Source: Antedon mediterranea (Eukaryota > Echinodermata > Crinoidea > Comatulida > Antedonidae). Taken from it: a DNA stretch of 64,000 nucleotides. The DNA is taken from positions 2,501 to 66,500 of the forward strand of contig NC_092676.1 of assembly GCF_964355755.1 (NCBI RefSeq), given 5' to 3'. Both the position numbers and the translations under genes were made by a program. The notes under the pieces were generated by a model. That model had not been told where the DNA came from, made no database searches, and was given only the letters and a program-made list of their open reading frames with translations. Positions 1 through 64,000 of this stretch are shown piece by piece. Position 1 is the stretch's first letter. Each line of letters begins with the position of its first letter.

Positions 1-660
1 GTACCTGTATTATTTTTGAAATGTATTCGGAACATACAAGGAACATACGAGGAACATTCACGGAACGTACCTGGAACGTACCTGTAACATTTTTGGAATG
101 TATTCGGAACATACCCGGAACATACCCGAAACATTCGAGGAACATTCTCGGAACGTACCTGGAACGTACCTGTATTATTTTTGAAATGTATTCGGAACAT
201 ACCCGGAACAAACTTGGAACATTCTCAGAACGTACCCGGAATATACCCGGAACATTATTTGGAACATAATCGGAACATACATGGAACATACCAGGAACAT
301 TCTCGGAACGTACCCAGAACATACTCGGAACATTTTTGGAATGTACTCGGAACATACCCGGAACAAACTCGGAACATACCTGGAACATACCCGGAACAAA
401 CCCAGAAAATACTCGGAACATACTCTTAACATACCCGGCACAAACCCGGAAAATACTCAAATTAACATACCCAGAACCTTATTCTGAACATACCCGGAAC
501 AATTTCGGAACATTCCCGGAACATACTCGGAACATATCCGGAACAAACCCGGAACATACCCGGAACATTTTCGGAACGTACCCGAAACATACCCGGAACA
601 AACTTGGAACATTCTCAGAACGTAACCGGAACGTACTCGAACATACCCGGATGTTCTTGG
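1..660. repeat. 11-bp satellite array
   Basis: Degenerate tandem repeat with period 11 and consensus close to CGGAACATACC. The unit contains few stop codons, so short open frames appear on both strands, but they only echo the repeat. The array runs off the left edge of the window. It is the inverted relative of the 10-bp array that follows. Confidence 0.9.
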
Positions 661-711
661 TATGTTCTTTTTTTATTTCATTCCTAGTAGTTATGAATAG
701 TTATGAGTAGT

Positions 712-3700
712 TCATAGTAGTGACGAGTATTCCGAGAAGTTCCGAAAAGTTGCGAGAAGTTGCGAGAAATTACGAGAAGTTCCTAGAAGTTCCGAGTAGT
801 TCCGGGTAGTTCTGAGTAGTTCCAAGTAGTTCCGAATAGTTCCGAGTAGTTCCGAGTAGTCCAGTGTAGTCCCGAGTAGTTGCGAGTAGTTCCGAGAAGT
901 TCCGAGTAATTCGGAATATTGACGAGTATTTCCGAGAAGTTGCAAGTATTTCCGAGTAGTTCCAAGTAGTTCCGAGTAGTTCCGAGTAGTTCCGAGTAGT
1001 CCAGTGTAGTCCCGAGTAGTTCCGAATAGTTTCGAGTAGTTCCGAGTAGTTCCGAGTATTGAGGAATAGTTCCGAGTAGTTCCGAGTATTTCCGAGTAGT
1101 TCCGAGTAGTTCCGAGTAGTTCCGAGTATTTCCGAGTAGTTCCGAGAAGTTCCGAGTAATTCCGATAAGTGCCGAGTATTTCTGAGTATTTTCGAGTAGT
1201 TCCAAGCAGTTCCGAGTAGTTCCAAATATTGACGAGTAGTTCCGAGTATTTCCGATAAGTTCCGAGTATTTCCGAGTATTTCAAAGTTGTTCCGAGTAGT
1301 TCCGAGTAGTTCCGAGTAATATCGAGTAGTTCCGAGAAGTTCCGAGTAGTTCCGATAAGTTCCGAGTAGTTCCGAGTAGTTCCGATAAGTTCCGAGTATT
1401 TCCAAGTATTTCCGAGTACTTCCGAGTATTTACGAGTAGTTCCGAGTAGTTCCGAATATTGACGAATAGTTCCAAGAAGTTCCGAGAAGTTCCAAGTAGT
1501 TCTGAGTAGTTCCAAGTAGTTCCGAGTAGTTCCGAGTAGTTCCGAGTAGTCCAGTGTAGTCCCGAGTAGTTGCGAGTAGTTCCGAGAAGTTCCGAGTAAT
1601 TCCAAATATTGACGAGTATTTCCGAGTAGTTCCAAGTATTTCCGAGTAGTTCCAAGTAGTTCCAAGTAGTTCCGAGTAGTTCCGAGTAGTCCAGTGTAGT
1701 CCCGAGTAGTTCCGAATAGTTTCGAGTAGTTCCGAGTAGTTCCGAGTATTGAGGAATAGTTCCGAGTAGTTCCAAGTATTTCCGAGTAGTTCTGAGTAGT
1801 TCCGAGTAGGTCCGAGTATTTCCGAGTAGTTCCGAGAAGTTCCGAGTAATTCCGATAAGTGCCGAGTATTTCTGAGTATTTTCAAGTAGTTCCAAGCAGT
1901 TCCGAGTAGTTCCAAATATTGACGAGTAGTTCCGATAAGTTCCGAGTATTTCCGAGTATTTCAGAGTTGTTCCGAGTAGTTCCGAGTAGTTCCGAGTAAT
2001 ATCGAGTAGTTCCGAGAAGTTCCGAGTAGTTCCGATAAGTTCTGAGTATTTCCGAGTAGTTCCGAATATTGACGAATAGTTCCAAGAAGTTCCGAGAAGT
2101 TCCAAGAAGTTCCGAGAAGTTCCGAGTAGTTCCGAGTAGTTCCGAGTAGTTCCGAGTAGTTCCGAGTAGTTCCGAGTAGTTCCGAGTAGTTCCGAGTATT
2201 CCAGTGTAGTCCCGAGTAGTTCCGAGTAGTTCTGAGTAGTTCTGAGTAGTTCCGAGTATTTCTGAATATTGCCGAGTAGTTCCGAGTAGTTCTGAGTTGT
2301 TCCGAGTATTTCCGAGTAATTCCGAGTAGTTCCGAGTAGTCCAGTGTAGTCCCGAGTAGTTCCGAATAGTTCCGAGTAGTTCCAAGTAGTTCCGAGTAGT
2401 CGAGTGTAGTCCCGAGTAGTTCCGAGTAGTTCCGAGTAGTTCCGAGTAGTTCCGAGTAGTTCCGAGTAGTTCCAAGAAATTCCGAGAAGTTCCTAGAAGT
2501 TCCAAGAAGTTCCGAGTTTTTTTTTAGTATTTCCGAGTAGTTCTGAACAGTTCCGAGCTGTTCCAAATATTGACGAGTAGTTCCGAGTAGTTCCGATAAG
2601 TTCCGAGTATTTCCGTGTATTCAGAGTTGTTCCGAGTAATTCCAAGTAGTTCCGAGTAAAATCGAGTAGTTTCGAGAAGTTCCGAGTAGTTCCGAGAAGT
2701 TCCAATAAGTTCCGAGTATTTCTGAGTATTTCCGAGTATTTACGAGTAGTTCTGAGTAGTTCCGAATATTGACGAATAGTTCCAAGAAGTTCCGAGAAGT
2801 TCCGAGAAGTCCCAAGTAGTTCCGAGTATTTCCGAGTAGTTCCGAATAGTTCCGAGTAGTTCCGAGTAGTTCCGAGTAGTTCTGAGTAGTTCCTAATATT
2901 GACGAGTAGTTTCGAATAGTTCCGAGTAGTTCCGATTAGTTCCGAGAAGTTCCGAGAAGTTGCGAGAAATTCCGAGAAGTTCCAAGAAGTTCCAAGTAGT
3001 TCCGAATAGTTCCAAGTAGTTCCGAGTATTCCAGTGTAGTCCCGAGTAGTTCCGAGTTGTTCCGAGTATTTCCGAGTAAATCCGAGTAGTTCCGAGTAGT
3101 TCCGAATAGTCCAGAGTTCCGAGTAGTTCCGAGCAATTCCGAGAAGTCCCAAGAAGTTCCAAAAAGTTCTGAGTTTTTTCCGAGTATTTCCGAGTAGTTC
3201 CGAACAGTTCCAAGTAGTTCCAAATAGTTCCCAAAAGTTCCGAGTAGTTCCGATAAGTTCCGAGTATTTCCGAGTATTTCCGAGTAGTTCCGAGTAGTTC
3301 CGAGTAGTTCTGAGTAGTTCCGAGTAGTTCCAAGTTGTTCCGAGTAGTTCCGAGAAGTTCCGAGTAATTCCGATAAGTGCCGAGTATTTCTGAGTATTTT
3401 CGAGTAGTTCCAAGCAGTTCTGAGTAGTTCCAAATATTGACGAGTAGTTCCGAGTAGTTCCGATAAGTTCCGAGTATTTCCGAGTATTTCTAAGTTGTTC
3501 TGAGTAGTTCCAAGTAGTTCCGAGTAATATTGAGTAGTTCCGAGAAGTTCCGAGTAGTTCCGATAAGTTCCGAGTATTTCCGAGTATTTACGAGTACTTC
3601 CGAGTATTTACCAGTAGTTCCGAGTAGTTCCGAATATTGACGAATAGTTCCAAGAAGTTCCGAGAAGTTCCGAGAAGTCCCGAGTAGTCCCGAGAAGTCC

Positions 3701-6700
3701 CGAGTAGTTCCGAGTAGTTCCGAGTAGTTCCGAGTAGTTCCGAGTAGTTCCGAGTAGTTCCGAGTAGTTCCAAGTAGTTCCGAGTAGTTCCGAGTAGTTC
3801 CGAGTAGTTCCGAGTAGTTCCGACTATTTCCGTAGTTCTGAGTAGTTCCGAATAGTTTCGAGAATTTCCGAGTTGTTCCTAGTTTTTCTGAGTAGTTCCG
3901 AGTAGTTCCGAAAAATTCCGAGTAGTTCCGAGTTGTTCCAAGTAGTTCCGAGTAGTTCCGATTTGTTCCGAGTATTTTCGAGTATTTCTGAGAAGTTCCG
4001 AGAAGTTCCGATAAGTTTCGATAAGTTCCAAGTATTTCCGAGTAGTTCCGAGTAGTTCCAATTAGCTCAGAGTAGCTCCGAAAATATTCCGAGTATTTCC
4101 GAGTAGTTCCAAGAAGTTCCGAGTAGTTTCGAAAAGTTTCGTGTACTTCTCGGTAGTTTCGAGAAGTTCCGAGAAGTTTCGAGTATTTCCGAGTAGTTCC
4201 GAAATGTGACGAGAAGTTCCGAGTAGTTCCGGGTAGTTCCGAGTAGTTCCATGTAGTTCCGAGTACTTCCGAGTAGTTCATAGTAGTGATGAGTAGTTCC
4301 GAGAAGTTCCGAATAGTTCCGTAGTTTTGAGTAGTTCTGAATAGTTCCGAATAGTTCCGGGTAGTTCCGAGTAGTTCCGAGTAGTCCAGTGTAGTCCCGA
4401 GTAGTTCCGAGTAGTTCCGAGTATGTCCGAGTAGTTCCGAGTAGTTCCGAGTAGTTCCGAGAAGTCCCGAGAAGTTCCAAGAAGTTCTGAGTTTTTTCCG
4501 AGTATTTCCGAGTAGTTCCGAACTGTTCCGAGTAGTTCCGAGTAGTTCCGATAAGTTCTGAGTATTTCCGAGTGTTTCCGAGTTGTTCCGAATAGTTCCG
4601 AGTAGTTCCGAGAAGTATCGAGTAGTATCGAGTAGTTCCGAGGAGTTCTGAGTAGTTCCGAGTAGTTCCGAGTAGATCCAAATATTGACGGGTAGTTCCG
4701 AGTAGTTCCGAGTAGTTCAGAGTATTTCCGAGTAGTTCCGAATAGTTCCGAATAGTTCCGAGTAGTTCCGAGTAGTTCCGAGTAGTTTCGAGTAGTTCCG
4801 AGTAGTTCCGAATATTGACGAGTAGTTCCGAGTAGTTCCGAGTAGTTCCGATTAGTTCCGAGAAGTTCTGAGAAGTTGCGAGAAGTTGGGAAAAATTCCG
4901 AGAAGTTCTAAGAAGTTCTAAGAAGTTCCGAGTAGTTCCGAGTAGTTCCGAGTAGTTCCGAATAGTTCCGAGTAGTTCCGAGTATTCCAGTGTAGTCCCG
5001 AGTAGTTCCGAGTAGTTCCGAGTACTTCCGAATATTGACGAGTAGTTCCGAGTAGTTCCGAGTATTTCCGAGTAGTTCCGAGTAGTTCCGAGTAGTCCAG
5101 TGTAGTTCCGAGTAGTTCCGAGTAGTTCCGAGTAGTTCCGTGTAGTTCCGTGTAGTTCCGAGTAGTTCCGAGTAGTTCCGAGAAGTTCCGAGTTGTTCCT
5201 AGTTTTTCCGAATAGTTCCGAAAAATTCCGAGTAGTTCCGAGTTGTTCCGAGTAGTTCCGAGTAGTTCCGAGTATTTCCGAGTATTTCTAAGTTGTTCTG
5301 AGTAGTTCCGAGTAGTTCCGAGTAATATTGAGTAGTTCCGAGAAGTTCCGAGTAGTTCCGATAAGTTCCGAGTATTTCCGAATATTTACGAGTACTTCCG
5401 AGTATTTACAAGTAGTTCCGAGTAGTTCCGAATATTGACGAATAGTTCCATGAAGTTCCGAGAAGTTCCGAGTAGTCCCGAGAAGTCCCGAGTAGTTCCG
5501 AGTAGTTCCGAGTAGTTCCGAGTAGTTCCGAGTAGTTCCGAGTAGTTCCGAGTAGTTCCGAGTAGTTCCGAGTAGTTCCGAGTAGTTCCGAGTAGTTCCG
5601 AGTAGTTCCGAGTAGTTCCGACTATTTCCGTAGTTCTGAGTAGTTCCGAATAGTTTCGAGAATTTCCGAGTTGTTCCTAGTTTTTCTGAGTAGTTCCGAG
5701 TAGTTCTGAAAAATTCCGAGTAGTTCCGAGTTGTTCCAAGTAGTTCCGAGTAGTTCCGATTTGTTCCGAGTATTTTCGAGTATTTCTGAGAAGTTCCGAG
5801 AAGTTCCGATAAGTTTCGATAAGTTCCAAGTATTTCCGAGTAGTTCCGAGTAGTTCCAATTAGCTCAGAGTAGCTCCGAAAATATTCCGAGTATTTCCGA
5901 GTAGTTCCAAGAAGTTCCGAGTAGTTTCGAAAAGTTTCGTGTACTTCTCGGTAGTTTCGAGAAGTTCCGAGAAGTTCCGAGTATTTCCGAGTAGTTCCGA
6001 AATGTGACGAGAAGTTCCGAGTAGTTCCGGGTAGTTCCGAGTAGTTCCATGTAGTTCCGAGTACTTCCGAGTAGTTCATAGTAGTGATGAGTAGTTCCGA
6101 GAAGTTCCGAATAGTTCCGTAGTTTCGAGTAGTTCTGAATAGTTCCGAATAGTTCCGGGTAGTTCCGAGTAGTTCCGAGTAGTCCAGTGTAGTCCCGAGT
6201 AGTTCCGAGTAGTTCCGAGTATGTCCGAGTAGTTCCGAGTAGTTCCGAGAAGTCCCGAGAAGTTCCAAGAAGTTCTGAGTTTTTTCCGAGTATTTCCGAG
6301 TAGTTCCGAACTGTTCCGAGTAGTTCCGAGTAGTTCCGATAAGTTCTGAGTATTTCCGAGTGTTTCCGAGTTGTTCCGAATAGTTCCGAGTAGTTCCGAG
6401 AAGTATCGAGTAGTATCGAGTAGTTCCGAGTAGTTCCGAGTAGTTCCGAGTAGTTCCGAGTAGATCCAAATATTGACGGGTAGTTCCGAGTAGTTCCGAG
6501 TAGTTCAGAGTATTTCCGAGTAGTTCCGAATAGTTCCGAATAGTTCCGAGTAGTTCCGAGTAGTTTCGAGTAGTTCCGAGTAGTTCCGAATATTGACGAG
6601 TAGTTCCGAGTAGTTCCGAGTAGTTCCGATTAGTTCCGAGAAGTTCTGAGAAGTTGCGAGAAGTTGGGAAAAATTCCGAGAAGTTCTAAGAAGTTCTAAG

Positions 6701-7095
6701 AAGTTCCGAGTAGTTCCGAGTAGTTCCGAGTAGTTCCGAATAGTTCCGAGTAGTTCCGAGTATTCCAGTGTAGTCCCGAGTAGTTCCGAGTAGTTCCGAG
6801 TACTTCCGAATATTGACGAGTAGTTCCGAGTAGTTCCGAGTATTTCCGAGTAGTTCCGAGTAGTTCCGAGTAGTCCAGTGTAGTTCCGAGTAGTTCCGAG
6901 TAGTTCCGAGTAGTTCCGTGTAGTTCCGTGTAGTTCCGAGTAGTTCCGAGAAGTTCCGAGTTGTTCCTAGTTTTTCCGAGTAGTTCCGAAAAATTCCGAG
7001 TAGTTCCGAGTTGTTCCGAGTAGTTCCGAGTAGTTCCGAGTTGTTCCGAGTAGTTCCGAGTTGTTCCGAGTATTTTCAAGTATTTCCGAGAAGTT
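712..7095. repeat. 10-bp satellite array (6.4 kb)
   Basis: Tandem repeat with consensus GTTCCGAGTA and many point variants. Because the period is not a multiple of three, each minus-strand frame reads the same 10-residue peptide cycle (NYSELLGTTR-like), giving apparent ORFs up to 393 codons in overlapping frames. These are repeat artefacts. About 3480-5270 and about 5278-7080 are near-identical copies offset by 1,798 bp; for example a rare ATTAGCTCAG block lies at 4061 and 5859. Confidence 0.92.
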
Positions 7096-7097
7096 CG

Positions 7098-7318
7098 TTC
7101 AGTAATTTGCCTTTGGATTTATATAGATATTGATTTCTTCATCTTTATCGTTTCAAATTAATTAATTAAATTTCAGTATATCACCGGGCGGTTTAGAATT
7201 AATGTTCTGTGCCTGATTTGTTTATATATATATATATATATATTTATCGTTTCAAATTAATTAATTAAATTTCAGTATATCACCGGGCGGTTTCGAATTA
7301 ATGTTCACTGCCTAATGT

Positions 7319-7330
<12 letters not shown>
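7098..7330 (+). repeat. two partial SINE bodies with TA microsatellites
   Basis: A segment reading TTTCAAATTAATTAATTAAA, then TCAGTATATCACCGGGCGG, then TTAATGTTC and a TGTTTATATATA tail occurs twice in a row here. It recurs at 9535-9600 behind a tRNA-like head, and on the opposite strand at 20825-20940. The TA runs are the variable 3' tail. These are tail copies without a recognisable tRNA head. Confidence 0.65.
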
Positions 7331-7352
<22 letters not shown>

Positions 7353-7399
7353 ACAAGAGGCAAAGAACATTAATTATATATATATATATATATAATATA

Positions 7400-7570
7400 G
7401 TGCACTGATGAAGGGCTAGTGTTGCCCGAAAGCTCTGCTAACTTTTCTGGCTGTTTACTTTATCGTTTTGATTTAGCTTTTCGCTTTTTATTTTTGTATC
7501 TCCATTGAGATCCAGCCACTGATACCCACAGCATTGTCATTTTTTTCAGTAATTTGCCTTTAGATTTATA
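7400..7570 (+). repeat. dispersed repeat with hammerhead-like core, copy 1
   Basis: About 165 bp beginning with CTGATGA (7405-7411), a 4-bp GGGC/GCCC hairpin, then GAAA, and ending near TTTGCCTTTAGATTTATATA. Related copies lie at 10400-10565 (minus), 46003-46155 (plus) and 20668-20800 (plus, core missing). The CTGATGA/GAAA core and short hairpin resemble a hammerhead ribozyme, but I cannot pair stem I from the flanks. Probably a terminal module of a Penelope-like element. Confidence 0.6.
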
Positions 7571-7589
7571 TATAACAAACGGTGTAATC

Positions 7590-7925
7590 TATGCTTACAA
7601 GAGAAGTATTATATTATATGCAAGCCTGAAACCAGCTCACTTAACCATAGGAACGAATTAGTCAGTGCATGTAGACATAGGAGAAAGTTTCTACTAAAGT
7701 ATCAGTAATTTAGATATAGGAATTTGGTTAACAATAGACTGTCCAGGAAATAGAGATGTGTTGTACTTGCTAATTAGCATACTATTGTTCACATAAACAG
7801 TTTGCCTTAAGACTTCATTATAGCTTTTTGTATTCACTTGTGACTATCATTCAGAGCCAAGCACCTGAAGATTGAGTTCATACTCATGAAACAGCCTGTA
7901 GTGCAATAAAATGTTCAGTTGGTAA
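7590..7925 (+). mobile_element. Penelope-like element, 3' end of upstream copy
   Basis: Translation around 7640-7710 ([20 protein letters not shown]) matches the C-terminal end of the better-preserved Penelope-like copy at 7985-8865 (SLNRKNELVSTCRHRKKFLL). A hammerhead ribozyme motif follows at 7861-7904, as it does behind the second copy. I read this as the 3' end of one element placed directly before a 5'-truncated second element, the tandem arrangement known for this class. Confidence 0.7.
7861..7904 (+). ncRNA. hammerhead ribozyme motif (Penelope-type)
   Basis: Core CTGAAGA at 7865-7871 (CUGANGA consensus). Stem II at 7872-7887 is a 5-bp hairpin next to one U-U mismatch. GAAA is at 7888-7891, and a tiny stem III (CAGCCTG) at 7892-7898. 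The cleavage dinucleotide UA is 7899-7900, with cut predicted after 7900. Stem I is GCAC 7861-7864 paired with GTGC 7901-7904. All invariant core positions are present. Self-cleaving type I hammerheads with minimal stem III are established components of Penelope-like element termini. Confidence 0.75.
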
Positions 7926-7941
7926 TTTACTAACGTCTTTC

Positions 7942-7980
<39 letters not shown>

Positions 7981-7984
7981 CACC

Positions 7985-8865
7985 ATGACAGCAACCATCC
8001 TCCATCTATTATCCGAAACATCCCACTTGCTATAAATAGACGCCTTTCTGACATCTCATCAGACAAAGATACATTTCATGCATCCGCACCCCTATACCAG
8101 GAAGCCCTCAAAGAAAGTGGATACAATCATCAACTTGAGTTCAATGCTGAACAGCAGAAGCCCAAAAAATCACGCACCAGAAACATAATTTGGTTTAACC
8201 CACCATTCAGCAAAAACGTAGCAACCAACATCGGCCACAAGTTTTTAGCTATAGTAGAAGATTGTTTTCCTGCCGGCAACAAGCTCAGAAAAATATTTAA
8301 CAAAAATACCTTGAAACTAAGCTATAGTTGCATGCCCAGCGTAGACAAAGTAATTAACGCACACAACAAATATGTGATAGCCAAAGAAAAGCCTACTGAA
8401 ACCAACGCGAAAAGTGACAAGCGGATGTAACTGCCGCAATCCCAATAATGCCCGCTCCCAGGTAACTGCCTAACAAAAGGTGTAGTTTACCAAGCTACAG
8501 TAAAGAAAGAAGATTCATCAAAAGAAGAAACATATGTCGGACTAACTGAAAACCAGTTTAAAACTAGATACAGAAACCATACGTCTTCATTCCGGAACGA
8601 AAAATTAAGAAGTGCAACGGAACTCAGTAAATATATATGGACACTTAAAGACTCTAAAACAAATTACTCAATTAAATGGAAAATTATAAAGAAATGCAAA
8701 CCTTACTCAAATATTAACAAAAGATGTAATTTATGTATATATGAAAAGTATGTTATTATATGTCAACCAGAGCTATGCTCACTGAACCGTAAGAACGAGT
8801 TAGTCTCTACTTGTAGACATAGGAAAAAATTCTTACTAAATTGCAGATCCAAACAGTTTATCTAA
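7985..8865 (+). pseudogene. Penelope-like retroelement: RT C-terminus and GIY-YIG endonuclease, broken
   Basis: The plus strand translates in segments to the C-terminal part of a Penelope-like reverse transcriptase (NHPPSIIRNIP from 7991; IIWFNPPFSKNVATNIG near 8188; SYSCMP near 8327). A Cys-rich linker and a GIY-YIG-type endonuclease follow (VVYQATV then TYVGLTE near 8540). A stop and frameshifts between about 8425 and 8450 separate the two, so it cannot make one protein. The catalytic fingers/palm part of the RT is missing: this is a 5'-truncated copy. A TA microsatellite precedes it and a hammerhead ribozyme lies about 85 bp after the final stop (8863-8865). Confidence 0.88.
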
Positions 8866-8949
8866 AACAATAGGCTATTGTATACGACTTCCCGTTGACT
8901 CACTTCTATTAAGCACTATGAGACAACTGTGTCACTTATGTTTTATATT

Positions 8950-9005
8950 TCACCTGAAGAGTGCGGCCAGCTACATGCTGGTCGTACGAAACAAATTTGT
9001 AGTGA
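8950..9005 (+). ncRNA. hammerhead ribozyme motif (Penelope-type), long stem II
   Basis: CTGAAGA core at 8954-8960. Stem II at 8961-8987 is an uninterrupted 11-bp hairpin (with two G-U pairs) closed by a TACAT loop. GAAA is 8988-8991, and stem III is the palindrome CAAATTTG at 8992-8999. Cleavage site UA is 9000-9001, cut predicted after 9001. Stem I is TCAC 8950-8953 with GTGA 9002-9005. It is the same family as the motif at 7861-7904 but has a fully paired stem II, so it is a good candidate for an active ribozyme. Confidence 0.85.
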
Positions 9006-9107
9006 TTAAAACAATGAAGTAACCAAGTTTTCTGCTGTTATTTTATTTATTTATTTATGCTCTACCTTGGTATTGAGCACTCTATCCAAACGGTCTGAAA
9101 ATTTCAA

Positions 9108-9242
<135 letters not shown>

Positions 9243-9444
9243 TGTTCATTGCCTGATGTGTTTATATATATAAAAGTATCTCTTCGGAGATCCCGCCTTG
9301 TGAATAAAAATACTGAAAGATGGGGACGTATCAATTTGATCTCTGGTGCGCGTGCGTACAACTGAGGACTAGTGCTGTTCCGCCGTACCACGCCCAGAAT
9401 GAATGTTAAAGAGTCGCTATCCAATCGAGTTTGAACAATACCAT

Positions 9445-9597
9445 GAAAGCCCCAGTGTTCTAATGGTTAGGACATCTGCATATCAAGCAGGCGGTCCGAG
9501 TTCGAGTCTCATTCTCACCGATTTCCTCATCTTTATCGTTTCAAATTAATTAATTAAATTTCAGTATATCACTGGGCGGTTTAGAATTAATGTTCAT

Positions 9598-9630
<33 letters not shown>
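9445..9630 (+). mobile_element. tRNA-derived SINE with TA tail
   Basis: Positions 9452-9522 look like a decayed tRNA. A D-arm-like GTTC/GGAC pair is followed by a 5-bp anticodon stem around the loop ATATCAA (anticodon ATC, Asp-like), and a B-box-like GAGTTCGAGTCTC. The acceptor ends no longer pair, so it is not a functional tRNA. The body with the AATTAATTAA and ACTGGGCGG blocks and a TA tail follows, as in copies at 7.1-7.3 kb and 20.8-20.9 kb. A and B boxes would act as an internal Pol III promoter. Confidence 0.7.
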
Positions 9631-9634
<4 letters not shown>

Positions 9635-9641
9635 TATCTCT

Positions 9642-9815
9642 TCAGAGAGTTCATTGAGCTTATGTACTCTTTGTGTTCATTAATCAGTGTACCATGTCCC
9701 GCATACCTGGCTCAGCCTATATATTGTGCCAGTTCTGCGGTACATTTCATTTCGAAACCTGAGCTGCACTGACGAGATCTAATAAGATTGAAACAGTACT
9801 GTCTACAGATTGGAT
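9642..9815 (+). repeat. retrozyme-like direct repeat, copy 1, with hammerhead
   Basis: Direct copy of 10225-10395, nearly identical along about 165 bp. It includes CATGTCCCGCATACCTGG and a 3' hammerhead: CTGACGA 9769-9775, stem II 9776-9789 (one G-U pair), GAAA 9790-9793, stem III CAGTACTG 9794-9801, cleavage site TC 9802-9803. Stem I CTGCA 9764-9768 with TACAG 9804-9808 has one mismatch, so this copy may be weaker than copy 2. Confidence 0.75.
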
Positions 9816-9907
9816 ATTACGCTCCTCTACTTTCTGCTATATTCTTATAGTATGTTGTTTTTGTAGAGCACTCTTCATTTCGAAACGGTGCATTTTTGTT
9901 GTGAATA

Positions 9908-9932
9908 CTATTAGGGTTAGGGTTAGGGTTAG
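9908..9932 (+). repeat. short interstitial telomeric repeat
   Basis: Three to four TTAGGG units immediately upstream of a tRNA-derived SINE. Two further short TTAGGG tracts occur in the window, at 28178-28193 and 43059-43080. Confidence 0.85.
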
Positions 9933-10100
9933 TTGTGGAGTGGAGTTGTGGCCTGGTGGTTATGATGCTTGGCTGCCAATCCAAGGGTCCTGGGTTCAAG
10001 TCCTGTCATATGTCAGGATTTTTTCCAATGACAATTTACAACTCCACTCCCAAAGACTTGTAATAAAGACTTTGTTTATGTAGAGCATTGTGTGTATATG
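9933..10100 (+). mobile_element. second tRNA-derived SINE
   Basis: A-box-like TGGCCTGGTGG near 9950 and B-box-like GGGTTCAAGTCC near 9993. Between them is a CTTGG/CCAAG anticodon stem with loop CTGCCAAT (Gly GCC-like). A non-tRNA tail containing AATAAAGACTTTG follows. It is distinct from the Asp-like SINE at 9445. It lies inside the 577-bp interval between the two retrozyme-like repeats, so it probably inserted there later. Confidence 0.65.
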
Positions 10101-10224
10101 TTTGTCTCGTGAACGGATTGCCACCTTTAAGAAGGATAGTGATTGAATTTGCTTATGGTTATCCTTGGCAATTTGCCTAAATATATAAAATAAAATAAAT
10201 AAATAAATTAGCATTTTGCAAAGC

Positions 10225-10395
10225 ACGCTCGTTGAGCTTGTGCACTCTTTGTGTTCATAATCAGTGTACCATGTCCCGCATACCTGGCTCAGCCTATATA
10301 TTGTGCCAGTTCTGCGGTACATTTCATTTCGAAACCTGAGCTGCACTGACGAGATCTAATAAGATCGAAACAGTACTGTCTGCAGATTGGATATA
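10225..10395 (+). repeat. retrozyme-like direct repeat, copy 2
   Basis: Second copy of the repeat at 9642-9815, ending in the intact hammerhead at 10341-10385. Two direct repeats each carrying a ribozyme at the same internal position match the layout of retrozymes, non-autonomous elements whose RNA is released and circularised by flanking hammerheads. Confidence 0.7.
10341..10385 (+). ncRNA. hammerhead ribozyme, fully paired
   Basis: All three stems are visible. Stem I is CTGCA 10341-10345 with TGCAG 10381-10385 (5 of 5 pairs). Core CTGACGA is 10346-10352. Stem II is GATC 10353-10356 with GATC 10363-10366 around a TAATAA loop. GAAA is 10367-10370, stem III CAGTACTG 10371-10378, cleavage site TC 10379-10380, cut predicted after 10380. 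Every invariant hammerhead nucleotide is present. The palindromic stem III suggests it may act best as a dimer, as described for minimal metazoan hammerheads. Confidence 0.88.
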
Positions 10396-10399
10396 TATA

Positions 10400-10565
10400 T
10401 AAATCCAAAGTCAAATTACTATAAAAATTACAATGTTGTGGGTATCAGTGGCTGGATCTCAATGGAGATACAAAAAAAATCGAAAAGCTAAATCAAAACG
10501 ATAAATTAAACAGCCAGACAAGTTAACAGAGCTTTTGGGCAACACTAGCCCTTCATCAGTGCAAG
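10400..10565 (-). repeat. dispersed repeat with hammerhead-like core, copy 2 (minus)
   Basis: Reverse-orientation copy of the 7400-7570 repeat. The complement reads CACTTGCACTGATGA, a GGGC/GCCC hairpin, then AAAA instead of GAAA, so the ribozyme-like core is mutated here. Confidence 0.65.
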
Positions 10566-10619
10566 TGATATATATACAACAGGCATAGAAATAAATTCCA
10601 AATATATAGACAGAGAACA

Positions 10620-11221
10620 GAGAATGAGAAAAAATCGCGCCTACATCTAATGTACATCTACACCTTAATTAATACAAAAATATACATTTTTGACAATTTA
10701 ATCCCAATATTTTGATGTTATGCGCATTCGGTAACAAAATTTGAGGTTATCGGGTCAAAGGTCAATATTATGATTTCCAGTCACTTTTTGGAAAAATAGT
10801 TCGTTATACCAAATACTAACATGTATATTGTGAATATTTTAAGACCAACCTCATGTTTCTACTGTCAGTAGTTATCGAGATATGACCATACTAGGGTCAA
10901 AAGTCACAATTCCGGAAATGATGATTCCGGCCATTTTCTAATAAAATGTTGTATTAGAGTGAATAGAAACATATGTGTTCTAAGCAATTTAACACTAAAA
11001 TGAACTCTGTACCCCTACCGGTTACTAAGATATGGACCATCATTTTGTTTTGGCGGCCATTTTGAAAATACTCCAAATATGGTCATAAAATACATTTTTT
11101 TTCTTGGCTACAGTGATTTTTTTAATCTGTATGTCCAAGTGAACATATGTGCAAAACTGTAGGACATTTTAAGAAAACTTTAAATATTATCTTAACATAA
11201 AATAATTTTCTGATCAGTATC

Positions 11222-11252
<31 letters not shown>

Positions 11253-11890
11253 GGTGTTATTCGTGTTATTATTATTATTATTATTATTATTGTTAGTGTT
11301 ATTATTATTATTATTATATCAATATTTATAAAGCGTCAATTCAAAGACCGAGGTACAAAATCAAATGCGCTGGGCATGTTAGTGGTCGAAAAAATGAGTT
11401 TTGAGCAATTTTTTAAATAAGGCAACAGATGAGCAGTGTTTAATTTGTGGGGGGAGTGAATTCCAGAGTGTGGGTGCTGCAAAAGAAAACGATCTATGAC
11501 CAAAGGTTTTAGTGGCTATGCGTGGAACAGAGAGTAAAAAATCATCAGAATATTGAATATTTTATTTTGTGTATAGGCCTACTTTATCGAAATTTTTATT
11601 TTGTTTTAATTATACAAATTAAATAATTATAATTGAATTATCTATATAGTAATTTTGAATGATTTTTTTTAGATAGTATGCTATTTGGTATGAAACTGTG
11701 GAAATGAATGATGAGTAATAGGTCTATCAATTATGGAAATAAACCAGCATGATGAAAGAAGGGCGGTACTAAGGGTAAGTTGAAATTAAACGTCGTCGTA
11801 TCATTAGCATTTATAGTGACTCATTTGTGTCTTGAGAGTCGGAACGTGAAAATATAATGATAGAATTAGTCGTTAAATAAATTATGAATA
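10620..11890. other. non-coding; TTA microsatellite and a possible dispersed repeat
   Basis: No gene seen. 11221-11316 is an imperfect TTA trinucleotide run. 11330-11550 (GGGGAGTGAATTCCAGAGTG and surroundings) reads like a dispersed repeat of unknown class. The last few hundred bases are the 5' flank of IgR-A; I see no clear TATA box. Confidence 0.6.
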
Positions 11891-11933
11891 GCAAGTGTCA
11901 TTTCTAAAACCTACTACTATAATAGACGTACGT

Positions 11934-13694
11934 ATGGATCGTTTAGTGACATGTTTCTTTTTCGGGTTAGCTACCAGTGCAGCACTTCATTTTACCTCTG
12001 CCGTTCATTTTAATGTTCAACCGCGAGATACCACTGTAATGACTGGCGAGACGGTTATCCTACAATGTGCTTTGGACGAAATGTTACTGATAGGCGAAAG
12101 CCATCACTGGATATGGACAAACGCTATAACGCAACAGAATGTAACTTTAAGTTCAAATCGCCAAATAATAAAAACAGGTATTTCATCAAATCTTTCACGA
12201 AGACTGAGTATTATTGGCAATAAGATGCATGCTGAATACAATCTAAGAATTGAATCTGTTACTAAATCAGAACAAGGCATGTATCGATGTATGTTGCATA
12301 TACGTCAATCTCAAGAGTTTCTGTATTCTAAGGCAGCTACATTAAAAGTGGAAAGCATGCTTGACCGTGTACCAGTTTGCAAACTAACACCGTATAATCC
12401 GTTACCTGGAACACATATTATTATGACCTGCATCGCCGGTAGCCGATTTAGTAAAGAAATTGCATGGATGATAGGAAATACTCGATTACAAAGTAATATA
12501 TTTCGCCAAGGGGGTATTTTGACGGCTGTGTTACGAAGAACAATTTACGAACAAGATAATTTTAACACGTTTACTTGCATTGAAGGAAAACACAGTAGTA
12601 TAGGCATAATTCCTAATGTTGGCAAGTGTTCTTTAACACCATTGATGGTTCAAACAAGAGTTGAAATTATACCAAGCTTTGTACGTCTTAACGAGTATAA
12701 GGATACCACATTACAATGTATTGCAGAATCATTGCCTGCACCTACATTCTACGAGTGGTTTATTGATGAACTTCTGGTATTAAACTCTCCAGATAAATTG
12801 TTATTAATGGATAAGAATAGACAACTGATTATTAAAGCATTGTATTTACAAACGATAAATAAGATTGATATAGAAATTAAATGTAGTGTAGGAAACATAA
12901 AGACAGTCAAAAGTACATCTGTTCAGTTACAACTTGTTTTTAAAAAGAAAACAATCACTCTAAAGCCATTTACTACTGTTGATTTAAAAAGAACAACTAG
13001 TAGAAGTGTAAACAATGAATTGTTTACAGTAACATATAACACTAAATATACTGAGGACAAACTAAGTACGCTAATTCCAACATTACCTAGCGATAGTTTT
13101 TCGAAGAAAATGTTTCAAGATGTGGCGATAATATCCGCTTCTGTTCTGGGAACAATTATAATTATTTTAGTTATAAGTATTGTTTTTATTTCTACACTTA
13201 AAAAGAATAGAAGGAGATTGTTAGAAATAAGCAATTACAACACAGTTGCTGAAGAACCATTAAGCTTCAAAAAAGTAAACCAATGTGATATCGTCACACC
13301 TCGCCGTATGAAATATTGTCATAAGGCTGGTTCTTGTAATACTCTACAACCACCTTTACCAGACAGGGAACGTTACACTTCCAAACAAAGACGTCAAATT
13401 AGCGAACACTACAACGCCAGTTGTAATTTGGTCAGTGTGACTCCTGAGAGAAAGAGTGAGTATTTCAGGAAGATATCTGGAGGATCACGCGGGGAGGGCG
13501 ATGGGTGCAGCATTGGCGAAGAAGCTCAAAAGAGTATTTCCCATTATGAAAACGCAATAGCTATACGATTGTCATACCTAAATGACTATAGTAAACGGCG
13601 ATACCAACGAATTTCTTCACAGCGAAGCTATGATGATGTTGAACAACTCGCATTATACAATAATATCTCGGAATCGATATACGAGGTATCATAG
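11934..13694 (+). CDS. IgR-A: intronless three-Ig type I membrane receptor
   Basis: 586 residues from the first in-frame ATG; the open frame begins 39 bp upstream at a GTG, which is not a plausible start in an animal gene. Order: signal peptide 1-23; V-like Ig1 (C45, W61, C119, with the RLSIIG and GMYRC strand motifs of Kirrel/nephrin-type domains); Ig2 (C166-C215, W178) with an extra outer pair C149/C232; Ig3 (C262, W275, C317); membrane span about 397-422 followed by KKNRRR; tail 423-586. Tail tyrosines include SNYNTV (Y435, fits the ITIM consensus), SYDDV (Y566, fits the Nck-type pYDxV site known in nephrin), ALYNNI (Y575) and SIYEVS (Y583). No introns. It is the most diverged of the four cluster members, 11.7 kb from the next. 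Likely a cell-surface recognition or adhesion receptor signalling through tyrosine phosphorylation; the ligand is unknown. Confidence 0.88.
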   Translation: MDRLVTCFFFGLATSAALHFTSAVHFNVQPRDTTVMTGETVILQCALDEMLLIGESHHWIWTNAITQQNVTLSSNRQIIKTGISSNLSRRLSIIGNKMHAEYNLRIESVTKSEQGMYRCMLHIRQSQEFLYSKAATLKVESMLDRVPVCKLTPYNPLPGTHIIMTCIAGSRFSKEIAWMIGNTRLQSNIFRQGGILTAVLRRTIYEQDNFNTFTCIEGKHSSIGIIPNVGKCSLTPLMVQTRVEIIPSFVRLNEYKDTTLQCIAESLPAPTFYEWFIDELLVLNSPDKLLLMDKNRQLIIKALYLQTINKIDIEIKCSVGNIKTVKSTSVQLQLVFKKKTITLKPFTTVDLKRTTSRSVNNELFTVTYNTKYTEDKLSTLIPTLPSDSFSKKMFQDVAIISASVLGTIIIILVISIVFISTLKKNRRRLLEISNYNTVAEEPLSFKKVNQCDIVTPRRMKYCHKAGSCNTLQPPLPDRERYTSKQRRQISEHYNASCNLVSVTPERKSEYFRKISGGSRGEGDGCSIGEEAQKSISHYENAIAIRLSYLNDYSKRRYQRISSQRSYDDVEQLALYNNISESIYEVS

Positions 13695-15180
13695 AATACA
13701 AAGTAAATGATACTAATTTATCATTGTATTTTGTTGTAATACTGCCAACTCCATGAAGTGAACCACATCACGTAGTATTTAACGGCGTATCAAATTAAAC
13801 GTGAATTAAATGAGACCTTTATTTCAATTTATTCAGCAAGTAGTTTACTTCCAATCATGTTACTTAATAATTGACTAGTATACCATTATTGATGTCACTA
13901 TTTATTTAGGTTATTGTCACTTCCCTTTGAATTGATAAATTACCTTTTTATGTCAAATCACATAAGCTCGCTTTACAGTAAGTAACCCATACAAATTAAA
14001 CAAATTGTTAGATAAAAAAAAAATAACTGCTAATTAAATTGATTTAATTTTGAAATAACAATCAATAAGCTGGTCTTAGAATAGTTTAATACGGTAGAAA
14101 CGGGAGCATCAATATGCTAATGTAAATGAGATTGATATAAAGCATACAAAAAGTAGATATCAAGTATATTTTGTACTGTCTTACGTACAAGTAGAAAGGC
14201 AGAGTTGAACTTATATCCTTCCGTTCTGACGTGTTCAATTAACTGGAAACAATTTACCCAGCCAGTTGAGTTAGTTATTGAAAAATAATCTTGATGATTT
14301 AGTCTTTTACACGTATTGTGTTATTTTTCATCCTCAATTGAGAACATTCGTAATAGACCCTCTACGGACACATTTGGCTGGCCACTGTGTTGCGTTTTAT
14401 TCGTAGATAATAACATCTTGTACAGTTTTGCTCACATTGTATACCTTTTTATACAGGTCTTCAGTGAGAACTGACCAAAGGTGGAAATAAAGAAAACAAT
14501 AGAGCTACAAAATAAAACAAGACCTCTGCATTAGTTGCTTTTTTGTCAGATAAACTACATTGAGCAAATTATCGGATGAAAGTGTTCTAACCTAATTTGA
14601 TATGCAAAAGAATTAGAGTTTTGCATTTACTGTAAATATACATCTAGGCCTACAAGTTAGATGATAGAATACCAAAATGGATAAAAATTAAACAATTCCA
14701 ATCCCTTATATTGAAAATCAATTTGGCAGCGTAACGCATATTCATTTATTTCGTGATAATATGTCAAAAACATTTTGATATTTTGTTTACAGAGACAAAA
14801 GGTTAAACACGTATATAACATTTTTGTGAATGGTTTAATTTAGAGCAGAAGGAGGGATAAGTCGCAATAAGAGCAAAAACGTGCGGTCATTGATATTGTT
14901 GAAAAGACGCACTCATTGCTTGGTATTTGTTTTTTTATTATATTTTGTAGACCGTCTAACCTTCGTGATATATTAGTAAGATATATATTTAGGTGTCAAA
15001 TCAGGAAAGAGTGTTCATTCTTCCCTGATCAAATTGACTATCATGACAGCCAACATGTTTGCAGTCACCTTTGCAACAAATCTTGAAAAACTTGTTATTT
15101 GGTCGACTTTCCGCAAATTTAAGAGTATCCAAACTGGTCGCATTTTTCGGATAATCAATTAATTGTCTAAACAAAAACGT
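13695..15180. other. IgR-A 3' flank, no other gene seen
   Basis: AT-rich sequence with several possible poly(A) signals (for example GGAAATAAAG near 14484). Short open frames lack any recognisable motif. Confidence 0.5.
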
Positions 15181-15440
15181 CATTTTATCTTATACACTGT
15201 AATATTTGCATGTTGTAAACAGTACGGAGAAACCAAAAACATTCTCCGTATGAGAATGACACAACACAGATATCGGCTATCAAAACATTAAAGCCTAATC
15301 AACCTGTAACTGAACATTTTAATTTAGCTGGTCACTGTGATTACAACTTTCAGTGTTAAATAGACCACGATGTAAAATGGATAACTAAAGAACTCTGGGA
15401 ATTACTACTTAAAACAACAACACTGTTTGGATTTAACATT
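15180..15440 (+). pseudogene. retroelement GIY-YIG endonuclease relic
   Basis: Fragments in different frames read QYGETKNILRMRMTQHRYRL (about 15221), EHFNLAGHCDYNF (about 15313) and WITKELWELL...LFGFN (about 15376). In this order they match the endonuclease C-terminus of a Penelope-like or related element (QYVGETK...R..QHR...EHF...GH...W...L.T..P.GLN). Stops and a frameshift show it is dead. It is a different lineage from the copy at 7985-8865. Confidence 0.65.
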
Positions 15441-15449
15441 TAGGAACAT

Positions 15450-16480
15450 ACTCCCAGTTCGGTAAATTTATTCCATAACTGACAACCTAAATTTAAGTTT
15501 CAATGTTAACCATCATTTGAGTTGTTATTTACAGTAGTTCTCCATTCCTACAGCTTACTATGTCGGTTGGTCGGTAAACACTAACTTGTATATGGCCGCC
15601 TTATCTTGATATCAGTTTCATCTAGCTAAGTCAATTTTTCACAGTATATTTCTTATGGGCAGGAATCGATGTTGTTATGTTTTCACGGTGCGCAATCAAA
15701 AATTACGCGGTCTACGCACGATTTAACGAAATCACTTTTGTAATCGTATCTTCATAAGCATGAATCACAATTAAATAAAATTTGGTACTCATAATTTCAG
15801 GGTGTAAATCATTTATGGCAAAACATTTACGTGCGTAGCGCATGTAGCGCATGCGTACGCGCGATTAAAATTTTCAACATTTATTTCAAGATCTCAGCCC
15901 TACAATTATGAAAAAATTTGCCGTAAATAAAACATACCTCAGCATTTATTTAAAAAAAATATAATGCCAAATTTCTGTTTCTATTGTTTTTATTTTGTAG
16001 TAAAAACATTTTTCCCAGGCTCTTGTGTTACGAAAATAAAGCAGGCCTCATAGATGAAGAAAAAATTGATTATCCAGTCCAGTCGGTTGAAAATAACCTT
16101 TAACTTGCGAATAAAAAAGACACAGCTATCCTTGTTTGTTTACTGAATTTTTAAGGAGTTAGGGGGTTTTCAGCATTAAACTTGTCAAGTCTAGTCTGCC
16201 TTGTATTTGTATATGAATGAGTGACTTGATGTCCCACGCTAGTTTTTAGCTTGAATGAAATGCGTGAATGGCTCTAGCTAGGCCTAAAAGCGGACGGGAT
16301 CGTAGTTCCTATGTTTAAATACAAGGTTAATTTATTTGTCATTTGTTAGAAAATATAATGGTAATCAGTTGATACATGTAGTTTGTAGCCTACAGTTGTA
16401 TTTGTAGTCTAGTTTTAGGCCTTATTTATTCTGGCCTTTTTGTTGTTGAACTCCATCTCACACATATTGACGATACAAGA
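15450..16480. other. non-coding, GC-spiked low-copy sequence
   Basis: No gene seen. 15835-15865 is rich in CGCATG/GCGTACGCGCG alternating purine-pyrimidine steps. A GTCGGTTGGTCGGTAAACA block near 15563 recurs at about 46688-46712 after CTCACTATGTCTGTCGG, so it belongs to a dispersed repeat. Confidence 0.5.
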
Positions 16481-16914
16481 CCAGTTCACTCAGGCAGCCC
16501 GAAAGCTGCCTGGCTGTTTTCTTAACTTTGTTCTTATCTCTATTGACATTCAGTCACTGATACCATAACATTGTCATTTGTTCAGTAACTTGCCTTATTA
16601 TACTACTTATACTTATCTACTATCAGCATAGGTGAAATTACGGACCCTTAGATTTTTTGGATGATGATTCATCATTGAGGTGGCAAGTTCGGACTGAGCA
16701 AACACGTTAAAATTTGGAAGTAAATTAAATACGTAGTAGCACGTTGCGCGCGCTCTTTAAAACACATGTTGAAAGATTATTGTTTGAGCAAGAACATTAC
16801 AAATTTGAGCAAACATTAGGCACAGATAAGCGGCATCCGCTCTGTTGAATGTGATGGTCTATGACGAAAAGGCCGCACTTTCAAAAGCCCGTTTATTCTT
16901 CCTATTAATTAGTG

Positions 16915-17045
16915 CATTTAGTACCTTCCGTAAGTGGCCATTTCCCGTAAGCGGCCGCAGCGGCCGCGGCCAACTTTTTTACTAAACATTTTTTTTTTTT
17001 TCGAATGGTAAATTACATCTCGTAAGCGGCCACCTAATAATTCAT
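16915..17045 (+). repeat. fragment of a dispersed DNA-transposon-like repeat
   Basis: CCGTAAGTGGCC, CCCGTAAGCGGCCGC and CGTAAGCGGCC repeats resemble TIR-proximal sequence of pogo/Tigger-like elements. A second, direct-orientation fragment (CAGTAAGCGGTCACCTCCCG) lies near 17836-17870. I could not pair them as the two ends of one element. Confidence 0.35.
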
Positions 17046-18085
17046 TTTGACTTTTGGCAAGAAATACAATTTTGATACTTACTTACTTAATTCATTAGCT
17101 TCACTGTATTTCGAAGCTTGTGTGCAAAATCTTTTTGTTTGATTTATTAGGCGTTTGATTGAAGTGTTACGTCGGTACATGACGTAACCACGGAACTTGA
17201 GTTTTTATGTCAAAAAATGAGTATTTATGGTATTTCCAGGAGACCGTATCCAGCTCATCTGTTCACTTGCTTTCCGGTTGCTGTCATAGTTTCTGTATTT
17301 GTCATCCTCTTTAAAAACCTGGTGACATAGGGCGACATTCACAGAGAAATATGACCAATAATTGTATCATGTTTATTAAACATGTTCGAAAGTTAGTGAT
17401 AAGTTGATGTAATAAAAAGAATAATAAAGATTTCTAACGCACATACCACTCAAGATTTCTTAAGGCACATTAACAAAAATAAATGTAGGCCTATATCTTC
17501 ATCACATTTAAATCTCGTTTTTCGTCTATTTCTGGATTCCATATGGTCTCATGTTTGTAGAAATAATATCCGCGAATGAAGGATTCAATTAATGAAGAAT
17601 TTCATCATTATACTGTGACCGACCATATAATTCATAACAATATTTGACCGACCATTTTAATTCACAACAGCTTTTAAAATGTGTCTGAAAATCATAAATA
17701 ATACTAAACCACTTGATCATAAACAATAAAATACGACTATAGCTGGGGAATTGAGAGACCCGTTGCGTTAAGAACGCCGAAAAACATCGTGCATAGCATA
17801 ATACGTGATTTTGGTCCTCTATCGACAGAACCTTCAGTAAGCGGTCACCTCCCGTAACCGGCACTTTTCCCGGTCCTGCTGAGGGTGATAAAATATGTAT
17901 GATTTTACACAAATTTACATTAAATCGGTAATTGGAGATCCCACAATTTTCTAAGTTTCATGTTCAAGTGTGTCGTTATGTGAAATTTAGGACAATCAAC
18001 TGTAAAAATGGACCTTTGCTTTAATTAAGCCTTTCAAAATGTATACTTGTCAAATGGTTTACCTGTCATCGTATAATATATTCAG
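17046..18085. other. no gene recognised
   Basis: AT-rich. The 107-codon minus-strand frame at 17589-17912 shows no motif or domain and overlaps the transposon-like fragment near 17850. I do not support it as a gene. Confidence 0.45.
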
Positions 18086-19078
18086 AGCCAGAATACATGA
18101 CATGATGACATATAAAGGTTCATCATTTGACACCAGAATACATGCCATAATAATGACAGGTAAAGGTTTACCATTTGACACCAGAATACATGCCATGATG
18201 ATAGGTGAAGGTTAACCATTTGACACCAGAATACATGCCATGACAGGTAAAGGTTTACCATTTGACACCAGAATACATGATATGATGACAGGTAAAGGTT
18301 CACCATTTGACACCAGAATACATGCCATAATGATAGGTAAAGGTACACCATTTGAAACAAGAATACATGCCATGATTACAGGTAAAGGTTCACCATTTGA
18401 CACCAGAATACATGCCATAATGACAGGTAGAGGTTCACCATTTGACACCAGAATACATGCCATAATGACAGGTAAAGATTCACCATTTGACACCAGAATA
18501 CATGCCATAATGACAGGTAAAGATTCACCATTAGACACCAGAATACATGCCATGACGATAGGTAAAGGTTCACCATTTGACACCAGAATACATGCCATAA
18601 TGACAGGTAAAGATTCACCATTTGACACCAGAATACATGCCATAATGACAGGTAAAGGTTCACCATTTGACACCAGAATACATGCCATGATGACAAGTGA
18701 AGGCTCACCATTTGACACCAGAATACATGCAATTATGACAGGTAATGGTTCACCATTTGGCCCCAGAATACATGCCATGATGACAGGTAAATTTTCACCA
18801 TTTGATAGACAAGTACATGCCATGATGACAGGTAAAGGTTCACCATTTGACACCAGAATACATGCCATGATGACACGTAAAGGTTCACCATTTGACACCA
18901 GAATACATGCCATGATGACACGTAAAGGTTCACCATTTAACATCAGAATACATGCCATGATGACAGGCGAAGATTCACCATTAGACACCAGAATACATGC
19001 CATGACGATAGGTAAAGGTTTACCATTTGACACCAGAACACATGATATGACAGGTGAACGTTCACCATTTGACGACAA
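18086..19078. repeat. 45-bp minisatellite, about 22 copies
   Basis: The unit contains CACCATTTGACACCAGAATA, CATGCCAT and GACAGGTAAAGG. The period is 15 codons, and first-copy length variants (48, 45, 42 bp) also change by multiples of three. This leaves open frames on both strands: plus 286 codons cycling TGKGSPFDTRIHA, minus 298 codons cycling ILVSNGEPLPVIMAC. A TAA sits in the plus frame of an upstream copy (about 18213). I treat it as non-coding. Confidence 0.93.
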
Positions 19079-19079
19079 A

Positions 19080-20640
19080 CATTTAATAGGTAAACCATGA
19101 GTATGCATGATGCTAATTAGGATTGTTTACAACTCGTCACGGTTGAGAAGGTGTTTTCACACAGATCGCGAGGAAGTTTTATGATTATGCATACAGAATA
19201 GCCAAACAAGCGCGTTGCACTATGAGATATGTTTTGATCGAAAACTTTGACTGGAAGTCAAAGTTATTTTTTGAACAAAAAAACGTCCGTATTTCGGTTA
19301 AATTATTATTTTTTTAACAAATTTTTGGTGAAACTTAATAACTATTATGATACTTCAAAATGACCCACTTTTTTCCAAATCTAAAAAAAAAAAATGTTTT
19401 GAATTAGGGACAATACATCTTTAATATTTCAATATCTCAACTGGCTTCTATTTTTATTTGTGTACTATATAAGTTAATATTTCAATATCTCAACTGGCTT
19501 CTATTTTTATTTCAGTGTTTTTTCACTGTAAATAGTTTGTAATTTGTTTTTTCCTGTCTCATTTTTTAGTTATTGAATACTTTTTGCACTGTGCCTCTGA
19601 AATAAAATAGATATAATAAATATAAATAAAGTTAAGTTAAGAGAAATGGACATCATTACTATCTTTGATACGTGTTATCCGTGTCCTTTATGAATTATCA
19701 ACGTGTAGCCTACACCGGCTTACTAATGAGTGACACATAACAGGAAATTGATTTTTTATCTTTCATTATTTATTACAAAAACCAATGCAAATATATTTTA
19801 GAAATGAACAAGAATAATAACTTTAACATTTATAATTGTATGGCATACTGTAGGTCATATTAAAAACTTGAACATTAATTTGTTAACCATAACCCTTTAA
19901 TCACTGAAACACTTTTTTTTGGAAGAAATTCATTCATTCAAATTAAGCCTTTTGAAGGAGCATCTTTCTGGCTTTCTTTTTTGTAAAAATATATTATCTT
20001 ATTATTGTTGTGAAGTTATTTAATTGGGATTTATTTAATCGGGAACCGTATACACATAATAACCACTGTTATTTTATATCATGTGGTATTTTGTACGTAT
20101 GCTTTTATTAGGCCTATTTGAAGTTTTAAAAACCTTTTAGCCTGATCATGGAGGTATTTTGTACGTATGCTTTTATTAGGCCTATTTGAAGTTTTAAAAA
20201 CCTTTTAGCCTGATCATGGAGGTATTCTAATTTCTATTCTAATTCTAATTTTATACCTTTATGGCCTGATCACACTAAAGGAAGTATGCCTTATAATTTG
20301 TGTACATGACCTTACAGAGGAAATCTAGAAAACAAGCCTTTTATAATATAACCAACTTACGCTGTCACTCTTATATGACTTAAAACTACGTTTGCGTGCA
20401 GGTAATAATACAATATTGATTTTTATCTAAATAATTTGCAGTATATTTTTAGTATTTGAGGTGCAACTTGTTACATGTGACTTGAAATATTTTTCATATT
20501 GATTAAACTGAATATATTTGGCGTTTTCGGTGATTTTTTGTTTTTTTCTTTCATATTGTGTTTTAGCTATACTATAGAGTAGTTAGTTAATTGTCATTTT
20601 TAGTCCAGCGTCGGCGTTTAGATTTTTGTCTGGAAACTAC
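19080..20640. other. non-coding; two short tandem duplications
   Basis: 19430-19510 repeats TCAATATCTCAACTGGCTTC twice. 20086-20224 is a perfect direct duplication of about 69 bp containing GTACGTATGCTTTTATTAGG. No gene seen. Confidence 0.6.
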
Positions 20641-20667
20641 AGGGGTTAGAGATACAACTGTGTTTTC

Positions 20668-20945
20668 GAGCTAACTTTTCTGGCTGTTTTACTTCTCGTT
20701 TTGATTTAGCTTTTCGCTTTTATTTTGTATCTCCATTAAGATCCAGCCACTGATACCCACAGCATTGACATTTGTTCAGTAATTTGCCTTTGGATTTATA
20801 TATATATATATTTATATATATAAACACATTAGGCAAAGAACATTAATTCTAAACCGCCCGGTGATATACTGAAATTTAATTAATTAATTTGAAATGATAA
20901 AGATGAGAGAATCTGTGAGAATGAGAAAAAGTCGCCCCAACCGAG
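20668..20945. repeat. dispersed repeat (plus) abutting SINE tail (minus)
   Basis: 20668-20800 is the 3' portion of the family at 7400-7570. A TA run follows, then 20825-20940 is the SINE body in reverse orientation (AACCGCCCGGTGATATACTG). The same two families also adjoin at 7.1-7.6 kb, so the pairing is recurrent. Confidence 0.65.
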
Positions 20946-22438
20946 ACTATATATACGTATGAAACCAGAATATGTATCATTTTACTAATATTAAGTAGAA
21001 ACACAGAACAAACATAGAACCTAGACTAATCAAAGTAATGAATAAAATTAGCTTAATCTGCTGCATATCGCCAAATAAACCTTTTATTTCAGAAAATATA
21101 ATAATTAGAACCGACGACCACATAACCGTTTAAAATCGACCTTGGCTGTTAGAATTAGAAAAAAAATGTATATTATGCCGTTCTAGATATTCCCTCCAGA
21201 ATGCTCATATTATGGGTTGAACTTTAAAGTGGAGCTCCACCAAGAAAATTACTATTTGTCATACATTTCAACTATTATTTAAAAATATCATCCCTTATAC
21301 TTCATATTTTTTTGACATTTTTTTCAATGAGTATGATTTTCTTGAAAATCACGCCTTTTTGCGTTTTGGGGGGATACCTTGTAATTTCCTATTCTTTTAC
21401 ATGCAAAAGGGGGGTATATTTGAATAATCCTAAAAAATTCATTTCTTCACCAAAAAAAAAATGTAAAATGTATATTTATGTAATTTTTCCAGATCTTTCT
21501 ATTTCTGGTATTTTTATCGCGTATACATTGCGCAATTTTGCGTAAATAGACACTTTCCCCCGTTCGGGTCCAATTGGGTTTTTTATTTTGCTAGGGAGTA
21601 CGATCACGTGACATTTTGCACAATCACACGACTGCAGCTGGCGGCGATCTGTTATTTTGTCGCGATGTTATTTTTGACGGGGGAGAAAAGTATATTAAAA
21701 CATTCTGAATATGACCCTATTATGTTTCACAGTGTAATAATGTGATTATGAGACTATTACTAAAATGTAAAATTTAACGAGATTTGAGAAAGACGTGGCT
21801 ATATATTCAATAAAGCTAGGCCTACTAGAGTGTAGGTATGTACCGTTGCTGCTTGGCCTCTAGCTAGGCTAGCTAGGCTGACAGCAGTGAAGTTTGTTTT
21901 GCTGGCACCCGACCTTGGCCTACCCATGGGCCATGATAGGGTGCCTGAATAATTGCTTTTCAGTCAGGTCTAAGCTTGCACATCGCTTTACTACTCTTGT
22001 TCTGTATAGGATTTTGTGTTTCACAATTCTTAATGTGCGAGAAAACCCAGGAACGATAAATGGGGCGAAATGACCATGCCTATGAATACATAGGCCTCTA
22101 TCTAGACAAAAATTCAAGGCTAGCTTGGCTGAGCAGACGGCTTAGCTAGGCCTAGCCCTAGCTTAAAGTTAAAAGCAATCTGATAAGATTATTATGCTGT
22201 TGTTGTACAGTGAAAATCATGAGGTTAGTTACATGTAAATTATACTGACTATATTCTTATCGGAAATATTACTTAGGCCTAAACAAATCGTATTAATTGT
22301 GTGTATAAAATTTATTCCCCATTTTTCGACACATAATTTACCAAAGGGAAGACATTTCATCAATGCGTTGACCGGCGACTAAAACGCGTCAGTCGCTAAG
22401 TGTAACGCGTTTCGCGACGTATTGTAAACTAATAACCC
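20946..22438. other. no gene recognised
   Basis: Contains several TAGGCCTA words and GCTAGGC clusters near 21820-22160. Open frames of up to 77 codons (21312-21545 plus) show no motif. Confidence 0.5.
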
Positions 22439-22441
22439 TAA

Positions 22442-23368
22442 CGCCCGTATTCTTAAACCGGACTTTAGTCGTAGTTCGAAGTTCGACTTGGAAAAGTCGT
22501 AGTTGGAGCTATTACTTCAAATTCGATTCAAAAACGAAGTAGTCGAAGTTTGCAGTTCGACTTAATGAAGTCGAGCTTTTAGTCGAGTTGCACACGTCTG
22601 GGTAACAAAGGCTATACATTGGCCAATGACAAGAGAGTATTTGAGGAGCAGACGAAATTTTGCGCATTGATATCACTTTACATTTCTTACAACACTTTTT
22701 ACGCATCAGGACTATATACATGAAAAATAATTTTAATCGTTAATTATTAGAACAATATCAGTATTAATTTAACAGTGAAGTATATTTGATTAACAACAAA
22801 TAAAATCTTAAAAATATATTTAGGAACCATGGCGGTACGGTAACTTTTATATTTTCTAGGCCCCCAACAAAATATGATCGCCACGAACCACGCACTTCAT
22901 AGCGTGACAAGAAAGCGCTAGGCCCCCTAAACATTCCATCGCGTGGTGAATTGCCGCATCTCCCATTGTCGCTATGGCGTGACGTAGCTCAAGTCGGACT
23001 TGCGCGAAGAAAATAATGTAATTAGTATACAGTTGTAAATAAAGATGATTTTCATTATTATAATTTATACCAATGTATATTTAATTAAGCTAATATAAAT
23101 ATAGATATTTCATTCTTCAATATCTGGCCAATATAACAACTCAATGACTGTTACGTTTTTTATAAACATCGTTTAAAAACCATTTAGTCGACCATTTAGT
23201 CTTCCCCCTCCAGGACTAAAAAAATCGATCAAAATCCGTCTCGATTTAGTCGAGGTTGGCCTGATTTAGTCGGTGATTTAGTTGAAGTTCGGTTTATGAA
23301 TTAAAATGACGTCATTTTTTTAGTTTTAGCTCGAACTACGACTAAAGTCCGGTTTAAGAATACGGGCG
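22442..23368. mobile_element. 927-bp non-autonomous DNA transposon with 38-bp perfect TIRs
   Basis: The first 38 bp (starting CGCCCGTATTCTTAAACCGG) are the exact reverse complement of the last 38 bp (23331-23368). Both ends are flanked by TAA (22439-22441 and 23369-23371), a 3-bp target-site duplication of the kind made by PIF/Harbinger-type transposases. The interior has no transposase frame, so it would depend on an autonomous relative. Further AGTCGAAGTT-like inverted segments lie inside the left end. Confidence 0.88.
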
Positions 23369-23629
23369 TAAGTTACTGAAAAATTGTAATTTGTTAAAAA
23401 ACACTATTTTCTGACTAATTTTTTAGAAATGAGTTTTTGGAAAATATTTCCGTATTTTTCCTGGTTTTTTTATGTAATCACTTTCAATTAAACATACTTA
23501 AACATAATATAAGCTGAGAAAGTCTGAGTGTAGCTGAAACTGGGTGGTTTGTCCAGTAACTCTCAATCATAATATAATAGCGACTCAAAAGAACGCATAA
23601 CTAATATAAAAAACAGGTAACAATTGTCA

Positions 23630-24240
23630 GAATGGAATGGAAATAAAACAGGGAGAATATTTAATAGGAAGAAACGCCGAAAATAAATGTGAAGAATACA
23701 AGTACCTTGGTAGTAACAGATACAGAAAAAGAAGAAAATCACTAGCAGATATGGCAAAATCATCGCTAGAACACAAAACGATGTGAAATGTCGACTGTTT
23801 GATGCATACTACTAGCAGTGAACTCTGAGTACTCAACAAAAGATTAAAGGATAGCATAGATATATATCACAGGAAAATGTTGCGAAAGATAATGAATATT
23901 AGATTAACAGATAGAGTGAGTAACGCGAAAATATACGAGATAACAAAACAAGAGGAATGAAGTAAACTGATTAAACGAAGATGATTACAATGTTATAGAC
24001 ATATAATTACACTATCGGACAATACCCCCAATTAAACACGCAATGAAGAAACCAAAAAAAAAAAGTTAAAAAGAAAACTGGATAAACCAAATAAAAAAAG
24101 ATTTATATGGAAAAAATATAGACTTTAGCACAATAACAAACCATTCTGCCCAAAACAGAAAAATATGGAAACAAATCGTGGAAAGCGTGATGTCGGAATC
24201 ACTCTGTTATATTCAAAAGAGAAGAGATGGCATCTAGTTC
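23630..24240 (+). pseudogene. degenerate non-LTR retrotransposon ORF2 C-terminus
   Basis: Broken frames read KMLRKIMNIRLTDRVSNAKI, then KRR-LQCYRHII-LSDNTP, and finally AQNRKIWKQIVESVM. This order and wording match the C-terminal region of LINE reverse transcriptase ORFs (RRLRWFGH...DNTP...AQDR..W..LV). Multiple stops and frameshifts; dead copy. Confidence 0.6.
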
Positions 24241-24780
24241 GAGAATCTTGATAGGCCTATAGGTTTTTAAAACAAACATGAGCTCCGCTAATATTGTCAA
24301 ACCCTTTTATTATTTTAAATATCTGAATTACAACAGCTCGTTTTCTTCTGTATGCCAACGTGAAAGATTAATTAATGTTAACAAACGTAAATTTTACCCA
24401 AAATGAAATTCGGTAAAACCTGCTCAAATAACCGTTGTTTTGCGTTTTAGAAAACAAAGTTGTCCACTACCGCAAAAAAAACGGTTAAATGTCGTTCTAA
24501 CCCCAATTCTTTAGGGTGTTTTAACCTTTTTTCACCGGTAACTGAATGGCTTTTTCCTGTTTCTACTGCCAGAAATGTTGGGGTAATCTATTCATGCTGT
24601 TATTAATTGGTTATTTTTTCGCAGCAGAAACACATGAAAGTTAAATCAAACCCGGAAAGAATGAGCAGAGCTTTTGATATTGAATATATCATTTATTTTA
24701 CATAGTCATTGTTACAATCATAATAAAAATAAACTATCGGTGGTATTGCTTACTTACTTAAAATAAGCCTTATTACAAAT

Positions 24781-25012
24781 GGGTCTAAACTCAACATCCA
24801 CAACTAAACGAGTAACAATGGCTGATATCGGCCTGTATCATCATACTAAATGTGGGTCTAAACTCAACATCCACAACTAAACGAGTAACAATTGCTGATA
24901 TCGGCCTGTATCATCATACTAAATGTGGGTCTAAACTCAACATCCACAACTAAACGAGTAACAATGGCTGATATCGGCCTGTATCATCATACTAAATGTG
25001 GGTCTAAACTGA
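24781..25012. repeat. 73-bp tandem repeat, 3 copies
   Basis: GGGTCTAAACTCAACATCCA blocks start at 24781, 24854, 24927 and (partial) 25000. Each copy contains TGATATCGGCCTGTATCATC. It lies 400 bp upstream of IgR-B. Confidence 0.9.
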
Positions 25013-25163
25013 AATACTAAAATTATTTTAATAAACTAAATAAATTCTTATAATAAACATTGTTTAGTGAGCTGAATGGTATCAATATTAGTGAATAATA
25101 TTTTTGAATGCTAGACCTACGTCATTATCCTGATTATAGCTAAGCAATATTTAAAGCTTTAAA

Positions 25164-25180
25164 TGACGTCACGGATTGGG
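25164..25180 (+). promoter_or_regulatory. possible CRE plus inverted CCAAT in IgR-B 5' flank
   Basis: TGACGTCACGG followed by ATTGG, 235 bp upstream of the IgR-B ATG. TGACGTCA is the palindromic CREB/ATF site and ATTGG a reversed CCAAT box. A closely similar AAATGACGTCACGG occurs at 35888-35901, 2 kb upstream of IgR-D. Suggestive only. Confidence 0.3.
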
Positions 25181-25414
25181 CGATGCGTTCCGGAAGTTTG
25201 CAATTGCATTTGCTTCCCAATAGGGCCTACTATTGACTGTTAGGCCTAATAGTGAAAGCTACTATATCTACGCTTACGTTCATAGATGTTTGCAAACATG
25301 GAAGTAGTTCTTAGCTAACCGCTGTGATTTTATATTGAGGCTGCCATTGCAGTTTTGTTGAAACTATCTTGATTAACATACTGTATACGGTGTTGTGTCA
25401 TGTATTAAAAGGTT

Positions 25415-27334
25415 ATGGCAACTGCACTAATTGTGATAGCAATATGTGGCGCAGTATTTGGACCGTCTGTTGTTTTATCTCAATCAATTTTACATTTTCA
25501 AGAGGAGCCGGTGTCTACTAATGTGTACGATGGTCAAACAGTAACCCTTCGATGTGTACTTCAGAGTAGTTGGACTACTGGAGTTGTTCACTGGGTAAAA
25601 GATGAATTAACAGAGATAAGTCGTGGTTCATCTATTTTAACTCATCCATTAATAGACTATACACGGTTTTCAATAGTCGGCGATAGGTCCCAAGGTAATA
25701 ATAATTTGCAGATCAAAAACGTTAAATCAAGTGATGCTGGGTTATTTGTATGTCATTTATATGATTCACAGGGTTATCATCAAGCAGAGACGGGTTCAGC
25801 ATTATTAAAGGTTTTGCCTATTAAACCACCTTTACCTGGGTATCCACTATGCCCTATTAGTATACCTAATCCAGGAGTAGGAGATACTATCATTTTGAGA
25901 TGTTATTCAGTAGGAGAACAACCTCCTGCAATTCTTACATTTTGGCGTGGACAGCATGAAGAAATGCAGGTTGAACGGTACATAGGATCATATGGAGGTG
26001 TGTTTTTTGAACGCCAATTAAACGAAGATGATAACAATTCTACATTTACATGCATGGCCAAGGGACCTGCATTCAAACCTGAAAACCACAAGAACTGCAG
26101 TGTTATACCATTTTTTACACCAACATCAGTAAATGTAAGTCCTGCTATCGCGGAGGTACCGACTGGAATGACAGCTACTTTTCATTGCAAAACTAGAGCT
26201 ATTCCACAGGTTACTAAATATCGTTGGTGGATTTGGAACAATGGATGGGAAAAAATAATACGAACTGGAGGACGATACGCAATTGACGGTGATGGAGAAT
26301 CGATACGTATACTTGATATAAACAAATATGACAACGGTAGAAAAGTCCGATGCATTGCACGTAATTCGTTGGGTTTAAAAGGTGAAGCAGAAGGTAAACT
26401 CAGAGTATATGTAGTAAGACCCACTGCTCGCGGTCCCAACTGGTCTGGTGGACAACCTGGAAATAATGGTAATAATAGGTTATATAATTCTACCAATCCA
26501 ACAGACAGTTATAAAGATGATGACGGAATTAAAATAGGTACTGGACCAAATGTTATTCTTATTGTTGGTTGTGTAGTTGCTGGTTTTTTTGGAATAATTG
26601 TTATAGCATGTCTCGTCGTAATACTTATTCGCAAAGACTCAAGAAATAAACATCGGCTTGTACACCTTTCCACAGCATCACATCCAGATCGTATCAACAA
26701 AGAAGGTATTTCGATCAATGATACGGTAGATAAGAGTTCTAATAAACTTGTTGGGTATGCAACAATTGATTCTGCAACTACAAATGTACCTAAAACTTCT
26801 CAACATTGTAGATTTACAAAACCAGGACACAACACTTTATATGCAAAACCTGTTTTACGAACAGAATCTAATACGCATGATTTACCGTCAAATATAATAA
26901 CTACAATCGAGAAAAACAATGTAACTACTAAAAGACACATAGTTGATCCAGAAGCAATTCTAGTCATGTACGCAAAACCCATAAAGGGGAAGGATGATAA
27001 AACAAATACTTTAGGTGATCGACCTGTGCCCTCCCCAAGAAAAAATTCTATAAAATCAAGTACTTTTCCAAAGAAGCAACCCTTAGTTAACAGGCCAAAC
27101 ATCGATACATTGCATTGTAAACCAACCAACAATAAGATTTATGAAAATGATTTGCTTAAACAAGAAAGAGATGAGACTTCAATTATTGAAGAAGCACGTT
27201 CGGAACAAACTACAAATAATGTGGAAGGATTAGTGTATGCGGAATTGAATTTACAAGAAGCACCTGTTCATTTTGTTAGAATAATGAGGTCTACAGAATA
27301 CGCAAAAATAAAAAGCAATAATCACAATTTTTAA
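25415..27334 (+). CDS. IgR-B: intronless three-Ig receptor with ITIM + ITSM tail
   Basis: 639 residues. Signal peptide 1-22; Ig1 (C47, W60, C113, SSDAGLFVC); Ig2 (C163-C213, W177) with extra outer pair C146/C228; Ig3 (C258, W271, C313); Gly/Asn-rich stalk about 335-375; membrane span 380-405; tail 406-639. Tail motifs in order: VGYATI (Y448, ITIM consensus), two YAKP sites (Y476, Y519; YxxP resembles Crk-type SH2 sites), a PVPSPRK SH3-type stretch (538), LVYAEL (Y608, textbook ITIM) and TEYAKI (Y629, ITSM consensus). Y608 and Y629 are 21 residues apart, close to the membrane-distal ITIM/ITSM pairs of vertebrate inhibitory receptors that recruit SHP phosphatases. No introns. IgR-C follows 2.8 kb downstream on the same strand. 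Inferred role: inhibitory surface receptor, possibly of coelomocytes; adhesion is the alternative. Confidence 0.92.
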   Translation: MATALIVIAICGAVFGPSVVLSQSILHFQEEPVSTNVYDGQTVTLRCVLQSSWTTGVVHWVKDELTEISRGSSILTHPLIDYTRFSIVGDRSQGNNNLQIKNVKSSDAGLFVCHLYDSQGYHQAETGSALLKVLPIKPPLPGYPLCPISIPNPGVGDTIILRCYSVGEQPPAILTFWRGQHEEMQVERYIGSYGGVFFERQLNEDDNNSTFTCMAKGPAFKPENHKNCSVIPFFTPTSVNVSPAIAEVPTGMTATFHCKTRAIPQVTKYRWWIWNNGWEKIIRTGGRYAIDGDGESIRILDINKYDNGRKVRCIARNSLGLKGEAEGKLRVYVVRPTARGPNWSGGQPGNNGNNRLYNSTNPTDSYKDDDGIKIGTGPNVILIVGCVVAGFFGIIVIACLVVILIRKDSRNKHRLVHLSTASHPDRINKEGISINDTVDKSSNKLVGYATIDSATTNVPKTSQHCRFTKPGHNTLYAKPVLRTESNTHDLPSNIITTIEKNNVTTKRHIVDPEAILVMYAKPIKGKDDKTNTLGDRPVPSPRKNSIKSSTFPKKQPLVNRPNIDTLHCKPTNNKIYENDLLKQERDETSIIEEARSEQTTNNVEGLVYAELNLQEAPVHFVRIMRSTEYAKIKSNNHNF

Positions 27335-27344
27335 ATATTACCTA

Positions 27345-27450
27345 AGATATCATCAGACATAAAAGATACATCAATATAGAGAAAAGTCAAAACACCATTA
27401 TCATCAGACATAAAAGATACATCAATATAGAGACAAGTCAAAACACCATT
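27345..27450. repeat. 51-bp tandem duplication in IgR-B 3' region
   Basis: ATCATCAGACATAAAAGATA and what follows is repeated twice head to tail with one substitution, just after the stop codon, probably inside the 3' UTR. Confidence 0.85.
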
Positions 27451-28080
27451 AATTTTCATCTTTACTTACTAATTGCTACGGAAAATTTTTCTTGGATATG
27501 TGTACACTTAAAAAATCTTAGTAAAGTTAATTTTGGTATATAGGTAACTATCATTAAGTTTTTAAATTACAAACACGATGAAGCAAAACTATGTATGTAT
27601 ACAAAAAAATTCAACATAATAGTATTGAATAGGTACGAATAGTTCACACAGTGTGTCAAAAGGAAATGTGCATGGTCTACAGTCATTTGTAGTAATTTGA
27701 AGTAAGGAAATTATGCTACTTAACCCTAACCTTTAATTTATTTTATTTCCACAAACCCGTAAACAAAACCAATTGTGGTAACAATACATAAAATGGTTCT
27801 CGGTAATGCTACTACAAAAATATTAATTTGTTTTGAAATTATACTATATCATAAGTACAATTATTTAACAGGTTTTACTTGGATAACACAGCATCGTACC
27901 ACTTTTAATTCAACAAGATATCAACATATCACACTCAACAAATTACATATGTACCCATGTGTATTATTTTATATTTTACAAACAACTTTGCTGTTTTACT
28001 AATTGGTTCACAAAATCTAGGTCTATTTGTTAATCATTTTAGGTGTTATTAATTTTTTGTTTTTTTCAATAGATTGATTT
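27451..28080. other. IgR-B 3' flank, no other gene
   Basis: AT-rich. The 75-codon frame at 27775-28002 has no recognisable motif. Confidence 0.45.
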
Positions 28081-28101
28081 GATTTTTTTGAAAATATCAT
28101 A

Positions 28102-28286
28102 CGAATGGATTATACCATGTGTAGATGCATCTACATTTATATCTTTATGATAACGAGTAAGTGAGGGAACTCATGCTTTAGGGTTAGGGTTAGATTGATT
28201 GATAATCGAATGGATTATACCATGTGTAGATGCATCTACATTTATATCTTTATGATAACGAGTAAGTGAGGGAACTCATGCTTTAG
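28102..28286. repeat. 80-bp direct repeat separated by a telomeric tract
   Basis: 28102-28181 and 28207-28286 are identical, with TTAGGGTTAGGGTTAG (28178-28193) at the junction plus a short filler (ATTGATTGATAAT). Confidence 0.85.
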
Positions 28287-28794
28287 TTTTATTTGTGATG
28301 ATTGCGAGTTTAGAATTTGTTCTTTTAATTTATATAAAGTATCTCTTTGAAGATCCATTTATCTGGAATTTATTTCGAGTAAACTGTGACTAAATATATT
28401 GTTATATATAAAGATATGGTTAAGACCGGAAGAACTGTAAATAAACTAACGTGAGAACCATTAAAAAACACTCGGCTTCTCTGCGCCCCTCTCATGGCCT
28501 TTTATTTTGTGTTAGTTCAAATACGATGACCAGCTTGTGTTACTGATGTATACATTTTGGCTAGAGGGCGAACTCCAATGTTAGCACACAGAGCCATAAT
28601 AAAAAGTTACGAAATTCCGTTCACTGATTTTAGGAAGTCACATGGTACAACACCGACCATCTTTGTGTCCAACTATTCCTGTGTAGCGCATGAAGTTAAA
28701 TTCTAATTTATCAAAACAACTCTATTTGTTTAAATAAAAGGTCAATTTTTTTAAATTATTAAATTATTAAGTTACTGAACACACTTTTACTCGA

Positions 28795-29135
28795 CAATTT
28801 AATTTTACTTAACAATTAGTCGATTGAACTGGTTTACAATTTAGGTTACTCCTTTTCTATCTTAATTTAATTTTACTTAACAATAGTCGATTGAACTGGT
28901 TTACAATTTAGGTTACTCCTTTTCTATCTTAATTTAATTTTACTTAACAATTAGTCGATTGAACTGGTTTACAATTTATGTTACTCCTTTTCTATCTTAA
29001 TTTAATTTTAATTAACAATTAGTCGATTGAACTGGTTTACAATTTAGGTTATTCCTTTTCTATCTTAATTTAATTTTACTTAACAATTAGTCGATTGGAC
29101 TGGTTTACAATTTATGTTACTCGTTTTTTATCTTC
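28795..29135. repeat. 67-68-bp tandem repeat, about 5 copies
   Basis: The unit contains ACTTAACAATTAGTCGATTG then AACTGGTTTACAATTTAGGT. It is AT-rich and homogeneous, between IgR-B and IgR-C. Confidence 0.9.
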
Positions 29136-30096
29136 TGTTTAAATTTCCTTCAAATATGTTTCAATATTGAGGGTTAATACAATTTCCGATGGCGTAGTTT
29201 TAATTAAATGAATGATAACTGTTTGACAAAGGAAGCTTATTAGACTAATAACCTTCTAGAATGCAGGGATGTCACCAACCAACCAAAATCATCTTGTCTT
29301 CCTACAATGTTACAGATTCTCGACGTCAGGACACAAGTTGATAAGAAAATACGGAAAAGGTCGAAGGACAAGAATTCATACACAAACACGATTTATGTAT
29401 TGAACACATAATGTCTCTTTGGCTTGATTTGTAATGTACATATTTGGAGCTAAATAAAATTTAAAAAACAACTTATTGGTATAATGATGGATAAATTACT
29501 TCTTGATAAAACATAATCTATATAAAGCAAGTGTGTAGCATAAACAAATATTGTATAAAAACAAACATCGTGGTTAGAAGAAACCAGATTACATTCATGT
29601 AATCAAATAAACTCTTCAATCTAATAGGGCCTTACCACTTCAACATAACACAATTTTGGAAAAAAGTTAATGTACTCTAGTTTGGTATCCCTGATTGTGG
29701 TGGAAAGGGGAGACATGCCAACCAAGACTTTTTCATTATAGCCCACTGAATTTAGATTCTTTGTGTATCATATATCGTAATACATTAATTTGAATATATC
29801 CGCCTGATTGGTAGTGGTACTAAATTTAAGGTTGAATTATGTGTTATTGTGAGTCATTTGGAGTAAATCTGTTTCATTGGTTGATTTTTAGCATTATAAT
29901 TAGCAGGAAATGACAAAAAAGCACAGTATAAAATATAGTACAGTTTAGAATATTGCTTTAACGATATGCTGTGTCAGTTTTTGTTGTACCAAAGATATCT
30001 TTAACATGCTAGGGACCTATAGATAATATAGTTTATTCCTGTTGCCAAGTTGCAAATAAGGTACTTATTCACCATAGAAGGAAGTAAAGTACTAAA
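29136..30096. other. IgR-C 5' flank
   Basis: No gene seen. TAATTTGAATATATC and TATAAAATATAG (about 29928) are possible TATA-like elements, the latter about 170 bp upstream of the IgR-C ATG. Weak evidence in AT-rich DNA. Confidence 0.35.
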
Positions 30097-31980
30097 ATGA
30101 AAGTCGTTGCTCTTGAAATTTTACTTATATATATAGTTTATATATGTGTTTCTACTAGAGGACAGACGGCTACTCTACAAACATCTTCCAACTCTGAAGA
30201 AACATTTTCTGGTCAACAAGTGACGTTAACCTGTGACGTAGAGAATGGCTTTGATACTAGCCGTCATCACATTTATTGGTCAAAAATGGATGGATCAAAA
30301 GAAACGTATCTTAGTAAAGATAGAAAAGTATACAATTCAGTCGAAGTAAATCTACGACGCCGGTTGTCTATCACTGGAGATATTACACAAGGTTTTTTTA
30401 ATCTTCATATTCAAGAAACAAAAAAGAAGGATGCGGGTATTTATATTTGTGTTTTATATGATAAGAGAGGGATAGACAAAGCTTCTATACGATTAGACTT
30501 GACTATAATACAAGTAAGAACACCAGATACGGGTTATCCTAAATGTGAGATGTCACCAAAACAACCAAGACTAAATGACAAAGTAACATTTACTTGTCTA
30601 TCAAAAGGAAGCATTCCAAAGGTTTCGCTAAACTGGATGAGAGCTGATGATACTGTATCTCAACATGATGTTGCGGATTCTACAAGAAATGCTGTTTTTA
30701 CACAACACATAATATTAGAAACTGACAACATGGTTCCTTTTACATGTACTGCACATGGAACCTCATTACACCGTCCCATAAATTGTTCTGTTGTTCCTTT
30801 TTCGTTTCCTACCATGGTGAACATCTCTCCTTTTTTTAAAAAGCTAACAATTGGCCAGAATATTACATTAAAATGTACAGCTGTAGCCATTCCTAGTCCT
30901 GATAGATTCAAGTGGACATATGGTAAAGGAAATAAGTTAATTAGAATTTCAAAAAGTTTAGGCCGTTTCGAACTTTTAAACAACGGAAGAACATTAAGAA
31001 TTCAAAATATATCGATTAATGATAATAATATACCAGTGAAGTGCACCGTTAGGAACTCAATGAATATTAAAGGGTCAAAGGAAACTACGTTAAAAGTAAT
31101 ATCCAAATCTTCAGGATCGAATGCCGATAATAATCCAGAAACAAGTCCTCGGATACCAAAGCCAACAGCTACAAATGAGATAATTACAAGAAGAAAACCT
31201 AATAGACCACATCTAATTTCTCCTGGTATCCTCATGGATGAGAAGATACATGAAACAGTAGATTTAAATACACAAGATAAAGCACCTACGGGCAATACAC
31301 CTCTATTTGACAAACATCAACCTAACAATAATGGCAGGGCAGGACTTTTAACAGGTGGTCTAATTGGTATAGCTTGTCTTCTTGGGGCAATATTTTTAGT
31401 TGCTTTGATGCTCATCAAGTTAAAAAGAGATGAAAATAGTGGAAATCTTGTTATGACTAGAAAATTAGAGCATACTGTTACATATACACCGGAACGATAT
31501 TTATGTTCAGAAAATGGCAACAACAAAATGACTAACGAAGATTCTGATCTTTCACAAGCAGTCAAAGATCGCGTTCAAGCTGAACAACTTTTAAGAAATT
31601 CTATTATTGCATCACAGGCAATAGACAACACTATAGATTCGAAAAATAATCAGAAAAAGTTAAAGAATGATTTATCGAAAACAAAATTCACTGAAACAAC
31701 GCGTCGCCGACCCAATTTAGTATTTAAGCGTTTCGCTCGTCCTCTAACAGCCGACTCTTCTCCTAGAAGTATGCAGTTAAAAACAAATTCACTTCCGTCG
31801 AATTGCAATCTACAAACTGATTCTAGCACAATTCAAAGAAAAGAAAAAAGAACAACAAACAATGTTGAGGGGCTTTTATATGCGGATTTAGACTTTACGA
31901 ATGTTAAAACTAGTCAGAACATTATTCCAAATAGTTGTGAAACCACGTATGCTCACATAGCGAGTTTTCTTAAAAAGTAG
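30097..31980 (+). CDS. IgR-C: intronless three-Ig receptor with ITIM + ITSM tail
   Basis: 627 residues. Signal peptide 1 to about 22; Ig1 (C46, W61, C118, RRRLSITGD and DAGIYIC); Ig2 (C167-C217, W180) with extra pair C150/C230; Ig3 (C260, W273, C316); Ser/Thr/Pro-rich stalk about 335-410; membrane span about 416-440; basic start KLKRD; tail 441-627. The tail ends with LLYADL (Y595, ITIM) and TTYAHI (Y618, ITSM), 23 residues apart. The ITIM lies in TTNNVEGLLYADLDF, matching IgR-B TTNNVEGLVYAELNL. In the eight TTNNVEGL codons six differ between the genes and all are synonymous, so the protein sequence is under constraint. Tail basic clusters (TRRRPN, RKEKR) flank the motif. Intronless. Inferred to be a sister inhibitory-type receptor of IgR-B. 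Confidence 0.92.
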   Translation: MKVVALEILLIYIVYICVSTRGQTATLQTSSNSEETFSGQQVTLTCDVENGFDTSRHHIYWSKMDGSKETYLSKDRKVYNSVEVNLRRRLSITGDITQGFFNLHIQETKKKDAGIYICVLYDKRGIDKASIRLDLTIIQVRTPDTGYPKCEMSPKQPRLNDKVTFTCLSKGSIPKVSLNWMRADDTVSQHDVADSTRNAVFTQHIILETDNMVPFTCTAHGTSLHRPINCSVVPFSFPTMVNISPFFKKLTIGQNITLKCTAVAIPSPDRFKWTYGKGNKLIRISKSLGRFELLNNGRTLRIQNISINDNNIPVKCTVRNSMNIKGSKETTLKVISKSSGSNADNNPETSPRIPKPTATNEIITRRKPNRPHLISPGILMDEKIHETVDLNTQDKAPTGNTPLFDKHQPNNNGRAGLLTGGLIGIACLLGAIFLVALMLIKLKRDENSGNLVMTRKLEHTVTYTPERYLCSENGNNKMTNEDSDLSQAVKDRVQAEQLLRNSIIASQAIDNTIDSKNNQKKLKNDLSKTKFTETTRRRPNLVFKRFARPLTADSSPRSMQLKTNSLPSNCNLQTDSSTIQRKEKRTTNNVEGLLYADLDFTNVKTSQNIIPNSCETTYAHIASFLKK

Positions 31981-34320
31981 ATAGAAAGATTAATTGTTTA
32001 ACTACCGGTATACAATAAGTGTTAATATAATTGCTGGATTTATTTTTGATAATAGTAATAACTAAACTAATGGCTGAAAATTCTTACAAACCCTTTTTTG
32101 AACGAACATTTATGTAAGATCTTAAACAAATTAAAGTCGAAATTGTTGTAAAGTTAACTTATAAGGAATATTTGTGTTAGCAATGCTATTCATTTCTGTT
32201 TATTATTTATTTTCATATTCCGAATCTAGGCATGTAAATAGTATGAGAAAAAGTAATTATACAATAAAAGTGAATTGAAATTGAATTGAATATAACTTCG
32301 TGAAATGCAAAACAGTTATGTAAGCTATCTACCAGTATGTATGTTTGTATTTCATTGTCTGAATCAGAATGATTTAATACATAAATATATGCTAAATCGT
32401 AAAACACTAAATAAACAAAAAAATACTATGTTATTACATGCAAATTCAATTCAATTTGGTGGTAATTTCTAAGTAGGATAATTGTTCCTCATATAGCAAA
32501 AAAAAGATATCGCAGGTGGACTTTGAGGTAGGCCTACACCAGATTTTGAAAATATGAACCGTTTTGAATACGAACGTACGTGTAGGCCTACTTCTCCAGG
32601 AAACGACAATACATACATACGTACCTACATCTAGACCTAATGTAAGTAATGACTGACGTCTAACATTCATCTAAATGATGTAACTAAGCCAAGACTATAA
32701 ATATATAGGAAAGGTATGAGCCAATACAGATGCAGGGGCTGCTATAAGAGTCTATAACCGTGCTAATTTAAATAATACAGATATTCAGATGGTCTCCCAT
32801 CCAAGCTCTAACCTGGCCCAAAGTTGCTTAACTTTTGTGATGTGGCGAGAACCGGCGTATCAACATGGATAAGACCGTATAACACATCAAGAATCGTTTT
32901 ACCACTATGTGCAGAAGGTTGAAAATAGTGCTAAAATCTACTTGCCAATGTTAGTTTAAAACTTTTAAAAGGTAAAATCGGCAAGCTGATTATTCATCCA
33001 TTTTACGATATTTGATATTATATTTTATTAGTTGTTGATCATTTGATGTTATGACGTCACATGCAGTATAAGATTAGTAGGCCTACCCATCTTTTGCATT
33101 ATCATAATATCATCATTATAATTTACACCAAAAGAAAGAAGCAGTCTCATTCATAGTTACATATACATTTTTAAGTTATCACCACATGTTATGGCATTAA
33201 CCGCTCGGCCACTAACTCACTTAATTAACTTTACTAATTAACTCACTTAATTAATTGATCATTACACTTCATCGCAGCTTTATGCAGATTACATGAATAC
33301 TCATTGTCAATAAGATTTTTAATTTTGAAACAAAAATATAATCCAAATATATTTTGAATTGTGACGTACCTTTCTTGATGTATAATCGAGATTTATAGAT
33401 ACAAAATACAAAAATGGAGGTTAACAATTGTTCTTTTGTAACTGCAATACACCATTGGAATTTGTTTGCTTCTTTGTTAGGAAAACATTCCACTGTAATT
33501 ACGTTGTTAAATGTACATCAAACTGTGTTTTTTTAAATACACATGTTCTAAATTTTCAATTTAATGTTGACAATTATGACATTTATCAGTTATAGGCAAT
33601 GTCAAAATGTTAAATCTTTTATTTCATTTTGCAAGGACAAATGCACCACACCTGTAGTAGTAGGCCTATTGTAGTACAGTATATACTGTAATTTAAATAG
33701 ATTGTATGTAGTTACTGGTACATAAACCTTGTGTCGGTAATTTGTCAAGGGAATAAGTATTTCCTTTAACAATGATTCATATTCCTGTTTTAACTCATGT
33801 GTCGTGATGTGATGGTTCCTGTAACACTGTTAATACACTAAGCCGCATACGGACAATGAGGCTTGAAATCAAAATCTTCGTTGTACTATCATACACGAAA
33901 AAAGTGCCATGGTCTGAGGTTTCAATCTGAAAGCGGGTTTTGACATTTTTAACATAACTAGAGGGTGAACGCGCTTTGCTCGCTCTAGTAATTAGTGTGG
34001 AAAAACGTTTTTGCATTATGTTTACCTATTTCAGAATTATATATATCCCCTTATTTCACAACGAGGTAGTCCTATCATAACTGATAAAAAAAATCGTTTT
34101 AAAAGTTTTAGTTTTGTGAAAAGAAATGAGATCGATATCTAGCTTTAAAGGAAATGATTGTTATACAAATACTATATATAAGGAATGTTTTTGGAGTTGG
34201 ATGGTGAGAATGTTTTATGAGTTGGAAAATTGACTGCTATATTTTAACGAGGCGGAGCCGAGTTGAAAATATAATTTGTTGGTATTACTAAAGAACGATG
34301 GTTACACACAATATTTCTCA
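31981..34320. other. no gene recognised
   Basis: AT-rich sequence with scattered TAGGCCTA words, one TGACGTCA at 33052 and short meaningless open frames. The start of this stretch should be the IgR-C 3' UTR. Confidence 0.5.
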
Positions 34321-34323
34321 ATT

Positions 34324-34643
34324 GGCGTACGCGCAACAAAGATCAAATTAAGACCCTTCATATTTTAGTATTATTTATACACGAATCGGGATATATAAAC
34401 ATTGCGTACGAGAGCAACAAAGATCAAATTAAGACCCTTCATATTTTAGTATTATTTATACATGAATCGGGATATATAAACATTGCGTACGCGCAACAAA
34501 GATCAAATTAAGACCCTTCATATTTTAGTATTATTTATACACGAATCGGGATATATAAACATTGCGTACGCGCAACAAAGATCAAATTAAGACCCTTCAT
34601 ATTTTAGTATTATTTATACACGAATCGGGATATATAAACATTA
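34324..34643. repeat. 79-bp tandem repeat, 4 copies
   Basis: GCGTACGCGCAACAAAGATC followed by AAATTAAGACCCTTCATATT and ACGAATCGGGATATATAAAC. Copies start near 34324, 34405, 34484 and 34563. Confidence 0.9.
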
Positions 34644-34785
34644 GACATTAGAAGAAATTCTAAACCACCTCAGAGTAATATACTGAAAATTGTTTTCAAA
34701 ACCATAAACTTAAGGAAATCTCTGACTATATTTGAACTTGGATCCTAGCTTTATTATTTGTCCGAGTTAAAACAGAAATCATGAA

Positions 34786-35360
34786 TAGTTCAATGTATCC
34801 AAGACTGGGATAATTATTATGAATGTCAAAAAACAAATGCATTAAATAAATAATACAAATAATAATACAAATAATACAAATAATGTATCCAAGACTGGGA
34901 TAATTATTATGAATGTCAGAAAACAAATGTAGCACACACCAGGTGGGGAATTTTAACAATTATATTGATCATACATGCTCCTATATATCATACATCCATA
35001 CATACATTGATCATACATGCTTCTATATATCATCCATACATACATTGATCATACATGCTTCTATATATCATCCATACATACATTGATCATACATGCTTCT
35101 ATATATCATACATACATACATTGATCATACATGCTTCTATATATCATACATACATACATTGATCATACATGCTTCTATATATCATACATACATACATTGA
35201 TCATACATTCTCATATATATCATCCATACATACATTGATCATACATGCTTCTATATATCATACATACATACATTGATCATACATGCTTCTATATATCATA
35301 CATACATACATTGATCATACATGCTTCTATATATCATACATGCTCCTATATATCATCATT
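34786..35360. repeat. 48-bp duplication and about 38-bp minisatellite
   Basis: ATGTATCCAAGACTGGGATA is duplicated at 34793 and 34883 around an AATAATACA tract. From 34960 the unit TTGATCATACATGCTTCTAT plus ATATCATACATACATACA repeats about ten times. Confidence 0.88.
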
Positions 35361-36040
35361 TTTAGGATTTTTATTATGCTAAACGATTTTGTTGAAAATA
35401 AGTATAGTTTATTTCAATCAACTCTATTTTCAATGACGGATAGACGGACGGACGGACGGACATATAGATTAACGGGTTTAAATTATAAATCAAAATAGGA
35501 AATTGCCATTAAACAAAACAGTAGGTCTATATATAATGTGTTGGTGTGCTGACGTTATCAAAATCAAACAGGAAGATGAAAATTTCGGAAGATAGTGATT
35601 TTTTTTACCCTTTTCAGCACTTTTGTGTAATTAATGTGCGCATTTTTAACCTGCTCGTATAGCGTTATTTAAAGTCGGAATGGACTCGGTGAATGTACTA
35701 AGGATGGTGAGTAGAATGCGATTTATACCAAAAATTGTATTTTTTACGCTTTCTAGATATCGCGCGTGCAAAAACGTGTTTTTGCGCAGTAATTTCTTGA
35801 AATACGCAAATGGCCTAACATGCTCTAAATTTATTAAATTTACGTTAAACTTTTAACGCGCGATTTCACGCGATTTGAAATGGCATGTAAATGACGTCAC
35901 GGTTGAGAGATCACGCTGAAAACCTTACTAGGATTGAATTTAATTATTCCAAAGATATTGTCAGATTTTGGTGATCATTGAAATGTTTTTGATTACACAT
36001 AGTAGTGCACAGAAAGACGAATTAATAATAACGATTTCAA
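35361..36040. other. no gene recognised
   Basis: Contains GACGGACGGACGGAC (35445), a TGACGTCACGG site at 35891-35901 and low-complexity text. Confidence 0.45.
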
Positions 36041-36065
36041 ACAATATATGATCATTTTTTCTAAA

Positions 36066-37354
36066 TGATCACCTAATAAGAACGCAGTAAACTTACATAC
36101 TGTCCTTATTCAAACAATGTATGATCACCTAATAAGAACGCAGTAAACTTACATACTGTCCTTATTCAAACAATTCATGATCACCTAATAAGAACGCAGT
36201 AAACTTACATACTGTCCTTATTCAAACAATTCATGATCACCTAATAAGAACGCAGTAAACTTACATACTGTCCTTATTCAAACAATTCATGATCACCTAA
36301 TAAGAACGCAGTAAACTTACATACTGTCCTTATTCAAACAATTCATGATCACCTAATAAGAACGCAGTAAACTTACATACTGTCCTTATTCAAACAATTC
36401 ATGATCACCTAATAAGAACGCAGTAAACTTACATACTGTCCTTATTCAAACAATTCATGATCACCTAATAAGAACGCAGTAAACTTACATACTGTCCTTA
36501 TTCAAACAATTCATGATCACCTAATAAGAACGCAGTAAACTTACATACTGTCCTTATTCAAACAATTCATGATCATCTAATAAGAACGCAGTAAACTTAC
36601 ATACTGTTCTTATTCAAACAATTCATGATCACCTAATAAGAACGCAGTAAACTTACATACTGTCCTTATTCAAACAATTCATGATCACCTAATAAGAACG
36701 CAGTAAACTTACATACTGTCCTTATTCAAACAATTCATGATCACCTAATAAGAACGCAGTAAACTTACATACTGTCCTTATTCAAACAATTCATGATCAC
36801 CTAATAAGAACGCAGTAAACTTACATACTGTCCTTATTCAAACAATTCATGATCATCTAATAAGAACGCAGTAAACTTACATACTGTCCTTATTCAAACA
36901 ATTCATGATCACCTAATAAGAACGCAGTAAACTTACATACTGTCCTTATTCAAACAATTCATGATCATCTAATAAGAACGCAGTAAACTTACATACTGTC
37001 CTTATTCAAACAATTCATGATCACCTAATAAGAACGCAGTAAACTTACATACTGTCCTTATTCAAACAATTCATGATCACCTAATAAGAACGCAGTAAAC
37101 TTACATACTGTCCTTATTCAAACAATTCATGATCACCTAATAAGAACGCAGTAAACTTACATACTGTCCTTATTCAAACAATTCATGATCACCTAATAAG
37201 AACGCAGTAAACTTACATACTGTCCTTATTCAAACAATTCATGATCACCTAATAAGAACGCAGTAAACTTACATACTGTCCTTATTCAAACAATTCATGA
37301 TCACCTAATAAGAACGCAGTAAACTTACATACTGTCCTTATTCAAACAATTCAA
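36066..37354. repeat. 56-bp minisatellite, 23 near-identical copies
   Basis: The unit contains TGATCACCTAATAAGAACGC then AGTAAACTTACATACTGTCC and TTATTCAAACAATTCA. Only a few substitutions are seen across 1.29 kb (for example GATCATC in three copies), so this is the youngest array in the window. It ends about 515 bp upstream of the IgR-D start codon. Confidence 0.97.
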
Positions 37355-37868
37355 GGTATCCAACTAAGAAATCTAGATTGCTGAGCTCCTATAATACTTA
37401 ATACACTGTGCTTGTCAAGCCAATTGCTTAATCTGTAATAGTAGTTGTATATTTAAATTACTCAAGTACAGGTGGATGCAACAATAGGCTACAAGCAGTA
37501 TGGACCTTTAGTAGGCCTATATTATGGAGGAAATCCATGCTAAAAAAAGGGATCTTCTTAATTAAGTACTTGTGATTCATAACACCATAGATAAATATCT
37601 ATGACTACACTAAAATGTCATTTTGCCGGTTCAATCAGTTAATTTATGTAGGAATAATAATGTAATTTTTACTAACAATTACCAAACAATGCATGGGCCA
37701 AGGAACAGAGGAAATTATTAGGAATTCATAGACCGTAATGCACCGTACTTAGCCAATGATTAGTCGAGGTCAAATTACTAGACTCGTTATACTTGACTGA
37801 ACATCATCAGTGCAAGACAGTTTTAATGACATCATACACGGCGGCCTTGTGATTCAGCTGCAATCAAA

Positions 37869-39446
37869 ATGGAAACGACTGCCGTATTTTTCTTATTTCT
37901 ATTTAGTTTCATTAATAAATCGTTTGCTAATCTAATTCATCAACCTGAAGACACCATTGCTGAAGTCGGGGATACTGTAGTTTTAAGGTGTTCAGTTGAT
38001 CCAGGACCAGAAGTGAACGTTTACTGGCAATTATTAACAGCAGACGCTGTGGTATATTTAACAGACAATACGCGCGTCTATCCCGGTAGCGAATCCAATA
38101 CTCTAAACGATAGACTTACAATTGTAGGTGATGACAAGACAGGGGTATTTGATTTAAGAATAAAACCAATTTATGGAAGCGATTCAGGAAAATTCCTATG
38201 TTTGTATTTTGTTGATGGATTACATCAGAAGTCATCACGTGTCGCTACTCTTACAGTTCTATCGCCACCGTTTGAAGAGTACCCGATTTGTTCTTTGACT
38301 CCAAAGAATAATCTACAAATTGGTGATTTTATACGGATGACATGTGTGACATCAGGAGGAATACCGCCTGCTAGGATATATTGGAAACGATTTGAAGAAA
38401 TGTTACCTGCCTATTTACATGAACAAGATGGACGAATATATATTTCCTATGAATTTACATTATCTGAATTGGACAACGGTGCTGTATTTACATGTGAAGC
38501 CGTGTCACCTGCCATTAGGTCACCACGGTTTTGTAGCGTCAGACCATATCGAAATGAAACGAAAGTTCGAATCCACTCTAGATCTAAATTAATTATTGGC
38601 AATGATGGCATATTCGATTGTATAGCCTCTGCAATTCCACCAGCAGATATTTTCGAATGGCGAATAAATAATAATATTGTAGATGTAAAAGATGGTAGAC
38701 TTCACTTAGAAAATTATAACCAAACATTACGTATATCTTCGCTAAATATTTCAGATAAAAATAATGAGATATCTTGTGTTGCAGGAAACACGTATGTCGT
38801 AGTGACTGGTAACGCATCAATGAGTTTGTCCATAAGCAAGGTAGCCTCGGTAAATGGACCTGAAATTGTTGGTATATGCATTGGAATATTTCTGGTAATT
38901 ATTTCGGCTGTCATTTTATTGTATTTTTTGCTTAAATACAAAAAGAAACGTGACTTTTTTAAAGATTTAGATTTTGACAAAGCATGTAGGAATAGTTACG
39001 TCTTTCCTCGTCAGTTTTTCTCAAGAAGATCACAAAATGAATGTATGAATCGAAAAGACACAGCACCTGAAAACGATCGCCGCCAGTCTCGAGTAATTGT
39101 ATGCTCGACACCACAAGAAGCAATTAATATACACAGCACAGAATTACAACGGATTCCAGAGAATCAATCGCCTAATCCACGTTATTCTGTTGGATTTTAT
39201 TCGACAAATGCTACAGTCTCTAATCACAATGAATCAAGACTTTATAATGAAGTATTAGGTGATAAAGATGACGAGATTCAAGAAGACATATATGCAAACA
39301 TAGACGACGAAGATAACCCAAAAGCAACTCCACCTAAGCCTCCTTCACAATCATTAAAACCACGAATAAGTGGACCTATCCTTAACTATAGTACCAACAA
39401 TAGTGTTGATTTAGCTAATGCTATGTATGTGGGTATCATTGATTGA
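37869..39446 (+). CDS. IgR-D: intronless three-Ig receptor with ITAM-like tail
   Basis: 525 residues, shortest of the four. Signal peptide 1-20 (..NKSFA); Ig1 (C41, W53, C111, RLTIVGD and DSGKFLC); Ig2 (C159-C209, W172) with extra pair C141/C222; Ig3 (C251, W264, C303); very short stalk; membrane span about 331-356 then KYKKKRD; tail about 170 residues. Tail motifs: RLYNEV (Y459), DIYANI (Y475), AMYVGI (Y520) and PPKPP (488-492, SH3-type). Y459 and Y475 lie in an acidic stretch (GDKDDEIQED between them), giving YxxV-x12-YxxI, at the loose end of ITAM spacing. No strict ITIM or ITSM. Kozak context AAAATGG. Intronless. It could be an activating or adaptor-binding partner of IgR-B and IgR-C; function is unproven. 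Confidence 0.9.
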   Translation: METTAVFFLFLFSFINKSFANLIHQPEDTIAEVGDTVVLRCSVDPGPEVNVYWQLLTADAVVYLTDNTRVYPGSESNTLNDRLTIVGDDKTGVFDLRIKPIYGSDSGKFLCLYFVDGLHQKSSRVATLTVLSPPFEEYPICSLTPKNNLQIGDFIRMTCVTSGGIPPARIYWKRFEEMLPAYLHEQDGRIYISYEFTLSELDNGAVFTCEAVSPAIRSPRFCSVRPYRNETKVRIHSRSKLIIGNDGIFDCIASAIPPADIFEWRINNNIVDVKDGRLHLENYNQTLRISSLNISDKNNEISCVAGNTYVVVTGNASMSLSISKVASVNGPEIVGICIGIFLVIISAVILLYFLLKYKKKRDFFKDLDFDKACRNSYVFPRQFFSRRSQNECMNRKDTAPENDRRQSRVIVCSTPQEAINIHSTELQRIPENQSPNPRYSVGFYSTNATVSNHNESRLYNEVLGDKDDEIQEDIYANIDDEDNPKATPPKPPSQSLKPRISGPILNYSTNNSVDLANAMYVGIID

Positions 39447-39826
39447 TAACATGCTTAAAATGAATATTTAATCTTTAGCTGTGATAACACTAAACAAAAT
39501 AATAATGACAAAATTGTAACCATACGACATTCTGGATTATTTATTCTTTTTTAATCGGTTATAAATGATAAATAGAGAAATGATATTGGATGTCATTACT
39601 AATGTAATTATATCTCTGGAAAGTGCTTACTGGGAGAGAATGCACTACTGGTGTTGTAGGTTTTTCTATTGGTAAACAAAAGGAAGGAGGATAACAAAAT
39701 GTATAGGTATATTTATTAGATGTTTGTACAGAATTTTTTAAATAAATTTATAGATTGTATATTTTAATTCACATTTGTTTAAACATTTTTTTATTATATT
39801 TTACACTTGATTTTACACCAATTAAG
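39447..39826. other. IgR-D 3' flank
   Basis: Possible poly(A) signal AATAAATTTATAG at about 39741. No other gene seen. Confidence 0.5.
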
Positions 39827-40281
39827 GCCAATTTACGCAGACGAGTGGTAACAGTAGCGGAAAACCGAATATGTATCTATCCTGACCGCCCATTTCTCGT
39901 CAACCGCCCGTCTGCTCTTGTCCCACACAGAATATGTATCTATCCTAAAGCTTGGTTCCCACTAGAACGTAACGCAAGGACGTAAACGCAACGCAAGCGT
40001 TTTAACCAATGACAAGCGAAGTTATAGACGTGACAGTTAGCAATCACAAGCGAATAAGCCATCGCTTGTGATTGGTCAATTCACTTGCGTTGCGTTACGT
40101 CCTTGTGTTGCGTCGCTAGTGGGAACCACGCTTTAGCGCGCATTTCTCCTCAACCGCCCGTTTGCTCTTGTCCCACATAGAATATGTATCTATCCTAAGC
40201 GCGCATTTCCACTCAACCGCCCGTTTGCTCTTTCTATTTTGTTTTCAGCTTAGCGTTACCTCGTCTGTGTAAATTGGCCAT
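39827..40281. mobile_element. MITE with TIR GGCCAATTTACGCAGACGAG, containing a nested MITE
   Basis: Left end GGCCAATTTACGCAGACGAG; right end CTCGTCTGTGTAAATTGGCC is its near-perfect reverse complement. TAA-like bases flank both sides. Inside, CCGCCCGT/GAATATGTATCTATCC blocks are repeated. A second element (39951-40135) has inserted within it. No coding capacity. Confidence 0.78.
39951..40135. mobile_element. nested foldback MITE, about 185 bp
   Basis: Left arm AAGCTTGGTTCCCACTAG plus AACGTAACGCAAGGACGT pairs with right arm ACGTCCTTGTGTTGCGTCG plus CTAGTGGGAACCACGCTT. A central CAATCACAAGCGA / TCGCTTGTGATTG pair extends the hairpin almost end to end. Confidence 0.8.
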
Positions 40282-40765
40282 AATGCTTTTTATTGTTATG
40301 TTATAGAATTGCTATATTTATCAATTTATAAATGATGCTGCATAGCAATAAATACCGTACAATATATAATTCACATTGTTTAATGATTTGTTCACTTATT
40401 TTCGGCAGAGCAGAATACAGTTGTTTAAAGTAGGTTCATAAAGGTCATAATCAGTTTCCGGTCCAGTTTTTTTATATTCATTGTACATAATACAATACTG
40501 TACAATTATCTGATAAATCACTTACTTATACTAATTTGCCGTCACAAATCCGTCAAGATTTCCCTTGTGATAACTGTAGTGGTTCGACATCCGAAATGAT
40601 TCTTTCTACAATTGCATATCCTATTGTTTGAAGAATACAAAGAACGATTGAGTCTCCTTTATGAAGTTAAAATGCCCATTTATAAACAATTTTAGATTCC
40701 ACCATTTAAACTATCAATTTTCATTTTCTTGAAGCATTGACAGGATATCCTAAATATTACTTCTA
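40282..40765. other. no gene recognised
   Basis: AT-rich spacer between the MITE and the LINE-bearing satellite. Confidence 0.45.
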
Positions 40766-40776
40766 CGCTATCGTTT

Positions 40777-41397
40777 ATGAAGCGTATTCTCGGAATACAT
40801 ATAAATGAACATTTATGTTGGAAACCCCATATAAACTGCATCTCAAATAAAATCGCTAAATCCATTGGTATCATCTACAAGGTAAAACACGTCTTTCCTA
40901 AACATAATCTTTTTAATTTGTACAATGCGTTTAGCTTACCACACCTCTATTACTGCAATATAATATGGGGAAATGAATATCCAACAAACTTAGAAAAAAT
41001 ACATAAATTACAAAAACGTATAGCTAGAATGATTACAAACTCACCGATGAGAACAGCCTCCAAACCACTATTACAAAGTTTAAAAATGTTAAATATATAC
41101 GATATAAATAAAATTCAAATTGCATGCTTTATGTTCAAATATTATCTCCAGGAACTTCCCATCCCTATAAACAACTTGATTGATTTAAACCCTAAAACTG
41201 ATCGCTTAAAGACATTAAGAAACGCAAATAAGATATATATTCCACACAGTAGACTAGAAATTAATAAAAGATCAATTTTTATTGAAGGACCAACATACTG
41301 GAATAAACTCCAGTCTACCCTAGAACAAAATCACATGACCTCACTCCCTATGCTAAAGTACAATATTAAAAAGATGATATTTGAAACATATTGCTAG
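40777..41397 (+). pseudogene. CR1/L2-type non-LTR reverse transcriptase, C-terminal fragment
   Basis: 206 codons matching the extreme C-terminal part of LINE ORF2 proteins: LGIHINEHLCWKPHI, then AKSIGIIYK, LPHLYYCNIIWG, LEKIHKLQKRIARMI, and the final EGPTYWNKL...FETYC. The endonuclease and RT catalytic core are absent. The ATG and the next residue come from the host satellite (TTTATGAAGC), not the element, so the apparent start is accidental. The fragment is intact within itself. Confidence 0.88.
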
Positions 41398-41670
41398 CTA
41401 CTATTGCTACTGCAAAATTGGGGTTGTAAACATTTAGCTTAATATCACTTTGTTGTGTTTGTGTTTTTTTTTTTTTTTTTTTTTTTTCTTTTTCTGTCTC
41501 AAAATGTCATTTTTTGTTAATGTAATGCGTCCGTATAATATGTTTTATGTTTATGCTTAGGACTACAAAGACAAGCCACTTTGGCTTCTGTGTATCTTAA
41601 CCCATAAACTTTGTAAAATATTGAATATTGAATAAATGTTGTTGTATAATTGATAATTAAAAAAAAAAAA
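40785..41670 (+). mobile_element. 5'-truncated LINE with poly(A) tail, inserted in satellite
   Basis: From the RT fragment through a 3' UTR (T-run 41467-41488; tail region ATATTGAATATTGAATAAAT) to a 12-bp A-run ending near 41670. Satellite text TTTATGAAGC stops at its left edge and resumes as GCAAGGGTAAATGCCC at its right edge, so it split a satellite unit. Confidence 0.8.
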
Positions 41671-42645
41671 GCAAGGGTAAATGCCCTAAACTAAGCGTAG
41701 TATATACGTCTACGCTATCGTTTATGAAGCAAGGGCAGCTGCCCTAAACTAAGCGCAGTATATACGTCTACGCTATCGTTTATGAAGCAACGGTAAATGC
41801 CCTAAACTAAGCGTAGTATATACGTCTACGCTATCGTTTATGAAGCAAGGGCAGCTGCCCTAAACTAAGCGTAGTATATACGTCTACGCTATCGTTTATG
41901 AAGCAAGGGTAAATGCCCTAAACTAAGCGCAGTATATACGTCTACGCTATCGTTTATAAAGCATGGGTAAATGCCCTAAACTAAGCGCAGTATACGTCTA
42001 CGCTATCGTTTATGAAGCAAGGGCAGCTGCCCTAAACTAAGCGTAGTATATAAGTCTACGCTACCGTTTATAAAGCAAGGGTAAATGCCATAAACTAAGC
42101 GTAGTATCGTCTACGCTATCGTTTATGAAGCAAGGGTAAATGCCCTAAACTAAGCGTAGTATATAGGCTACGTCTACGCTATCGTTTATAAAGCAAGTGC
42201 AAATGCCCTAACTAAGCGTAGGCCTAGTATATACTACGCTATCGTTTATGAAGCAAGGGCAAATGCCCTAAATTAAGCGTAGTTACTAGTATATACGTCT
42301 ACGCTACGCTATCGTTTATAAAGCTAGGGCAGATGCCCTAAATTAAGCGTAGTTACTAGTATATACGTCTACGCTACGCTATCGTTTATAAAGCAAGGAC
42401 AGATGCCCTAAACTAAGCGTAGTATATACTTCTACGCTATCGTTTATAAAGCAAGGGCAGATGCTCTAAACTAAGCGTAGTACAATATATATTTCTACGC
42501 TATCGTTTATAAAGCAAGGGCAGCTGCCCTAAACTAAGCGTAGTACAATATATACTTCTACGCTATCGTTTATAAAGCAAGGGCAGCTGCCCTAAACTAA
42601 GCGTAGTAGGCCTACTATACGCTATCGTTTATGAATGATCTAAGC
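41668..42645. repeat. 58-bp hairpin-forming minisatellite, about 17 copies
   Basis: Unit: CTACGCTATCGTTTATGAAG, CAAGGGCAGCTGCCCTAAAC, TAAGCGTAGTATATACGT. CTACGCT and AGCGTAG are reverse complements and AGGGCAGCTGCCCT is a palindrome, so each unit can fold. One unit fragment also lies at 40762-40784, left of the LINE. Confidence 0.93.
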
Positions 42646-43480
42646 GTAGTAACTATTAATTATTTTACACTAGGCCTACAGATATAGTTTATAAGCAATG
42701 AACACTATTAGGCCTCTATCATTTCGGATAATTTTTTAGGTTTGAAGCGGAAGAAGTTAAATTAACTGATGATTCATATCATCCGGTTTAAAAGTCGTGC
42801 AAGAAAGTGCAGGCCCCACTCTCAAATAATAAATAATACTTTGTATGTAGGTCAATTGCTTGCAGTTTGTATTCGCTTAGAATAAAAACAAGATCTAAGT
42901 ACAAAATAATACAATTTTCAAAATGGGGCATCGTCGACAAACTGAGCCAAAAGATTGTAGTATGTCTTCCGGGCATTTAGATGAAATGTTACAAGGTACC
43001 ATGCAGACTGAAAAGTTATGAGAGTCAGAGCCATATAGTATAAAGGGTTACGACTGGTGGGTTAGGGTTAGGGTTAGGGTATAAAAGGGTTACGACTGGT
43101 GGGTTGGCTTTGCACATTCATAATTCACTGTCAAATGTGCAATTATTTTTTTTATATAAGAAAACGCTGAAAATGTTTTGACAATTTTTACACATTGCTC
43201 TAGTGTGGATCTCGTGACTTTAACCCAATGTCGTAACTCCTTGAAAGTGAGAGTCAAACCATATATAATTACATATGGTCCTTGACCACATATCTACTGT
43301 ATTTTTATTTTGGTAGAGATTGTTAGGATATTGAAAGGGTATGAACAATATTAAAATAATAAAGGCAAATTATCATAAATTAAATTATGAACGAGCCTCT
43401 GAAATTTGATAACGTTGGTGGCGCAGTTTGTGTCAAAAACGGCTGCTAATCAACTCTGTATAATACTGGAGGCTCTGGCG
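42646..43480. other. non-coding; short direct repeat with telomeric tract
   Basis: AAGGGTTACGACTGGTGGGTT occurs at about 43042-43062 and 43085-43105, with three TTAGGG units between (43059-43080). No gene seen. Confidence 0.6.
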
Positions 43481-43849
43481 AGAGTACCCAAAGAGAGTGT
43501 CTTTGGACAGGTATATAAAATATACCAAATTGGCTAGTTGAGAATTCTCAACTATTACCGCAGTACGCCTGTAACGACGAAGCCTACCAGTATAATGGGA
43601 TAGGCTGATTTCCTTGTTAACTTAAGGGGTCATTTCATTTCTGAATTATGATTGGTAGTAAAGGAAATTTACTGGAATCCTATTGGATGGTAAGGTGGTA
43701 GTAGGACCATGTCCATCCCATTGCAGTAATAAAGTTGAGCCACCTGCGACCATTACAATGTCCTACCATGCTAATGTAGGAGTGGGGAAATGTTATGCTT
43801 ACTACTGTTTCTTTTAATAATTTAATACAATTAATAAGAATAAAGAATA

Positions 43850-45130
43850 CACTTAACAATATACAACAAATAACATTAATGTACGATGTAGTTTAACACT
43901 GTTCTCAACTATAGTCATTTTGGTATACTTGAGCACATTGATAAAGAATAGGATAAACTTAACAATATACGACAAATAACAGTAATGTACGATCCCGTTT
44001 AACACTGTTCTCAACTATAGTCATTTTGGTATACTTGAGCACAGTGATAAAGAATAGGATAAACTTAACAATATACAACAACAATGTACAATCCCGTTTA
44101 ACACTGTTCTCAACTATAGTCATTTTGGTATACTTGAGCACAGTGATAAAGAATAGGATAAACTTAACAATATACAACAACAATGTACGATCCCGTTTAA
44201 CACTGTTCTCAACTATAGTCATTTTGGTATACTTGAGCACATTGATAAAGAATAGGATAAACTTAACAATATACAACAAAAAACATTAATGTACGATCCA
44301 GTTTAACACTGTCCTCGACTATAGTCATTTTGGTATACTTGAGAACAGTTATAAAGAATAGGATAAACTTAACAATATACAACAAAAAACATTAATGTAC
44401 GATCCAGTTTAACACTGTCCTCGACTATAGTCATTTTGGTATACTTGAGCACAGTGATAAAGAATAGGATAAACTTAACAATATACAACAAAAAACATTA
44501 ATGTACGATCCAGTTTAACACTGTTCTCAACTATAGTCATTTTGGTATACTTGAGCACAGTGATAAAGAATAGGATAAACTTAAAAATATACAACAAAAA
44601 ACATTAATGTACGATCCAGTTTAACACTGTTCTTAACTATAGTCATTTTGGTATACTTGAGAACAGTGATAAAAAATAGGATAAACTTAACAATGTACAA
44701 CAAAAAACGTACATTAATGTACGATCCCGTTTAACACTGTTCTCAACTATAGCCATTTTGGTATACTTGAGCACAGTGATAAAGAATAGGATAAACTTAA
44801 TAATATACAACAAATAACATTAATGTACGATCCAGTTTACCACTGTTCTCAACTATATAGTCATTTTGGTATACAACAAAAAACATTAATGTACGATCCA
44901 GTTTAACACTGTTCTCAACTATAGTCATTTTGGTATACTTGAGCACAGTGATAAAGAATAGGATAAACTTAACAATATACAACAAAAAACATTAATGTAC
45001 GATCCCGTTTACCACTGTTCTCAACAATAGTCATTTTGGTATACTTGAACACAATATACAACAAATAACATTAATGTACACGATTCTGTTTAACACTGTT
45101 CTCAACTATAGTCATTTTCATATACTTGAG
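43850..45130 (+). repeat. about 100-bp satellite, 12 copies (left arm)
   Basis: The unit contains CACTGTTCTCAACTATAGTC, ATTTTGGTATACTTGAGCAC, AGTGATAAAGAATAGGATAA and ACATTAATGTACGATCC. The period varies from 99 to 106 bp. Short open frames here are artefacts. Confidence 0.92.
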
Positions 45131-45149
45131 CACAGTGATAATATGAAAA

Positions 45150-46470
45150 ACATAATAACACTATAATATTGTAGATGAATGACGCGGACACGTACATATG
45201 TTCATAAGTAATTGATATAAATTGACTTTTAAAAGTGGAATTAACACATCAAATGATTGTAGATAAATATGACGTGAATTGCACGTACATTATGTTGATG
45301 AGTAGTATATTTATATAAATCGACTTTGAAAAGTGAAATAACACTAATATTGGTAGATGAATATGACGTGGACACGTACATAATTATATTGATTAGTATA
45401 TTGATATAAATCGACTTTTAAAAGTCAAATTAACACTAATATTTGTAGATGAATATGACTTGGACACGATTTACATTATGTTGATGAGTATATTGATATA
45501 AATCGACTTTTAAAAGTGAAATAACACTAATATTTGTAGATGAATATGACGTGGACACGTACGGTACATAATGTTGATGAATATATTGATATAAATCGAC
45601 TTTTAAAAGTGAAATAACACTATTAGTTGTACACTATTGATCATATATGAATATGACGTGAATTGCACGTACATATGTTGATGAGTAGGCCTATATTGAT
45701 ATAATTGACTTCGAAAAGTGAAATAACACTGATTTGTAAATGAATATGACGTGGACAAGTACATTTATTGATGAGTATATTGATAAATCGACTTTTAAAA
45801 GTGAAATAACACTAATATTTATAGATGAATATGACGTGGACACGTACATGTTGATGAGTATATTGATATAAATCGACTTTTAAAAGTGGAATTAATACTC
45901 TTGATTGTAGACGTGAATTGCACGTACATATGTTGATGAGTGTATTGATATAAATCGACTAAACGTTAAATAACACTATCTTGTACAAGTACCCTCACTT
46001 GCACTGATGAAGGGCTAGTGTTGCCCGAAAACTCTGCTAACTTTTCTGGCTGTTTTACTTTATCGTTTTGATTTAGCTTTTCGCTTCTTTTTTTTGTATC
46101 TCCATTGAGACCACAGCATTGTTATTATTTCAGTATTTTGCCTTTGGATTTACTAATATTAAAAGTGAAATAACACTAATGACTGTAGATGATATGACAT
46201 TTATGTTGATGTATATATTTTTGTATATATAATATGGACACCTACATACGTTGATAGGTATTGATATAAATAGATTTTTAAAAGTACGGTAATAGACACT
46301 TTATTTGTAGATGAATACGACATGGACAAGTTGCAATAAATGCTATCGTTATATCGTATGTTGATGAGTATTGATATAAATCGACTTTTTTAAAGTGGAA
46401 TAACACTAAAATGTATAGATGGATATGGCCTCAACAAGTATTGTATTAAGCGGTACTGTATATTGATAGA
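45150..46470 (+). repeat. about 85-bp degenerate satellite (loop)
   Basis: The unit contains GTAGATGAATATGACGTGGA, CACGTACAT, TTGATGAGTATATTGATATA and AATCGACTTTTAAAAGTG. It is interrupted at 46003-46155 by a copy of the dispersed repeat with the hammerhead-like core. Confidence 0.85.
46003..46155 (+). repeat. dispersed repeat with hammerhead-like core, copy 3
   Basis: CACTTGCACTGATGAAGGGC, then GTTGCCCGAAAACTCTGC, then the family body. Inserted within the 85-bp satellite, so younger than that array. Confidence 0.65.
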
Positions 46471-46885
46471 CTTCATACCTGTAATGTCAATGAAATCTGG
46501 CAACAAGAATTGCGTTTGATCCTCCTAATAGTATTCTAATAATCTTGGTTTGTAAAGGAGGCATGAAAAATCTAAACGCATAGCCAGGGGAGGGGTTGGA
46601 GTTTCGAACAAACTCCCCTGTGCCCGTCCTACGGTTTTTGTGAACTTTTTAGTAGCGTGCAAACGCGACTCTACAGCTCACTATGTCTGTCGGTCGGTCG
46701 GTCGGTAAACAGCAACTCAAATTTGAGCACGCGACTGCAGCCATGTATAGGCCTATAGCCTGTTTATACTAGAAATCAGCAGTGAAAGTATATGTAAATA
46801 ATATGTGTTAATATAGAATTAGTTTTTTTAATTTAATAAATACTATTTAAAGTTGATCTTATTCTTTATCTGTGATTAATTATAC

Positions 46886-47372
46886 TCAAATGACTATAGT
46901 TTAAAACAGTATTAAACGGGATCATACATTAATGTTATTTGTTGTATATTATTAAGTTTATCCTATTCTTTATCACTGTGCTCAAGTATACCAAAATGAC
47001 TATAGTTGAGAACAGTGTTAAACTGGATCGTACATTAATGCTATTTGTTGTATATTATTATTAAGTTTATCCTATTCTTTATCACTGTGCTCAAGTATAC
47101 CAAAATGACTATAGTTGAGAACAGTTTTAAACGGGATCGTACATTAATTTTATTTGTTGTATATTGTTAAGTTTATCCTATTCTTTATCACTGTGCTCAA
47201 GTATACCAAAATGACTATAGTTGAGAACAGTGTTAAACTACATCGTACATTAATGTTATTTGTTGTATATTGTTAAGTTTATCCTATTCTTTATCACTGT
47301 GCTCAAGTATACTAAAATGACTATAGTTGAGAACAGTGGTAAACTGGATCGTACATTAATTTTATCCTTTGC
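46886..47372 (-). repeat. about 100-bp satellite, inverted arm, 4-5 copies
   Basis: Same unit as 43850-45130 in reverse orientation (CTATAGTTGAGAACAGTG, TTTATCCTATTCTTTATCAC). Confidence 0.92.
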
Positions 47373-47760
47373 TTTACTGTGCTTTGATTTGATAAGCAAG
47401 TTTGGTTGCCCCGCCCCCATATGCTGCCTACTAAATTAGGATTCCCTAGCTTTTCTATAAAAATTGAAGTACCCAGAATGCACGTTATACGGAAGTCATA
47501 GTCTTGTAAAATACAGACACAATAGTTTTTATCGTATTGTTTTCATTTAAATATCACTAAGATTGTCTTAAACTACAAACAACTAAAATTAGTGAAGGTA
47601 TGCAAGTGTTTCTAAATGTTTACTACTGGTAGTATTAATACAATTTGGATTATATCATTTTCCAGAAAGGTAGAAAAAACATAAAATAGTTGAGAATTCT
47701 CAACTAGCCAGGATGGTATAGGAAATATAGCTCCTTTGGAGTACCACACCACCGCCGCGG

Positions 47761-48868
47761 CGCCCTCTATCTCTGGAAACCTGCTCTACTTGGCCAAAAC
47801 AGTATAAGGCTAATAAATAGAAAGAAACTTTCATTTATGATGGTTTTCTTTCACTGAAAACCAGCATCCATCCGCCACAGTGTATTTCAGAGAAATATTT
47901 TATTGTTTTTAAACACATTAAAATCGTAGTGGTTGATTTACTAAAGTCTCCAAATATGAACCCACCAGTGCAGACAATCCAAGTTACGTGCCTGGCCAGT
48001 GTCATGAGTTTCAATCTGAATGTGATTTAAAATAGACCACTAGACTAATGATTAGTTAAATATTTGTGGTTCAGAAATATAGATACATTATTGGCGGTGT
48101 CTTTGAATTCGATTATAGTGATTTGATATCAGTGAGTTGTATTACTGTATGATAAGTATTGTTATGATAACCTTTCATTCTTCTCGCAATTAATCATTTT
48201 AAATCAAATTTTATTTTGTTATATTGGCTTAAGAAGTCTCAATCAAACAATGTACAATAAATAATCTTTAAGTATTGGTTATCGATGATAAATTCATAAG
48301 TTTTCGACAGAATAGCCTGTAATCGACAATTATTCTTAAGTTAATGAATTGCTATCTAATCCAGAGAATTATTATAAAATATTTTGATTGTAAATCAAAT
48401 AGATAACTAGAATGGTATTTTTTATAACAAACCTTTAACAATTTTTAATAACTATGATGAGCTAAACTTAAAGATGATTGATATGATACTCCTTATTTTC
48501 AGTTGAATGCGTTTAATATTATTATGTAAATAATGGTGATCAGGGTCGGATTTAAGAGGGTAATATATGGTAAATAATAAAAAAAAATTAAATTAAGCCA
48601 GTATTCCTATACGTCGGCGGAGAGGGGGGGGGGAGTTATGGGGTTGGGTGTGTCTGTGTCTCAAATACTGTGATACTATACTATATTCATATAGTGTATC
48701 ATATTCATACCCCCCTCCCCCTCCCCCTCCCCCTCCCCCCATTTCTAAATATACCGCCCTGGTGATTATAGTCCAATGCGTCAATTCGTTGCACCCCACC
48801 TCCTCCTCTATTTCTAAATATATCCGCTTTGGTGGTTATAGTCAATTCGTTGCGCCGCAGACCCCCCC

Positions 48869-48904
<36 letters not shown>

Positions 48905-49740
48905 CGCCACCACACCATTTCTAAACATATCCGCTTTGGTGATTTTAGTCAACTGCGTCCATTCGTCGTTGAACTTTGTCCTCTATCATAACCAAACTAC
49001 AATACAACTACACAGCCACATGTTAACCAGCATTTGCCCAAATTGGATGGAACGTGAAATGCAGATAACCGGTAATTATTACTATTTAATACAAACTAAT
49101 TGTTTTAAGGTTTGCATGCAAAATACAAACACTATTATAGTAACGTCAGCAGGTATGTAGTAGCCTACATCATGTTGTCGTTTTTAGAAACATGGTGCAC
49201 AAAAAATCTGAATTAATTAAATTATTTTTTTGTAATTAATTTGTGAATAAGTACAATCGTATTTTAGTTGCTAACCAAGCTATTTGGTTGGCTATGTTTT
49301 CACATATTGTATTAGGCCTAATTTAGATTATTATTTTTCAATAATTGAATAATTCTTCAGGTACAAGGGTTTAAGTAATGTTATAATGATTTTAATGTAT
49401 TACATTTATCCACTCAACGTACAATTCTTCAGGTACAAGGGTTTAAGTAATGTTATAGTGATTTTAATGTATTACATTTATCCACTCAACGTACAATAGA
49501 TAATAGTAAGTGTGAGTGGATGGATGCCATCATAAATTCGAAGAATGTTAAGTTATGCCTCACAGTTAAAAAATAATATTGATAAATTATAAATATTAAG
49601 TTGTTAAATATAAGTTGAATATAATAAATAAACATGATGTTAGGGCAGGAAGATGTAAAATAACTTACTAACTATTATATTAATTTTATTTTACATCAAT
49701 ATAATACAAGAGGTAGCAGTCTGAATTTTTGAGTACCTAC
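47761..49740. other. non-coding; C-rich and CT tracts
   Basis: 48711-48740 is a run of CCCCCT units, 48861-48879 a C homopolymer, and 48880-48905 a (CT)n run. A 92-bp direct duplication (AATTCTTCAGGTACAAGGGT) sits at 49350-49495. A 170-codon plus frame over the C-rich part has no motif. Confidence 0.6.
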
Positions 49741-50150
49741 TTTTAAATCAGTTGCTCATAATACGTTTATCTTTGCAGCAATTAAGAATTGGAATGCCCT
49801 GCCTAAAATAATAAAACAAAGCAATTCTATTGAACATTTTAAAAATAAAAGTTAAGGAATATCTTAGAATTAGAGCCCGTGAAAGTGAATCAACGGTAAA
49901 GTATGATTTTATATATAATGCCAATTATAAGTATGTTATATGTATTGTAATATATATATATTTTTTTGTTATTGTCTTTTTAAATTTGTTATTGAGGACC
50001 CCATTGGAAATAAGTCTCACATTGAGACTTCCATGGGCTATCCTGCATCTCTGTTTTTGTATTTTCAACATTTTTGAATTGTATATATCTCTGTTTCATA
50101 AACTGTGTATGTCTTTTTAATGAGATGCTAATAAATCAAAATCAAAATTT
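49740..50150 (+). mobile_element. LINE 3' end (CR1/L2-like) remnant
   Basis: FIFAAIKNWNALPKIIKQSN then SIEHFKNK followed by a stop is the last segment of a LINE RT protein. The 3' UTR GAGGACCCCATTGGAAATAA...CCATGGGCTATCCTGCA and the short-repeat end AATCAAAATCAAAA are typical of this clade. No 5' part is present. Confidence 0.75.
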
Positions 50151-50180
50151 GCGGCGCTCACTAATGTATGTTATATAATA

Positions 50181-50685
50181 GATAATTATCAGGGCCTATT
50201 TATAAACCTCTACCAGGTGACCAGTTGTGTAATATATATAATTATCAGGGCCTATTTATAAACCTCTACCAGGTGACCAGTTGTGTAATATATATAATTA
50301 TCAGGGCCTATTTATAAACCTCTACCAGGTGACCAGTTGTGTAATATATATAATTATCAGGGCCTATTTATAAACCTCTACCAGGTGACCAGTTGTGTAA
50401 TATATATAATTATCAGGGCCTATTTATAAACCTCTACCAGGTGACCAGTTGTGTAATATATACAATTATCAGGGCCTATTTATAAACCTCTACCAGGTGA
50501 CCAGTTGTGTAATATATATAATTATCAGGGCTATTTATAAACCTCTACCAGGTGACCAGTTGTGTAATATATATAATTATCAGGGCCTATTTATAAACCT
50601 CTACCAGGTGACCAGTTGTGTAATATATATAATTATCAGGGCCTATTTATAAACCTCTACCAGGTGACCAGTTGTGTAGTATATT
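50181..50685 (+). repeat. 56-bp minisatellite with E-box, 9 copies, at the RFX6 5' end
   Basis: Unit: TATAATTATCAGGGCCTATT, TATAAACCTCTACCAGGTGA, CCAGTTGTGTAATATA. Each copy carries a CAGGTG E-box and a TATATAA-like stretch. The last copy ends 60 bp before the RFX6 start codon. Open frames across it are artefacts. Confidence 0.9.
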
Positions 50686-50744
50686 TGCTCGAGAAAAACT
50701 GAGCTCCACCTGGTATTGACATTGAGTTAATTCACACTGAAAAT

Positions 50745-53700
50745 ATGAAAAGAACATCATCTGTGAGTAAAGCTATCAGCACCAAAGAAACAAGTGAAGC
50801 AATCATCGGAAACAAAACGACGTTCGATAATAATCGTAAGTTGTATTGAAATATATATTTATATATATACACCGGGGTAAACCCCTACTCGTCTCGAAAG
50901 ATGTACTAGGTTCTTTAAAGTGCACATGAGCTAGATGTGTACACTGTCTTAACCGCTCGGCCACTCACTCACGCCACTCACTCACTCACTCACGCCACTC
51001 ACTGATCATGTATAAGTATTAATCTTAGGCCTATAATAAGTTGGTATTTAACTTCGATTCTATTTTTTTTAATATATATTTGTTTTTCTATTTTCATTCA
51101 TTGCATGTTTTATTTAAGGAAATAAAGTTAGCAAAACTTTTGAAGAATTAAAAGAACATGGAGGGGATACTCGTGTTTTTAAACGAGCCGCTAAGAAAAC
51201 GGTTGCGCAGATAATAAAGGATAAGAAAAAACAACAAACATTAACTATCCAATGGTCAGTTTTTAACTTACTATACGAGTAACACTAATACCTATACCTG
51301 AAAAACATTTAAAAACATCACATTATATTCATTTAATGTCAATAATTAATGCAGGTTAGACGAAAATTACTGTGTATGCGAAGGAGTGTGTTTACCACGC
51401 TGTATTCTATATTCACATTATCTGGATTTCTGTGAAAAGGAACATTTAGAGCCAGCATGTGCTGCTACATTTGGAAAGGTAATATAAATATACATGAATT
51501 AAATAGTAAAACATTTAGAGCCAGCATGTGCTGCTACATTTGGAAAGGTAATATAAATATACATGAATTAAATGGTAAAACATTTAGAGCCAGCATGTGC
51601 TGCTACATTTGGAAAGGTAATATAAATATACATGAATTAAATAGTAAAACATTTAGAGCCAAACATTTAGAGCCAGCATGTGCTGCTACATTTGGAAAGG
51701 TAATATAAATATACATGAATTAAATGGTAAAACATTTAGAGCCAGCATGTGCTGCTACACTTGGAAAGGTAATATAAATATACATGAATTAAATGGTAAA
51801 ACATTTAGAGCCAGCATGTGCTGCTACATTTGGAAAGGTAATATAAATATACATGAATTAAATGGTAAAACATTTAGAGCCAGCATGTGCTGCTACATTT
51901 GGAAAGGTAATATAAATATACATGAATTAAATGGTAAAACATTTAGAACCAGCATGTGCTGCTTCATTTGGAAAGGTAATATAAATATACATGAATTAAA
52001 TGGTAAAACATTTAGAGCCAGCATGTGCTGCTATATTTGGAAAGGTAATATAAATATACATGAATTGAATAGTAAAACATTTAGAGCCAGCATGTGCTGC
52101 TACATTTGGAAAGGTACTATAAATATACATGAATTAAATAGTAAAACATTTAGAGCCAGCATGTGCTGCTACATTTGGAAAGGTAATATAAATATACATG
52201 AATTAAATAGTAAAACATTTAGAGCCAGCATGTGCTGCTACATTTGGAAAGGTAATATAAATAGGCCTATACATGAATTCACATTTAGAGCCAGCATGTG
52301 CTGCTACATTTGGTAAGGTAATATAAATATACATGAATTAAATGGTAAAATGGTAAAGAAATCAGCAGAGTAAATACAATTCCACTTGGAACATAATGTT
52401 TTCTGTGTTTTTAACCATAACTTGATTGTTTACTGAAAGACGTAGTTATGTATAGAAATATATTGTATTATGGTTTCAGACAATACGGCAAAAGTTTCCT
52501 CACCTTACAACTCGACGTCTCGGAACAAGAGGACATTCAAAGTGAGTCCATTGATCCACATTTAGTATATTTATTGATAATAAACATTATAAACAGTTTT
52601 TACATTTTGGTAATAATTATTATTAGTAAAAAGTTAAATCTTGCGTTCAATTATTTAGGTATCATTACTATGGAATTGGAATTAAAGAAACAAGTGCCTA
52701 TTACCACTCGGTGTATTCTGGGAAGGGACTGACAAGGTACTATTCAAAATAATTTAATTTATTTTATGTTCAGTTCGCAATAGTAATATTAAATGTTTAC
52801 TGTATCATTGAGATGCTTATAGCTACACGACACATTTCTAGTAATGAGACTTTAGATTGGATTTTTTTATGACAAATTACTCTTGTTGTATAAATACCGA
52901 CCAATATGAAAGGTTGAAAACACGAATACACTCAAGAAGCGAGGACTAGTAATCAATTTGGATCGCTGTTGAACCAAATGATTGTTAAGTCAATATTTGT
53001 TTGATGATAACAAGCAACTAATCTGCTGTTTTAAAGTACAAAACACATGCAAAGAAGCGTTTGTTAAGAGTGTATACATCTAAAGCTGTTTGATTTAATC
53101 TTTTATGACATGGTTGGGTTGAAAGTCCTTTCGTTAGGCATGTTACTACATTTTTAAATCATAATTTCTATTGGTTACTTTATAAGTATATGCACACACC
53201 CGATTATCACATTCTATTTATAATCAGATTTTTAGGTAAATAGTTATCTCATAATTTAAATTGTTTGTGGAATTTTTGAATTAAACGTTAACTATAATTT
53301 TAGAATCGTTATAAGTACCTTTAGCCGTTGCTGTGTGTGTGTTAATCTTGTTATTTGTATTGTTTGTTGTTGAAAATGTATTATAATTTAGACTAACTAG
53401 CTGGTTCATTCATCATTGATGTTCGGAAACATGCAAAGCCATGTGTATTAGACAGGCCCTACTTAAAGTGCTCATTTAATGATCATGATTCAAGATTCAA
53501 TTTTATTTTAAATTAAAATGGAAATAATATGATGATTTAGTGTGTATTATTGTGTTTTATCAACAGATTTTCTGGCGCCCGATTGAAAAGCGAGGTAGGA
53601 AAAAATACTAATTGATTAAATCATATTAAAATCTTTTCAATGTACCATAATGATGGTATAACATATAATTAAGTAAAACTTAATTATTTCAATTAAGTAT

Positions 53701-56700
53701 TAAGAGAGAATGCAATAAAGTAAAATGTGCGTCCACCGTAAATCTTAGTGTGGAAACAGATTTGTTAAAGGAGCGATCGAACATAGAAGGAACATATCGC
53801 GGAACAAGTTGGGTAATATAAGATGAACGGACAAAATAAGCTTTAATTGCTAAAACAAGGATATTGAAGAAATTATGTTGTTAAATAGTGTAGTTAAATA
53901 ACATTTTTTTGGTCTGGCAAACTCAGTGAGTTTTTTAGATCAGCAGTAAGGACAAAATGTATTGGTTTTTTTTCTTAGCACCCTCTGTTTCATTTTACTG
54001 TATCACTGAATTGAGAAATTCATAATATAGAAATAAGTCTGCGGAAAACATTTTATTTATATTTTATATGCGTTTTTAAGGGTGGATTCAGTAGAAAATA
54101 CTCGTTAGCATCAAAGACCGGAACTTTACTCCCAGATTTCCCCTCTGTTGACGATATGATTCTGGAAGCCGAGATAGAAAGAGACAAGGTATGTTTAGTA
54201 TAGAGGGCAGTATAGCAAATTGAGTGTCAATGAAGTAGTCACCTTATGAACAAATGTGTATTGCTTTTAAAAAAATCTAAGAAAACTAAATTATTACAAA
54301 ACTAAATTAGGATTTGTGAAATACTGAATGAATAAATTTAAATTTCTTGTTTATAAGCTTCAAACACTGTTAATGATGTATAAGACACACTGCCAATGTA
54401 TACTTGACACGATTATCAACAACAATATTGAAGAGGTAAGCAATATAATTCGTTTTATATTTCGTCAATTAAAACAGTGGCGAATTTAGTATCTAGTATC
54501 GTCTGCAAGCCAAATTGTGTTTCAATTCTACTCCTAATTGAATTTCGATCAACTTAAACATAATTCTGAATAATAATAATAACGTTATAACTTTAACTTC
54601 AATTTAGATTCCTATTTTCTTACTGCATTTTTGGCAAGGAATGCCAGATCATCTGTTACTGTATTTAGAGAAAGAGATAGTTTTGGATCTTGTAGCTATC
54701 TGTGACTCAATTCTATATAGGACAACTATTGAAATATTGATTCCTGCAACAATGCAAGAAATGTCAGAAGAGTGAGTTATATTATAATTTACCGAACAAC
54801 TTACGAATTAGAGGTGATACAGTGTAATCCTTTTCCACTAATTACTGACTTAAAATCCAGTCTTTTAGCTGACATACGAAGTTTTTCAAAGCAATGGGAA
54901 GATTGGATGAAAACATCACTTGAAAACTTACCAGATGCGTTGTATCAAGTGAAGATGCCTGTTGCAAGGCGATTCGTGCTGTCTCTCAAAAGACAGGCAT
55001 CATTTTTGCATTTAGCTCAGGTTCGTCATTCTGACTGAGTAAAAGAGAGAAATACATTTTGTTAAAAGCTTAATGAATATCATCATCATCATTTTGCTAT
55101 GAATAATGTGTCGTCGCTATTATTAGGCCTACAGTTATATTTTATAAAAATATGTATTTAATTAAATCAATTTCAACTTAATCTTCGGAATCTTTGGTCT
55201 ATAGAAACTAAAATTACATATAAATGAATTAAAAATAAAGAAGACTGTACTACTACTCATCTCGGGACTCCACCTGGTGGATTTGACTTATATAAGACTG
55301 TACTACTACTCATCTCAGGATAGCACTCCACCTGGTGGATTTGACTTATATAAGACTGTACTACTACTCATCTCAGGATAGCACTCCCCCTGGTGGATTT
55401 GACTTATATAAGACTGTACTACTACTCATCTCAGGATAGCACTCCACCTGGTGGATTTGACTTATATAAGACTGTACTACTACTCATCTCAGGACTCCAC
55501 CTGGTGGATTTGACTTATATAAGACTGTACTACTACTCATCTCAGGACTCCACCTGGTGGATTTGACTTATATAAGACGTGTTGTTCACTTGAATTGAGT
55601 CTACACATCAGGCCATATATTGATTGAATGATTATGATTTTTTTATATGACTTTTTGTTTGTAACACAGACCGCTCGTCCAGTACTTTTTGATCAAGGAA
55701 TCGTAGATCATATGATAAAAGACATGGCATTTATAGATACTAATTGTATTGATTCTCATGTGTTGATTGGTCAAACAAACGACGACTCTGATACTGAACT
55801 GAACACAGAATGTGAGTACATTGTCACTCTTGTTGTTTTACTGTCACAAAATGTGTTACTAATAGTTACCGGATATGTTGTTTATGATAATATGATGATT
55901 TTTCTTTCTATAGTTCTTCGAGAATTTAGTGAACTACTTAAAAAGCAGGCTACCGTAGAAGCATTTACAGATTGGCTAGATCAAGTAGTTGAAAATAAAG
56001 TTTTAAAGGTGACTATATTATCAGGCATGATGCACGGATAGGCCTAAGACATTTTAAAGTATTATGTGAATACGATTATTTATTTTAGAACAAAACTAAT
56101 GGACAGACGCTTAAAAAGCGGGCACAAGAATTCCTGCTGAAATGGTCATTTTTTGGAGCACGTGTTATGCACACTTTGACATTGAATAATGCAACAAGTT
56201 TTGGTAAGATTGATAATAACAGTGATTAGCCTAAATTGATCATTTGTTAATAATATGCGTTCATGGGAGAATAGCCGGCCAAAGGAGCGACAGTGTGTCA
56301 AATAATCTGTTTAATTTCTTGCAGCATCATTCCATTTGATTAGGATGTTACTAGATGAGTACATATTACTGGCTATCGAATCTCAGTTCAATGACGAAAA
56401 AGAAACTGAACTTCATAATCTTATTCTCAAATATAACAACTCTAGTAAGTATCACATGTTGGTGAGTTGCTCTCAGTATAAAGAATCAAAAATTAAATTT
56501 TTCTTAAACGTAACACAGTGGATCTCACATTCACGGTGGGTCCTTAGGAAAACATTTTATACTAATTTAATATAATATTCAATTACTATTCATACGGTAC
56601 CGTACTGTATAACTATAAATGGTGCTATTCATACGGTACCGTACTGTATAACTATAAATGGTGCTATTCATACGGTACCGTACTGTATAACTATAAATGG

Positions 56701-58780
56701 TGCTATTCATACTGTACCGTACTGTATAACTATAAATGGTGCTATTCATACGGTACCGTACTGTATAACTATAAATGGTGCTATTCATACGGTACCGTAC
56801 TGTATAACTATAAATGGTGCTATTCATACTGTACCGTACTGTATAACTATAAATGGTGCTATTCATACGGTACCGTACTGTATAACTATAAATGGTGGTA
56901 ATTCATATTATTTTTTGGTGACTGGTGGTTTTATTTGATTGATAGGCTATCATTGAAATAATTGTATATTTGTTTACAGACCGTAATGTTCAAGTTAAAC
57001 CACTTTCGATTCAACCGAGTACGTGTTTCGCGGCAAATAGACCACATTCTCTAAGCAATAACTTTCCTGCACATCATCAAGCAAATATTAAACGTGAGAT
57101 AACGGCACAATATTCGCCTTATACGGGAATTAGTAGAGATTCGTATGCAACGTCTGCATATCCGTACTCTTACAGTGGTAGCCAATTTGCAGCTCGTCGA
57201 ATGGTAACACCACCATTGTCACCTGCAGCAATGTTTAATAGACATAGTAGTTATTATGTGAATAATGATACTAATACTTTTATTGGACAGTCCCCTGCTG
57301 CAGTAAGTTACTATCATGAAGGAAACGAATACCAACAATGTTCTCATAGTTCATATGAGCATTATCATCAAAATAGTGCATTTTATCATCATTCTAGTAG
57401 TTTGCGTCATGGCTTCAACATGATTTATCCTTCTCAAAGAACTGACTACCAAGATCAACAACAATATGATAATAATTCGTATTACGGAAGTTGCGCAATT
57501 GGACCATCAACCACTTCAGCCTATTATACAACAGATATGTATTCTAATATACAATATTATGCGATTAATAGCGAAAGCCAAGTAAATTCAGAAGGTATTA
57601 TGATTTGATTTGATTTAAATTAAAAAAAAAAACATTTTAAAAAACACAAAGTGATAAACAATTTTCCAAGATAGTCCAAAAAGCTTATTAGCTGTCGTTG
57701 GGATTCTTGTACAAAATACAATGAATCTACAGTGTATGTTAAAATTTACAAATTATACGGCAGTAATTATAAGGACTCCAATGAAAATACGCTCACTACT
57801 TTATGTTAGCTATATTGGAAAAATTCTTTAAATGTCTTTATTTTTTTATGAATTAAACATAATTTACCACTTGATTAGGCCTATGTTTTCAGTTCGCGCA
57901 CGTCAACACCACTAGGCCGCCCCTAGGTTCATAAAGTTTAGGCTAGACCTGTTATCGCTAAATGTTGGTCTTAGGCTATAGTAGTCATATTAAGGCTTAT
58001 GTTCTTCTAGAGCTATTAATATAAAACGGTATCCTAGTATACTAGTATTTTAAGGTAATATACTTTTAGCCTATTTTTTTATTGAATTTACCTTGAGCAC
58101 CTTGTCCTCTTTCCAACAAAATTCTGCACTGGTCAGATGTCTGAAGTACGTACAATTTACATATACAGCAGCTGTGCATCATCAAGCTCAGCAGTGCTAC
58201 AAACCTACTTGGTAGTTATACAATTATCAATATCAAGTACATTTTCTGTTTTTCAGAATCAAAAACAAACAGTTGCAATTATGATCAACGAGCAGTAAGG
58301 AATGTCGAACATACACCTGCTAACAGCCACACCACTGCTGCTGCTGAAGCCAATCACTACGCATATGAGACCACAGACCCTCTCAACCTTTTAGATTATA
58401 CCCAGCAAAAACGAAATTCAAAACGTTTTACAATGTATTCTGATGATTTTCTTCCAGGTAAATGTAATTTGTTTTGTTTATGAATTAATTAAATAAGAAA
58501 TCAAGTATTGAGACCAATGCGCCGGGTGCGCGCCAGATAAGAAGTGATGCCAAAGTTATGCGTTAAGATAGTGAAAATAGTTCCTAATTCTAATATTTTT
58601 ATTCTAGAAAGTCAAAACATGGTAAGCATACACTGTCGAAAACCAAACAGAAATGAATGCTATAATTTGCAGCAAGAACACTTTTCTGGTACAGTTGAAC
58701 CTGATCGAATTGTTTCACAATCTCAAAATGAAGACCGACCAACAAGCCTACCGTCTATCAACCTCATGTTTGTGCCATAA
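50745..58780 (+). CDS. RFX6: RFX6 winged-helix transcription factor, 17 exons, complete
   Basis: Exons: 50745-50835, 51119-51254, 51355-51478, 52480-52541, 52659-52736, 53567-53594, 54081-54188, 54358-54435, 54608-54771, 54861-55020, 55670-55811, 55914-56008, 56089-56203, 56325-56444, 56980-57594, 58257-58457, 58608-58780. All junctions are GT-AG, phases agree, and the total is 2,490 nt (829 residues plus stop). An in-frame TGA at 50700 precedes the first ATG. The RFX DNA-binding domain (about residues 72-148) reads [15 protein letters not shown] then [17 protein letters not shown], with basic contacts intact. RFX6 rather than RFX4 is shown by [85 protein letters not shown], and the C-terminal DPLNLLD and SLPSIN motifs. 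Exon 15 encodes a Tyr/Ser/Gln-rich region with TPPLSPA. Human RFX6 (about 928 aa) drives endocrine pancreas/gut differentiation; a gut endocrine role here is inferred. Confidence 0.95.
51441..52320 (+). repeat. 69-bp array copying the RFX6 exon 3 end and splice donor
   Basis: The first unit is the real exon 3 end: 51441-51478 plus the first 31 bp of intron 3. About 12 further units follow inside intron 3, each with AGCCAGCATGTGCTGCTACA, TTTGGAAAG and the donor GGTAATATAAATA. Using a downstream donor would read GTA ATA TAA straight after the true exon end, a stop. Overlapping frames cycling [15 protein letters not shown] are an artefact. Confidence 0.93.
55235..55580 (+). repeat. 53-58-bp minisatellite in RFX6 intron 10, 6 copies
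   Basis: Unit: GACTGTACTACTACTCATCT, CAGGA(TAGCA)CTCCACCTGG, TGGATTTGACTTATATAA. Length alternates by a 5-bp TAGCA insert. Each unit holds CACCTG, the complement of the E-box word in the upstream array. Confidence 0.9.
56588..56897. repeat. 39-bp minisatellite in RFX6 intron 14, 8 copies
   Basis: Unit ATGGTGCTATTCATACGGTA then CCGTACTGTATAACTATAA, with the palindrome TACGGTACCGTA mutated to TACTGTACCGTA in two copies. The 39-bp length (13 codons) leaves an open minus frame that is an artefact. Confidence 0.93.
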
Positions 58781-58958
58781 TAGGCCTACTTTATCTCCTC
58801 ACGGCGGCGCCAGGAAGAGGCATGCAATTGACGGTAATTCAACAGAAAAAAATGATAAAATACAAACACCACGAGCTCTGAATCTCTCACCTCTCTACCT
58901 GGAGTTCGAATCTCTATAGACTTTTTTTTTATCAATACCCATTTAATTGGTTTACGAT
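58781..58958 (+). other. RFX6 3' UTR
   Basis: Directly follows the TAA. A possible poly(A) signal (AATAAATATTTATT) lies further on, near 59135, beyond the start of the next repeat. An overlapping 88-codon frame (58653-58919) is the RFX6 last exon read out of frame. Confidence 0.5.
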
Positions 58959-60735
58959 TAAATCGGTCGCGTCTGAAATCGGTCGCGTTCGAAATCGGTC
59001 ACGCTATTTTGTATGGAGCGAGATGCATGCTAGCGGGATGCATGCCAGCGGGATATACATTTTCTTCGTTTATATAGATTTAATTGATATTTTTTAGGAA
59101 CTAGATTATTTATGTGGATATTTTTTATTTGGTTAATAAATATTTATTATCAATCATTTTTTTTTTTTATTTCACAGGTCTCGGAGAAGGACTGTGTCTT
59201 TTTAAAATGGCCATTTCTAAACACGTTTAAAATATTATATTAGGCATATAATAATTTACCTCTATTTTATTATGTACTGTAATTAATATTATATAGAGAA
59301 TATACGTCTGTGTCTTTTATTATGCAAACAATTACGTAAAATTGAACAATTTATTTAAAAACAATAATTGTTACAATGTATAGTCCGTTAAAAGCCAGCG
59401 TATCCATTTTTATACTTATGCATGCTGTGGCAGATATATCATATCCATGTCGTTAACAACTTACTATTCGATCACCGTATTTTTATTTCTATTTTATTTA
59501 TGTCCGTGCGTTATGTAGGATAATGATATTAATGATATATAATGATTATTATTGTTGAGACAAATCACGTGTATCTTTTTATTTCTAATGTTTAAAATAA
59601 TTTGTAGTAAAAATTATTATTATATGCGGATCGTTAAAAGGCGAGTTACTGAAATAAACCCCCAAATAAGCCATATCGGAGATGCGCCTTCTATGATCGC
59701 GCAGCCGTTAACTTTACGTTATTTTGCTGACGGGAATTCCCCTTTTAAAAAAAAACACGCACTAGTGTGTAAAATCATGGACAAAACACGTACGATTGTT
59801 GTCCATGGCCAGGTAAAGATGACTAATAGGCCTATTACTAATAACCATACGTTTGAAACATCTATAGGCCTCCTGCACGTGTTTTTGTGAAACCTAGTTC
59901 CATGTGAAACGTAATTTACGTATATACGTCGGCGATATTATAGTCTTTAAAATGAATAGGCCTATCTTTTATTTCTTCATTTATAATAATCATTTAATGT
60001 AAATAATTAAGTACAACTCAGTGTCAATCATATTCCTACTGTATAGGCACGGTAGATTGATTTTAACGGCATATAATTATCTATATTTTTTATTATTATT
60101 ATTATCCTAAAACCATGCTCACGTCAGAGTGGCGGATATCGAACGTAAAAATCATCGTCATGCATCGTCTTCCTTTATTGAGCTGGTATCCACTTGCCGG
60201 TATAGAACGAGTTTCGTAATTAACTGTAAAAAATACGCAATAGGCGCGTCTACTTGTATAACTATTAAATTATTTCAATATTTTCAAAAATTTAAACAGT
60301 AGCATGCCAATCTTTTCAAAAACTTAAACAATATTCAATAAAACATTTTTAAAACGATTTTTTCTAAACGAACACATTACAATTATTCATTGACACCCAC
60401 ATTCAAAAAATGAAAACACAAATTATTTATAAATAATGAGATAAATATTCATATTTACTGTACTTAAAAAATAAAGATCGAGGTAAAAAAAATGTCAACA
60501 GAATCAATTATTAGAAATTTCAATATTCAAAATTAACTAAAGCGTTTTGATTGAAAATGTATCTAGTGCGCCCCATACAAATTAGCGCGACCAAAATAAA
60601 ACGCGACCGATATCTAACGTAACTAATGTGATAAAAAGCGTATCTAGCGGCGCTCCATACAAAATACCGGATGTTGATTTTATCGCGACCGATTTCAAAC
60701 GCGACCGATTTCAAGCGCGACCGATTTCATCTGAC
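58959..60735. mobile_element. inverted-repeat element with 16-bp end repeats, about 1.8 kb
   Basis: Left end: three copies of a 16-bp unit AAATCGGTCGCGTCTG, then TATTTTGTATGGAGCG (59015). Right end: three copies of CGCGACCGATTTCAAA, its reverse complement, after CGCTCCATACAAAATA (60651). The interior holds no recognisable gene; the 112-codon frame at 59552-59890 has no motif. Short tandem units inside inverted ends suggest a foldback or MITE-like element. The boundaries are approximate and no target duplication was found. Confidence 0.6.
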
Positions 60736-61158
60736 ACCCTTTAATTTAGGCATGGCCGTAAAACTGGTATAATACATCACCTCCGAGGAAGCTTACCACA
60801 GCGCCTTTATTTTGTCTATAAATAAAATTCATAATTCACTCTCTCTCTCCTCCTGTGTGCTCTTCAAAACATACGTAAAGTCTCTACTAACTTTCTTAAG
60901 TGAGTCATTATCACAGTCAATATTTTGCTTTTTTTTAACTACTTGCCTTTTTTCATGTTCCTTTTGTCAAAATAAATGAAATGCAAAGAGTAACATTTAT
61001 GTAAATAGGCTACATTTACCTCGTTTCAATGTCATTAATATAAACATGTTTATTGTACCTTGTATTCTATTGTATTTAAACACTCGACTAAATCACTGTT
61101 ATGTTGTGTAGAATATTAAAGTTTAGAAAGTCTCTGTGCACCTCTTTATTATTGAATT
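60736..61158. other. no gene recognised
   Basis: AT-rich spacer with a short CT run near 60840. Confidence 0.45.
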
Positions 61159-61159
61159 T

Positions 61160-61905
61160 TATTTACCTCCGCCAAGGAGGTACTGTATATGTAATCGATC
61201 GCGTGTGTTTGTTTGTCTGTTTGTTTGTTACTTGGCCAAATTGAAAATTGGCCAAGTATGTTGATCTGTTTGGTTTGTTTGTGTGTGTGTTTGTTTGTTT
61301 GTCATCACTCTAGCGCTTCGAATGACTCCAAATTACTACCATGTCACCTGGTGCAAGGACGACACTGCCCAATTTTGGTTAAAATCTGGACCACGGTCCC
61401 AATTCTGGACCACTTTTAAAAATTATTTTCAGACCTGCTAGTGTTAAAAGATAGGACAGAATTATCAAAAGCCGGTGAGCAGTCTTAAATTAACATGTAA
61501 ACTAAAATTGCATTTTCTTGAGAACTACTTCTCCAAAAAACTTCATTTTTGTACAAGAGGCAAGAGTTATAATTTGTGATTTGTAATTTTAAAACATAAG
61601 TTGATTTAATATACAGGTTTTTTGATGCGAATAGTTTAAAAACCTAATTCTTTTCAAATTCACCCGTGTGTTTGTCGCGTTGCTGTTCTATTGTTAGTCG
61701 ACTGAAGCTATTGTTAATATTGAAAGGCTTGTTACATAACCATTACACCAAACTCGCATACACATGCTTGTAGTGAAATTAGCCTAAATCACAAACAGCA
61801 TTAAGACACAGACAAATATATATATTTTTTCCCGGAGAAATCTTATGTAGTAAAATTTTACAGTAGGCGGAGGTATGCACTCTCGGAGGGGCTTTCTAGT
61901 TATTA
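61160..61905 (+). mobile_element. dispersed CCTCCGCC/GGCGGAGG repeat
   Basis: Begins TACCTCCGCCAAGGAGGTAC followed by TGTTTGTTTGTCTGTTTG runs, and ends TAGGCGGAGGTATGCACTCT then CTTTCTAG. These complementary ends and the GTTTGTTTG runs are those of an abundant non-coding repeat I recall from many marine animal genomes. An ACTTGGCCAAATTGAAAATTGGCCAAGT palindrome is nested near 61232. No coding capacity. Confidence 0.6.
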
Positions 61906-62191
61906 TATTAATTGAAATAATGCTAATGACTCAAGTTTACGTTTATTTTAATTCAACTTTCCGTAAACATAACAATATAAATTTCCGTTTTAAAAGCAAA
62001 ACCGTTTCCAACTTCCGAACAATGTTGAAATGTAGAAATTATTTTATTATTACTCCTAATTTACACGTTATTATGTTGTGTGTTTGAATACCGAAGTTGT
62101 ATGACTTAATTACCGGTACCCATTCTTAGAAATTCTCTTTAATTAAACGTTATAATTTGTCTTGTTTCCCGTAATTTTAACATTATTTGCA

Positions 62192-63172
62192 TTAAAAGCG
62201 TGTGTCCAATGATCGACTTGTTGCAGGAGTTGAACTGCTTTTATTTGAAGTACTTGATATCATTAGTCGTCGACAGCGAGTGTACACATCTCTGCTACTA
62301 TAACAATATATGAACGGATTAATTGCTGAATTTGATATTACTAATACTTCACCAAACCACGTAAACCAGGCATGTTCATCAATATCCAAAACACCAAAAC
62401 CAAGTAGAATAAATTTCAGGATCACCGGTGTCCAACAAATAAGAAATGCTCCAAGTATCAATGCTGTTGTTCTAACTGCTTTGAAATCTTCATATTTGTT
62501 ATACTGCGGCGGTATCGCTAGGTTTGTTCGTCTTCGGTGTTTGATTGCTTCTTTTGCAATATTTATATACAGGATAATCATAACAATAAAAATGAAAAAA
62601 CATACGTGGCCACTAACAAGCATTTGTACGTTCAGTCCTTCAACACTTAGCTGGTAACAAGAATGAATAACATCTTTTTCTAACTCCCAGCAGTAAGGAA
62701 TAAGACCAAATAAAATCGATGTTGCCCATATCCCAACAATTGTAAAGTAAACCTTTCTAGTAGAAACATCAGTTCTATATTTAAAAGGTTTTATTACTGC
62801 CATGTAACAGTCAATTGTCAACACAAATATATGCAAAAAAGACGCGAGACCAGTGACCATAAGTGGACCATACATAATCTGACACTCTTCTGAGCTGATG
62901 TTATTTAAGTTGCTTCTAGATAAAAATCCACGCATTGCACATGGTACAGATACAGCACCCGTGATGAAGTCAACAAATGCCAAACTGGCAACTAATACTA
63001 TCCTTCCAGTTCGGCGTACATGACATCGGAATATTGCTACTATAATCACTGTATTCTCAAAACAAATTGCACATATTAGAGGTATATAAACCGAGAATAC
63101 AAAGATGATTGAATCTTTAGAATCCATGGCTATCAAGTGGGATTGTGTAATGTTTTCAACGATCGAGTCCAT
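62192..63172 (-). CDS. class A (rhodopsin-like) GPCR, single exon
   Basis: 326 residues. Landmarks: glycosylation-type NIT at 7; TM1 with N40 (FENTVII); TM2 LAFVD (D68); Cys97 at the top of TM3 and Cys172 in the second outer loop, the usual disulfide; TM3 end LTIDCYMAVIKPF; TM4 W149; TM6 CWTP (246-249); TM7 NPFIY (285-289); then a short Ser/Thr-rich tail. Length is normal for a small amine/lipid/peptide-type receptor, but the ligand family cannot be named. The DRY motif is DCY: codon 122 is TGT where CGT would give arginine. Start chosen at the first ATG. Intronless, which is common for invertebrate class A receptors. Confidence 0.9.
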   Translation of the reverse strand: MDSIVENITQSHLIAMDSKDSIIFVFSVYIPLICAICFENTVIIVAIFRCHVRRTGRIVLVASLAFVDFITGAVSVPCAMRGFLSRSNLNNISSEECQIMYGPLMVTGLASFLHIFVLTIDCYMAVIKPFKYRTDVSTRKVYFTIVGIWATSILFGLIPYCWELEKDVIHSCYQLSVEGLNVQMLVSGHVCFFIFIVMIILYINIAKEAIKHRRRTNLAIPPQYNKYEDFKAVRTTALILGAFLICWTPVILKFILLGFGVLDIDEHAWFTWFGEVLVISNSAINPFIYCYSSRDVYTRCRRLMISSTSNKSSSTPATSRSLDTRF

Positions 63173-64000
63173 TCAGTATTTTCAGTAAATGAGAACGAGA
63201 TATTGTTTAGTTCTATCATCAATAGAAATCCGGATCTTAATTAATAATCTGAGGGTATTTTGCATACATACAAGCTTGTCATTTGCTACAGTAATATCCA
63301 AACGTCACGTATCGTACAATAACCGTCGTCAAGTTACACTCTCGTCGTATCCGCTTATAATTCGATTGCCAGCATTAAGCAATGTCAGGTTACAAGTTAA
63401 ATTAAAAGTTGAAAATAACCATCTCAAGACTAAATAATAAACAGGATCCAAAATTAACGACATCATTTTATTTAATGATTTTGTATGCAGATGATCTACT
63501 AATGCAGCTTACATGATCTTCAATATACACAATACAATCTTAACAGACATAAAGTAGTCATTTTGTATGCAGAAACTACAAAGATGTGGAAGATATAGTA
63601 ATATAATTATAAAACTCCCTTTTATCCCAAAATCCAGAATAAATAAATAATACTTTTATTTTTCAATCAACACCATCATGAATAATTAAGTAGTGAAATA
63701 ATTAGAAAAAACTACATTTCCATTATGAATATATTTGCCACATAGACAACCATATTAGCTGACTACAATAGCTTCAAAAGACAGTGTTTGGTCAACTGCT
63801 GAAACTAAACAGAATAATTTGAAATAAAAAGTTGATAAAGGACATTTCAATCAGTAATGAAGAGATCTGTATAATGTATACACCCTGTAATTATTGATTT
63901 ATATACCTGAAATAATAATCTATCCGCCAGTCGGTTTATATTAATTTGATTATTACTGTATAATGTATGTAATAATAATCCATCAATAATAATAATAATA
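63173..64000. other. GPCR 5' flank, no further gene
   Basis: AT-rich, with an AATAATAAT microsatellite at the right edge. The 82-codon plus frame at 63189-63437 has no motif. Confidence 0.5.

Follow-up and report, generated by a model that had tools for sequence, protein, structure and literature searches.

We analysed a 64,000-nucleotide stretch of the genome of the crinoid Antedon mediterranea (the window) and, on balance, favour the view that its four single-exon immunoglobulin (Ig) genes, A-D, belong to a large family of type I receptors, most of them intronless, derived from a founder that had lost its introns, and that the products of B and C would damp signaling by docking an SHP-2-like phosphatase. 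The family has a common plan, with a signal-peptide-like start, a V-like Ig1, a cysteine-bracketed C2-like Ig2 and an I-like Ig3, followed by a single membrane span and a tail.

An earlier note had described four same-strand, single-exon Ig genes, and this description holds: A-D are complete plus-strand open reading frames (ORFs) with intron-free coding regions, each having its own start, one membrane span, a long tail and a stop codon (Table 1). All four show Pfam Ig matches above the curated cut-off, and these, together with hydropathy, identify the products as membrane-anchored Ig-domain proteins. Of the three Ig domains claimed for each, Pfam recovered all except one in A, where it marks two and the remaining domain comes from alignment. 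The starts, judged by eye rather than with a dedicated predictor, are all signal-peptide-like, but an N-terminal hydropathy window above 1.6 is seen in B and C only. Likewise, the label "tyrosine-rich" suits the tails of A (12 tyrosines in 167 residues) and D (8/172), but not those of B (6/236) and C (4/185). The claim that no other gene lies between them was tested in part: one intervening long frame (17592-17957), among ten other long frames scanned, gave no Pfam match. Mononucleotide shuffling of the window minus its satellite end, repeated 100 times, gave a longest ATG-initiated ORF of 175 aa, versus 525-639 aa for A-D, and chance ORFs are ruled out by this length and by conservation. The four are paralogues with about 24-31% amino-acid identity, over the ectodomains as well, and tblastn (E up to 1) detected no further copy within the window. 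Introns do occur elsewhere in the window, in a gene whose RFX BCD domain is divided among frames at 54.7-56.6 kb.

Table 1. Features of the four receptor genes, in window coordinates
Feature	Position	Strand	Remarks
Gene A	11934..13694	+	single-exon 3-Ig receptor, 586 aa
A membrane span	13128-13190	+	one 21-residue hydrophobic stretch
A tail	13191-13691	+	167 residues; SNYNTV, YQRI, YDDV, YNNI
Gene B	25415..27334	+	single-exon 3-Ig receptor, 639 aa
B Ig2 with extra cysteine bracket	25850..26098	+	C146 and C228 outside the pair C163/C213; putative disulfide
B membrane span	26561-26623	+	one 21-residue hydrophobic stretch
B tail	26624-27331	+	236 residues
B C-terminal docking module (predicted), NVEGLVYAELNLQ...TEYAKI	27218..27331	+	ITIM 27230-27247, ITSM 27293-27310; tyrosines 21 apart
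Gene C	30097..31980	+	single-exon 3-Ig receptor, 627 aa
C membrane span	31360-31422	+	one 21-residue hydrophobic stretch
C tail	31423-31977	+	185 residues
C C-terminal docking module (predicted), NVEGLLYADLDF...TTYAHI	31861..31977	+	ITIM 31873-31890, ITSM 31942-31959; tyrosines 23 apart
Gene D	37869..39446	+	single-exon 3-Ig receptor, 525 aa
D Ig2 with extra cysteine bracket	38289..38534	+	from alignment; putative disulfide
D membrane span	38865-38927	+	one 21-residue hydrophobic stretch
D tail	38928-39443	+	172 residues
D tail ITAM-like pair, YNEV-x12-YANI	39243..39302	+	not a strict ITAM (V at first +3); PPKPP further on

The locus had been presented as a tandem cluster of four genes, which proved wrong in scope. 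When the animal's 354 Mb assembly was itself searched three times with tblastn, 68, 81 and 123 matches were obtained; merged, they amount to 145 or more related loci spread over nine chromosomes. This rules out an isolated local cluster, the locus being a minor portion of a family found across the genome. In the first search 67 of the 68 matches lay in open frames of at least 400 aa, and the tblastn rows show an in-frame stop in three of the 145 loci; most loci lie in long open frames. The whole-assembly search for homologues sharing the Ig2 bracket that the note had proposed came out positive: two extra cysteines flank Ig2 in all 19 diverse members aligned, and the strict pattern is kept in 39 of 40 ORFs read. 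A search with the tail found a stop within 11 of 92 matches, suggesting that some copies have decayed or end differently. A rival view, in which the ORFs are degenerate copies or parts of longer spliced genes, could draw on these stops and on 5' UTR introns, which DNA alone leaves possible. We regard this view as very improbable, given the complete frames of A-D, the conservation of the B and C C-terminus in other genes, the retention of the bracket, and the spacing in one C3 array, where each following ORF begins only 113-332 bp past the preceding stop. Among the matches listed for the terms used in the open literature, none was a published description of this family. The same assembly also contains a 12-gene Hox cluster, in keeping with an ambulacrarian outside the sea urchins, and gave no COX1 match.

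The proposal of an intronless founder gains support from an intron-bearing relative on C8. Here a bracketed Ig2 exon, as judged by eye, is flanked by splice sites with a phase-1 boundary at either end, and is surrounded by Ig1-like, Ig3 and membrane-span frames in the same domain order as in A-D. A multi-exon Ig gene of this kind probably lost its introns to yield the founder, most simply by retrocopy, and copies of the founder would then have spread by duplication, chiefly within chromosomes. Local amplification and divergence of the tails, which the note had also put forward, are both supported. In a tree, A, B and C group together (99/92) and D joins them weakly, long branches making the tree unsure; to that extent it counters a founder duplicated inside the window only.

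In two C3 arrays Ig1 and Ig2 have diverged, with the span and tail remaining near-identical. Whole-domain positive selection was not found in the C3 array: nonsynonymous exceeded synonymous divergence in none of 153 pairs for Ig1, three for Ig2 and two for Ig3, and in 13 and seven of the 153 for the signal peptide and the stalk, respectively. With so few pairs showing an excess, there is no broad sign of an arms race. Pooled over 33 pairs of close relatives, the ratio is 0.33 for Ig1 and 0.19 for the tail, and the Ig1 counts of the four youngest genes alone are nearer neutral. Simple gene conversion of the 3' end fits the low synonymous divergence of the tail, but in nine C3b genes identity falls from 97% over the last 250 nt to 44% over the next 60 nt, the drop lying at the stop codon, so that short repeated conversion and synonymous constraint are not separable.

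A variable ectodomain above a constant tail and purifying selection overall are also what a family devoted to cell adhesion or cell identity might display, and we take this to be a substantial possibility, though not the one we favour. The receptors would then be relatives of echinoderm KirrelL that act in recognition, fusion or sorting, with tails binding cytoskeletal adaptors, and the C3 arrays, with their common tail, would encode cell identity in the manner of the clustered protocadherins. Matches of the Ig domains to contactin, Roundabout, DSCAM, neurotrimin and SYG-1/Kirrel point this way. The resemblance of the N-terminal domains to Kirrel/nephrin stated in the note was recovered in part: SYG-1/Kirrel is among the structure matches of Ig1-Ig2, but better scores go to contactin-1 and CD276 for B, CD276 for D, and, with the family profile, to Roundabout and DSCAM. 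Whereas Kirrel is a protein of five Ig domains encoded in several exons, A-D have three Ig domains by Pfam and alignment, one exon and the extra Ig2 bracket. The nearest known gene, likened by description rather than by sequence, is KirrelL, likewise an intronless gene for an Ig membrane protein, which is intron-free in all echinoderms examined, is proposed to have arisen by retrotransposition, and has roles in cell fusion and in forming the skeleton (PMC8903837; Ettensohn and Dey 2017 through it). That paper deals with KirrelL as a single skeletogenic gene in each species and not as an array (PMC8903837); the family described here has numerous loci, arrays and, in some members, phosphatase-type tails. 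KirrelL expression in skeletogenic cells is placed under Alx1/Ets1. Also against adhesion are the best match of D, CD276 being an immune protein, and the C-terminal ITIM and ITSM pair, which is typical of signaling receptors.

This pair is found in B and C, where ITIM/ITSM motifs occur and are more conserved than the ectodomains; the two tails have the fewest tyrosines yet the best motifs. The module is present in nine open frames of the genome, counted as six lineages, with a strict ITIM in six of six, a strict ITSM in four of six and tyrosines 21-23 residues apart, within the approximately 20-25 residues expected between two Yxx(I/L/V) motifs. A 13-residue core, picked for its conservation, is identical at 8-10 of 13 positions in B, C and a C2 gene, versus 21-32% for their ectodomains; the frame on C1 and the four on C7 at 3.4-3.65 Mb lie outside this reading of Ig domains. 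In shuffled tails the ITIM was as frequent as observed in 3.7% (B) and 17% (C) of shuffles and the ITSM in 7.3% and 3.5%, so that a single motif is not rare by chance; what is rare is the pair and its conservation. Nine frames are few next to the whole family, and tails in the C3 arrays are of a different type: among 27 read, one has a strict ITIM past the membrane edge.

Tails with an ITIM followed by an ITSM-like motif are likewise seen in SIRP-alpha and CD33-type Siglecs, whose genes, like those of PD-1 and BTLA, are intron-bearing. The same order occurs in PD-1, at tyrosines 223 and 248, and in BTLA, and the source that defines these motifs gives a model in which SHP-2 engages PD-1 through two SH2 domains (PMC12151841). 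All of these are vertebrate receptors with other ectodomains, and the likeness of the tails may be convergent. Alr genes of Hydractinia are multi-exon and their V-set/I-set arrangement differs from that of A-D. The view of ITIM-bearing Ig receptors as a vertebrate theme is outdated, as Hydractinia Alr proteins, encoded by a large clustered family of 41 genes (PMC11999971), have ITIM/ITAM-type motifs, and the fester co-receptors (FcoR) of Botryllus, encoded at one locus, are type I Ig receptors, 520-610 aa in length, whose long tails can bear ITIM or hemITAM (PMC12065747). FcoR resemble A-D in this plan, but are described there as alternatively spliced and as having a sushi domain (PMC12065747), for which A-D gave no Pfam match.

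The note had read the locus as one of paired receptors, which in the vertebrate sense would set inhibitory B and C against activating partners in the cluster or family. The motifs of B and C, the ITAM-like pair of D, and three short-tailed relatives on C7 at 0.84-0.90 Mb, about 0.8 Mb away, the span of the one at 903 kb having two arginines on its outer edge, are consistent with this. However, no strict ITAM was found in A-D, the only charged residue in the four membrane windows is a lysine of C close to the inner edge, and no activating partner was found among the few members read. Moreover, vertebrate pairs share similar ectodomains, whereas those of A-D are only 24-31% identical. A true paired locus thus appears improbable, and the term is not supported so far.

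We return to the favoured reading of a receptor family with an inhibitory branch. The ligand of its Ig ectodomain would be a protein or a glycan borne by another cell or by a microbe, and a Src-type kinase would phosphorylate the tail tyrosines. From its motifs and spacing, the module of B and C is predicted to dock a tandem-SH2, SHP-2-like phosphatase, the ITIM and ITSM engaging both SH2 domains, and this would damp signaling as in PD-1; A and D may couple to other SH2 proteins. A bolder scenario, which is possible though we think it rather unlikely, is that one intronless founder gave rise to a germline repertoire of well over 100 single-exon Ig receptors, with variable-front/constant-back arrays and an inhibitory branch with a conserved docking tail, serving as the main means of non-self or self recognition at the cell surface. 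If the family is immune, it would be a germline Ig-fold receptor system in a relative of vertebrates, built by duplication and local homogenisation of intronless genes. Its tails would then offer a test of whether phosphatase docking by ITIM and ITSM is older than vertebrate immunity or has several origins. If it serves adhesion, it would be a large Ig-based cell-identity code, which may have grown from an intronless gene of the KirrelL kind. As the whole receptor lies in one exon and should be easily expressed, its ligands and signaling are directly testable.

Scanning for open reading frames recovered the four plus-strand single-exon Ig receptor genes of the window, which we call A to D, and confirmed the earlier note in this respect: Pfam Ig_3, V-set and I-set matches lie above cut-off in all four, and each protein has one membrane span followed by a tail of 167-236 residues. 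Their N-termini resemble signal peptides by eye, the hydropathy threshold being reached there in B and C only. The longest ATG-initiated ORF in the shuffled window was 175 aa (100 shuffles, satellite end omitted). Amino-acid identity among the four is about 24-31%, and no fifth copy was detected within the window at E-values up to 1. Two further ORFs (see table) resemble retroelement remnants. Elsewhere in the assembly, a row of twelve Hox-type homeoboxes, one near the posterior end being inverted, occupies C2 (that is, chromosome or contig 2, and so for the others) at 7.83-8.21 Mb; judging by their translated homeodomains, we take these to be Hox1-8, 9/10 and a trio of 11/13 genes, which together form the ambulacrarian complement. 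Hox4, to our knowledge missing in sea urchins, is present in this row, a pattern consistent with a non-urchin echinoderm or with a hemichordate.

Features of the window (nucleotide positions) and largest locus groups of the family (contig and Mb)
Feature	Position	Strand	Basis or remark
Satellite, 10-11 bp units	28-7096		long repetitive ORFs; near start of contig C7
ORF	7876-8862	+	Pfam: none over cut-off
Gene A, single exon	11934-13694	+	ORF scan
Gene B, single exon	25415-27334	+	ORF scan
Gene C, single exon	30097-31980	+	ORF scan
Minisatellite, 56 bp unit	36065-37353		99% identity among 23 copies; immediately 5' of gene D
Gene D, single exon	37869-39446	+	ORF scan
ORF	40777-41397	+	Pfam: none over cut-off
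RFX-family multi-exon gene, BCD domain	54733-56572 (54.7-56.6 kb)	+	frames split, downstream of D
Rhodopsin-type GPCR, single exon, 326 aa	62192-63172	-	Pfam 7tm_1
Locus group	C3:18.70-18.91		52 loci
Locus group	C3:11.73-11.90		22 loci
Locus group	C11:15.81-16.06		14 loci

The window corresponds to C7:2501-66500 of an 18-contig, 354 Mb assembly. Using B, D and a C3 gene as tblastn queries (E limits 10, 1e-5 and 1e-5), we obtained 68, 81 and 123 matches, which merge into at least 145 loci, all counts being lower bounds: 98 on C3, 17 on C11, 12 on C7, seven on C2, five on C6, three on C10 and one each on C4, C8 and C9. The match extends over at least 600 nt at 137 of the 145, and its rows contain an in-frame stop at three (C11:15.837, C3:18.877 and C3:32.496 Mb). 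The locus groups tabulated are defined by gaps below 60 kb. Kept apart from this merge are 37 matches to gene A and 111 to an Ig2-only query, which added a cluster at C9:2.91-2.96 Mb.

The alignment of 19 ectodomains, hand-picked from those read for their diversity, has 14 invariant columns, including the three canonical cysteine pairs and one extra cysteine on each side of Ig2. The strict pattern of this Ig2 bracket occurs in 39 of 40 ORFs read, the remaining one fitting a looser pattern, and its two cysteines may form a disulfide. In a relative at C9:2.92 Mb, within the added C9 cluster, the bracketed Ig2 leads into a Ser/Thr-rich stalk in place of an evident Ig3. Four further single-exon relatives lie at C7 0.80-0.91 Mb; one has a tail of 465 residues that includes 18 tyrosines, and in the other three the tail is only 7-20 residues long. 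In a tree of 40 ectodomains, A, B and C are joined at 99/92, D and these four C7 genes are grouped with them weakly (70/82), and the C3 arrays are separate at 100/100; the deep joins are unsure because of long branches. Among the largely open-access papers listed by our literature searches, we found no description of an intronless Ig receptor family of comparable size, and the family may perhaps be new.

Introns are in use in this genome, as in the RFX gene 3' of D, whose BCD domain is split over several frames. The Ig2 query also matched a 135-residue frame on C8 which is exon-like, with acceptor and donor sites around a bracketed Ig2 and phase 1 at both boundaries, as judged by eye. In the surrounding 7 kb the family profile detected the bracketed Ig2, two Ig3 pieces (E 4e-6 and 0.0014) and three Ig1-like domains, of which one is spread across two frames; a membrane-span frame and, beyond it, a proline-rich frame are also present. 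These frames could be parts of one putative gene, of the type from which the intronless founder could derive. The founder probably arose by retroposition, the rival being loss of its introns by another route. PMC8903837 describes KirrelL, an Ig membrane protein required for skeletogenic cell fusion, as intronless in every echinoderm examined, and gives retrotransposition as its proposed origin.

At C3:11.8737-11.9037 Mb, 18 successive ORFs of 477-522 aa lie 113-332 bp apart. Mean amino-acid identity over their 153 pairs is 0.61 in Ig1, 0.62 in Ig2, 0.72 in Ig3, 0.43 in the stalk, 0.85 in the membrane span and 0.93 in the tail, and mean dS is 1.20 in Ig1 (omitting 29 saturated pairs) and 0.23 in the tail. 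In nine genes of a second C3 array, synonymous difference is 0.5-0.6 in Ig1, drops to 0.03-0.06 from the membrane span into the proximal part of the tail, and is 0.12 at the tail end. In these arrays Ig1-Ig2 have diverged, the membrane span and tail are near-identical, and identity falls directly at the stop codon: from 97% over the last 250 coding bases to 44% over the first 60 bp of 3' flank in the nine genes, and from 92% to 53% in the eighteen. As the 3' flank is unconserved, the sameness is limited to the coding end; it could stem either from repeated conversion over short stretches or from constraint on synonymous sites. A search with the tail as query yielded 92 matches, of which 91 lie on C3, one lies on C10 and 11 contain stops; groups of near-equal score among them suggest subarrays with a near-uniform tail specific to each, uniformity having been read directly in the nine- and eighteen-gene sets. 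Nonsynonymous exceeds synonymous difference in none of the 153 pairs of the 18-gene array for Ig1, three for Ig2 and two for Ig3, and the pooled ratio over 33 close pairs is 0.33, 0.49 and 0.41 for Ig1-Ig3 and 0.19 for the tail. These counts and ratios, taken over whole domains, speak against a simple arms-race picture.

That the family serves cell adhesion is a serious rival to an immune role. In sequence comparison with the PDB, B matches contactin-1 and CD276 best, D matches CD276 (E 1.5e-19), neurotrimin and SYG-2 best, and the 19-member profile, which matched 7143 sequences, has Roundabout 2, DSCAM and CEA as its leading structures; SYG-1 and Kirrel1 match Ig1-Ig2 lower in the ranking. 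Such matches are ordinary for Ig domains and do not decide between adhesion and immunity. Of the paired-receptor locus read into the cluster by the earlier note, the receptor-type, intronless, tandem and diversified character holds, whereas pairing of receptors and an immune role go beyond these results.

At their C-terminal ends, the tails of B and C carry an ITIM followed by an ITSM (LVYAEL...TEYAKI and LLYADL...TTYAHI), a predicted phosphatase-docking module. Such a pair occurs in 0.2% (B) and 0.06% (C) of 20,000 shuffles of these tails, in which a single motif is not rare. Matching modules are seen in a single-exon, three-Ig gene on C2, in a 655-residue frame on C6 which also has Ig matches, and, known by the module alone, in one C1 frame and four similar C7 frames at 3.42-3.65 Mb, giving, with B and C, nine frames in, by our count, six lineages. 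With one representative per lineage, the tyrosines are 21-23 residues apart and 5-10 residues follow the second; the ITIM is strict in all six and the ITSM in four. Among B, C and the C2 gene, identity is 21-32% in the ectodomains versus 62-77% in a 13-residue module core, itself picked for being conserved. In A and D the tails carry YxN, YxxI/V and PxxP motifs instead and lack a strict ITAM. For the PD-1 pair at Y223 and Y248, the model preferred in PMC12151841 is that both SH2 domains of SHP-2 bind. ITIM, hemITAM or ITAM motifs also occur, according to PMC12065747 and PMC11999971, in Botryllus FcoRs and Hydractinia Alr receptors. The ITIM/ITSM tails make a predicted inhibitory branch within this family credible.
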